From positions 20,344,069 through 20,408,068 of the forward strand of contig OW203771.1 in assembly GCA_934045905.1 (NCBI GenBank): DNA of 64,000 nt, given 5' to 3'. Every line of letters begins with the position of its first letter. The stretch's first letter is position 1. This document shows, piece after piece, positions 1 through 64,000 of this stretch. The notes under the pieces are model-generated. The model saw only the letters and a program-made list of their open reading frames with translations. It did not search any database and had not been told where the DNA came from. This DNA comes from Leuctra nigra. Its lineage: Eukaryota; Arthropoda; Insecta; Plecoptera; Leuctridae. The translations under genes were made by a program, and so were the position numbers.

Positions 1-1615
1 ACAAACATTTGACTGTTGCCATAGCAACCAGGCATGATTTTCGGTGGCGCGCTCTATTCTAGCTTGGAGTTTGGAAGCCTATTGAGTCATTTTTGTGTCA
101 AATAATGATCCACGCAAACAATTACTTATGTACAATTCAATTTTCAATTTTAAAATATTTTATTCACACTCTATATAACAAGGATACAAAGTTGTATACA
201 TAAATAACCAAAATCATAAGTGCTGGTGTAAGGAAAAAGTAAAACAATAATGCAAATGAAAGAACGATAAAAAAGGTGTGAAGACCGCATTATGCAATTG
301 CATTGTGTGCGGGCCTTCTATTTACAAATATTGAAAGTGAATGAACTGATTTAAATGTATACAAAATGTATGTGATGAACAAATTAATAAAAGAAGGAAA
401 AGTGAAGCTATACAAAAACGAAATAAACTTTGAAAAAGTACCTAAGCAATACGCAATTAGGAAAAGAACACAATAACATTTATTTTTTGTATTATTTAAT
501 TTTCATGTGTTACCTACATTCAGAAAATAAAAAAAAATTAAATAAACCAAATAATAAAAGAAAATAAAGTATACAAAATAAACACTGGACACAATCAATC
601 ATTGGCTAGTTCGCTGCACACGAATAAAATAAAAATTAAATTAAATTTCGTTCTTTCACATGCATGCATGTGATGTGAATGCATGTGAATGTGCATGGAA
701 CAGCAATGTAATCCTAGGATTAAACATTGAATGCCGCCTTTTTTGTAAACATACAAAATAAAGATGCTGAAACTGAAATTGAAACTGATATTAAGTGCGG
801 AAAAAAAGCACAGAGCAGTCCTCCCTACCAAATGAGAAAATACACTTTATTAATAAATGTTTAAAAATAACCAGCTCAGTTACATTTCTGATTTCCTTGG
901 GAAATCATGTTATAAACACGCAAACCAACGTAATCCAAATGTTGTTCACCAATCAGTCTGTTTCTAAAAAGGATCGAAATAATCGAAATATAAATTCACG
1001 TATTTGGAAAAATATTTCCTATATTACCTATCTATTTATTTTATTCCTTGGAATATTTTTAAATTACTATAGAAACTATACGATGTCTCTACTAGATTTA
1101 GCTTATCGCAAAACTTATAAGATCCACTGCATTGGTGAAGAATTACATATATTTTGTGTATTTTCCCATATATACATGACTTTGGTATATTTTCAAATTA
1201 TTGGGGCACTTACAAATTAGTATATGAAATAAGGGATGAATGTTTTCTTTGAAAATCTAATAGATTTTCGTAATTTTCCTATGCTTTGTATACAAATATT
1301 TCCAAAGAAAATACTGTGAGTGGCAGCTACACAATTCTTTATGGAGGTTATGCAACCAGCTTTGCAGCGATGTACTGCTGGTTGCGGAAAGGGACCATGA
1401 AGGAACGCAATTGGAGAAAGGTGGGAAACACTTGACCTAATTTAATATTACATAACAGGAAGATATCAAGAACTAGAATTTACATCGACAAGTGATAGAT
1501 TGTCCAATATGGCCGACCAACATGGCGACCAACAAAAATGCATTGCAAATCTGGATACATTGCCCTGTCCGCCATGATAGTATTAAGAGGCACATCTAAG
1601 TCTATCTATGGCTAC
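1..1615. other. 3' flank of the receptor gene, AT-rich, nothing recognised
   Basis: Contains the 3' UTR of the WSC-GPCR (end not determinable; several TTTATT, i.e. AATAAA on the gene strand, for example near 846), an imperfect palindrome at 280-320 (GACCGCATTATGCAATTGCA) and a CATGCATG-type simple repeat at 655-700. A 141-codon plus-strand frame at 795-1220 has no recognisable domain and an AT-driven composition. Confidence 0.5.
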
Positions 1616-3459
1616 TTATTCCGGAGTTTTGAAGATGGAAGGCATACAGAAGTGTTGAACTTTAGAGTTCAGGAAGATGAACAACAACGACAAGATAAAG
1701 ACGTGAGAGCTCGCAGTCATGAGGTACATATACTCGTAAAAGTAGTCGCTGTGAACGGCTTTCGATTCAGCGAGGATGTCAAATAACCAAGTAAATCCGA
1801 ACAAGAAGAAGGAAATGAAACATGTTTTCAACCGATTCATTTGAACAGCGCGATCGTTTTTGACGTGTCGTGTAACATCTTTACCATCGTCACAACGAGC
1901 GATCTCAAATATGTGCAACACCACTCGAACATACACAGCAAAGTTAAACACCAGTATAGATCCTGCAGGCGCCAGTACAGTTAGTTTGAATGGAAGACCA
2001 GAAGGATAGCAAGAGCCACTGCTGTCGTCAGTAGACTTATAGAATCTCACTCCCCAGCAGAAAAGAATAGCTATTGGAATAATCGGCAAACCCCAAGCGA
2101 AGCAAAACACCTTCAATAGCAGATGTGAAATGTTCTTAGCTCCTGTGATGGTCGTCAACCGCTTTACTTGCAAAAGGGACACCGACAACATGAAGCAAAA
2201 CATCATTAGGAAGGTGTGATGCCGGATGACGCCAAGAAGAATGCAAGTCCAGCTAGAAGTGTCAACACTAGCATTGAGGTCTGTGAAAGCGAGTACAAGG
2301 TTCACGGCCAAGGCGGTGACCATGAGAAGAAGCATCTTGTGGCCAAGATCTTTCCTCCATTCGTCGAAAAATATCGCGGTTAGATAGAAACCCGACAAAC
2401 CAATTAGAGATAGGATTCCATTGGCATACATCATGCGCTTAAACATCATGTTCCTCTCCAGGTACTCCTCGAACGTGGGAGTGTGCGGGTAGACATGGAA
2501 GTACCCGCGAGTGGTGCCGTTGTCGTGTCCCAAGTGACTGCATCTGAACACGTCCAGCCCACCTCGTGTCGACCTGAGTGGGTTGCAGTTGATGATGGAG
2601 AAGGATTTGGAGACGAAGTCGTAGGAAGCGCAAGAACGATGTGTGCTTGGTACTTTGGAAGTGTTATTCACCCAAACATCGACGTAGTCTGTGGAATAAA
2701 TTGATTTTTCAAAGTCGTTATACAAGACCACTTGGATCTCATATTCTTCTGCAATTATCATGTCTTGTATGGTGTTCGATCTTCTGTCGAATTTATCATG
2801 GTAAATGACAATTCCCAGACGAGAATAATCTTTTAACAGAGAGTCTGACACTGTTATCTTAATGTCTGCTGTCGACTCAGTGTCGAAAGAGGTTGTAGAA
2901 GGGAGAACTTTCTTAGATTTCATCATGTTATTGGATGTGAGATAGTAGAATGATTCTACTCCAACAATGTTCTCCTTCGCAATCAAATTCACTATCACGA
3001 TTGTTGTAAATCCATGCGCCTCACCAATCATCAACAAATCATCACCACTCGAGATCTGCAACTTCGCAATCATTGTTTCCAGTGGTGGAAACATGTTTAA
3101 TGCCATGGTGACACCTGGTAGGACCACATTAGAATGTATATGTGCATCGAAATAGTACCAAACAAGATATGATTCAACTAACAGGCATGTAGTGTGTAAT
3201 TGTGCTGCATCAATAGTGGATTGAGCACGGAATAACAAGACCATTGGCAGATAAGCTCCGTTCCCTATGAATTGTCTGAATGATTTTACGTTGTTCTGTA
3301 TTTCAGTTCTAGAATCTTCTTGAGTACAGTTCTTCCACGAGACAGCGAAGTACTCCTGATTCAGCCACTGAGCATCTTGGATCTCCTCCGAGGCGTTCCA
3401 CTGGCATTTCCGCGTTGCTATGTTCTGCGTGCCTGTTATTAAATTTGTCTGTGCGCCAC
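1616..3459 (-). CDS. WSC-GPCR exon 16: GAIN/GPS-like segment, seven helices, short tail, stop
   Basis: The open frame begins earlier (MLFVCLFVLG), but that stretch is the intron polypyrimidine tract: the true acceptor is TGTTTTAG and the exon starts in phase 1. LLKDYSRLGIVIYHDKF fits a GAIN core. The GPS-like motif CASYDF...C...FRCSHLG has three cysteines and HLG in place of the cleavable HLT/S. Helices: TM1 after MMYANGILS, TM2 LGHKMLLLMVTALAV, TM3 from SWTCILLG, TM4 KVFCFAWGLPIIPIA, TM5 KLTVLAPAGSILVF, TM6 FFLFGFTWLFDIL, TM7 SSHVFILSLLFIF. The TM3 cysteine and GSCYPSG of loop 2 give the conserved disulphide. FGFTWLF and GLSGFYLT are typical of family B2. The cytoplasmic tail is very short. 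Confidence 0.88.
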
Positions 3460-6400
3460 CTAAAACAAACAAGCAAACAAACAACATTTTTGTTCCATAT
3501 TCTAAATCACTTTCAAAATAATATTATTATACAATAAGGAAGTCTCTTTTAAATTAGATTTCAGAATAATTGTTATTGAATTGCAGATAATTAATGTATT
3601 ATCAGTAATGTTAGTTTTGGTGCTGTGGATGAAAAGTTGTCAAATGTACAAACTACTACGAAGTCATTTAATATTTTACGTTCACTGATCAAGTCAGAAC
3701 AGTATTTTCATGAAAATGTCGAGATTTGGTTTTATATACGTACTATTTCTTTCGTCAGTCCAAAGAAAGTATGTTCCATTCGACCCTTGAGTGGTCTCCT
3801 CCATACAGTTCCCTGGAATCCACCACTTAGTCACTTGGAAGTCCGTGTATGTAGTTTCATCATCGTAATAGAACGCATCTTCTATGACACGCATGTGAAC
3901 AACCACATGTTGATCCTCCGTCATGGACGCATTCAACAAGTGCAAAACCTCGTTCTCTACGCGCAGCACTTTCACCAGATCGTGTAGAAGTCTTTTGATC
4001 AATGGGCCGTCCTCCTTCAGATCGGTTGCGTCGGCAGCTGGGTTGTTGCTCAAGAAGATGAAGTGATATCCTACAGTATCTCGATTATCAATTGTGTTAT
4101 CTATTCCTATAGCGGTTGCTACATATTGATGCTGCCTCACACACAAAACGCAGGGATACGCATGGCTTTGGGGGTAAATTTTGACCTCCCCTGATTGTAG
4201 ATTAATCCCTTGATACTGGTCGGGTGGATCGTCTTCTTCATTTACCTGAAAATAAATGGCAATATGAAATAGAAAGCAATATTTGTTTTCAATCATTATT
4301 CCTTATCATTTTTGTATTTTCTCGTTGATAAATATAATTTGCATTGTATTAAGATAAAATGCCATGGTATATATTAGGTATATTACATGTATATAGATGT
4401 AGGTATATTTTATGTATATTTCACATCTGGCCTATACGTCTAAACTAAACTAGGTATACGCACGATGCACCAAGTAAATTTTGATTTTAATATTAAGTTT
4501 TGACTTGGATAATTTTTTGATATTACTACTTTTCAGTGCTGAATATTTAGATGTCTTATATTTTTTTATAGGTGAAAAGACTTGGCTGGTACAAAATTTT
4601 TATACGGAGTTTTTTTTATGGGGATGTATGTTTATTCGAGAAAATAAGAAACACGGCCATCTGCGCTGGATTTTGTGGTACTAAGAGAAAGGTGATAGTT
4701 TAAAAGCTGCTACGCCATGGTGTTCCGGCCATTGGACGTTTTCTATATGCGCGCTATTTGTGCTCTGGATTACCGACTTTTCGACAACCAAATTCGAACA
4801 GCTGTATATTTTTTCCTACTAAAGTAATGTTTTTGATACTTTCACATATCAAACCTTGGTCTCTTAGTTCAGCCTTATTAATGAAGTAGTTTTATCACAG
4901 CGTTGTCTCGCACATTGGCCTTTTTTGGGCGCCTAGATATAAATAAACTATATTTTAATTTTATATTAAATACTTTTTTGTATTTGATATATTAAAGATA
5001 TAACATTTTATTGCTATGAAATGCTGGTAACAAATACGAAATACGAGGGTGGTTCAAGTTTCGAGCTGGTTCAATGATTCAAACAAATTCAATAGAATCC
5101 CGTCTTGCTAGATATACTAACCTCTCTCGTTAATCGAATAGATAATAAGTAATATGCGTTGCTATACGGAACGACACCACCATCACACAAGTGTTTGTCG
5201 GAGGCCGTGAGCGAACTGTACTTGAACAACATGAAACAGTTGTCGCAGTTTAATTCGCATATTTGAAACATTTCCCACCAGCTGTTGTTTCTGCTGTACC
5301 AGAATTCCTTGGGAGAGGTGACTACGGGTTCGATTTTCTGGATGCACGAGTAGTCCTCTACAGCTGAAGAGAAGGAAATTGGAATTTATTAGGCCAAGTT
5401 TCACAGATAACGGGATAATTACTCGCGGAGGTATACCATTGATAATTATTAATGATGTAGCAAATCCGGTCAATCGAATAAATTGGCCTACTATAGGAAT
5501 ACGCGCTGTGTAACGCGTTGATAAGCAATTGCCTTCGTATTGCATGCGAATTCATCTGCGTATGAAAGTTGCTGCTCTACACAACTTTGGTAATAGAGGA
5601 AGATGATTTGATCAAAATATTTATTGTACCTACATTTCTCAGATAAAAAATTGACAAATATTTCAACAAGCATAAAATGTCAGTAAAAAGTCCGGAACTC
5701 TTTAAGTCCCGACCGATTTGTCTGAAAAAGGTGAAAAACAACTAAAAAGTTAGAACCAATGACCACACGAAATTTGAAGTTGTTTGTCAAGTAGTATAAT
5801 TTTTTTGAGCGAGCGTAGCGAGCGTCTCCTTTCGGCTCATTTGGCACGGACCTCTTTTTTTTTTTTTTTCTGTTGGGTGAGGCTGTACAGGTCAGAGTTT
5901 TTCTTTGATCGATCTGAAATTTTGCACACATGTAAAACCAACCTTCTCTGTCTGCAGACCATAATTTTTTTGAAATCCATTCATTGGTTAAAATTTAAAT
6001 AAATATCTCCTGATAGGCTGAAAAATGAAAACGGTCTTCGATAATTCAGATCAAACTCATATTTTGCATGATCATTAAGACCAACATTGTCTCTTATTTT
6101 ACAAAATGTCATCCCAATCAGTTAAGAACGTATGAAATTATTAACATTTTTAATATCTGTCAGTAATGAAGTATCAAAATGAATGTTTTCCAGTGCCAAT
6201 TGGATTGAATCTGATTTGTTTTATTTTAACCAGGGTTCTTAGATGCTTAGATGCTATTTTCAAGTTTCAATGAAAAGCATAATAATATGTTGTGTTGACT
6301 GAGTGATCATATTTCAATTCAATATGGATGTATATGTTTTCTGTGCTTGTGTACGCATTTCCGGTTCGAGAATTTGCATGTCCCCATGCTCGCTCACCAA

Positions 6401-9400
6401 CGCGTTACACTGAGCGTTTTCCTAGTTATTTAATTTATTTATAATTACTTACTTGAAGGTGGTCTGTTCACGTACGGAGATGCTACGTATACATCCGCGT
6501 ATGTTTTCTGATCGGAACCACAAGTCACGTTGCTTTGCCCTGGGCAAGGGCTGTTACAATATGACTTTCGTACAATATCTACCTCTGTCAAGTCCAAGTC
6601 GTTGAGGCAGAAACATATGTTCCTGTTTAAAAAGATATCAGCTCAAGGAAAAAAATAAGTTTTATTACACACTTTGTTGAGCGAGCGTCTTGTTATGACT
6701 CTTTTGGTACGGACCTTTTTGTCTCTTAGTGGTGATATAGGTACTACCTTATGGTACTACCTAGGGGAGGGAAGGGTAAGATCGGCATGCCATACAGAAT
6801 GTAATAATGTAGTTTAATCTACCTAACGAAACAAAAATCAAGTTAATATCTGCTTTACAGACAGAGATATAACATTTTGAAACTTCAAAAACGTTGGAAA
6901 GAAGAGAACAGAAATAACCCAGCTAATTAAGTAAATAAAAATTTGTGTTTTTTAAATTCTGTTTTCAAGTGCACCTATAACGGTACCAAACATATTCCTG
7001 AAGCCATTTTTCTTCTGAAGCAATTGTTTATAAAGCGTGTAATTTACATTTGTTTTTCCGAACTTGGGGAAAAGGTCAGGGGAAAGGTGGGGGAAGTTCT
7101 TCAGATGCTATACGAACTTGCCGGTTGATGAATTGAACACATTATATGTTGCAAAATAATACAATGCTCTGTTAAAACGATTAGTTAAGTTTAAACGGCC
7201 ATTAAAGGAATGTCATTGGTTGTTGCCATGGCAATATAGTCCTAATCAACTGTTTAAAATTTAGCAGAGTATTGTAAAGCATGCTCTATAAGGTCCAGTT
7301 TTTTTTATTCCTCTGCTAAAATAAAGTAATCAAGTGAGCGTCTAGCGAGCGTCTCCACTTACTTATGGCTCAAATCTCTGACCTTTTAATTTGTGCTTTT
7401 CGCATTCCATTAAAACGAAATAACGGATCTGGTAATTTTTTAACAAAAGATGTATTCTATCCAGTACAGTGGCCTAAAGATTTCCAGCAAAATCGGTCTA
7501 TTCATTTCATCGGAAACTTAAATTGTAGTTTGTTTGTACTTAGCTTGGCAATATGAAAGAAACTCAATTCTGTGTGCCAATAAAAGTGGAATCGTTTGAC
7601 CGATCATCACCAAATTTTGCATGGTCATTGGGACCAGCAGCATTATCTAGTGGATCGGTCGCTCCACTCATGGCCAAGGCATGAGTGGAATAAACAGTGG
7701 TGGAATAAAGTCCCTGTTATTCGGCCTCTCTCTGACTCATAACATAAACATGTTTTTATCAACCAGCACAGCTACAGACCGTACCAATTTTAGTGTATAA
7801 CATGGCATTTTCGGTACACTGGATATCATAATTGGGAATCTCACATTGTTGCGAAATATCTTAATTTCGAGCTATGACCCACCTCACCACATATAACATA
7901 TTTGGGGGAACAATAATTTATGCCGTTTGGGAGCTGGAGGACCGTGAAAATCGTGAAATTGTACGGCTTTCTCCAGATGATGATAATTCATCTTCATATA
8001 AATTCCGCGGTCTCCGCCACAATCTAAACGGCTGGGCCGATTGTTCTGAAATTTTCACCACGTATCCAGTTTGTCTGCCTGAAGATACATTGCCATTATA
8101 AATTTTTCTGTCGCCATTTTGAAACCGGAAGTAACGTCATACCTCGAAAACGGCTGGACCGATCGGAACGAAATATCTATTCAGACGGTCATCTATATGG
8201 AATATCCATAGATAAAATGTTAATGTATTATTACTGAAACAAGAAATGACGTCAATGAAAAATCACCTCTTACTACAATAACTGTATTGTCAGAAGGCTT
8301 ATAATGATAACATTTATATAAATAAATTATAAGTGGCAGTGACTTCACCGCCATTAAGGCCGATGCACAATTGACGCAGACGGACGACGCGGACGGACGA
8401 CGGAGACGGATACAATGTTAAAGTCGTCGTCCGTCCGCGTCCGATTGTGAACAGCCAGAGTGAATATGTCATACCTAAACATCGTATCCGTCTCCGTCGT
8501 CCGTCCGCGTCGTCCGTCTGCGTCAATTGTGCATCGGCCCTTATAGTTAAACACAATTGATCTCGATAACGGCTAGACCGATTGGAACAAAGCTTTCGCT
8601 TTTCTTCACGTAATATCATTTTCAGCATTATTTTGTACCAAACGCAACTTTTCTTGGTATCCAAATAGGAAATTGCTTTTTTTTAAAGAATTAGTCATTG
8701 TTGCTCCGAGATAGATAGATATTATGATTTGTGGCGCTCAACAGCGAGGTTATCAGCGCCAATCAAGTCAGTACGGTCTATATAGTACAGTATAGTACTA
8801 GACCGTCAAATAAGAACTCCTAGTAAAGTGAGTCGGATGCCTTAAGACAACGGAGTGTTGTAAGAAAATATGTCGCTCAGAGAAGTCAGGAATAAAAAGC
8901 GGAGTCATATATATTAAAATCAACTAGGTGTTACGCTAGCGTGAGTCTCATCATGTAGGCGTGGCGAGTTAAGTGTAGATATTATGTTACAAGTGTGTGA
9001 ATAATCTAAAATAATGATTGATATCCCCATAAAAAGCACTCCGTGTAAAAATACCAGAGAAGTCTCTTCAACTAAAAAAAAATCTATAAATTCAGCACTG
9101 AAAAGTTGTGATATCAAAAAATTTGCCAAGTCTAAACTTAATTTTAAAAACAAAATATACCTGGCATATACTTCTAAACTATCTATATGCACGATGCGCT
9201 AAGTATATTTTGGTTTTTAAAATTAAGTTTTGACTTTGTCCATTTTTGATTTCACTCCTTTTCAGTGCTGAATTTATAGATGTTTAAATTTTTAATAGTT
9301 GAAGAGACTTGGCCGGTATTTTTACACGGAGTGTTTTTCATGGGGATAAATGTTTCTTGCCAAATCTGTAATGAACTTCAAGAGGAGTAATTGTAATTTG

Positions 9401-12400
9401 TATGCTTAATTTGAAATGTCAAAGCATTCAGATTAATTAATCTCTTTGATGAATGCAAGTTATATTATCTTCAAATGGGTTCTCAAGGTCTATAGATGAA
9501 CATATTTGACACACATGTTAATTCGTATGAAATACTAATTGGCTCCCTCTTCAAAGCCTTACATATAGAGCGTTTTTCTATAGTTAACTTAACACAGTCA
9601 TTCTAGGACTATCATATTGGCATGACAATACAGCATAACATTTCAATAATAATATGTTAGTTGTTCGTAATAATTATTATTTACAGAGAAAATAAATTCA
9701 AAAAATATAGCCCCGTGGAACATTGTTGTTTCAATTTTAAATCGACTTACCCATATAAACCGGCAAAATTGAAGAGTGAGCACGCGTCTGTGCATTTCTG
9801 TGGGGAATTGTCTTCGAAGAAGTATGGAACTCTTTGATTACCCATATCATCGGGGTGCGAGATGCATGTCAATTGTACTGCAACAAACAAGTATAGGCTA
9901 ATGAAGAAAATTTCCAATTAATGAAGCGATAGCCAGCGACTTAGACCTATGTGGGTGTTTATTTATATTAGTAAAATGTGTACCTGTTTTGTATGTTATT
10001 ATATATGTATGTTAATATAAATAAATAAAAAATTTGAATTGAAATTGAATTGAATCGGCTCCTTTTGGCACATTTAGCACGGACCTCTGTTTCTTTGTCT
10101 GTCCTTGCGTATTATTCTGTTACACTTTTTCCCCGATCGAGCTGAAAGTTTGCACACATCTATAGACCAACTCAGTGATATGCAGATCGAATTTTGTTCG
10201 TATTCCGCTTATTGGTTCAAATTTTAAATATATATATGAAATATGATTTTTTCTGATTACCTCAGATAGGGTGTTGATAATTAATACAAACTGCAATATG
10301 AAAAATGGAAATGCAATATGGAAAGATTTTCCTCGACTAAGACTCGAACCCACGACCTTTCGATATCCAGTCAGATGCTCTACTAACTGAGCTACCGAGG
10401 CAGTTCATATTGCAGCGGCTATGTTCCTGGCTATCGAGCGAGCGACCAACTGCCACGAACCTGCATAGCCGCACTAACTGCCACGAACACTATCTCTCTA
10501 ACACCCGCCCCAAAACTTACCGATTTTAAAGATAGGGTCAGAAGACCGTGAATTTCATCCACGTTTGACATCTGAATTTAATATATATATGAAATGTAAC
10601 TGCAAATTTAACAGATTTGACCTCCGGTGGGATTTGAGCCCACGACCTTTAGATTGCCGACCTTTAGATTCATTGGTCAAAATCAAAATGTTCCATCAAG
10701 TTTAATATTGTATGATCGAAATTAACATTATCTCCTTTTTCCACATTTTCAGCCCAATTGATCAAATATTTACAAACTTTAAGAGTATTGAAATAGCTGA
10801 CAAAGATATTTATCGAAGAGTATCAAATACCTACACGGTTCATGGAAATGTGTTTGCTATTTTGTTTTTTTGCCTGCTCTGCCCATGTTAAACCGCTCAA
10901 GCAATCGATCTGAAATTTTGCACACATACTATTGTATACTAACGTAACTAGCTTAATGATGCATATGAGGAGGCTGGATTAAGAATCAGCGTTACAAAGA
11001 CGAAATATTTGGTGGTTGGCAAGGAGTTTGGAGAGGCTTGGATTTGAATGGACAGTGTATCGAGGTGTGTGAGCAATATAAGTACTTGGGAACTGTAATT
11101 GATAAAGAAGGAAACAGTAGGAGAGAGATATCCTGTCGTATTGGTCAGGCGAGACAGGCAATACAGAAGCTCAATGCGTTACTCTGGTCCGGGAGTGTAG
11201 GTAAAACCACAAAAAAAAGAATCTACAAGACGATAGTTCAAAGCATTCTTCTGTATGGTGCAGAAACGTGGGAGATGACGCAGAGGGATAGAGAAAGGCT
11301 GCTTGCAGTGGAAATGGATTTCTTAAGAAGGAGTTGTGGAGTCTGAAGATTAGAGCACGTGAGGAATGAGGAGATAAGAAAACGGATGGGAGTGGAAAAG
11401 ACGGTGGTTAATTGTATAGAAACAAATAGACTTGTTTGGTATGGGCATGTTCAGCGCATGGAACCTCAGAGGTGGCCAAAAAGATTAGAGTCTTGGATAC
11501 CTCCTGGTAGAAGAAGACGAGGGCGACCAGAAGAGGATTGGAAGAAACAGGTGCTGCTGGACATGTCAAGAAGAGGAATTGGTGATGATGACTGGACGGA
11601 CAGAGAGAGGTGGCGTCTGGAGTGCGGGAAACGGCCGGCTTAGAGCTGTAGACCACCCGCTAATATATATATACTAACGTAATCTATGCGGTCTCTGGGA
11701 TCGTTTTTGAACGGTATCCTGTGATTGGTTCAAATTTTAGAAAAATTAACTTTCGATTGGTTGGTTTAATCAATTTGAAATTTAGCATAGTCATTTCAAC
11801 CAACATTAAAAAGCCCAATCATAAAAAGTTTCAGCCAAATCCTCCTATTGGTTCAAATTTTAAATAATTTTTCCGGTGATTTTTTAAATTTAAACTAGAA
11901 CCGATAGACCACTTTAAAAATTATTAATGTGGCTCTGCTTTTTGAATAAAAAATCATAGGCAGTTTGATTTCCAGGTCCCCTTGTAATGTGTTTTAACAA
12001 TGAGTAACACATTACAAGGTGACCTGGTAATCAAACTGCATATGATTTTTGTTAAAAAGCAGAGCCACATTGATAATTTTTAAAGTGGTCTATTGACCGA
12101 TCAACTTAAAACTTCGCATGGTGATTAGAACCAACATTTAAGGTATTTTTTTTTGCAAATTTTCAGTCTAATCTGTCATTATTTTCAAAAGTTTTTGTCA
12201 TTTTAGTGACATTTTATTCCATAATCTAGAAATATTTGAAAAACTTATACTACATTTTTATCCCTGCCTTCTTTAAGCTTCTGCTCCACCAAGGCCTGTA
12301 GAGCAGCCAAGCAGTCCACAATTTACTATAAAACTAGCGCTTATAAGATCGGTTGCAGTTCAAAGGACACAATACTCCAATTGGTTAAAGTTTAAATAAT

Positions 12401-15400
12401 ATCTTCATCTTCTGATTGGTCGACAATCAAAATCTTCCGATTAAGTTCAAATTTTGCATGGTGATCAAAGGCAAACTAAATTGCACACATTGTAAGCCCA
12501 ATCAGGCAAGTATTAATTGCCATTTTACGAGTTTAGTATGGGTTGTCAAAAGCTGGAAAAAGTATGTAGGAAAGTCACGACACAATGGATCTGATATTCA
12601 TCCAGAGTATTTATATTGAGATTGGAAAGCACTTTCCAACTAAGTTCTTTCCAATCTCAATATAAATACTCTGGATGAATATCAGATCCATTGTGTCGTG
12701 ACTTTCCTACAAATCGTCTTGTGCCGTATCGTGTATCGTGACTGGGGATGTTGCTTGTTCTGTGCTCGCTCATCAACAAGTTACACTGAGCGTTTTCGTA
12801 GTATCGGATTGAAACGTTATATGTCATTGGCTGTTTTAGCGCTGGCATTTGTTTTTTGTTATGATTATTACCTTTTTTGTCTCTGCTTCCATACACGTGG
12901 CACCATATCTCTGATTGAGTTGAAATATTTAAGTACTAATTTTAGGCCGGATGGATAAGTCTCGAAAAAATTTCAAATTATATGCAATAAATACGACTAT
13001 CAATTGTGTTAAAATTTCAATACATTGGAATCAGTGGAACGCAAGTTATGGTATCTTGAAGTTGAAACAGAATATCCGGGAGATAATTTTACAAGTTTTA
13101 TTCACATGTTAATTTCATGAAGTGAAATTATCTCCCGCTTTTTCTGGTTTTAAGCTCAACTTCACGATACCCTAACTTTTGTTCATTTATTCAAATATCG
13201 AAATTTTAACACAATCGGTAGTAGCATATTTTGAATAAAATTATAAATTTTAATCTTGTTTTCATCAATAGTTTTGAAACAAAAGGTGTTCCGGCCATTG
13301 AAGGTTTTCTGGTTTTCTATTTGAGCTTCGTATAACTTTTCGACAAACAAATCGAACAGCTGTAACTTATTTCCTTCTTTCCACTTTCCTACTTCTTTCC
13401 TTTCCATCAAATCATGATCAAATCATGTATTTTATAATATGTGAAATTTTCAGTCCAATCAATTCAGGAGTTTGATCTGCACAGCGGTGTCTAGCCCATT
13501 GGAAGTTTTTTTTGGGCCATCCGGTATTTAAGGTACTACAACTAGGAAAACGCTCTGTGTAACGCGTTGATGAGCGAGCACGGATAGTCGCAACACCTCG
13601 AACCGAAGGAAAATGTCATTAAAAGCCAATAATTTTTGAATTTTGTCATAGGCATGTATAAAGTCTAAAAAAAATCCCAAATTATTGGTCCCAATAACCT
13701 TGCAAAGTTTAAAGTTGATCGATAGAACCATTCTGATTGAACTGTTCCTTGTTAATTTTCAAAAAATCACAGGATCTCCTTCAAAAAATATACCTGGGAC
13801 GATATGATATTAGTGTGTGTACTTACACAATATTAGATCGATCTGTTGAACGGTCATTAGATATTAGTTTCATATGCATTTGAAAGTTTCTTCTTTAACT
13901 ACCTTGGAGCTTGGAAATGAAGAGTCGAAGTTGCCGTGATCAATAATTTTCGAGAAATTTACATCCTTCTTGAAAAATAAACGTAAAAAGTCAATAACTT
14001 TTGGATTTAAGCATGGATTAGTCTAAACATTTTCAAAAATACAGATAATGTTGGTCCCAATGACCATGCAAAGTTTTAGATCAGTCAAACGGTTCTAGTT
14101 TAAATTTCAAAAATCACTGGAAAGATGGTTAAAAATTTTAACAAATGGAAGGATTTGACTGAAACTTTGTAAGATTGGGGACAATGTTGGTCGTAATGAC
14201 TTGTCAAAATTTCAAATTTATCGGAAAAACCAATCGAAAGATAATTTATTAAAAATTTGAACCAATCACAGGATCCCGTTCAAAAACGATTCCAGGTACC
14301 GCATAGATTACGTTAGTATGTGTGCAAAATTTCAGATCTATTGGTTGTGCGGTTTGACCTGGGCAATGACCACAAAAAAAACAGATAAGGTGCTATAACA
14401 GTACCGTGGTGACGCCCGCTACGCTCGCTCAATTAAAAGAGGATTTTACCTGGTACATTGTTGGAATGATACACATCCATAGCAGAAACCCCTCCGCAGG
14501 TATATCTGGCGTCTTGCATACACTTCAGATCACAGCTAGAGCGAGGCAACGTTGTGTTGGGAAGAGTGTCCCCACAGTAGCATTTCGTGCTGAGAGAGTT
14601 CAAACAATAAATGATCACAGCAAAAACAAATATACCAAAACTAGGAAAACGCTCTGTGTAACGCGTTGATCAGCGAGCATGGATACGCGCAACACCTCGA
14701 ACCGAAAGTCTATCGAAAATTTCCTTAAAATCCAATAATTCTTGAATTACGTCACAGATTTTGATACAAATCTCCAAAAATTGCTTAAATATTGGTCCCA
14801 ATAACCATGTTTAAGTTGATCGATTAAAAGGCTACTTGTTAAATTTCAAAAATCACAGAATCTCGTTCTAAAAATATACCTGAGACCACCACTCATATGA
14901 TATTTATAGTGTGTGTATCAATATTATATCGATCTGTTGAACGGCCATATCAGTTTCATACGTTTGAAAGTTTCTACTCTAACTACCTTGGAACTATGAA
15001 GAGTCGATGTTGCCGTGATCTGCATTTTCGAGAAATTTGACAGCTAACACCCAAAATGTCCGTAAAATGTCAATAACTTTTGGATTATAACATAGATTAG
15101 TCTGAAAATTGTCAAAAATACAGACAATGTTGGCCCCAATGACCATGCAAAGTTTTAAAAGTTGATTGGTCAAACGGTTCTAGTTCAAATGTCAAAAATC
15201 ACTGAAAATATGGTTTTAAATGTTAACCAATGGGAGGATTTGGCTGAAACTTTGGTCGTGGTCAACCAATCGAAAGATATTTTTTTTTAATTTGAACCAA
15301 TCACAGGACCTCGTTCAAAAACGATTCCAGGGACCGCATAGATTATGTTAGTATGTACGCAAAATTTCAAATCGATTGGTTGAGCGGTTTTACCTGTGCA

Positions 15401-18400
15401 GTGAACACAAAAAAATAAAAAATAAAAAAACGCACAGAGAAAGTGCCATAAGAGTACCGTGGTGACGCTCGCTACGCTCGCTCAATTAAAATTAGACAAA
15501 CAAAACATTGCTATTCTTTGTTTGTTTGAACATTGGATAACAGGAGCATAAAGGCCTACAAACAGTTAGATACTATTGAAGGTCACGTGACAAAAGCATG
15601 CATTTGCATATACCTAGGCACCGAGTGTTGACTCACTTTTGTTTCTGAAAATGAGAAACAGCGCCATGGGTGGCATAAATTAGCAACTCTTGGTATGATC
15701 CTCATACCCTTAGTTGCAGCAATTAGTAAACATTACTGATTGCATGCATTCTTACAATAATACGCCAAATGATATTTCGCTGTGAAAAATGTATGAAGTG
15801 TAAACAATTCCACTGAATCTGATAAAATTATTAGTTTGCTCCTCTCTTTTACCAATTCTGAACTATTTTGAGTTATATGTGGATTTTTATCGGTTGCTAT
15901 GGCCACGGCAAATGAGAGATTATAAAATTGCTGATTCTTCGCCTCACATTTTTGCCGTTTTTTCTCGCTAGTGGCGAGAGAGGCTAATTCATTATACATT
16001 TTGTAATGATCTTGATACTATAGACATTAGACAACACGGTGGTTATTAATTTTGCTTAAATTTCGTATAAACGGAGCTGTGAACAATATGTAAACTAATT
16101 CCAGTTCCCAGTACAGAGTTTATGTGTTGTTTCTATTTGGTATGGATATTGATTGAAGGTTATATGAGATATGTATAATATTAAGGTGATACTAGCGCTC
16201 GGCCGTTTTAGAAAATTGAGAGAGAAAAATGGTTTCGTAAGTGAGTGTAACTTTTACAGGATGTTTACATTATCAGTCTGATTGTATATTAGTAGCACTT
16301 TTTCATGTTTGCTTATTGCATCGTTAATTAGGTGCCGGTTATTCAACGAAACCGCGCAAAACTATGAAATTTGCGATACGATTGGAGACCAAACCCGTTA
16401 ACCAATTGATCTCAAATTATTATCATGATTAGATGAAAGACAAACTTAGGGTTATCACTTGGCCCCTTTTTTGAAATTTAATTTTATATGGCACCCAGGG
16501 AACAAGAAAATAGCTAATTTTTCACCAAAAATCAACTAATTATTACTAATTAACGAAACAAAAAATTAAAAATGTACCAAGGGATAACCCTAAGTTTGTC
16601 TTTTATCTAATCACGATTAAAATTTCAAGACATTTGGTCTACCCATTTCGTCTCCAATCGTATCGCAAAAAGTGTCTACAAAAAGCAGCAAAATCGCTCG
16701 CGCTTGCAGCACCTTAATATGTTTGGTCACAATCATCAGAGAATTACCTTTTGAATAAGCCCGCATACTTGTAGCCTGCACAGAGCTTCATGCAAAACTG
16801 TCGGGTGTTGATATTTCGTAGATCTTGACCTGCCCATGTCCCCGTCCCGTTAGCTCCCCCGACCGTCCCGGTAACTTCCCCGAGCGTCCCATTTACTCCG
16901 TTAACTGTTGCGTTTCCGTCGTTCTCATAACACCCGATACTGCCAGGTGGAGACAGAATATCATCTGTAACAAAGTGAGAATCATATTTCAAATCATTAC
17001 TTCGATCAACCAAATAAGTAACGAGGGGCTTAGAAACAAACACTAGGTAAGGTCGAGGTATTTTGCACCAATGCACCAATGCCAAAAAATATACCTATGT
17101 ATCAGTCAATTATACTCTCGCGAAAATACCCCCCGCCCCCGCCCCCGGCCAGGGTTGCGAGGTTGGCACCATGACTTTTCATACATCTCAAAGCATGCTT
17201 TATCAAATGGCATTTGGTGCCAGCCCCCTTCACAAAAATCCTACGGTATAATTCACTTGTGCCTGTACTACCTCCATAAAAACGAATTGAATATAAGTTC
17301 GATTTCTATTCAAGAAATATTGCTTTTTCTCAACAATGGAAAACAGAAGATTGTTGCGAATTCAGGAAAGTTGACCCAAAGAATGTACCTTTCATATGCC
17401 GCAAAGATTTTTTAGATCGGATGAACGGTTTCGGCGCTACGATGTCATAAAAAAGCGGTAAAATTCACTCCGTTCAAGGCCCCCCGAGATCAATTAACAT
17501 TGTGTAGTCCCTATCCCGCTCCGAAAAACGGCACTAAATCGGCTCTTACTCATAAAGTATTGGTGATAGAAAAAAATGTTAAATTACAAAGTTATTGCAT
17601 TTTATGAGTACTATAACTTTTGTGTGGGACATTTGTTCGTCCAATGACCGATTTAAAGTGTATATAAATTCTTAATGTTTCAATTTTTTTTCCAAGATGG
17701 CGGCCAAAATGTTTTAAAATAAATTTTTTTCACAATAGGGCATTCAGTTTTGATCTTAAATAAAAAAAATTAATCCTCTATGTCTTTTCGTGTAGGGTAC
17801 AGGAATGAATAACTTTAGCCCCCAGCCCCCAGCCCCCGCCAGGGGTCTGGGGGTGGCACCAACATTTTTTAGGTTTTGGACCTATATATGCATTTAGTGA
17901 GATAGGTGGCACCTTCCCTTCACGACGATCCTACGGGAGCTTTAAATCGACCTTTTGGCCCCCTACTATATAGAATGTCCAAATGGATGTAATATTCCTC
18001 CTTTATCTCCCATGTTATCTTTTATTTGTTTGATATGAAGGAAGATGACACACAGAAGTTTAATTGTACTTTATGATCAAAGCTGTCCGGACGTCTCGTC
18101 TATACGTCTCGAAACCTTGCTCGTCTCGAAGATTAAAAGATTACCGTCTCGAAAGATACCACAAAACCTTGTTCAATGTATTCAATCTCATAGACGAAAT
18201 GTCAATTTTGAATAAAAAATTTCACTGTCTCCAGGAAGTACTGCATTCATATGCTGCAGTGATCATGGTCCAATAGGTATTTTATGAACTTTCGCATAGA
18301 AGATTTCGTTGCTGTGGTAATGTTACCTAAACATCATAATCCAATTTCCATGAATGAAACAAATGGACCGATCTTGCTGAAAATCTACCTGTAAACGACC

Positions 18401-21400
18401 AGTATAGTAATATAAATTTTGTAAAATAAAATGACTTATTCTCTAACTTATCCTACTTCGTTTGGCAAAAAAAAAATATCATGAAAATCTATTTTCGTGT
18501 ATTTCAACGTACTTGTCAGTGTTTGATTTGGAGTAGTCATATAAATATTTCTAGTTATGAGACCGCCACAAGTGAAGCTTGGATCTCCAAAGCACGACAT
18601 CCAACAGCGACCCGCAGGCAGAGCAGTCGAAGGCAGGACATTTCCACAGAGACACTCGACTCTGTAACGCAAACAACATCTCAGCTTTTGGCCAACACAC
18701 AACTCCAAAGGGAGACTAAAGAGATACAACTATTTTTAACAGTTTTCCTCAAATCTAGGGGGGTCATTACGGTACGTTTTTAGTCTACGGTGCAATTTCT
18801 TGGCACATGTGCACATGTGCGTAATTTTTGTCTACTCTAATGTTAACGGCCATTAAAACAGTTGCTACTCTCTTAAAATTTAAGATAATAGAGTGAAAAT
18901 GAGTGCAGGAATCACTCCGTTTGTCAGTCAGCGGCAGGCGTATTAAATACCACGAATCTACCCATATAGAAAAGTTACGTTACCAACTGATGACATTTAC
19001 TTAACCAATAGATGACATTCAGAAAATTACGTGACCAAGTAGTGTCCAACAGATGACTGGTGATGACCAACTGTTTTAGCTGACCATTTTAAGGTAACCA
19101 ATAGGTTACCATCTGGGTACCATCTAATGACAAATTAGGGACAATTTTGGTTCGCGGTGGTTAACTGTTTGTTACGAGTCATGTATGTTACCAAGTCGTA
19201 ACCATGCGCGACCGACAAGTGACCAACTGGGTACACATTTGGTTGCCGGTGGTAACCTCTTAGTCATGAGCACTTGTTAGTTACCAAGAGGTGACATTGG
19301 ACGACCGACATGTGACCAACTAGATACACATTTGGTTGCCGGTGGTAACCTCTTAGTCATGAGCACTTGTTAGTTACCAAGAGGTGACATTGGACGACCG
19401 ACAAGTGACCAACTGGGTACACATTTGGTTGCCGGTGGTAACCTCTTAGTCATGAGCACTTGTTAGTTACCAAGACGTGACATTGGACGACCGACAAGTG
19501 ACCAACTGGGTACACATTTGGTTGCCGGTGGTAACCTCTTAGTCATAAGCACTTGTTAGTTACCAAGACGTGACATTGGACGACCGACAAGTGACCAACT
19601 GGGTACACATTTGGTTGCCGGTGGTAACCTCTTAGTCATGAGCACTTGTTAGTTACCAAGAGGTGACATTGGACGACCGACATGTGACCAACTAGATACA
19701 CATTTGGTTGCCGGTGGTAACCTCTTAGTCACGAGCACTTGTTAGTTACCAAGACGTGACATTGGACGACCGACAAGTGACCAACTGGGTACACATTTGG
19801 TTGCCGGTGGTAATCTCTTAGTCATGAGCACTTGTTAGTTACCAAGACGTGACATTGGACGACCGACAAGTGACCAACTGTGTACACATTTGGTTGCCGG
19901 TGGTAACCTCTAAGTCATTAGCACTTGTTAGTTACCAAGACGTGACTATCTAACGATAACACATGACCATTTGAAGACTAATTTTGGTTTCCGGTGACCA
20001 AGACGTTACTAAGACTGACAATCTAGTGACCAACTTGTTGAAAAACGAACATTTTCGTTATTTTCGTTTCAGCTTCAATGTCGGGGTAAGTTACATATTG
20101 TTAGAAGGACTTCAAATAAGAATATTTTCTTGAGATATAATTGTGTTTTTCCTGTTAATTTTGCAAACCTAGCGTTGCAATAGTACATTTTGGATGCGGA
20201 ATTGAATACAGAATCCGAATCTGAAGTCAGATTTAAAAAATATGAAAGCAGACAAGAAATAAATGCAATAAACTGTAGTGTGAGAGCCTTTAGGTCGATA
20301 AGGGCCATATTCATATAGATATTTAGGGTATAAGGAACCTTATGACTTTCAGATTCCACTGTGTGGAATCGGTTTTAACTTTACATAATAAATGTAATAA
20401 TGTACACAAGTACCTACATTTTAATTAACTGAATATTATGATACGGATTATTAGTGCAGTTAATTCAAAACGCGTCTCCTACATTTACAAATAACAAATA
20501 CATTCAGACAATTACAAATAATTTACAATAATCTATGCCCAGTTGACACACATAGGTACCAGAAAACAAGTAGGTCACAAGTAGTACAAGTAGTAGTAAG
20601 AATTCTGGATTTTTACAGTAATCCAGTCGATACCTCTGTATACAAATGAAAATCAAATTACGGGACGAGAAACTTTTAAACTGATAAAATTCAAAATGGT
20701 ACACACAATTATGTAAGTAAAAACAACAAAATTATTGCTATTTTATTTATTCCGTTGATAAACTTGAAAGTTTATAGTCATTGTGAAATCTAAAATATGT
20801 ATTTTATTAGATGGAGTAGAATTAGAAACCATAGTCATACCTTGTTCTACTCTTCCCTTGTAACGCTTTTAATTTTTCCCGCCCTACGCGCTTACCAACT
20901 CGCTACCATGCTTGACCAACACGTGACCAAGTGCAGACAAATGTTGTTGCAAGTGGTAATCTATCTGTCACTAAACCTTGCTAGTTACCAAGTCGTAACT
21001 ACACAATTGACCGACAAGTGACCGTTTGGTGACCAATTTTGTTGCCGGACGTTACCAAGTCGTGACATCCGAAAAACCGTTAGATTTTACAGCGACTTCG
21101 CGGCGCCAGGGTTCGTTTTAGCGTTCGTACAAATCGACTCGACTCGACACAACAAGACGTGTTACGCTGGACGGAAAGATTATTTCGTTTCATATTTGTG
21201 TTTATTTCAATCATCCGTATACTACACTAAGTTTTTATTAGTGATTTAAGTAGAGAGAGCATCCTCGTGTGCTATTTATCGGTTTTTAGTTGAAAATGTA
21301 ACTGTAGCCTCTATAACAAAAGAATTCCCAGTTTAAAAACGACCGGTAAGATACTGACAACAAAACGCAACACGGATTCAACGAAAAGTCTTGGAAGTTA

Positions 21401-22138
21401 GTAAGTATCTACTTCTCTACTTCTCTATCTATAGTCTACTTATCTACAAACATATTTTTATTTTATTATCTATAGCTTATCTAGCTTTTATTTTCTACCT
21501 TATTAGTCTAAGGTACTACCTTGTCGAAATATTTTGAAAGCTCAGTGAAATTAGTGTTGATGCACAGAAATATCACCCATCACTGACGAAGTCTCACATT
21601 ATTATGCAAAAACTAAACTACCTATAGCCTCAGGTTTGTCAATTTGAGTACAGATTAGAGGTTGACAGTTGTAGTAACTTCTGACTTGAGGTAGTATATT
21701 ATAAAACCTACTGTCTAGTAGGTATATAGTATATTATCAAATTCTACTGTCTAGTAGGTAGAGTATAGGTACTACCAATTTTAAAGAATCATAAGATTAG
21801 TGTGTAGGTAGTAATATGCAAAAGAGACCTGAACTAGGGCTCGAACCAGGACCTCTTGCTTGCTTTTTGGGTGTTTACTAATGTTCCTAGTTCATTAAAT
21901 CATCGGGCATAATGAGAGATCCCGGTTTGATCCATGGAGGCTGGAACATGGGTTCCGCCTCCCTCCCCCCCCCTCCAACCATAACCACTCAGGATGCTAG
22001 GTAGAGTACAAATATTTCTTGTAGTGTTAACTTATAGTTGTATTTTTTTAAATGAAAGTGTACCTATACTACCTAAAAAATCTTATGTTTTTCCAGCTGT
22101 CAAAAAGCAAAAACTGTATTGCGAGGCACGCTGTAATT

Positions 22139-22176
<38 letters not shown>

Positions 22177-25100
22177 CCGCCCAAATTCAATTGTTTGATT
22201 TATGATGCATTTTTTACATTCTGTTTAATAATTGTCTAACTTTTTCATACCTTTCAGAACCTGAAGCCGAGTCAAGCCAATTCATGTGATTATTTTCTCT
22301 TCGAAATAAAATCATGAGAGAGGATGCTCAGAAAGTACCTAACCGATGTGGCGATATTCTCCGGTATCACCATCGCTGCTGTCTCCACGAGCTGACACTA
22401 TTCGAGCAATCTAAGGTTGGTACGGCCATCAGTTACTTAGCGACCAAACATTGGTAATTCTAATTTTTCCTATAGTCCATCCCACCCTCATGTTGGCAGT
22501 AGAATTATGTTTTACTATTATAACATTGGTATAGAGTATTTGTATTTGTATTTGTTTATTTGTAACCTTTGACCCTCTTCCGAGGAAATTGGTACATTCA
22601 TGTTATATATTCTATATATATTTTTAAAATTACACATACGTAGTTCTTTATTCGACTGGATAGGAAGGACAGTTTTAAGTGCTGTATGAGTTACTCCACA
22701 TTAGGAATGTTCAAAATACTAATTATTTTTCTGATATATTTCACTACAATAATAGGGTGGGACGGACTACGCATAGGTGGCATTGAGTGGTTATGAACTA
22801 TTAATTTAATTTAATTCTATAATTTTATAGATTTTGTGAGAAGAGAGTATAGCTGCTCAATTGGTCATTCCTAAATTTACCTTTTTTGGTGCTTGTGATA
22901 CATTATGTTTCATACCTACCTACTCCCTAATTGTATTGCAAGCACCAACCAAAGTGCTCAGAGTCTTTCCTAATTTATTATACCTAGTGCTTTTTTTTAT
23001 TTTTATTGCAGTATTTGATTCATATCGCCTCCACCAAACTGAAACCGCTGTCAAGAAAATCTGCAAGAAAATTACAAACTACTTTCTTCATGGGATCTTC
23101 AAATATTATGTCGTCCCCTCTAACAAATGCGCTATGAATGCTGACCCAGAGAGCCAGGATCCTACAGTGCTGAAAGAGATTATGGGTATGTATATATTTG
23201 TTTTTTAACTTTAAGTTTTTCTTTGAAGAGAAAATTTATTAAACACCCCTAGTTGAGGCATTTGAATTTGAAATCTGGTTCCACATTTTTCCAAAATCAT
23301 CATGTGCTTCACGACCAGTTGTGTAAGAAGGACTAAAATGTTGGGAATGTTAGGAGAACAAACAAGAATCTACAATGGAATGAAATGGGATCATGGAATG
23401 TAATATGGAAATATGCTATGTAGAAACTTCACTATAGGTACCTACCTAATGGTTAATTCGATTCAAACATCTCCGATGTATAGCTGCTACTTGATTTACT
23501 ATACACAGATATTTATTTGCATTACACAATCTATGCCAATTCTATAGATTCACAAATAGAATTTGTATTTGTGTTAGTCCATAAAAATAATTTAAAAGAA
23601 CCGCATTCGTTTAAACGAAGTTTCAACTTGATCAGAGAACCGGTGGACAGTGACTTATGTCAGGACATAAAGCACTGAAAGTTGTCAAAAGTGAAGTAAT
23701 GTACAGCTTTGTATTTTATAAAGAAGTACCTATAGTCTATAACTAATTAAGCGAGTGGAGCGAGCGTCTTTATTTGAAACTCGGGGTTCGAGTCTCTTTT
23801 TTGTGTGTGTTCGTTTTGCATTACCACAACAGGCTACATGTCAAATGAAGACCAGTTCAATATTTTCACAAGAGACCCATTACGTACCTACTATCCTGTT
23901 CTCTTATCCATTGATTTCTAGCAGATAGTATTCTTGGTTTCAAGGGAAAATTGATTTACAGTTAGTTCATTAGTCTTTACTGATAGATAATCTGGTATAA
24001 ATGTTTAGAGTTTAGATTTTGTTCTGATGTGACTAGACTACTACCTACTACATATTCTATGAAGCAGTAAGGTATTTTTTCCATTGATATTGAAATATCG
24101 CTTATCGAAATTTTCACAGAGCGTTTTCCGAGGATCAGAACTACTGCACATTATTATTAAATGTAATTTTATCAGGATTTTATAACACTTTTGATTATAT
24201 GAAATATGGCTTTTCCTTATGACCTCGGGTATTTATGAATAAATACCAACTGCAAGATGACAAGATTTTCCCCCTCTGGGATTCGAACCCAGCTCCTCTG
24301 AATGTCCAGTTAATTGCTCTACCAACTGTTCTCAAGTGTTTTTTTTCTCCATTTTTTCTCGAAACCCATTTGGAGTCGAATCAAGAAATTTTAGATATTT
24401 TATCACTGCTATCGACGCAATTCGTGTCGGCTCTTCCCAAGGTCTGTAGAGCAGAAACGCTAACGCGTTATCAATTCGTATGCAATACGAAGCCTCGCTC
24501 ATCAACGCGTTACAGAGAGTGTTTTCCTAGTACCTATTTATGTACCATCAACCCCCCGGTTGTTTTTATCTCATGCTGATTAAAATTTCAATTCATTTCA
24601 TCAACCCATGTTGCCTCTAATCGTCCCCAAATAAGTGTGTTGGTTGAACAAGCAGCAAGTTCGACTGCACTTGAAAAAATTATCTTTGAAAATCTAAGTT
24701 TGTTAATTTATCTTATCCAGACCTCTTTAGTACAGTGGAGTAGTTGACTTTTTTTTAACACTTTTTGCAAATTTGATTGTATTTCTGTTTATTTTTAGTC
24801 ACATAACAGGCTGTTATTCTGATCCAAGTTGACTTCTTATGTATAAATAAATTTTGTTCTGATTTCTGCATCAATTTCTCACTGCTAATTCCTCATTGGC
24901 TGAAAATAAATGTGGTCTGTAGGCTGTAGTCACATCATGATGTTGATCAATTTGAAATCTTTAAATCTTTCATTTATTGAGATTATACCTTGTAGACTAT
25001 AGGAAAACGCTCTGTGTAACGCGTTGATAAGCGATAGCATCCGTATTACATGCGATTTGATATTCGTTTGCAAGTTTCTGCTCTACCTTGGAAGAACCGA

Positions 25101-28100
25101 ATTGAAATGATTCAAAGAAGCAGTGATAAAATATCTGAAATTTCCTCCAAGAAATTGTAGAACATTGTGTCCATAAAATGTCTATAACAAGTCAAGACCA
25201 GATTAGTCTGAAAATTGGCAAAAATAATGTTGGTCCCGATTACCATGCAAAATTGGAAGCAAATCGGGCAAATGGTTCTAGTTTTATTTTTTTAATCACG
25301 TGATCCTGTTCAAAAACTGTGTAAATGAGACCGCTCGTACGACATTAGACGTGGGTGCAACATTTCAGATCGATTGCTTGAAACGGTTTGATCTAGGCAC
25401 TGCTGGCCTATGCACATACAGACCCATACAGGCAGCAGAAAAAAAGGAATTGTTATAGAGTTAATGATTTTCAGAAAAAAAATATATAAAAAAATGTATA
25501 CTCATGGTTGTTGAAATCCATTAGGTTGTGTAGCTTACTGCTAAATTCTAAGAAAGCTAATTTTTTCCTTTTTTCAGCCTATCCTGTGGGAAACGCAATG
25601 ACTCTGGATTATCTCTCGGATCTTACTACCGGATCATTAGCGGATTGATCGCTTGACAAATCAGCTGCAGGATCGAGTGTTCAGTGACTGAGCGAGTGCG
25701 GTTTTTAGTGAGTGCAATTCACCGTAAAAGGGGACATTATTGACTATTTACCACTATTTTATGTGTCAGTGAAAATACCATTTTTAAATCAAATACTACC
25801 TATTATAGAATTTTTAAACAATGATATATTATTAGTGCAGGGACAACATTATATTCGAAAGATTTTTTCTTCACTTACACTTTACATTAGGATGAATCTG
25901 GTTGTATAATTAAAACGGAAATATTAGTAAAAGCTGTGTTATTTATTTGATCAATTCTCAATGTGAACTTTGCTGAAATTTTGCCAATTTTGCTGTTTAT
26001 TTTGTAGTATGTTTGTAATATTACATTTATATTTGGAGGCTTGATAGTGCATTTATGTTTTACTTCAGTTTATTTAATTTCAATTAAATGCAGAAATGCA
26101 ATTTGAATAATCAGCGTTTGATGAACTCATCAGTTGTGTGCATCTTAAAACGTCATAGCAGAAGGCTTTAGAAATTATGAATGGAAATGCAGACTTCATA
26201 AAGTGCTCATTTAACTTTTGAGTTCACAAAACATATATATTGTAATTTTTCCCCCACATCCACTCTCCTGACGTCATCATTACCCATCCCAGTACCAAGC
26301 GTGGTCACTAAGTGGTCATTTTATGTTATTTATTGGTCAAGTGATTGTCATAATTGGTTAGTAAGTGGTCAGGATAGGATTGGTCAACAAAGGTAACCTA
26401 ATGGTCGTACCTGGTCGAGAATGGTTACGTACTAGTCACAATTGGTTAGTTGGTGGTCAGGATAGGAACTAAATGTTGGTCAACAAAGGTAACCTAGTGG
26501 TCGTACCTGGTCGAGAAAGGTTACGTACTAGTCACCATTGGTCAGATGAATGTCATGAAAGGAGATTAGTATTGGTCAGCAGGTGTTACCTTGTGGTCAT
26601 AGTTGGTCCAGAAAGGTTATGTACTAGTCACAATTGGTAAGATGATTGTCATGAAAGGAACTTACTTTTGGTCAACAGGTGTTACCTTGTGGTTATAGTT
26701 GGTCGAGAAAGGTTACATACTAGTCACCATTGGTAAGCTGAATGTCATGAAAGGAACTTAATTTTGGTCAACAAGTGTTACCTTGTGGTCATAGTTGGCA
26801 ATCAAGCTGCACTTAATCGACGTGACCATTTCTCCCAGCTCGTCGACCAACTAGTGACCCTATGACACATATGTCACTAGTTGGTCAGAGCAAGTGGTTA
26901 CTGTTTGTAAGCTATTGGTAACCTAATAAATGTTACTAGTTGGTCACTAAAATGTCAAGTCAAATTTCTATATGGGTAGATACATAAGTAGGAATTTAGT
27001 GTTTTGAGGTAATCGCTGTCGAAAGTTGAGCAACTTGTATTAACACCATAAAGCAACATGTGATCCGTGTCAGAGGTACATTCAGAAAAAAAACTACTGT
27101 ACTCACTGTGATGTGATTTCAATGCAATTTGGTTTGTTGGAAAGAAAAAACAATTTTACGCAATAATCATTATTCATTAATAATCTCAAATCTCAAAAAT
27201 TCGAAAAATGCACCTCTGGGTCCCCTTAAAAAGGGTAATTTTGTAATTTAATCTTCATTTGTTTTCAAAGTTTGTAGAGCAACAACTTTCAGAACTTGCT
27301 TATCAACGCGTTTCACAGAGCGTTTTCTAGAATAATCAACATACCCGTTACTTATTCCTGCAAAAACGTAGTCAGAGCACACCTCAAAGCACATCTGCAG
27401 AGTATCGATGATCGCGTTATCGGAAAAGTCCCCTACAAAATACTGTGGGAAGTTCTCAAAGCATCCAACCATCACTGGAAAACAAGTACAGTGTAATAGA
27501 CCACATTTTAAATTATCTAGTTAGCTCTGCTTTTCAAAAAATTTCATATGCAGTACCGTGATCCTCATATCTATTAGTGTTTTTCAACAATGGATCATAA
27601 CATGAATAGATATGAGGATCACGGTACTGCATATGAATTTTTTTGAAAAGCAGAGCTAACTAGATAATTTAAAATGCGGTCTATTCCTATAGGCACCGAG
27701 TGTTCATACCCCCAGCGCCACTAGCGAGATAAATCGGCAAAAATGTGAGGCGAAGAATCAGCAATTTTATAATCTCTCATTGGCCGTGGCCATAGCAACC
27801 GATAAAAAATCCACAGATAACTCAAAATAGCTCAGAATTGGTAGAAGAGAGGATCAAATTAATAATTTTATCAGATTCAGTGGAATTGTTTACACTTCAT
27901 ACATTATGCACAGCGAAATATCATTTGGCGTATTATTGTAAGAATGCATATAATGAGTAATGTTTACTAACTGCTGCAACTATGGGTATGAGGATCATAC
28001 CAAGAGTTGCTAATTTCTTCCACCCATCGCGCTGTCTCTCATTTTCAGAAACAAAAGTGAGTCAACACTCGGTGCCTATAGCTGGTTTGTGCCAGGATTC

Positions 28101-31100
28101 AACGCGAAAATAACATCCACATTAACAACAAAACACAAAACAAAGGAGTTTATTGTCGTGATCTCCGCATTAAGTTGTTAGTGAATATAAAATCAAGTGG
28201 ATCACATTTTGGGTTTACAGCCTCTTTAAATCCAGTTTAAGTGATTTTTGGTAAATTCCTGATTTTTGTGATTTTTGTGGGCTAACGATATGAGATAATT
28301 ACAAATAGCTGCAAAATATTTAATGGAATGATGAAGGTTAATCTATTCTTATAGTTTGATTTTTAATTGAGAGCCATATTTCTTTGATTTAGTTTCAGTT
28401 TCAAAGAAAAAATATATAATTTACGCACGATATCCAAAGTTTCCAAAATTTTCATTGAAGGGTTTTGCCTCTTCTAAAATTATGAATTTACTGGCAAATG
28501 TCACCATTCTCCAATATAGAAGCTGATTGAACTTATCTTTCAGCATTGTCCCACAATAAAATAATACCTGTCTAAAAAGGCACAAATGTGACCTTCCCTC
28601 CTCGGGGAGGGGGGGGGGGGGGGGGGGAGGTCCGCCAACGCCAAACAAGTCAAAGTGTAATGTGCGTACTTAGGAGGTACCCAAAAAAGATTTCTAACCT
28701 TCCGTGGAAGGGTGGAAAGGGCCTTGTTCGGCTGGCTCATGATCTACTTAGGTTGTGAAATACCGGGTGGCGCAAAAACAAATTCCCCTGGAAACAAAGA
28801 GAGATTCTACAGAATCATAGAGATTTTGATTGAGATTTTGTTTAATTACCCCAGAATTTAAACAAAATCTCAATCAAAAATCTCTGGGATTCTGTAGAAT
28901 CTCTTTTTGTGGATCCGCTTCCTGATTGAGAGGTCACTTTATCGAAACTATTATAGATATGATTCTGAAATTTGTACATATTTTAGAAAACATACCAAAA
29001 TTTAATATGTGCAATTTTCAAAAACATCTTAGTAGTGTTTTTTTTTTTGAATATTCAAATCTAACAAAAATATACTTGAGGGGGGGGGGGGGGGGGCACC
29101 AGAAGAATATTTTGCCAGAGGCCCACCAATATCTAGTAACGCCTCTGCTAGACCCTTATCCCCATAAAAAACACTCCGTGTAAAAAACCCAGTCAAGTCT
29201 CTTCAACTATAAAAAATAGAAGAAATCTAAAAATTCAGCACTGAAATGTAGTGATATCAAAAAATGGGCCAAGTCAAAACTTAATTTTAAAAACCAAAAT
29301 ATACTTGGCGCATCGTGTATATAAAATATAGTATAGAAGCATATGCCAAAAATTAAATGTTCCTAAATATATATTATATACCTATAATGCCCTTAAAAAC
29401 GATGCGCCAAGTATATTTTGGTTTTTAAAATTAAGTTTTGACTTGGCCCATTTTTTGATACCACTACTTTTCAGTGCTGAATTTTTAGATTTCTTCTATT
29501 TTTTATAGTTGAAGAGACTTGGCTGGGTTTTTTACACGGAGTGTTTTTTATGGGGATATCACTCATTTTTTTAGTTTATTTACCAAACTTGTAACACATA
29601 TCGGAGCAACGATGACTAATTCCTTTAAAAAAATTCGCCATTTCTGAATTGGTTACTACGAAAAATTGTGGTTGGTTCTAAATACAAGCTTAAAGTGATA
29701 TACCATGAAGAATCGGGAATGCATAGTTCCAATCGGTCCAGCTGTTTTCGAGTTATGGCATCACTTCCGGTTTTCAAAATGGCGGCTGAAATTACTGCCG
29801 CCTAGAATTTATTTCTATAAATGTTATGTATCATTACAAGCCTTCTGAATATATAGTTATAGTAGTAAGAGGTCATTAAAGTATCATTATTCATATTTAT
29901 GACGTCATTTCCTGTTTCGGTAATAGTACATTTCTACTTTAGCTATTGGTATTCCATATAGATGACCATCAGAATCATTTGGTGCTAGATTCATTCCGAT
30001 CGGTCAAGCCGTTTTTTAGATATGACGTCACTTCCGGTTTCAAAATTGCGGCTACCGGTTGGTTTTATAAAAAGGCACCTAGACGCCAAAAGTGCACATG
30101 TGGTAAAAATTTCAGATCGACCGGTTCAGCCGTTTAGGCTGTGGCGGTGATAGCGGTGTTTCTTGACACCATAATAATCATCATCATCAGATAGGTTTTA
30201 AAAGGGGTGTAATTTCACTGTTTTTATGGCCCTCTAGCTCGCAAATGGAATAACTTATTGTTCCCAAATTTAGTATATCTTGTCAGGTGGGCCATAGCTC
30301 GAAATTAAGATACTTCGCAACAATGTGAGATTTTCGAATTTTAAGATCCAGTAGGTTGAAAATGCCATGTTGTTGCTTACAGTAAAAGTGTTTGGTCTGC
30401 TCCTTAGTTTATTAGGCATTTACGGTATGTGGAGTGAGTGTGAGTGTATGGTACGACTTGGCTGGGTGGAGCAACCGCTCCACTAGATGTCATAACGTAC
30501 CATGCGATGAGTGTGTAACAGTGTACACATCCATGGCCAAGACTCTCCCACAGTCAGAGCAGTTGTGATCACAGCACATGGGCAGTGTTGCGTTGGGCAG
30601 AGCGTCGCCACAGTAGCATTGGGAGCTGGGAGAGATCAAACATATTATGTATTCATGATCACAGAGTTATGCAGAGTTATGTTGCACGGGGTGTCATCTG
30701 CAGAATTCAAACCAATTCTATTTTTAAACGTGGCTCAACCAAGCTATAACCAAAACACTTTTTTTTTAAATTACCACTATGTTATATTTTTCAACATTTT
30801 AACTAAATTTAAGTATAAAAGAATCATTTAATATACTTTAACTTGTAACTTGTAACATGGGAGATATCGGAAAATGATTTTGATTCTGGTTTATCTTTCA
30901 AAATAGCACACACGTTGGTATTGTTTTAATTTTTTCCCTAATACAATGTCCATATCTAGCATAAAATAAGATTTTTGTTCAAAGTTGGGAATACATACAA
31001 ATTATATATTATATGTTACACACCTCCCACATTATTACCTCCCACATTATTAGCCTAAATGTGACACGGTTTTACTTGAGGAAGAAAACTCAATTTATCT

Positions 31101-34100
31101 CAGAAATTAGACACGAGGACATGAGGAGTGTTATTATTTGATAGACTGTGTATGGCATGATTTCAATAAGAGACAAAAAAATATGAAGATCTGATACCAT
31201 GCCCCGATTGGTTGAGACGATTGGTATCCTGGCCTCTTAATTACCTGTTGTCTAAACCCGCGTACTTGTAATCCGCGCAATGGTTCCTGCACATCTGTGG
31301 CGAGTTGGAGTTGAGAGTAGATGCTGTTTTACCGACCCAGGCCTCCTTCACGCTACACCCCACGCCGGCAGATGGCGACACTGTGTCGACTGCAATTGTT
31401 TCAACACTTTCATGTACAGTTCGTTTTTCCTATGTTTGAACTCTCTACAGACCGAGACACCGTCAGTTGTTCTGTTAGGCCGAGAAAGATAACATTGCAA
31501 GGTGAGCGTGCAATGAACTCTTTCTCGGCCTAGCAGAACAACTGACTGTGGCTCCATCTGTTGAGAGTTCAAACAGTAAAAAAACAGACTGTAGGATACG
31601 AAATAATTTGATGTCCGTTGAACATTTTCACACTGTTAGATAGATATACTGCTTTGAGTTTGACTTTCTTGTTTTATGTAGCACAAAAAGGCGGCCCATA
31701 CTTTTTTCTAAACGGCTTTACCGATTGTCTTCAAATTTTCACATGTTATAGATAAAGAGTAGATCTGTGTCTCTAGTTGCCCTAATGTTTTATTTTTTGT
31801 TTAGCTATTTTAGGGCAGACATGCCAAAAAGACTCATATATTGCCCATGTTAGCACTTCCTCAAAACGAGAAAAAACATTTTTTATTATTTTTTCGATCA
31901 CTAGAGACACAGATTTACTCTTTATATCTATGCTTTTAAATTTTGAAAACAATCGGTCAAGGCGTCAATATTTGAATTAAAATAACTTACTTCACAGCAG
32001 TATATGCAACATGCAACACACGATTAAATGTCACAAATGTCACGTACAACCCAGAGCTGAAGCATTTTTATGCATTTCTAGTTGTTGTTTTTTTACATCG
32101 AAATCGAAATTTCTGCGAGTCCTGTCGACTCTTAAATTATTTGCTTTTCTATAGGGTTGCGTTTTTTATAGCTGTTTGCAAATTGATGGAGACATAGTAA
32201 AAATAATAAATATTTAAGCTTAAAAGTCGATAATAATCGCAGAAATTTGCGATTCGGACGAACAAAATTTCCTAAAATGCATGAACATACATTAGATATG
32301 CGCTTGTACGTGACATTTATGACATTTAATCGTGTGTTGGATGTTCCATATACTGCTGAAAAGTGATTTGTTTTAATTCAAATATTGAACATAAAAAAAC
32401 ATAAAAAGCATACCCTTAATTTTAAAAAAAAGACTTGTCCGAATGTCTTTAAAATTTTACTACTGTTACAGATAAACTGTTATAAATCTGTATTTCCATG
32501 ATTTAAAAAATCAAAGAAAAATCTTTTTTTGAGTTGCAGAGGGTCAAACTAGAGTAATTTTAAGGGTCATTTTGCACCCCTACCGCGAAAAAACGAAACA
32601 AAAAATGAAACATTTTCGGCCGGGGACACAGATTTACTATTTTTTTATAATCTATGAAATTTTGAAGACAATCAGTCATGACATTCAGAAAAAAGTATTG
32701 GTAGAGCGTATACGCTCTTCAAAAAACATTATTTCGTCAAGTATTTATAGACTCTTAAAAAAGAAATAAAATACTTTAGAAAGGGAGTACTATAGAACCA
32801 ATATTGAGCTTGTTGTTTGACACGGCAAGTATTTGTTGGAGCCACTTCGCGCACAGAAAATCAACCTTTGACAGTTGGTGGACTAGATCAATCAAAGGTG
32901 CACGTTTACAACTACCTAATACCATTGAGCAGATCGTTATATTTAAACATACTTGTGAATGTTTTGTATGGACGGGTGAGATATATGTCCATCGCTCTAT
33001 CGCCTCCACAAGTGAGCTCTGGATCGTTTTTGCAAGGCATCCAACAATAGCCTTCATTTTCAGGTAACAAATAGGTAAATGAAGGCAACTGATTACCACA
33101 GGAGCAGTCTTTCCTGTAAAGTAGGAAACAAAGATTAACGTCAACACTTGGAAAATGTTCAGTGCAACGCGTTGAGCGAGCACTACGATTCAGATACAGC
33201 ATCTTAACAGACATTTTCGTAACAGAGAAATACCGGGTGGTTCATAAATAAATCTTGTCAAATTTTGTCAAGATTGTTTTGTTTTGTATTTCAATTTTGT
33301 CAAATATCTTATTTTATGAATAGCTGCCATCTTTAAATAATGCCCGCTACGGGTGACCAGTAACTAAATCGAACATTTTGATGATATATTCGAGTTCCCC
33401 GTGACCGATTTAATAGGAAAGATGGTGTCGCATGACAATTTTAGATTTATATGTTTCTTTATATGGTGCCATTTTTTAAAATGGCTGCCACGGGTTACCA
33501 GTAAGCAAATTGAGTATTTTGATTTCATATTCGAATTCTCCATGGTCGAATTAGTGGGAAAGATGGTGTCGCATGTCATGTTGCCCATTTCATTTGACCG
33601 TCATATCAAATATGGTCGTCACTGTTAAAAATGGCTGCCATGGGTAAGCGTTGAGCAAATGGAGAATTCTGATGTTATATTCGAGTTCCCCATGGTCGAT
33701 TTAGTAGGAAACATCGTGTCGCATTTATATTTCCGTGGAATTTAGCACAATACATCAAAATAAGCGCAATTTTATAAAATGGCCGCCACGGCGTCATGGG
33801 CAAAATCTGAGGTGGCTCCCGGTATTTTAATGAATGGTTGGGTATCTGGTATGTGTGGTAAAAATTTTGTGCTTTTATACCGAAGTGCACAATCATTTCA
33901 CATCCCGCCCGGACTAGACCTTCAGATCTACTGTTTTTGATTAAATTGTTTTGGTTTGTTGGGAAATGAACTTTCGACGTGTCAACGTGTCATTTAGTTC
34001 AATTTTGAATACCTATGTTTTTAACGACTTAAAAATATCTGTAAAGATTTTTAATGTTAATATATTTTTTTTAATAGAAACTGAATGTGAATCTAATCAA

Positions 34101-37100
34101 TGATCTAATAAATGGCTTGACTTTTTGTTTCAAGGTCGATCATTCTTACATTGAATGGAATTTAGAAGATTGGTGTAAAATTGTTTGGTAGCTCCTCATC
34201 ATCTCTGTATTAGTTTGTGCACCGTACGACTTGGCTTTCGTGGGGCGACCAACCGACTAGTTAATGACCGAGTTCATGTAATTGATTAAACTCACCCATT
34301 AAATGCACCAGCGAATGTGTAATTAGTACAGATCTCAACGCAACTCTTCACAGTAGGTTTGTAGCCGAGGGTTTGTTTCTTGCTATCTGACACATCTTTC
34401 CAGAGAGATGAAGCAGTTCCAGATGTATGGTGTTGGTAACAACCAACTCTTACTGAGGAACAAGCCATGCCAATAGTTAATAATGTGATTTTTCGGCCGT
34501 TTTAGAAAATTGAGAGAGAAAAATTGTTTCATAAGTGGGTGTAACTTTGATAGGATGTTCACATGATCAGTCTGATTCTAAATTAGTAGCACTTTTTAAT
34601 TTTTGCTTCGTGCCTTGTTAATTAGGCGCCTGTGATTAAAAAAAAACGCGCAAAACGATGAAGTTTCTGATACGATTGGAGACCAAACCCGTTAACCAAT
34701 TGATCTCAAATTTTAGTCATGATTTGATGGAAGACGAACTAAGGGTCATCACTTGGCACATTTTTGAAATTTAATTTTATACGGCACCCAGAGAGACAAG
34801 GAAATAGCTAATTATTCACCAAAAGATTAAATTTCATTAAAAATTTATTAAAATTAAAATTTCAAATTGATTAAAATTTCAAATCATGTCTCCCATTTTC
34901 GGTCGGTGATGCAGTCTGAGAAAGGGACCTTATAGTCATTGGGTAATTCGGAGTTATCGCTAATCTATCAGTAATAATCCGAAAACAGACGATGTTATGT
35001 TAATTATGTGTACACTTTGTTTCTGTGACTGTATTACTTGGAAGAATAGTCATTTTTCGGTTTAGGCCAACGTTTCGACAATCATGAAATAGTCATCTTC
35101 AGTATTTTCAGTAGTTGTAATTTTCAATTTAATTTTAAACAACTTCATAATTAATTTCATGTATTTTATATTGATAGTTATTCTGTGTTTGTACAACCTT
35201 TGTTAATAAGGCAGACTTTATTTCTCTGAATAAAGATATATATATTAGATATTATTACAGATATTATGGTTTATGGCGCTCAACGGCAAGGTTATCAGCG
35301 CCAGTCAAGTCATTCAACTAGAAGTTGTAATTAAATGAATATACATCCCTAAGCCATCTTCATCTTCAGGTACCACAAACGTTTGAAATTAAACACTTCC
35401 GGCAGTAAGACTGAATTATTTTCTGATGTACAAGAAAACTTATCGAAACCGTTTCAATCTAATTAAAAAGCGTAAACATGCACCTTAAAATGAGTATTAA
35501 CATATTAGATACTTGTAGCATTTGTATAACCACAAGCAGAAATTAGAACAAGTTGTAATCAATGTGCTAGTGCACATGTCTTAAAAGCACTTTTTATCTA
35601 ACCTACGTCATATTTTAATTTAAGGTGGCGCAATCACTCGAAGTCATAGTCTCAGATCTTCATAATTTTGTGTGAACTTGTTGATAACCATGCCATACAC
35701 AATCCCTGAAAAAATTAAACTCTTCTCGTGTCTAGTTTCTGAGATAATTTGAGTTTTATCCCCCATGTTATCTTATGGCAGCCAAGTAAAATCGTGTCTT
35801 TTTTAAGCTAAAATGGAGTTCTAATCTTTTTGTACCGTTAGATTTTAACAAAAAACTTTTTTTCTGCTAGACATATGGACATACTATCAGGAAAAAATTG
35901 AAAACAATACCATCGTGTGCTATTTTAAAAGTTATTAACCAAATTCGAAATGATTTTCCTATACCTCCCATGAAGTGATGTAAGGGGCAATTTACCAATA
36001 AAATGTGACGTAGGAATAGTATGGAAAATTATCACAAAACTTAAAAATAAAAAAGCCCCAGGTCTTGATGGATATACAGGTGAATGCCTTAAGCTTGGAG
36101 GAGTCTCAATATCGAAGTATTTAAATCATTTGTTTAATGTAATTTTAGCTAATAAAAAAATTCCCGTGGATTGGAAGCAGGCCGTAGTTATTCCGTTGTT
36201 TAAAGGAGGTGAAAGGAGTAAAGCCTGTAATTATCGGCCAATTAGTTTAACATCTACAGTATGTAAGGTCTTTGAAAGAATAATTTCGAATTACTTGAGG
36301 AGTGTCCTGGAAATGGATAAATGGTTTATTGAAGAGCAGCATGGCTTCAGATCAGGTATGTCCTGCGAGACTCAATTGACAATTCTTTCTCACGAGTTGT
36401 CAAGTATATTAGATAATAAAGGAGAAGTTGATGCTGTGTTCTTAGATGTTCAGAAAGCATTTGACAAAGTTCCCCATCATGCTCTGATCAATAAATTAAA
36501 TGAGATAATAAGTGATAAATTAGTTGTTGAAATAATCCAAGACTTTTTGAGAAATAGAACTCAAAAGGTAAAAGTGGAAGATACATTTTCGTCACTTATT
36601 AGGGTTGAATCAGGGGTTCCGCAAGGTAGTGTTTTAGGCCCTTTACTATTTATAATTTATATTAATGACATTTCGGAAAACATACAATCTAGTATAAAAT
36701 TATTTGCAGATGACTGCGTTGTATATCGATGTATTGAGAATAAAGGAGATGAGAAAGCACTTCAAGATGATTTAAATAAATTAATGGAATGGATGCATAA
36801 AAATGAAATGACATTGAATTCAAGTAAATGTGAGATGGTACAGTTTTCAAGAAGGAAGATTAGAAGGCAAGTAGAATATAAGTTAAATTGTGAAAAAATT
36901 AAAGTTGTTCATGGGTATAAATATTTAGGGATTTGGTTTGATGAAAAATTAAATTGGCAGGAACAAGTTAAAAGGGTTACTGGGAAATCGATTAAAAATA
37001 CTAACTTTGTCATGAGAAATCTAAAGCATGCTGACAAATATGTCAAAAATCAAGCATATAAAACACTCATAAGACCCATACTAGATTACGGGAGTGCAAT

Positions 37101-40100
37101 TTGGGACCCATATAAAATAAATGAAATAACTCTTTTGGAGAAAGCACAGAGAATGGCTGTAAGGAGAGTGACGAATGAAACCAGGAAGTGGAAGATAAAG
37201 AGAAATGAAAAGGGAGTGGTTGTGAGAGAGTGGGTGAGTCCGACAGAGTTGATGAAGGAATTAAAGTGGGAGAAGTTGGAGGAAAGGAGAAAGGTAACGC
37301 GGTTATGTAATTTTTTTAGAATATATAAGCAAATTGGCGGGTGGAAACATTTTGGACAGTTTTTGAAATTGAAAAAAAAGAAACGAACAGATAAGCATGA
37401 ACATCAAATTATAGAATGGCCCATAAAAACGGATATTGGAAAAAATGCATTTTTATTAAGAACAATTAGAGAATGGAATAATTTGGAAGGTGTGTTTGAC
37501 TCCGTAGATATTGAGGAATGTAGTGTAAGAGAATTTAGGAATAAGTTAATTAGTTATATATTAGTAGAGTAATGAGTTATTTGATGTATAGTAGTAATGT
37601 TTAAATGTTAAATTTGTTGTAGTCTTAGTTTTGTTTATAATATTAATTAATATTCCTTGCCACCGGGGAAACCCATTTGTAAGATGAAAAATAAAATGAA
37701 ATGAAATGAAGTGTCTTTTGAGACACTTCTGTCTTTTGAGAATGATTAAAATAATTTCGAATTTAGTTAATAACTTTTAAAATAGCACACGATGGTATTG
37801 TTTTCAATTTTTTTCCTGATAGTATGTCCATATGTCTACCAGAAAAAAAGTTTTTTGTTAAAATCTAACGGTACAAAAATATTATTACTCAATTTTAGCT
37901 TAAAAATGACATGATTTTACTTGGCTGCCATAAGATAACATGGGGGATAAAACTCAAATTATCTCAGAAACTAGACACGAGACGTGTTTAATTTTTTCTG
38001 GGATTGTGTATGGCGTGATTATCAATAAGTACACATAATATTATGAAGATCTGAGACTATGAATTCGAGTGATCGCGCCACCTTAAACAATTGTATAGGA
38101 TCTTTGACAATTTTGGACAGAAACATTTTTTTTTTTTTTTTTTTTTTTTTTAATGAGTATGACTAATTAAATATTCTTAAAGGAATTAACTCATCAACAA
38201 AAATTGAATTTTTGCCATAATCTTCTCTACCTTGATTTGTGATTGAAATTGCGTAAACGTCAAGGGCCAAGTCTCCTCCGCTGGTGCAGTTTGAGGCAAC
38301 CGAGCAGTTCTGGGCACATCGCTCTCGGGGCAGAGTTGTACTGGGCAGAGCGTCTCCGCAGTAGCATTGTATGCTGGGAGAGAGCAAACACAAACACACA
38401 TGATCCAATCACGACATTCTCACAATCTCAGATGGGATGATGTTATTGAGCGAGCGACTCTTTTGGCACGGACCTCTTTTTTCTGTTACTTAGGCGCTAC
38501 AGGTCACAGTTTTTCTTCGATCGAGCTGAAATTTTGCACACATGTACGGACCATTTCTGGGCGTTGCATACTATATTTTTTTGAAACCGCTGATTGGCTC
38601 AAATGTAAAAAAAATCGATTGGTTAGGCCGATCAATTTGAAATTTTGACAAGTCTTTACGACCAACATGTCCTCAATCTTACAAAGTTTCAGCAAAATCC
38701 ACCCATTAAAGCTAAAGTTTAAAACCATATTTTCTGTGATTTTTTACATTTTAAACTAGAACCGTGTGACCGATCAACTTAAAACTTTGCATGGACCAAC
38801 ACTTTAGGTATTTTTGCCAGTTTTCAGACTAATCCGTCGTTATTTTCAAATTAATTATCCATACATATTGTAATATTAGCCAAATCGGAATAGCCGATGA
38901 CATGACTGAGTCTCACAATACCTTTCTACATCGTGATCCGAGTGCCAGCGAATGCCCGTGAATCTGTATCCCGTACACGCTCTCTTGCACAGCGCCGCCG
39001 AGTCAGTGTCCATGAACAATGTAAGAGTCCAATCCCGTGCGAGACTCCCTCCAACTCCAAAACATCCGCTACTCCCATCTAGTAACACGTTGGGATCAAT
39101 TTCAAAAACTAGTTGGTTCTTTGACTTCGTTAGTTGCGTAGTGTGGACACTGGACACCATACAATAGTACAGTCGCCTCCCAGACTTAGTTCTGGCGCAT
39201 CAGGGCACATCCCCTTGCTTGCGCCTGCAGGTTCGACAACTTTACATACATCGCAGTATGTACGTTGCCTATTAGCTATATACTTTGGGAACCACAACCG
39301 ATCGATAATGATGTAAACAAATCAATCCGAATAGCACGAGTCAATGGCTCGACGTAAATAATACTTTCCAAACAGTAATGTGATGTGGTCTGAGGAAAGG
39401 AACCTGATGGGGAAATAGGTAGTTTCTAGTTATCGCTAATCAAAGTTATAATGCGTAATACACTATTTTAATTTTATAAATAATGCCTTGAACGGCCGAC
39501 AAAATTATTTTATTAGACATCTCGAGTTTTCCTCTGCTATTTAGTGATCTTCAGGAGTAAATTACCCCCCCCCCCCCCCCACCTGATACCCCCCACACCG
39601 TAACCCCCTGATCGGATGGATTAATAGGGACACATCGAAATCTCACAAATTCAAACAAGACAAAATTTTACATTGGGCCTAAAAAATTCCAAAGATTATT
39701 TCACAAAAACATGGTCGTCGGCAGGATTTCAGCCAGAGGGGGGGGGGGGGGGGGGGGGCAGAGCAAGGAAAATGATTTTCCATGGATTAAGGGGGGTGTG
39801 ATGGTGCGGCCCCTCACACTGCTGGCGTTTTTTTTTTAGGTTTTTTGACATTTTGAAATCAATTTTGAAACGTTTTGAGGTGTATTTTGTTGAAACACAT
39901 AAAGTTGACACTTTGGTGTTGTGGGGGGTCCCACCTTGCCCCGCATGGATTTTTTGTTTTTGTGACGCTTTGAAATCAAGATTTTAAGTTTTTTGTTTAC
40001 AAAATTCAACTCGACGTTAAACAGCACAAAATGTTATGTTTCCGGACATTCCGGCACCCATACCTACACGAAGATATTGAGACGAAAATGTAATCATACA

Positions 40101-43100
40101 AATTATACATAAACTCATAAATCCTGAATAAAAGAAGGTGTTAACATTAATCAAACTAGTAATGAGATCTACAAGATTTGGATGGAAACGATTCAATATC
40201 AGATAATAAGATAAGAAGGTGGAAAACAGCTTTAATTTCACATTGACAAGCTATTTCCCACTTTCTTATCTTCTTATCTGATCTTGAATCGTTTCCATCC
40301 AAATCGTGTAGAGCTCATTACTAGTTTGATAAATGTTAACACCTTCTTTTATTCAGGATTGCCATTGTAAACTTACATCGTAACTTAAAATCGGAAAACA
40401 AAAGTAATAACAATTATTTGTAATTTTATTCTATTTTTTTTACTGTAAGATTTGTTACTCATTCGTAGAAAAAAAGCAGCAGTTTGAACTAGTACAAACT
40501 GATTTGCATATAAACAAGTATTTTAAACGAGGTTATCTCAAAAAACACTGGTTTTCCATATTATATTAAAGTCCAGACACTCTCAATTCATCCGGATCGT
40601 TTTCAAAAATGTTCTAGATTTGATACTTTTTTTATTAAGATTTTTTTTTATTTAAATTCAATCTCTCGGTATAGTTAGTTAGTTTGGAGTACTGCATATA
40701 TGAAACAACATTCAGCAGCGAACTTATAAAAATGTACAAATTTAAAAATTTAAACACTCAAATTGTTCTTTTTGTAACGAAACCTAAAAAAAAATTAAGG
40801 GAATGAGCTAAGTTTTAAAAATAATAAGTAAAATTTCTAACTACTATGACCTTGATTTAACAAATTCTACTATGTTAGTTTTCCGATATTCATTTTATTA
40901 CCTAAAAAAATGCGTTACAAAGTGGACATGCGTTACTAAATGGAACAGTGTCCCAAAGTTAACAGATTATAATATTATTATACTTGTGCAAACACATCAA
41001 GTATGTGCAAGTATGTGCAAACACATTGACTGAACTGCAAAACCTGCATTCTGCATATGTCATCGGCTTCTTTTGATGCATTTGCTTTATTATTTATCCA
41101 AATTAGTCCACTTTTTAAAGTAGATCGTTACATAAGTTGACTTGTTACTAAATGGACAAAAGGAACTTGCAAAATTCCAAGCAAAATAATAAAAACTAAG
41201 AATTTAATTTTGAATATTTCATTGCAAACATGAAAATGTGCAATATTCTGAAATAATTCAATTAAATATTGCAGGATTGCAATTAATTTTATCCGTTACA
41301 AAGTGGACGGCGATTAAACACGCTCGAGCACAGAATTTCTTCAAAACACCTTGTTGAAAGTGGAGAAGCTCCGTGAAATAAATTGAAATAGTGTGATTGA
41401 GGAAACATAATGGCAATAAAACTCCACTATCAACACAAAATTAATAAAAATGTAATCTAGTGGAGCGGTCGCTCCACCCAGCCAAGTCGTACCGTACACT
41501 CACACTCACTCAACATACCGTAAATGCCTAATAAACTGAGGAGCAAACCAACCACTTTTACTGTAAGCAACAACATGGCATTTTCGGCCTACTGGATCTT
41601 AAAATTGGAAAATCTCACATTGTTGCAAAATATCTTAATTTCGAGCTATGGCCCACCCCACCCCATATACCGAATTTGGGAACAATAGGGTATGTCATTT
41701 TCGTGCTAGAGGGCCGTGAAATATGTAAAATTACACCACTTTCTGATTCTGAAGATGATGATTCTGATGATATCAGGAAACACTGTTGACAGCGCCACAG
41801 CCTAAACGGCTGAGCCGATCGATCTGAAATTTTTACCATATATGCACTTTTGGCGTCTGATGATACCTTGTCCTTACGAATTTTTTGTGCCACCATTTTG
41901 AAACCGGAAGTGACGTCATATCTTAAAAACTGATGGACCAATTGGGACGAAACTAGCGCCAAACGATTCGGATGGTCTTCTCAATGAAATATCAACAGTC
42001 AAAATAGAAATGTACTTTTACCGAAACCGGAAATGACGTCATAAAAATGCCAAATTTGAATGAAATCATCTCTTATAACAATAACTACATATTCAGAAGG
42101 CTTATAATGTTACATAGCATTTAAAGACACAAATTTTAGGTGGCAGTGAAGTCAGCCGCCATTTTGAAAACCGGAAGTGATGCCATAACTCGAGAACGGC
42201 TGGACCAATTGGAACGAAACTTGCGCTATACTTTATAGCATATCATTTATGGCATATACATAGTAACAAGCACAACTTTCTTAGCAACCAAATCAAAAAG
42301 GCGTATTTTTTTAAAGGAATTATAGTCTTTGGTTCCACAATATATGCTACAAATTGTAAGAATAAACTGAAAAAAGGAATGATATCCCATAAAAAACACT
42401 CCGTGTAAAAATACCAGCCAAGTCTCTTCAACTAAAAAAAAAATAGAAGAAATCTAAAAATTCAGCACTGAAAAGTAGTGATATCAAAAAAAGGCCAAGT
42501 CAAAACTTTTAAAAATTACTTGGCGCATCGTTTTTCTATGGGATTATAGATATATTTTATGTATAGATGAGTATATTTGATTACCGACCTACTTCTATAC
42601 TATTTATATGCACGATGCGCCAAGTAATTTTTAAAAGTTTTGACTTGGCCTTTTTTTGATATCACTACTTTTCAGTGCTGAATTTTTAGATTTCTTCTAT
42701 TTTTTTTTTAGTTGAAGAGACTTGGCTGGTATTTTTACACGGAGTGTTTTTTATGGGTACAGGTTACAAGAAGACAGCTTTTGTGGGACACACTTGAAAC
42801 TCATAATTTCTAGCTGAAATGTATTATTTTATATTTACATTTTCATGTAAAAAGAGAGATAAATTTCTGTAGTGTTTTAATGACCATAGTCATATCATTA
42901 ATTCCAAAATAAGCTAAACATTGTTTTCTAAGGATACAGGGTCTGGGACATATAGGCAAATCTGTGCTTTCAACACATCAAGTATTGAAAAATCATAAAA
43001 TACATAAAAAGTTGCAATTTTTAGGGACATTGATGCTCAAATATATACCGAGAAAAATTTGAAAATAAGTCAGGGCATAGGTAAATTGGCTAAATTAAGC

Positions 43101-46100
43101 CAATACAAAAATACGAAAGTGGTGGGAGGCAAATCTACAACTCTTTTGAAAATTACCGATCAGATTTTTCGATTATAACCAAATAGCTGAGGCAATTAAG
43201 GTCACGTGACAGTTGTAAGCAAATGAGAGCACTTAGCTCTGGAGAGACATGATATTGTGTTTTTAGGTGAAACATTGTATCTTTGGCAATTTTTGATATG
43301 TAAACGTTTTTTAATGACCGGGAAAATATTCTAAATAAAATAAACTTATTAAACGAAAATCTCAATTTACACCATAAGGTTAATTTTCTCAGACCGCATT
43401 ACAAATAGACGATTACCTACTTTATATTAATTGAACACAAAAGTAGTAGCATTGATTTGCGGTGGGAAACATATTTATGATATAATGTAATTCTTATGAT
43501 TCAGAAAATTATAGTTGAGATGGTAAAATTGCAAAATCTAAATGGGTCTTAAATGTTTTACAATATCAAAAAACTATTCAATTTTAACATTATAGAAGCT
43601 AACTCATCTACCTGTCTCTGTTAATAAAAAATCCCTTAAATATCGGTCCAATTTCCAAAAGGTATAAATTGCGAAACATGTCATCGGCCCAAAATTTCTT
43701 TGCCAAAGTGGAGTCGCCAAAAAAAGTTTCGCTAAAAAGACGTAACTCATTTCTCTACTTTATCATCATTTTACAATAATTACTTTAATTACTCACATAC
43801 TCGAATAAGTTAACGCATTCGATTCGTATAAAAGTATATAGCAAATGCATTGTTACCCATGAAATAAATATAAAAAAAATTAATGAAGACTAGGTATGCA
43901 GATGTTATAGATATCTGTTATAGTTTTGTATGGTTTTGAAATTAAATTTGAATTATGTTTTTAAATTCATGAGGCATTGTTTGAAAAATCAAGTTTAAAT
44001 GCATTCAATTAAATTAAATCAAGTCTTATGCATTGAGTGATTCCTCAGACGAGGACAATTACAGAGCGATCGCGTTTTATTCTAGAAAGGGATTTATGAT
44101 TTTTCTGTGAATGAGATAACAACCTGCTATTTGTAAATAGTAAACAGACTCTCGAGTAAATATAGGTATGATCACTGCATGGAAGAAATAATATCTGTGG
44201 GATGGGAAGTAGTTATTGATTAGTTCATTGCCGCAATACCTGTTATCAACAACAAGGCTTCCCCACCCCATCCCAAAAACTACCCCTTGTTGTCCGTGAC
44301 TTTAATACTCTTGCTGTATTGCTGAATGCCTATGCTGCAAGGGTGGTAACTACTCCTAGAACAGATTGTACAGTCCATACTTCCAACAATTGTGCAAATA
44401 GTGATAGAAACATGAACATTTTGTGTACTTTCCAACTCGACCATGAGAAATCCAAAAATTTATTGACGTTGAATTCCTTTGAATTCCAATTAAATGTCAA
44501 ATAACACAAGAAATTGCCGACGTTTTGGAAATTTCAAAATTTTATAATATATAAATTTACTATTTTAAATACAAACCGTCGTTTTTTATTAAAATTTTAT
44601 TAAATCAGACTTCAATTAAATAATTAAGAAATTAAAATCAATCTCCAAATCCTTAATTCTGAATTTTAATAACTTGAAATCAGCGAGTAATATTTGATAC
44701 TAGAGAGCCCCGCCATGTAATACATGACCCTATTTGCTATCTCTCTGGGCAAGGCAATGCATAACTGAAGATGGACCACCATTAAAACAAAACTACTCTG
44801 CTATGCTGGCAAAGAATTGTCTCTCGTAACAATGTTTTTCACCTCATGGAATGACCGATCATTGCAAATCAAGGCTTTTTATAGTTATATCTGTGGAAGG
44901 TGCATACTTACCCCACACTAACCCCAATGCACACCTGTAGTGTACAACGTTAATTAGAAAAAAAGAAAACATGTGTAACTGTTTTTAAAATATTTAAATA
45001 TATCGTGAATAACTCAATATTATTATTTTAAGCATTTTAAGCATTATAAAAAATATAAACAGATACGACTCAATGTTAAATAAAAACAAAAACTTCAGTT
45101 GCATGGTATATAGAATTAAAATGATTTTATAATATTTGATCAAATATATCAAATATATATCAAATATAATATTTGATTATTTAACAACAGAATAAAATGT
45201 ATCTATATGATGATCGAATTCAGGTTCCAAAATTTTATTTAATCGAATCCTGTTTACAATTTATAATTATTGTGTCAGGAGATGTACATCATAGTCTAGG
45301 GTATTCTTCTCCGCAACCGATCAACGCGACTGGCCAAGTCCATCACGGGGGGCGGGGGGGGGGGGGGGGGGGGGGGGTCAAAATAAGAATAAATATTTGA
45401 AACTGAATTAAAACAAATAGGCGTGATTGATATTAAAATGGAATATGATTTGATTTGCAATTATGATGAACGAAAAGTGGTATCGAGATTTAATCGAAGT
45501 TCGTCACTTTTTATGTAATAACTAAAAAAATTACGAAATTTACTATATACAATTTTATGCATGTTTCCCCTTTCTAACTTATCCTGATTATTTAATCGTT
45601 CGCATATTCTCTGCACACATGAAAACATCAACGAACGATACAGTATTAGGTATGTAGGTGTACCAATTAAAATCTTTTGATAAAATGACGTAAAATGCTA
45701 AGTTGTGAAGTAAGCAGAAAATGTATGTTCTTGTTTGCTTGATATTTGTTTATATAGTCATATCAAATGAGAGACGTAATATTGGAAATTAGGTCCAATA
45801 TCAAAAGGTAACAATAAAATATACTCTGGACAGAAATGTTCCCTTGTGCCGCCCCCCCCCCCCCCCCCCATAACCCACTCCAAAAATTTCAGCATTTATT
45901 CACATGAAATGTTGGTAAAGCCATGATTCTAGTCAAGGTCTCCAGTGGAAATTCCAATATTTTCTTCACTGCCAAATGGATTCACTCCTACATTTGGAAA
46001 GTTTCGAAAAAAAGTGACTTTTTCAATGACAATTTGGTTTATATTTAGTATCTCTCTAAATACTTATCGGATTCAAACGAAACTTTTTGCTTGCCACTTC

Positions 46101-48166: not shown

Positions 48167-51100
48167 CTGCAACAATTGTAGACATTAGCAGAGCACTTGG
48201 TCTAACCAGGGGTCGGCAACCTGCGGCTGCTTGGTGGTTCTTGAATGGCTCTTCGTAATTTAAATAAAAATCTGGAATCGAAAAATTTGAAAAGTCGGGA
48301 AAAAAACGCCCTGTGGGGCAAGATTTAGCAGGTTTAATAATTCACTTTGTTCATTTAAGTGTCCCAGAAACACTCTTGTAAATTCTTGAAATTCTAAAAA
48401 TTGGAAACGCGGCAACAATTGGAAGGTTATTTGATTCAGTTTGTTCGTTTTAGAGTCCCAGAATGACTTTTAAATTGTAGAAATTCTATAAAAAACGCGC
48501 TGCGGGACAACAACTGGGGGGCTTCATCAAAATATCAGAATAAACTTGTAAATAAATGTATTATATTCGGTGTAATATATTTGATTGCCTCTATTGCGGC
48601 TCCCATTATTATCTAATTTATAATTTTTTAGAAATTGGCTCAAACACCGAAAAGGGTTGCCAACCCCATATACAATCTATAGACAAAAGTGTGTCTATAC
48701 AGTTTCCTTTTGGCTAGGATCTCTTTTTCGGTTGTATTGGGCAAAACAAATCATACTGTTTCTCAAGGGCCGGTTTGTGTACATCTTGCTAAAGTTCTTG
48801 ATAGCTATAGCTAACGGATAAAGTTAGCAAGCACCTAATTTTACATCGATTTCTTTTATCCTCTAGCTAACACTATCAAGAAGTTGAAAGACGTTTGCTA
48901 ACGCTCCTGATTGAAATCAAATAGTCATCTAATACTTATGACTCTGCGTAAATCATTGGAATCTACCCCTCCCAGTGGTCAACCCCTCCTCCTCGACAGA
49001 TCACCCCAACCTAGGGGACAAAAATTCCAAAATCGTACCAACACTCTTCAACCGATTTAAACCAAATTTTCATAGCCACTCATAAGGACCCTGACAAAAA
49101 TTGTGCAACACCCCCTGCCCTGACCATCTCTCACCAAAGCCCGTCCAGGGGGGGGGGGGGGGGAAGAAGAAAGTCAAAATCTGACATCCTTCAACCATCC
49201 TACAAATTTGTCACGGTCACTCCTTAGGACCCTGCGCAAATCGTGCAACCTAGCCTCATGACCAATCATGTTCGCTTACCAATACAAACTCTGGGTCCAA
49301 CCCCGAACGGCATGTAAGTGAACGGCTGGATCTCTCTCTTCCTCTCCTCACTAAATCTCTCTGGATCGAACTTGTCTGGATCTGGGAAGAACCTGGAGTC
49401 TCGATGTAGCGCCTGGACTGGTAGAGATATTGCGTCGCCAGGGGACAGTTTGATGCTGGGGCTTGTGGCTGTAGCGGGGATCACGTAGCTCTTCGTGCAT
49501 CTACAATCATTCATTAACTTTTGTTAGGACCTACAGGAATAGTGAGATTTAGAGTTGATGCTGAAATGTTACTAAAACGTTCATTGAGCATGAGAATAGC
49601 ATTAAACAATGAAGAAGGAAGATGGAGTATCATTTTAAATTACCACGAAAAATATCAGCATTTTACAGTCAAAGGTCAAATTTATTTTTATTTTGTGATT
49701 GTTAGAGTGGTGCCATTTATTAATTTTTTATGTGTATCGAAGTCCGGTAGTTGAATCAGTCATTCAAGTAAGTCATTCAACTAAGTCGTTCAAGTCATTT
49801 CATAAGTCCATCGAAACAAGGCCAAAAATAGAAGGGTCAGAAGGTCCAAGAATCCTTTTTTGAATTAATGATTTTTTTTAAATTTATTTGTATAAATGTG
49901 GAGGACTGACTACTTCTTTTTTAGAATTGTGCCTCTATCTACCATGATAAAATTGATTTGGTTATTTTATGGATTACACTTTCTTGAATAACTGTTTCAG
50001 TTGAACTTTCAATCCTGCACATTGAATTTTGAAATCAAAGAGCATGTAAAACGCATAAATATAATTGGAAACTTCTTGTATAAATATTAAAAAGTATATA
50101 CTTCGTATGGCAGAACATCTGATGTGACGCAGTTAGGTTTTCTTTCCCACTCACACTCTGTCCGTGATGACGGACGGCGGCCAAAGCCTCAACGCCTCCG
50201 ACACACACATGTCCAAGTACTTCATCTTCGAGATCCCCTCATAGGTGAGTTTCCCACCCTCCGCCGCCAGGACGTCGTCGATCTCCGTCTGCAGGCGACG
50301 CTGAACGTCGGGGTGGACGGCGAGGAGGTGGACGAGGAAGCAGAGATGTGCAGATATCGGTTCGAAACCGGCGAGGAAGAAGAGGAACGCCTGCGCGACG
50401 ATGTCGTCGTCAGTGAGCTCTGGAACATTGAAACACATGGAGTATCGGACGCAGCGGCTCCCTTTGGCTTCTCAAAACGAACAGGGGGCCAATTCTTGAG
50501 ATTCACGGCTTAAACCGGTTTGTTTGCATTGTATAAAACTTTAAAAGTGGACAACTATTGCGTAGCCTTAAATTCTTTTTACGTTTTAAACGATGAAAAC
50601 GTACATGGTTCCAAACGTGAATCTCAAGAATTGACTCCCAGGCTGGATTCACAACAAGTATTATCTGATATTAAGTTGTATCTTTTGATTTAATACTTTA
50701 AATCACAGTGTTAAATGAAAGATATTACAAGATACAGAATGCCATGTAATACTCTTGGGAAATCTAGAACAGCTGGTTGCCAAATTTCATTTGGAGATCG
50801 AAATAGCACCGGTGCACAGTTTTCGTTTTCCATTGCGGCAGGATCGCTCGCTGACGGCTCGTTGTTTTGCTCGCTGTTGAGAGCAGACTCACGAAATCGA
50901 TCAAATAATAAATTAATAACTAGTAACTACAGTGCAATTCAGAGGTAAAAGGCCGGAAGTAAATTTACATGATTTTTATAGCTCACCTCCAGAATCATTG
51001 AAATGAACTTCAACCTTCTCTCTCTGAGGTACAGAAATGTAAAAGTTAATAATTGAGCGAGCGAAGCGAGCGTCTCCTTTTGGCTCATTTGGCACGGACA

Positions 51101-54100
51101 TCTGTGTTTTTTTTCTGCTAGGTGAGGCAATGCAGGTCACAGTTTTTCTTCGATCGAAATGAAATTTTGCACACGTGTACGGACCATTTCTTGGCGTTGC
51201 AGGCCCTATTTTTTTTTGAAATCCACTGATTGGTTCAAATTTAAAAAAAATTATCTTTCGATTGGTTAGTTTGATCAATTTGAAATTTTGACAAGTTATT
51301 ACCACTAACATTTTACCCAATCATACAAAGTTTCAGCCAAATCCTCCCATTGGTTAAAATTTAAAACCATCTTTACTGTGATTTTTGAAATTTAAACTAG
51401 AACCGTTTGACCGATCAACTTAAAACTTTGCATGGTCATTGGGACCAACATTATCTGTGTTTTTGACAAATTTCAGACACATCTGTGTTTAAATCCAAAA
51501 GTTATTGACATTTTACGGACATTTTGCTTGTTGCTATGGATCACGGCAACATTGACGCCTCAGTTCCAATGTTCCAAGGTAGTTAGAACAGAAACTTTCA
51601 AACGCATAATTATGACACTTATAATCAACAGATTGATCTGATATTGTGTACACACACTTATATCATATGAGTGGTCCCAGGTATATTTTTGGAACATGAT
51701 CCTGTGATTTTTAAAAATTAACAAGGAACCATTCAATCATAAAGGTTCAATCGATCAACTTAAAACTTAGTATGGTTATTGGGACCAATATTTTTGGAAT
51801 TTGTGAAGATTTTCATACAAGATTTCGGTTCGAGGTGTTGCGCGTATCCGTGCTCGCTCATCAACGCGTTACTCAGAGCGTTTTCCTAGTTATATTTATT
51901 TATGTCTATGATGACTGACGGAAAGTGTATTTACCGAACTTCTTCTTGGCGTCGGCGGCGTCTGAATCTGCGGCGTCGGTTCTGAGCGTCTCTCTCTTCG
52001 CCTCCATCAGCAGATGAATCATGTCGGGCCGGATGATGTGCTCCTTTTCCCGCTGAGCCATCGTGTCCGTCACCAGCGAGTGGAAGAAGTTGTGCGTCTT
52101 TTTCGAGATGAAGGTGATGTTAAGAAACTGTCAAGGAATCAAACATACTCATGTATTCGCAGTTTGCACTCATAGTTAATTTATATTTTTAAAGGATTAC
52201 TATTTTTATTTTGTTCTACAGACGTTTAGTACCTGAAAATTAGTAAATATATGATAAACGTATGTAGGACAAAATAAAACTAAACTATGAAATTATTTTC
52301 ATCGAGTTATGATGACTCGTATGCTGCCTTATTTTATTACCAATTAATGAGTAAAAGATATTGATAAACATCGATTATAAAACTATTCAAGGACGAACTC
52401 GCTACTCAGCGGTCATAATTTGGGCATGTATTCAGCAATTGAAGGGTGCAGGGAAAGAACGCTATGAGTCACATTCGGATGAAACTGAGATAAACGAAGT
52501 TTTATGCTGAAACTTGTATCTATCTTCCATACAAATCGATATTTCAATTGCGTTTTTCAAGACTTTGTGGTAATATTTTCTAAAAACCGAGAGTATATTC
52601 TGAAAGCTCATAAAAATCCCTGCAAGATTACACCTTAAAGTTATTTTTCAAAAAATTGACTTATAGCGTTCTTTCCCTGCACCCTTCAATTCTCAATAAA
52701 CTTGTGATTCCTCGAACAATATCGTACAAATGAATGTTCCTATGGATAATATTAAACACACCGCCATCAGGCGAGGCGAGAGAAAGAATCCCATCAGCTT
52801 AATCGCCTGAAGTCCGCCCAAGTTGAAGGTACTCTTCCCCAACTGATAGAACTCGTTCTGCGGCTGTTCCAGGGAGTCGACATGGACGCCGTAAGCCGCA
52901 GACGCGATGACGTCGTTGGTGTAGCGCGTGAACAGATCCTTCATGTCCAGCTCCAGCAAGCCGTCGGATGCTGGAACAATACACGCCATTTGCAACATGG
53001 GTACGTCAGTTCGTCATCGGCAGTGGTCGAATTGGAAGTCTGTCCATGGGGGGACGGTGTACTGGCAGGATTTCTGCTAGAGAGGGCAAGTGAACGAACA
53101 AAACTTGCCACGCGTTGAGGGGAATGTGAGGGGCATAACCTCCACGTTGCCCCGCAGGATGTTTCTTTGTTTTTTGACACTCTGAAATCAATTTTGAGAC
53201 GTTCTGAGGTGTAGTTGATTGTTAGCTTTTTTAATTTTGCACAGTTTTCACTCCAATAAGGCGTGGAGTGCAATGCTCAAAAACCTTGCCCCGCAGGGCG
53301 TTTTTGGTTTTTTTACACTTTGAAATCAATTTTAAGACGTTCTGAAGTGTATTTTGATTTTTTCCCACAATTTTCACTCCAATACGGTGTGACGGGCATG
53401 CCCCAAATAAATAAATTAATCTGTCATGGGGCGATGGTGAAGTGGAGAAATTAGCCATGAGGGGATGGAAACATCAATATATTCCCCATGGAGGATACCA
53501 TCCCCCAGCATTCCCCCCCCCCCCCCCCCCCAATTTGACCACTGTTCATCGGAATTATTCATGTAACAATGATTTAGACGGCTGAGTAGTGAGCGTGGCC
53601 TTGAAGAGTTTTTTAATCGATTATTATCAATATATTTTACCAATGTAATTGTTAATAAAACTAGGAAAACGCTCGGTGTAACGCGTTGATGAGCGAGCAC
53701 CGACACGCACGACATCGTCAATCAAGCACGATCCATTCAATCAAAGATAACTAACTATACATTATTTATAACCAATTTTCCTTGCAACTTTTCATAAACA
53801 CTCTGGATCAATTAAATAACAGATTATTGTACTGATATTTTTCCATCAATCTCTTTGGACAGATATTCAAACACTTAAAACAGCAATAAGTCTGAAAATT
53901 CTTGACCGATTGGGCTGGAAATGTGTAAAATATGATGCTATCTAGTCAAAACGTTGTTTTCATAACTGTGAAACACAATCCATATCGTAAAATAAATTAT
54001 TTTAGATGAGGTATACCTATACCTATGTATATGAAATACCTACATTACATTTTGACTACATTTATTGCAATAATATGATCCACTAAGAAAAGAATCTGTC

Positions 54101-57031
54101 TTACATTGATATTGAGAAAAGCCATCTATAAACTTTGCTTTGCTACATAGAGCAACCCAGAATGCAGTGGAATTTCTGTTTTGAAATGTCATTTCTGACA
54201 GTTATTGAAACTGTCAATAAGTGCATCTATGTTCTTGACTGGTAGCGCTGAAAATTCGTAAAATAAGAGACAATGTTGGTCTGAACGACCATGCAAAATA
54301 TGAGTTTGATTGATCAGATTAATCGAAGACCATTTGATAGGTCAAATGGTGGTGTGGCTATAGGCCGTTTTAAATTAAGTATACAAATGTCAGTAAAATG
54401 TCTATTACTCTTGAAGCTCATTACAGATTTGTAAAAAATCACTTATAATGCTGGTAGACATGACCTTGCAAAATTTGGTGATGATCGGTCAAACTATTGC
54501 AGTTATATACACAGAGTTTCCTTCATCCCCATTGCCAAGCTAACTGTAACTACACATCAAGTTTCCGATGCAACCAATGGAGCGAACTTGCTGAAAATCA
54601 TTTTGACCATAACGAGAATAGTAATTTAAGTTGTGTGAAAAAATTGGCCTGATCCATTACTTCGTTTGGCAGGAGACGCCAAATGCACAAATACACACAA
54701 AAACAGAGATTCGAGCCATAAGTTTCAAGTGGAGACGCTCGCTACGCTCGCTTGACAAGGCTTTGTACGAGTCTTTAGAACTGTTCAATGAAAATTATTT
54801 CATAGTTTGGAATGGGTTATTAGTTTAATTTCGTCCTACAGACGTTTAGTGCTATATTTTTTTAACTAACTTTCAGGCACTAAACGTATGTAGGACAAAA
54901 TTAAAATAATACACCATTCCAAGCTATGAAATTATTTTCAACTGTTCTGAAGACTCGTACGAAGCTGTATTTTATTAACAATTACATTGGTAAAAGATAT
55001 TGATAAAAATCGATTAAAAAACTCTTCAAGGTCAAACTCACTATTTAGCCGTCTTAATGAAACTATATTACATTAGAAAGCAGCAAACAATATTTGCACC
55101 TTAAATTATATTATTGATTGAATTTCTACTTTAACCCTAAAAGACAGGGAAACATGATATGATCACTAAATTTCTCCTAAAACGGCATGATCTTTTATTT
55201 TAAAAAAATCTATGTGGTGAGAAAACACTGCTTAAAATAAGACTGGCGTTCCAAATAATAGAGTCACCGAGCAAATAAGAAAAAAAATTTGTATAATGTG
55301 AGAAATACCACAAATCTGGCAACGCTGCACTGCAAATGAATTATTAAGAGATCAACACTTCCGTAACTTTGTATACAATGTACTTGCGAACAACTCACCC
55401 TGGATCTTCTTGTCGAGATACTCGGCGAGCTGCTCGCCACACTCGCTGACCAACACGAACATGGACTTCATCTTGGCAGACGTGTAGGCTGGAGTCAGAG
55501 TGTTGCGCATTTGCTTCCAGCGCTCACCTGGACATATTAAAGAATTGATTGGCATTTATAAATATTATGCTCAGACAGATTTATCGTATAAAAACTATTT
55601 TTCGGCCTGTCCTGGGGGGGGGGGGGGGGGGGCGTAAGGACCCCAATTACGAATAAGGTATTGGAGAGGGGCAACCCTTGAACTGCTCTCTCTGTGGCCT
55701 CACCAATGGCCTCTCGGGCAGAGGATCCCAATTACTCTATAGACTTATGCTGGCTTTCCATGCTCCGTCACTGTCCGTCACCGTCAGTCACCGTCCGACG
55801 AAAACGACCACGTGACCCGTCTCGACCAATCAGAGCCATTCCCAAAAATCTCGGACGGCGAGGGATTGGTCGAGACGGGTCACGTGGTCGTTTTCGTCGG
55901 ACGGTGACGGACGTTGACGGAAGATGACGGAGCATGGAAAGCTAGCTTAATGCTCGCCGGCTTATCCCAGTGGGCCACTGGCCACCTCAAACCCAGGGGT
56001 GCAGTCCTAATAAAATATGTGCCAGGGCGCTGAAAACAATCATAATCCGCGGCAGTCACGACACACGGGGGGTTGGGGGGGGGGGGGGCAAGACCCTCCA
56101 ATTTGTCGCCGGCGAGAATTTTTTTAAACATTTATATTTTTGTGATAATTTTACGCATTTGGGACCAAGTTTTAAAATTGACTTTAAAATTGTAAGGAAA
56201 GTCGTTAAACCATAAATGAATTTAATAGATTTTGAAAAAGATGGTAGGACGAGCCCTGTCTGTTTCCCAAAAAGAAGCCAGGGCGCCGATCAGCCTTCAA
56301 AAATAGGTCCGGGGCGCCGCCCTGGTCCGCCCTGGCCCCACTGCATCCCTGCAGTCAAACCCCACCAATGCTGTGTGGCAGCCCTAGGGGTGGGTGGTCG
56401 TATTCTCCTATGGGGCCATATTACCATTAGTCTAATCTTTAGTTTAGTTAAATATGGTGTATCACCATTTTACACTGCGGTATAGCTTAAAAACAGCAAC
56501 GTAGCCTGAGGTTAATTAAACTGAGGAAATACGCACCAGAATGAAATTTCAGTTTATAATATGGTAAGCCACAGAGTTTTCTGAAGTGGAGTTTAAGCTA
56601 ACTGTGGCTTAAACTAATGGTAATACCGTAACAGTTAGTGAGCAGAACGAACCTTTCAACGCCATGACGACTCTGCCCATGATCGGATCATTGTTCTCCT
56701 TGATCGGGGCTATGTGATCAGTGAAATGATCGAAGTCCTTGACAGCGACCATCTTGATGATGTCTGGATCACAGATCATCACAATGGGCTGCAGGAACTG
56801 GTAGAATCCGATCAAACTCTTCCCGGGATGCTTCCTGTAGACGTCTAGTACTACGTCCGGCAATGAGCTAGTGCGTAACGCGAATGGCGCCATGTTACCC
56901 AGGAGCGGCCATGGTTTCTCGTAGGGGAGGCCGATGGTTTTGAAATAGCCGAATGGCCATGTGGTTAGTTTGTAGATGACGTAGAAGAGGGCCAGGATGG
57001 CCAGAAGCCATGTGGATAGCAGAGTGTCCAT
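47997..57031 (-). CDS. Cytochrome P450, CYP3-clan-like, 521 residues (gene-level entry, seven coding exons)
   Basis: Join, 5' to 3': 57031-56653, 55527-55399, 52970-52762, 52127-51935, 50419-50155, 49500-49280, 48166-47997, total 1566 nt with all phases closing. N-terminal membrane anchor (LLSTWLLAILALFYVIY) then the YEKPWPLLGNM proline region: an ER-bound monooxygenase. C-helix W130..R134; ExxR E378/R381; PERF 438-441; heme loop PFGVGPRVCIG with Cys464. The I-helix motif is AGFEPIS, with Pro324 where nearly all P450s have Thr. Insect CYP3-clan enzymes usually oxidise xenobiotics or hormones; the substrate cannot be told here. The closest family (CYP6/CYP9-like) is an inference. Confidence 0.9.
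48207..48668. mobile_element. hAT-like non-autonomous element
   Basis: Starts CAGGGGTCGGCAACCTGCGG and ends GGTTGCCAACCCCA, the terminal style of many hAT elements. The interior has CGGCTCCCATTATTATC and related phrases but no transposase. No perfect 8-bp target duplication seen. It lies in the last P450 intron. Confidence 0.6.
49280..49500 (-). CDS. P450 exon 6: PERF and heme loop
   Basis: Encodes CTKSYVIPATATSPSIKLSP, ALHRDSRFFPDPDKFDPERF and FTYMPFGVGPRVCI. It is split after the heme cysteine within CIG in phase 1 (ATTG|GTAAGC). Acceptor GATTGTAG (phase 2). Confidence 0.9.
50155..50419 (-). CDS. P450 exon 5: I-helix and ExxR
   Basis: Encodes ELTDDDIVAQAFLFFLAGFE followed by PISAHL, then SKMKYLDMCVSEALRLWPP. 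E378 and R381 form the ExxR pair. The oxygen-activation Thr after AGFE is Pro. It is more GC-rich than the introns; a long antisense frame here (50124-50513) is a shadow. Donor AGAGT|GTGAGT (phase 2). Confidence 0.88.
50484..50640. mobile_element. Small TIR element in P450 intron 4
   Basis: Ends GGGGGCCAATTCTTGAGATT, CACG and CGTGAATCTCAAGAATTGAC, TCCC. Interior AT-rich with CGTTTTAAACG. No coding capacity. Confidence 0.65.
51053..51890 (+). mobile_element. Non-autonomous Helitron-like element, best copy
   Basis: Starts near TTGAGCGAGCGAAGCGAGCG, then TCTCCTTTTGGCTCATTTGG and CACGGAC. It ends CGCTCATCAACGCGTTACTC, AGAGCG, TTTTCCTAGT|T. The 3' end has a short hairpin (CGCTC/GAGCG) about ten bases before a CTAGT terminus, as Helitrons do. 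The body repeats ATTGGTTCAAATTT and CCGATCAACTTAAAACTT phrases. No Rep/helicase. It lies in P450 intron 4. Confidence 0.55.
51935..52127 (-). CDS. P450 exon 4: helices G-H region
   Basis: Encodes FLNITFISKKTHNFFHSLVT, RPDMIHLLMEAKRE and a charged loop ending DAKKKF. Acceptor CTTGACAG (phase 0), donor TTCG|GTAAAT (phase 1). Confidence 0.87.
52437..52691. mobile_element. TIR MITE, GAAGGGTGCAGGGAAAGAAC ends
   Basis: Perfect terminal repeats of about 27 bp (AATTGAAGGGTGCAGGGAAA, GAACGCTA and complement) around 200 bp of AT-rich sequence. It lies in P450 intron 3. Confidence 0.85.
52762..52970 (-). CDS. P450 exon 3: helices E-F region
   Basis: Encodes SDGLLELDMKDLFTRYTNDV, then IASAAYGVHVDSLEQPQNEF. 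The TNDVIASAAYG motif is typical of CYP3-clan insect P450s. Acceptor ATTGTTCCAG (phase 1), donor ATGGCG|GTGTGT (phase 0). Confidence 0.87.
53040..53460. repeat. Dispersed repeat related to the 39.7-kb copy, tandem
   Basis: GGCAGGATTTCTGCTAGAGA, then two tandem units with TTGCCCCGCAGG, TTTGACACTCTGAAATCAAT and GAGACGTTCTGAGGTGTA. It lies just upstream of P450 exon 3. Frames here are not genes. Confidence 0.55.
53660..54752 (-). mobile_element. Helitron-like element, copy at 53.7 kb
   Basis: Left AACTAGGAAAACGCTCGGTG and AACGCGTTGATGAGCGAGC; right GGAGACGCTCGCTACGCTCG. The middle is diverged and longer than other copies. It lies in P450 intron 2. Confidence 0.55.
54759..54967. mobile_element. 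Foldback element related to a segment at 52.18-52.40 kb
   Basis: Arms GTACGAGTCTTTAGAACTGT, AATTATTTCATAG, TTTGTCCTACAGACGTTTAG-like and complement; loop near 54860. The 52.2-kb segment repeats TCTACAGACGTTTAGTACC and AAACGTATGTAGGACAAAAT and its downstream flank (AAAAGATATTGATAAA.ATCG). Confidence 0.65.
55399..55527 (-). CDS. P450 exon 2: C-helix
   Basis: Encodes ERWKQMRNTLTPAYTSAKMK with the heme-propionate-binding W..xR pattern (WKQMR) and ends LDKKIQ. Acceptor ATGTCCAG (phase 1), donor CCAGG|GTGAGT (phase 1). Confidence 0.87.
55749..55947. mobile_element. Hairpin MITE, CCGTCACCGTC arms
   Basis: Arms of about 83 bp: GCTGGCTTTCCATGCTCCGT, CACTGTCCGTCACCGTC, GACGAAAACGACCACGTGAC, CCGTCTCGACCAATC and complement. 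The loop is CAGAGCCATTCCCAAAAATC-like. Stylistically related to the GACGGA hairpin at 8.4 kb. It lies in P450 intron 1. Confidence 0.85.
56653..57031 (-). CDS. P450 exon 1: membrane anchor, proline hinge, beta-1 region
   Basis: ATG at 57031 sits one base after an acceptor (TGTTTCTAG), so a 5' UTR exon precedes it. Encodes MDTLLSTWLLAILALFYVIY, GYFKTIGLPYEKPWPLLGNM and DHFTDHIAP. Ends in phase 1 at GAAAG|GTTCGT after VVMALK. Confidence 0.88.
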
Positions 57032-57290
57032 GCTAGAAACAGAAGAACATTAGGAACTGTTGTGATGGCAATAGGTACTCTTGGGTCTTACAATCTCATG
57101 AGGTAAAAATTATGCACAAAATCCACTGGCCAAAAATGATAAAGCTTCACCCAAACTACGATATTATTTAAAATAGTCAGAAAAACTCCTCAAATGTATA
57201 GCACACATGTGTATAATACAAATACAATTATTTAGATATTTTTTCGGGTGATCCTTCAACTAGTTGTAGAATAATATTGTAATTTACATT

Positions 57291-57448
57291 AGGCCCAAAA
57301 TAACCAAAGTTAAATTGTGCCGGATTAACTAACTTTTGGATTAAATTCAACTGTTTCAATCTTTTTGAGGTATCTGATTGGCTGTGCCGCCAATTTAGTC
57401 CAAAATTTAGTTAATCCAGCTCAGATTAACTTTGGTTATTTCGGGCCT
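57291..57448. mobile_element. Hairpin MITE, AGGCCCAAAATAACC arms
   Basis: Ends AGGCCCAAAATAACCAAAGT, TAA and TTAACTTTGGTTATTTCGGG, CCT, with a second inner pair (GGATTAACTAA.TTTTGGA). It lies between the P450 5' UTR exon and the start codon. Confidence 0.8.
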
Positions 57449-57740
57449 TATGCAATATTACATTTTCACTATTGAAGAAACCGGGACATTTCGTATTTAT
57501 ACTTGAGAATTTCAGCTCGATCGGAGACCGGTATCACACAACTACAGGGGAAAAACAAAAATAAGAGAGTAAGAGTATAATTTTTCTTTGTAGGTACCTA
57601 CCTATTATTGAACGAATTTGCTTAAAATGTAAAGCGAATCCTAATTATCAGGTCATTTATTTGTAATGTTGGCTTAAAGCTAATTAAATTCTATAAAATT
57701 AAAAAAATCATCACGACAAGACATAGCGAATGTCACATAC

Positions 57741-57835
57741 CTGGTCTACACCACAGGAACCCCGTTCCCAGCTGATCAAGTTGCAACCAGCAAGTTGAGC
57801 GAGTTCAGCGCGTTGTTCACTGAGCCAACTGTCAT
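57741..57835 (-). other. Probable 5' UTR exon of the P450 gene
   Basis: The strong donor GACCAG|GTATGT at 57741 has no open frame before it, and the coding exon begins right behind an acceptor at 57033-57032. Joining the two gives a non-coding first exon. The upstream limit is a guess, placed near a TCAGT initiator-like pentamer at about 57820. Transcript data would settle it. Confidence 0.4.
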
Positions 57836-57964
57836 GAAAATATACAAACATAATTGATAGCAATTCAAGCCTTTTACGCGCAGCTTTAATACTATTAAAG
57901 CTGATAAACTGGGTTCTACCAGCGATATGAAACTTCCAGTGAAGTCAGAAAGAGATGTGTAAGT

Positions 57965-58062
57965 GTAACATATTAGCCCGAATGGGGTTCGAACCCGAGA
58001 CCTATACTTTAAGAACGAATTATTAATAGATTCCGGGTTCGAGCCCCAATTCGGACCAATAT
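57965..58062. repeat. Inverted pair of tRNA B-box-like segments
   Basis: GCCCGAATGGGGTTCGAACC, CGAGACC on one side and TCCGGGTTCGAGCCCCAATT, CGGACC on the other form an inverted repeat around an AT-rich loop. Each arm looks like the 3' half of a tRNA. A third tRNA-like 3' half (GGAATCGAACCCGGGCC) is at about 58392-58435. Confidence 0.45.
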
Positions 58063-58439
58063 TTTTCGCATAGCATAGCTATGCGTTAAATTACGTTAAA
58101 CTGATTACGCAATCTGTTTAAATCTTATCTTGACCTTAATTATACACTCGTAAATGTTTTTATGTGTGTATACCGTCGCACTGTTCTGCAAGGAACATTC
58201 ACCCAGAATTTACCTCTCGACTGAGGGAAATCATTAAGGATCAGTTTTTCAATGATCTGCTAAATGTTACACTTGCTTAGGACTATTACCATGACGACGA
58301 CAACCAATGACATTCCTTGAATGACCACTTAAACTTAATTACAAGAATTAACAAAGCATTCAACAACCGGCCCTCCTAAAATACTCATGTCAGACAGAAC
58401 GTCACGGGAATCGAACCCGGGCCTCCGGAATGGAGTCCA

Positions 58440-59851
58440 GAGCAAATCAATGTTTTGTCAAACATGAATAATAATTTAGTTTGAATTTTTTGGGAATAAA
58501 TTGCAATGATATAAAAGAATACACATATTTTTACAAGCAGTTATATAATATGAATAAGTGACAGTACCTTGTGCCTTGCGGCTTCCGCTGTCTTCTTTGT
58601 TCTGTGTTTTGTCAGACAGCCGCTTTGCTACTGACAAACCGTCAAGGTTGCATGATGTAAACACTCGTGACCCCTCCTCTCCCCACTCCATTCCCCCACT
58701 CCACTCTATTGCCCAAATCGATTCACACATCATGTTATAATCCATGGGGGGGGGGGGGGGGGGAGGGGGCATTGAATTGAATTATGTCACGCACATCCAA
58801 ATGTGGCAACGGTTGAACGCACTTTGGGGAACTTTTGTCCGATCTATCGCAAACTTTTCACTAAGAGCACAAGATAATGTGATTAAAATGAAAACGCGCG
58901 CATTAATTTTGTTTTGTGGACTTTCTGTATCTTCTTAAAAGACATTTTTCTGAAAAGATTTAAAACACATAACGCTGTTGTAATTATTTTATCTACCTAA
59001 TTCCTAGACTAAATTTGAAGGCAAATAACTCCTAATTGGTAACGTCCTTGATGAGTTAAAATTATAATGTAATTGATTTGGCATGTGTCCAAGAAATGAA
59101 CAATTACTGGTGAGCACCAACAGGACCATTCCGAAATACTGAGAAAATATAAAATTTGAAATTAATTTAGGACACTAGCGATAAATTGCAATGTTTACAA
59201 CTTTTTCCATTTGTAGATAATAAAAAATCTTATATAACACAATTATGGGAGATGACTATTAAAACAATAAAAATGGTGTCTGTAATACATCTTGTATTCA
59301 ATTTGAAGTGGGGAGTAATGTTTGTTATGAAAATATAGATAGCGCAATCTTCGTTTACTTAAAATATAAAATTGGTTTGCAGATGTACACTCGGCACAAC
59401 AAAAAATGATATGATAGCGTAAATATGGTCATGACTCTAAAAAAGTTGAAAATATTGCTCAAATACGAAAATAACCTGTTTTTTGGGCTTTAAGTTCCGT
59501 TTAGAAACGTATCAAAATGCTTGGACTTGAGTTAAATTTACCAAAAAAAATCGGGGTTATGACCCGGACCCGCATATACTAGGCTCTCCCCAGACCCCAT
59601 TGAACTTTAACATCGTGACCCCCCCCCCCCCCCCCCCCCCCCCTCCCTGGCAGAAATCCAGCGGATACCCATACGCATCCGAGACCAAAGTTGAGACGGC
59701 CAAAACAAAACAAAATGCTAGGACTATCGAGATGAGAGTGGCTAAGATCCATAGCAGGAGTCACGCTTCTGGACTGTCAAATAAGTGATGATATTAGGGA
59801 GCTATGTGGCGTTCAAGACGTGGTGGAATGGAATAAGATCAGGAAGAAGGA
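58440..59851. other. Upstream of the P450 gene, no gene recognised
   Basis: Two long homopolymer runs (G at 58746-58763, C at 59620-59642) and AT-rich sequence. Frames around the runs are artefacts (poly-Gly/poly-Pro). Confidence 0.45.
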
Positions 59852-61132
59852 ATCCCAGAAAAAAACACTCCGTGTAAAAAAGGCAGCCAAGTCTCTTTAC
59901 TTTAAAAAAATTCAACACCGAAAAGGAGTGATATCAAAAAAGGAGCCAAGTCAATGACATTTCCAAATATTTAATCGTATCTTTGAAATAAAAGTATAAA
60001 CACCGAGAAATACTTTACAAAAGGACTTGGCGCATCGTTTTTTTAAAGACATCATTCTATCCTAAAAGTGGAAAGAAATTTACAAGTAGGTACATTTTCC
60101 TCTTTCTATTAGAGCCAGAATCTATGAATCAAGCTACTTTTAGTAATGACTATTTTATAGTTTTGTCAATGGCGATAGAAGCATGATTTTATGCTGTAAT
60201 ATATAAGTAATATAAGGGTGAAAGAATTACATAACAATTGGAAGTGGTGAGAATGTAGGTTTCTTTGGAAAACTTCCATGGAGTCAGGAGTCAGGATCCT
60301 CATCAGTGTGTTGTGTCTAATGTCCGCCCGTCCGATCGGGTAACTCAGTTGGTAGAGCTCTCGCCCGGCAAGTGAGAGGTCCCAAGTTCGTGCCCCGGTT
60401 CGGTCGGATATTTTTCACAACACACATCCCTTCATATCAATTGGAAGTGGGCTCATACATATTCTTGCAGTACTGTTAATATGGCGATATTAGACTGGTA
60501 TCTTTTCATAATTTGATCTTGACTGAAGGAAATCATGAAACGTTGTCAAATAATTACTAACTAATGGAACACAATTATATATTTTTGAAGTGTCAAGTGT
60601 ATAAAGTTAAATTTTTTAATAGAAATTCAATATGACTGTCTTCTTTGTGAAATGTATTTTTATAAAATGTGTATTAATAGAAATTGTTACATGATGAGAA
60701 GGTATAACGCATGAGACTTAATTATATTCACCACGAAACAATATTACAAAGATAACTATTGTGTATATTTATAGAAAGCATAGACAACAAGTTTCATAGC
60801 GTATATAATCATATAGAAAATATTTTACAGAAGGTATGTATAATATGTACCTAATTGAAAGATGTTTCCCTATTATTCTAAACATTCAAAATGACGGTTG
60901 TATATAAATGGCACATGCTTATGAATAGAAAAATGTCTTTAAAAAAACGATGCGCCAAGTCCTTTTGTAAAGTATTTCTCGGTGTTTATACTTTTATTTC
61001 AAAGATACGATTAAATATTTGGAAATGTCATTGACTTGGCTCCTTTTTTGATATCACTCCTTTTCGGTGTTGAATTTTTTTAAAGTAAAGAGACTTGGCT
61101 GCCTTTTTTACACGGAGTGTTTTTTCTGGGAT
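59852..61132. mobile_element. Long member of the CACTCCGTG foldback family (about 1.3 kb)
   Basis: Arms of about 187 bp (59852-60038 and 60945-61132) are almost perfectly complementary: ATCCCAGAAAAAA, CACTCCGTGTAAAA, then AAACACCGAGAAATAC and TGCGCCAAGTCC at the inner edge. The 900-bp interior is AT-rich without a gene but contains a tRNA-like block at 60332-60407. It is the largest copy here and closest to a parental form, though no transposase remains. Confidence 0.8.
60332..60407 (+). repeat. tRNA-like block inside the long foldback copy
   Basis: 76 nt with a fully paired 7-bp acceptor stem (CCGATCG/CGGTCGG), D arm TAACTCAGTTGGTAGAGC and anticodon stem CTCGC/GTGAG. Position 33 is C rather than T and the B box (AGTTCGTGCCCC) is mutated. 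Probably a tRNA pseudogene or SINE head rather than an active tRNA gene. Confidence 0.45.
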
Positions 61133-62797
61133 ATCACTTCTTTTGTTAGTTTATTCATACAGCTTGTAGCACAGCTTGTGTCCGTGCAAGAACTTATTTC
61201 TTTAAAAAAATACGCCTATGCCGATTTGGATACTTAGAAAAGTTGCGTTTGGTATATACGATTAAAATAATTATCCAAGAAGAATAGCTTTAAGTTTCGT
61301 TACAATCGGTCCAGCCGTTTTCGATATATGACGTCACTTCCGGTTTTAGCAATGGCGGCCGAAAATAATGTCGTCTTGAATTCATAATTATTACTCCTAC
61401 ACATTTCCAAAATTTGGTTGCAATCGGTACAGCCGTTTTTGATATATGACGTCACTTCCGGTTTTAACAATGGCGGCCGAAAATAATGTCGTCTTGAATT
61501 CATAATTATTAGTACAACACATTTCCAAAATTTGGTTGCAATCGGTACAGCCATTTTCGATATATGACGTCACTTCCGGTTTTAACAATGGCGGCCGAAA
61601 ATAATGTCGTCTTGAATTCATAATTATTAGTACAACACATTTCCAAAATTTGATTGCAATCGGTACAGCCATTTTCGATATTTGACGTCACTTCCGGTTT
61701 TAACAATGGCGGCCGAAAATAATGTCGTCTTGAATTCATAATTATTAGTCCAACACATTTCCAAACTTAGGTTGCAATCGGTACAACCGTTTACGATATA
61801 TGACGTCACTTCCGGTTTTAAAAATGGCCGCCGAGAACACTGCAACCTTGAATTTATAATTATTTACAAAGTACGTTTACTTATATCTATTTTAAAGTAT
61901 ATAGTGGTGAATTTAGCGTCATTTAGCATATTTATGACGTCATTTCCGGTATAGGTCATAAAATGTGTGACGTCATTTCCGGTTTCGATATTTGAATCAT
62001 CAAATATTACTGATTACATAAAGTTGACCGTCTAAATCGTTTAGCGCTGGTTTTGTTCTAATCTGTTTAGCCGTTTTTGAGACATGATGTCACTTCCGGT
62101 TTCAAAATGGCGGCTTCCGGTTGGTTTTATAACAAGTCAAATGAAATATCAAAAGTACAAACGTTACATAAATATCAAGACAATCGGATCAACAGTTGTT
62201 GCTGAAATGCAAATCGATGTATATTAAATTTCATGACGTCATTTCCGGTTTATTTAAAATAATGTTCAGTCTTTTGATATTGATAATCCATATAGATGAC
62301 CGTCTGAAACGATTGGCGCAAATTTCGTTCCGATCGGTCCAACCGTTGACGAGATATGACGTCACTTCCGGTTTCAAAATGGCGGCACAAAAAATTCATG
62401 GGGACAAGGTTAAATCAGACGCCAAAAGTGCACACGTGGTAAAAATGTGAGATCAATCGGTTCAGCCGCTTAGGCTGTGGCCTGTTTACCGGATTTTAGC
62501 TCCAGCCTACTACTACTAAGATTATTATTATGAAAACCGCCCTAAAACACTGTTTTCACGGCCCTCTAGCGCGCAAAGGGCGTAACCTATTGTTCCCAAA
62601 TTTGGTATATGTTGTAGGGTGGGCCATAGCTCGAAATTAAGATATTTCGCAACAATGTGAGATTTCTCAATTTTAAGATCCAGTAGGCCGAAAATGCCAC
62701 TTTGATGCTTACAGTAAAAGTGGGTTTGCTCCAGCCTTTATATGAGAGTGTGCGCGCGCCGTACGACTTGGCTGGCGTGGAGCGACCGCTCCACTAG
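61133..62797. repeat. Dispersed CRE/ETS-motif repeat, longest copy, with internal 118-bp array
   Basis: Continues directly from the long foldback copy. The first part is a 118-bp tandem array; the rest carries CGATCGGTCCAACCGTTGAC, TGACGTCACTTCCGGTTT and GGGCCATAGCTCGAAATTA, ending TGGAGCGACCGCTCCACTAG at 62797. Non-coding. Confidence 0.75.
61300..61860. repeat. 118-bp tandem repeat, about five copies
   Basis: CAATCGGTMCAGCC starts at 61303, 61421, 61539, 61657 and 61775, exactly 118 bp apart. Each unit holds TGACGTCACTTCCGGTTTT, AATGGCGGCCGAAAATAATG and TCTTGAATTCATAATTATTA. Overlapping minus-strand frames repeating NSRRHYFRPPLLKPEVTS are read-through of the array, not genes. Confidence 0.92.
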
Positions 62798-62799
62798 AT

Positions 62800-63836
62800 G
62801 GAACAGCCATGTGGAGAGGATGGGAGATGAGCGGCTTCCCGCATTTGTAAACAGTGACATACGCGTAGGAGGGGGGGGGGGGGGGTCAGTGACCCCCCAC
62901 TTTTCATCCTGACACCCCCAGATACACATAAATGTTGCAAAAAGAGATGCAAAATTGCACAGATTTGCTCCATTATGAGGTGGAATTCTTAAATATTTTA
63001 TGTGTTACAAAACTAATTCGTCTGATGTATTTCAAATGAGACAGTGACTCATTTGTCCATCATGATCATTCTCATGAATACAATTTAATAATTACACAAT
63101 ACCAAAACCTATTTGATACCAAAACACATAGTTTTTTTATTTTGTTTATTGCTGCTGCTTCTTGCAACCTGTTCAAAAGGAATTCCAAAATCGATTCATA
63201 ATCGATTTGCTTTTACTAGATATTCAAAAATTCCCTGCGGGACCAATGGGGATTTATCAAATAACAATTATAGTTACAGATTATATTGCATTTTGCCTCA
63301 AGTTTCCCCAAAAACATTGAATCACACATTTTACATTTCTTTGAAAAGGATGCCAAAAAAGCTTCAAATTGGATTATTAAAAAGGGCCCTGCGGGCCAAC
63401 ATCTTATCAAAATAGGTAGATGTATTCGGTCTAAGATCGAGTTTCTAATACTGAAACTTGTGCACATGGAGAGGCTACGTGAGGTAGCAACGTGTTAAAT
63501 AATAATGCAAAAACTGCCAGTGTTAATTAATAATCATCTGATTGTGTATTTCCAATAAATGTATTACTATCTCCTTAAATTAATAAATCATTTATTTCAT
63601 CTAAAATTGTGCTTTTCCATGAAAACAAATAATATATATATTACCTACGTATTACTTATACCTGAGGTCTGACAATAACTTTATATCTAATGCAATAAAT
63701 TGTAGCGTGGAATAAAAACGTGGATCACTATCATGCCGTGAAATGTAGCAGGCAGGATTGGAAGAGGGAACAATTAAATCACAAAACTGCAGCACGAGCA
63801 ACGCCGGGCTAGCCAGCTATAATGTTCATATGACAT
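62800..63836. other. Region between repeats and the second P450
   Basis: Poly(G) at 62872-62885 followed by GGTCAGTGACCCCCCACTTT. A frame at 63113-63415 (hydrophobic start, then basic) begins at TTG, not ATG, and has no recognised domain. The distal part is probably the 3' flank of the second P450. Confidence 0.4.
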
Positions 63837-64000
63837 TCACATGGACTTAGTTCTCTTCTTGAGGCCTAGCCAGAACCCGCCCTCCCCTAGCACTACGAGC
63901 AACGCCGGGCTAGCCAGCTAGAATGTTCATACGACATTCACATGGACTTAGTTCTCTTCTTGAGGCCTAGCCAGAACCCGCCCTCCCCTAGCACTACGAG
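63837..64000 (-). CDS. 3' end of a second P450, tandemly duplicated (partial)
   Basis: On the minus strand, two copies of a 101-bp unit each encode EGGFWLGLKKRTKSM and a TGA stop (stops at 63837-63839 and 63938-63940). This matches the last exon of the P450 at 48-57 kb (EGGFWLGFKKRTA). The copy nearer the edge would be used first; the inner copy then lies in the 3' UTR. The rest of the gene is outside the window. Confidence 0.65.

What the first reader, a model, noticed from the sequence alone, without database searches (positions are those of the whole stretch)
1616..46834. Adhesion-type GPCR carrying six WSC domains
Sixteen exons on one strand close in phase into about 1503 residues: signal peptide, 6 x WSC, HormR-like region, GAIN/GPS-like segment, B2 seven-helix core. 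WSC domains are known with GAIN/GPS in polycystin-1, but I know of no established adhesion-GPCR subfamily with an N-terminal WSC array. If confirmed, it suggests a glycan- or matrix-sensing receptor type. Seen: domains, phases, splice sites. Inferred: that all exons belong to one transcript.
Basis: partly seen in the sequence, partly recalled or inferred. Interest (0 to 1): 0.92.

Follow-up and report, generated by a model that had tools for sequence, protein, structure and literature searches.

The report
Six-WSC adhesion-type receptor, hugely duplicated
A single animal gene appears to join six WSC domains, a module known for sugar binding in fungi, to a seven-helix adhesion-type receptor that lacks the usual self-cutting site, and about seventy related places in the same genome point to a large unrecognised family of surface sensors.

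Summary
Sixteen minus-strand exons (46834-1616) join in phase into 1489-1491 residues: signal peptide, six WSC domains (Pfam 1.7e-53), about 590 residues of further ectodomain, seven helices.

One gene is favoured: a P450 gene closes the 5' side, no signal-peptide exon was found near the receptor half, and a copy on another contig has counterparts of all 16 exons in order.

The window's own genome changed the picture. The last exon has 70 matched places, 54 of full length. Of 136 WSC matches, 58 lie within 60 kb upstream, same strand, of 26 of them; random placements averaged 1.2.

The 7TM is class B2: 7tm_2 in 16 of 18 members at E up to 1, best 1.7e-15; 13 of 14 PDB profile hits are adhesion GPCRs. 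None of the 20 members examined has Ser/Thr at the cleavage position. HormR and GAIN were not demonstrated.

Best reading: an expanded, non-cleaving adhesion-type receptor family, some members carrying WSC arrays that may bind polymeric glycans. Architecture is near certain; the ligand is a guess; no structure could be predicted.

The parts
46762..46834 (-). Exon 1: start codon and signal peptide (MMCNIWSRTWMLIIVLTATDVSCA), phase-1 donor CAG|GTGAGT
   Evidence: one of only three sites passing my simple signal-peptide-exon filter in 5.4-47.5 kb, donor 9 of 9; counterpart in the C9 copy, 58% identity over 24 residues, E 3.3e-4
38922..39078 (-). Exon 2: WSC1 N-half
38231..38373 (-). Exon 3: WSC1 C-half
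   Evidence: DNA homology with exons 7 and 11 reaching 17 bp into the intron
34296..34452 (-). Exon 4: WSC2 N-half (acceptor 34452 preferred, 34446 possible)
32953..33113 (-). Exon 5: WSC2 C-half
   Evidence: DNA homology with exon 9
31245..31389 (-). Exon 6: WSC3 N-half (weak acceptor)
   Evidence: DNA homology with exon 10
30501..30625 (-). Exon 7: WSC3 C-half
27345..27474 (-). Exon 8: WSC4 N-half
18513..18661 (-). Exon 9: WSC4 C-half
16748..16964 (-). Exon 10: WSC5 N-half
14450..14589 (-). Exon 11: WSC5 C-half
9751..9877 (-). Exon 12: WSC6 N-half
6453..6622 (-). Exon 13: WSC6 C-half; in-frame stop just past its donor, then AATAAA at 6439
5122..5357 (-). Exon 14: cysteine-rich domain of unknown fold shared with other family members (C...C..NC..C...LCxGG.VPYN); not shown to be WSC
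   Evidence: tblastn 37-52% identity upstream of 7 of 19 other members searched, most with only 1.5 kb of flank; hhalign to WSC probability 0.2%
3744..4245 (-). Exon 15: membrane-proximal ectodomain shared with other family members, no Pfam match
   Evidence: no Pfam family; tblastn matches upstream of 12 of 19 other members searched
1616..3459 (-). Exon 16: rest of ectodomain, GPS-like segment, seven helices, tail of about 17 residues, stop
2470..2641 (-). GPS-like segment with CSHLG instead of H-x-S/T (approximate limits, within exon 16)
1665..2440 (-). Class B2 seven-helix region (approximate limits, within exon 16)

Best explanation
One 16-exon gene encodes a class B2 (adhesion-type) seven-helix receptor: signal peptide, six WSC domains, a membrane-proximal ectodomain shared with its relatives that ends in a degenerate GPS, and a seven-helix core with a very short tail (shown at gene and sequence level, no transcript). 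It belongs to a family with 70 matched places in this genome, in which an exon 14-15-16 core recurs and WSC exons lie upstream of some members and were not found by others (shown, lower bounds). The WSC modules are frame-neutral (phase 1 to phase 1) cassettes between the signal-peptide exon and exon 14, and DNA homology suggests growth by copying a two-WSC, four-exon unit. Mechanism (inferred): the glycosylated WSC array reaches out from the cell and binds a repetitive polymer, most likely a polysaccharide such as beta-1,3-glucan or chitin; many weak WSC sites give avidity. Because the cleavage residue and a recognisable tethered agonist are gone, the chain stays uncut, and binding or pull would be passed through the intact membrane-proximal region to the helices. 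The size of the family suggests a recognition repertoire with shared signalling. My estimates: one WSC-7TM gene 0.93; uncleaved 0.85; polymeric glycan ligand 0.4. The field below scores the whole statement.
For: Gene model and phases; WSC (profile matches to yeast Wsc1 4e-8 and KREMEN1 about 1e-7); P450 gene ending at about 47997 bounds the 5' side; no site passing the signal-peptide-exon filter in 5358-9750; C9 copy with counterparts of all 16 exons in order, and phase-fitting GT-AG borders that a script could choose for 15 of 16; dN below dS for WSC exons (0.38/1.48), exons 14-15 (0.30/0.44) and exon 16 (0.13/0.38); 70 matched places, 64 without stops; WSC co-location 58 of 136 matches upstream of 26 of 70 exons v. 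random means 1.2 and 0.5; 7tm_2 in 16 of 18 members at E up to 1; PDB profile 13 of 14 aGPCRs, best 2.3e-19; 0 of the 20 best-matching places with S/T at +1; duplication unit. A fungal three-WSC lectin binds long-chain beta-1,3-glucan (PMC7816849 passage); a fungal WSC domain binds xylan and chitin/beta-1,3-glucan (PMC8400822 passage).
Against: No transcript. The window protein itself has no Pfam 7tm_2, GPS or HRM match up to E 10, and Pfam's Frizzled model also matches 4 of 18 members (best 5e-4). GAIN not detected; the window GPS alone against the amphioxus GPS is not significant (739 of 5000 shuffles). [quoted passage not shown] Only 26 of 70 places have a Pfam-detectable WSC within 60 kb upstream (27 with L015), so WSC is not a family hallmark. 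In the C9 copy the colinear place was not the best-scoring one for exons 4, 6 and 7 (WSC repeats cross-match), exon 10 has no fitting donor and there is an extra C-half fragment. Synonymous distance differs about fourfold between WSC and core exons of that pair, which a simple whole-gene duplication does not explain. The WSC exons are more diverged than exon 16 at silent sites too, so faster evolution of the array is not shown.
Confidence: 0.6

Rival explanations
1. Two neighbouring genes: a secreted six-WSC protein and a separate adhesion-type receptor, joined by chance of phase.
For: In-frame stop right after the exon-13 donor, followed by AATAAA (6439) and ATTAAA (6434); no transcript; 78 of 136 genomic WSC matches are not within 60 kb upstream of a matched 7TM exon, so WSC genes without this 7TM may exist.
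Against: No site passing the signal-peptide-exon filter for the receptor half in 5358-9750; counterparts of all 16 exons in order on contig C9; WSC matches upstream of 26 of 70 7TM exons against 4 downstream and 1 on the opposite strand; the paralog L017, with no WSC found, reads by eye as signal peptide-E14-E15-E16 (phases not checked), which would place the WSC cassettes inside the gene.
Confidence: 0.05
2. The receptor is as described but the WSC array binds a protein (Wnt- or Kremen-like partner, or another receptor) rather than a glycan, acting as a co-receptor or adhesion scaffold.
For: Polycystin-1 CTL and WSC reported to bind Wnts (PMC9672506 passage); the array profile matches KREMEN1 about as well as fungal Wsc1; short tail.
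Against: The multi-WSC protein in the passages read binds long-chain glucan; no kringle, CUB, LRR or C-type lectin domain was reported by Pfam.
Confidence: 0.3
3. The same gene makes two products: the full receptor and, by early polyadenylation in intron 13, a secreted six-WSC decoy or lectin.
For: Stop just past the exon-13 donor and two polyA-signal-like hexamers within about 20 nt of it.
Against: Such hexamers are common in this A+T-rich DNA (26 on this strand below 10 kb); not checked in the C9 copy.
Confidence: 0.15
4. The expansion is a chemosensory or gamete/self-recognition repertoire, and the ligand class differs from member to member, WSC being only one of several front ends.
For: 70 matched places, 22 of them on contig C11, with recent copies (two pairs 99-100% identical); WSC not found near a 13-member clade.
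Against: No expression data; the lack of WSC in that clade rests on a Pfam search that finds only 4 of the window's 12 half-exons. Faster evolution of the WSC part, which I first counted in favour, is not shown; odds lowered from 0.3 for that reason.
Confidence: 0.25

Closest known systems
Adhesion GPCRs (class B2); solved relatives found: ADGRG2, G4, G6, D1, F1
   Same: Seven-helix core (13 PDB sequences at 2.3e-19 to 6.6e-6), long N-terminal region, GPS-like cysteine pattern in register before TM1, TM3 and ECL2 cysteines, TM4 Trp and Pro, TM6 Gly and Trp in 20 of 20 members (their general conservation in B2 is recalled)
   Different: No Ser/Thr at the cleavage position in 20 of 20 members examined, no GAIN, GPS or HRM match by Pfam, WSC array, 70 matched places in one genome
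Drosophila Mayo and Ketchup (ADGRX)
   Same: Insect adhesion GPCRs not placed in a vertebrate subfamily (PMC13197933 section 67)
   Different: Only GAIN and 7TM predicted, canonical GPS and self-cleaved according to that section; two genes. No sequence comparison was made here
Drosophila Remoulade (ADGRA)
   Same: Irregular GPS thought non-cleavable
   Different: Ectodomain likened to vertebrate A2; WSC not mentioned there
Polycystin-1
   Same: WSC plus GAIN/GPS in one membrane protein (passages)
   Different: 11 helices (abstract start), PLAT, PKD repeats and LRR; this protein has seven helices and no such Pfam match
Kremen and yeast Wsc1
   Same: WSC domain matched by the array profile
   Different: Single-pass proteins (recalled), one matched stretch per chain, no 7TM
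Fungal multi-WSC proteins
   Same: The 17 protein hits to the array all list PF01822; the 13 that name an organism are fungi (names recognised from memory); WSC3 lectin with three WSC domains
   Different: None of the 17 lists a 7TM or GPS domain; four list the oxidase-type pair PF07250/PF09118 (meaning recalled)

Membership tests
Adhesion GPCR (class B2) | Class B2 seven-helix domain | tested here: met
   7tm_2 in 16 of 18 members at E up to 1, best 1.7e-15, though not in the window member itself; Frizzled model in 4 of 18, best 5e-4; PDB hits 13 of 14 aGPCRs with the profile at E up to 1e-5, 10 of 11 with exon 16 at E up to 1, 8 of 8 with its last 360 residues at E up to 10; seven hydrophobic peaks; 0 of 1000 shuffles against the amphioxus 7TM
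Adhesion GPCR (class B2) | GAIN domain | tested here: inconclusive
   No GAIN match by Pfam or PDB; pairwise GAIN-B 345 of 1000 shuffles; the ADGRG6 match reaches back to profile position 230, about 110 positions before TM1. PMC11697300 (abstract start in listing) says GAIN sequence conservation is low.
Adhesion GPCR (class B2) | GPS motif with H-x-S/T cleavage triad | tested here: not met
   CSHLG in the window; 0 of the 20 best-matching places of 70 have S/T at +1. Non-cleaved members are known, so this does not exclude membership
Adhesion GPCR (class B2) | GPS-like cysteine frame just before TM1 | tested here: inconclusive
   Cys2 and Cys4 in 20 of 20, Cys1 in 6 of 20; in register with ADGRG6 and amphioxus GPS in profile alignments; GPS segment alone 15.2 v. 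best of 25 control windows 13.7; no Pfam GPS match listed for 18 members; single-sequence test 739 of 5000 shuffles
Adhesion GPCR (class B2) | HRM/HormR domain (many, not all members) | tested here: not met
   No HRM match by Pfam, no PDB match. Only the spacing fits: about 300 residues from Cys920 to TM1 v. 280-330 in PMC12716839 (passage)
Adhesion GPCR (class B2) | Hydrophobic tethered agonist right after the cleavage site | tested here: not met
   GHDNGTTRGYF follows HL in place of the TNFAVLM of the amphioxus receptor P0003; judged by eye
WSC domain proteins | PF01822 over the cut-off | tested here: met
   1.7e-53, six stretches; 5 of 6 domains over the cut-off singly; Wsc1 and KREMEN1 structures matched by profile
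Polycystin-1 family | Eleven helices, PLAT, PKD/REJ | tested here: not met
   Seven helices, no such Pfam domain in the pieces scanned
Secretin GPCR (class B1) | Closest solved relatives B1, HRM | tested here: not met
   No B1 receptor among the PDB hits; no HRM

The most novel reading that the evidence does not exclude
A lineage-restricted receptor superfamily (70 matched places, 54 of full length) in one arthropod-like genome, derived from class B2, that has given up self-cleavage and uses shuffled cassettes (WSC arrays among them) as front ends: an animal GPCR repertoire for polymeric glycans of microbes, food or cuticle, analogous in logic to the large odorant and immune receptor families.
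Probability: 0.25. Interest if true: 0.92.

Novelty: new variant of a known kind. Interest (0 to 1): 0.82.

Why it matters
Drosophila has five adhesion GPCRs (PMC13197933 section 67). A genome with 70 places matching one adhesion-type exon, all 20 examined lacking the cleavage residue and at least 27 with WSC matches upstream, would be a natural experiment in how these receptors signal without cutting or a classical tethered agonist, and would offer a candidate GPCR route for sensing polysaccharides. The cassette layout makes the link between ectodomain and signalling core testable by swapping modules.

Tried and rejected
Exon 14 as a seventh, shortened WSC: 83 of 1985 reported shuffles (2000 made) scored as high, and a profile of eight family members gave hhalign probability 0.2%; not supported. 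HormR: no match. GPS by single-sequence comparison: not significant, only profile alignments give register. Protein homology searches of the receptor half: one hit at E up to 1e-3 among 5733 candidates, an amphioxus protein with 7tm_2 and GPS (7e-5); none at E up to 1 among 1718 candidates with the GPS-7TM piece; these searches need shared 5-residue words and candidate lengths of 0.55 to 1.75 times the query, so short or fragmentary relatives would be missed. WSC half: 17 hits at E up to 1e-5, none listing a 7TM or GPS domain, with only the 7992 candidates sharing most words scored. A prokaryotic promoter scan was irrelevant; NCBIfam gave nothing useful. 'Not in print' rests on the listings in one open-access library; a sponge paper lists WSC and GPS among domains in one figure legend without saying that they share a protein (PMC8242945, passages and section 13). 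On re-reading I dropped my claim that the WSC exons evolve faster than the core, since silent sites differ in the same direction; the novel case went from 0.3 to 0.25 and the repertoire rival from 0.3 to 0.25 for that.

Full report
Gene model. The minus strand of 46834-1616 holds 16 exons whose GT-AG borders and phases fit without an internal stop, giving 1489 residues, or 1491 with the better exon-4 acceptor. The coding sequence is 4476 nt in a 45,219-nt span; introns are 284-8683 nt. All six WSC domains are split by an intron in phase 2 at a corresponding place, and each WSC exon pair starts and ends in phase 1. Exon GC exceeds that of the flanks in 16 of 16. Weak points are the acceptors of exons 4 (34446) and 6.

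WSC array. Pfam gives PF01822 1.7e-53 with six stretches; singly 5 of 6 pass the curated cut-off and WSC1 does not. A profile of the six matches yeast Wsc1 (4e-8) and KREMEN1 (about 1e-7) chains. Odd and even domains are related at DNA level: C-half exons 3, 7 and 11 at 77-84% including 17 bp of intron, exons 6 and 10 at 74%, exons 5 and 9 at 68%. This suggests growth by copying a unit of two WSC domains; a 24-bp match between the flanks of exons 8 and 13 and a 17-bp match of exons 7 and 9 do not fit that pattern and may be chance.

Why one gene. A P450 gene on the same strand ends about 1.16 kb upstream of the start codon: six pieces cover Pfam positions 2-453, two of them over the cut-off singly, the last only weakly (E 0.0029). 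Among start codons with a hydrophobic leader and a fair phase-1 donor, none lies in 5358-9750; in 9751-47500 there are four, two being exon 1 itself. So by this simple filter the receptor half has no start of its own nearby.

The genome. The genome search answered for exon 16: the window is G000:C10:20344069-20408068 in a 536-Mb assembly, and P0001 matches 70 places including itself, 64 without stops, the best 54 spanning about 600 residues at 42-100% identity (a lower bound, 69 of 182 candidates scored; two places on C12 may be pieces of one gene). The nearest copy (78%, contig C9) has counterparts of all 16 exons in order over about 46 kb: for 13 exons the best match is the colinear one, for exons 4, 6 and 7 it is another WSC repeat and I searched windows chosen by order. 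A script could choose phase-fitting GT-AG borders for 15 of 16, exon 10 lacking a donor, and there is an extra WSC C-half fragment. Between the two copies dN/dS is 0.38/1.48 for WSC exons (493 codons, near saturation), 0.30/0.44 for exons 14-15 (217) and 0.13/0.38 for exon 16 (611), so both halves look constrained. The roughly fourfold gap in dS between WSC and core exons is unexplained; gene conversion of the 3' end or exchange of WSC modules are options.

WSC across the family. The Pfam WSC model finds 136 places in the genome (150 of 218 candidates scored). 58 lie within 60 kb upstream on the same strand of 26 of the 70 exon-16 places; 9 lie downstream on the same strand (4 exons) and 1 upstream on the other strand; 200 random placements gave on average 1.2 WSC (maximum 10) and 0.5 exons (maximum 3) (random places do not keep the clustering of the real ones). 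78 WSC matches are unassigned. The search undercounts: it finds only 4 of the window's 12 half-exons and 1 of 13 half-exon hits in the C9 copy, and paralog L015 has one WSC found only with my own model. L003, L017 and L018 showed none at E up to 0.01 in 30-40 kb; L017 reads by eye as signal peptide, exon 14, 15, 16. In a tree of 20 members the two six-WSC copies are sister (88/92) to a 13-member clade (98/100) near which none was detected. Of 19 other members searched, most with only 1.5 kb of flank, exon 15 has a match by 12 and exon 14 by 7.

The 7TM. The window protein alone has no Pfam 7tm_2 hit up to E 10, but 16 of 18 aligned members do at E up to 1, best 1.7e-15; the Frizzled model matches 4 of 18, best 5e-4. 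The alignment profile finds 14 PDB sequences at E up to 1e-5, 13 of them adhesion GPCRs, and the last 360 residues of the window protein find 8 of 8 adhesion GPCRs up to E 10. TM3 and ECL2 cysteines, TM4 Trp and Pro and TM6 Gly and Trp are in 20 of 20.

Cleavage site. Among the 20 best-matching places the GPS-like segment keeps Cys2 and Cys4 in 20, Cys1 in 6 and the His in 14; the +1 residue is Gly, Asp or Asn in all 20. The canonical motif is H-x-S/T (PMC13062082, abstract). Loss of cleavage did not abolish LAT-1 function (PMC3776922 passages); for Cirl, cleavage is dispensable for its peripheral mechanosensory role but needed in neurogenesis (PMC13197933 section 67). The GPS match is weak by single sequence (739 of 5000 shuffles) and rests on register in profile alignments. 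GAIN and HormR were not detected.

Mechanism. Shown: architecture, family, loss of the cleavage residue. Inferred: WSC arrays bind polymers. A three-WSC fungal lectin binds long-chain beta-1,3-glucan but not short oligomers (PMC7816849 passage) and a fungal WSC domain binds xylan and chitin/beta-1,3-glucan (PMC8400822 passage); [quoted passage not shown] Twenty of 22 N-glycosylation sequons lie before TM1, and the tail is about 17 residues, so signalling should run through the helices rather than a tail scaffold.

Known or new. Surveys of amphioxus and choanoflagellate adhesion GPCRs list many ectodomains; WSC is not among those in the passages read (PMC2246102; PMC12716839), and the listings count no 'WSC' in them or in the 2026 aGPCR review (passages of the review, 300,000 of 412,533 characters held). 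'Lineage-restricted' rests on the word-limited searches. I file it as a new variant of a known kind; membership in adhesion GPCRs proper hangs on the GAIN fold, which I could not test.

Noticed in passing
window 48000-57049, minus strand: Cytochrome P450 gene in at least six pieces (Pfam positions 2-453; two of six over the cut-off singly). Its I-helix reads AGFEPIS where a conserved Thr is usual (recalled), while the haem loop FGVGPRVCIG is present; it may not be an ordinary monooxygenase.
   Followed up: partly
window 35974-37572, plus strand: Open LINE-type reverse transcriptase frame (RVT_1 8.7e-37) inside intron 3 of the receptor, opposite strand.
   Followed up: no
L026:1-7700: Upstream of the L003 receptor a minisatellite of about 119 bp, dozens of copies, seems made of the 5' part of exon 14 and its surroundings, next to the real exon 14.
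   Followed up: no
G000:C3:1548176-1548468 and 1616153-1617175: Nine WSC C-half matches in two runs (2 and 7) with successive ones 146 bp apart: a second case where an exon-like piece of this family seems to have become a tandem array.
   Followed up: no
window exons 2-13 v. exon 16, compared with the C9 copy: Synonymous distance 1.48 in WSC exons but 0.38 in exon 16; gene conversion or module exchange possible.
   Followed up: no
window 6434-6452: Stop codon and polyA-signal-like hexamers directly after the exon-13 donor, a possible secreted six-WSC form.
   Followed up: partly
G000 clusters on C4 (26.6, 27.2, 30.2, 35.7 Mb), C6 30.8 Mb, C1 23.8 Mb, C11 16.9 Mb: Clusters of WSC matches with no matched 7TM exon within 60 kb downstream on the same strand: more distant receptors or another WSC gene family.
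   Followed up: no
L007/L008 and L009/L010: Recent copies: exon 16 identical in an inverted pair 130 kb apart, 99% in a pair 100 kb apart; could also be assembly duplicates.
   Followed up: no
window 19187-19946, 26380-26798, 61295-61864; 22143-22175, 45347-45377, 59619-59647: Minisatellites (93, 96, 118 bp) and long C or G runs.
   Followed up: no
window 60333-60407: tRNA-Ala-like sequence, perhaps a SINE head; a weaker tRNA match lies at 10329-10401.
   Followed up: no
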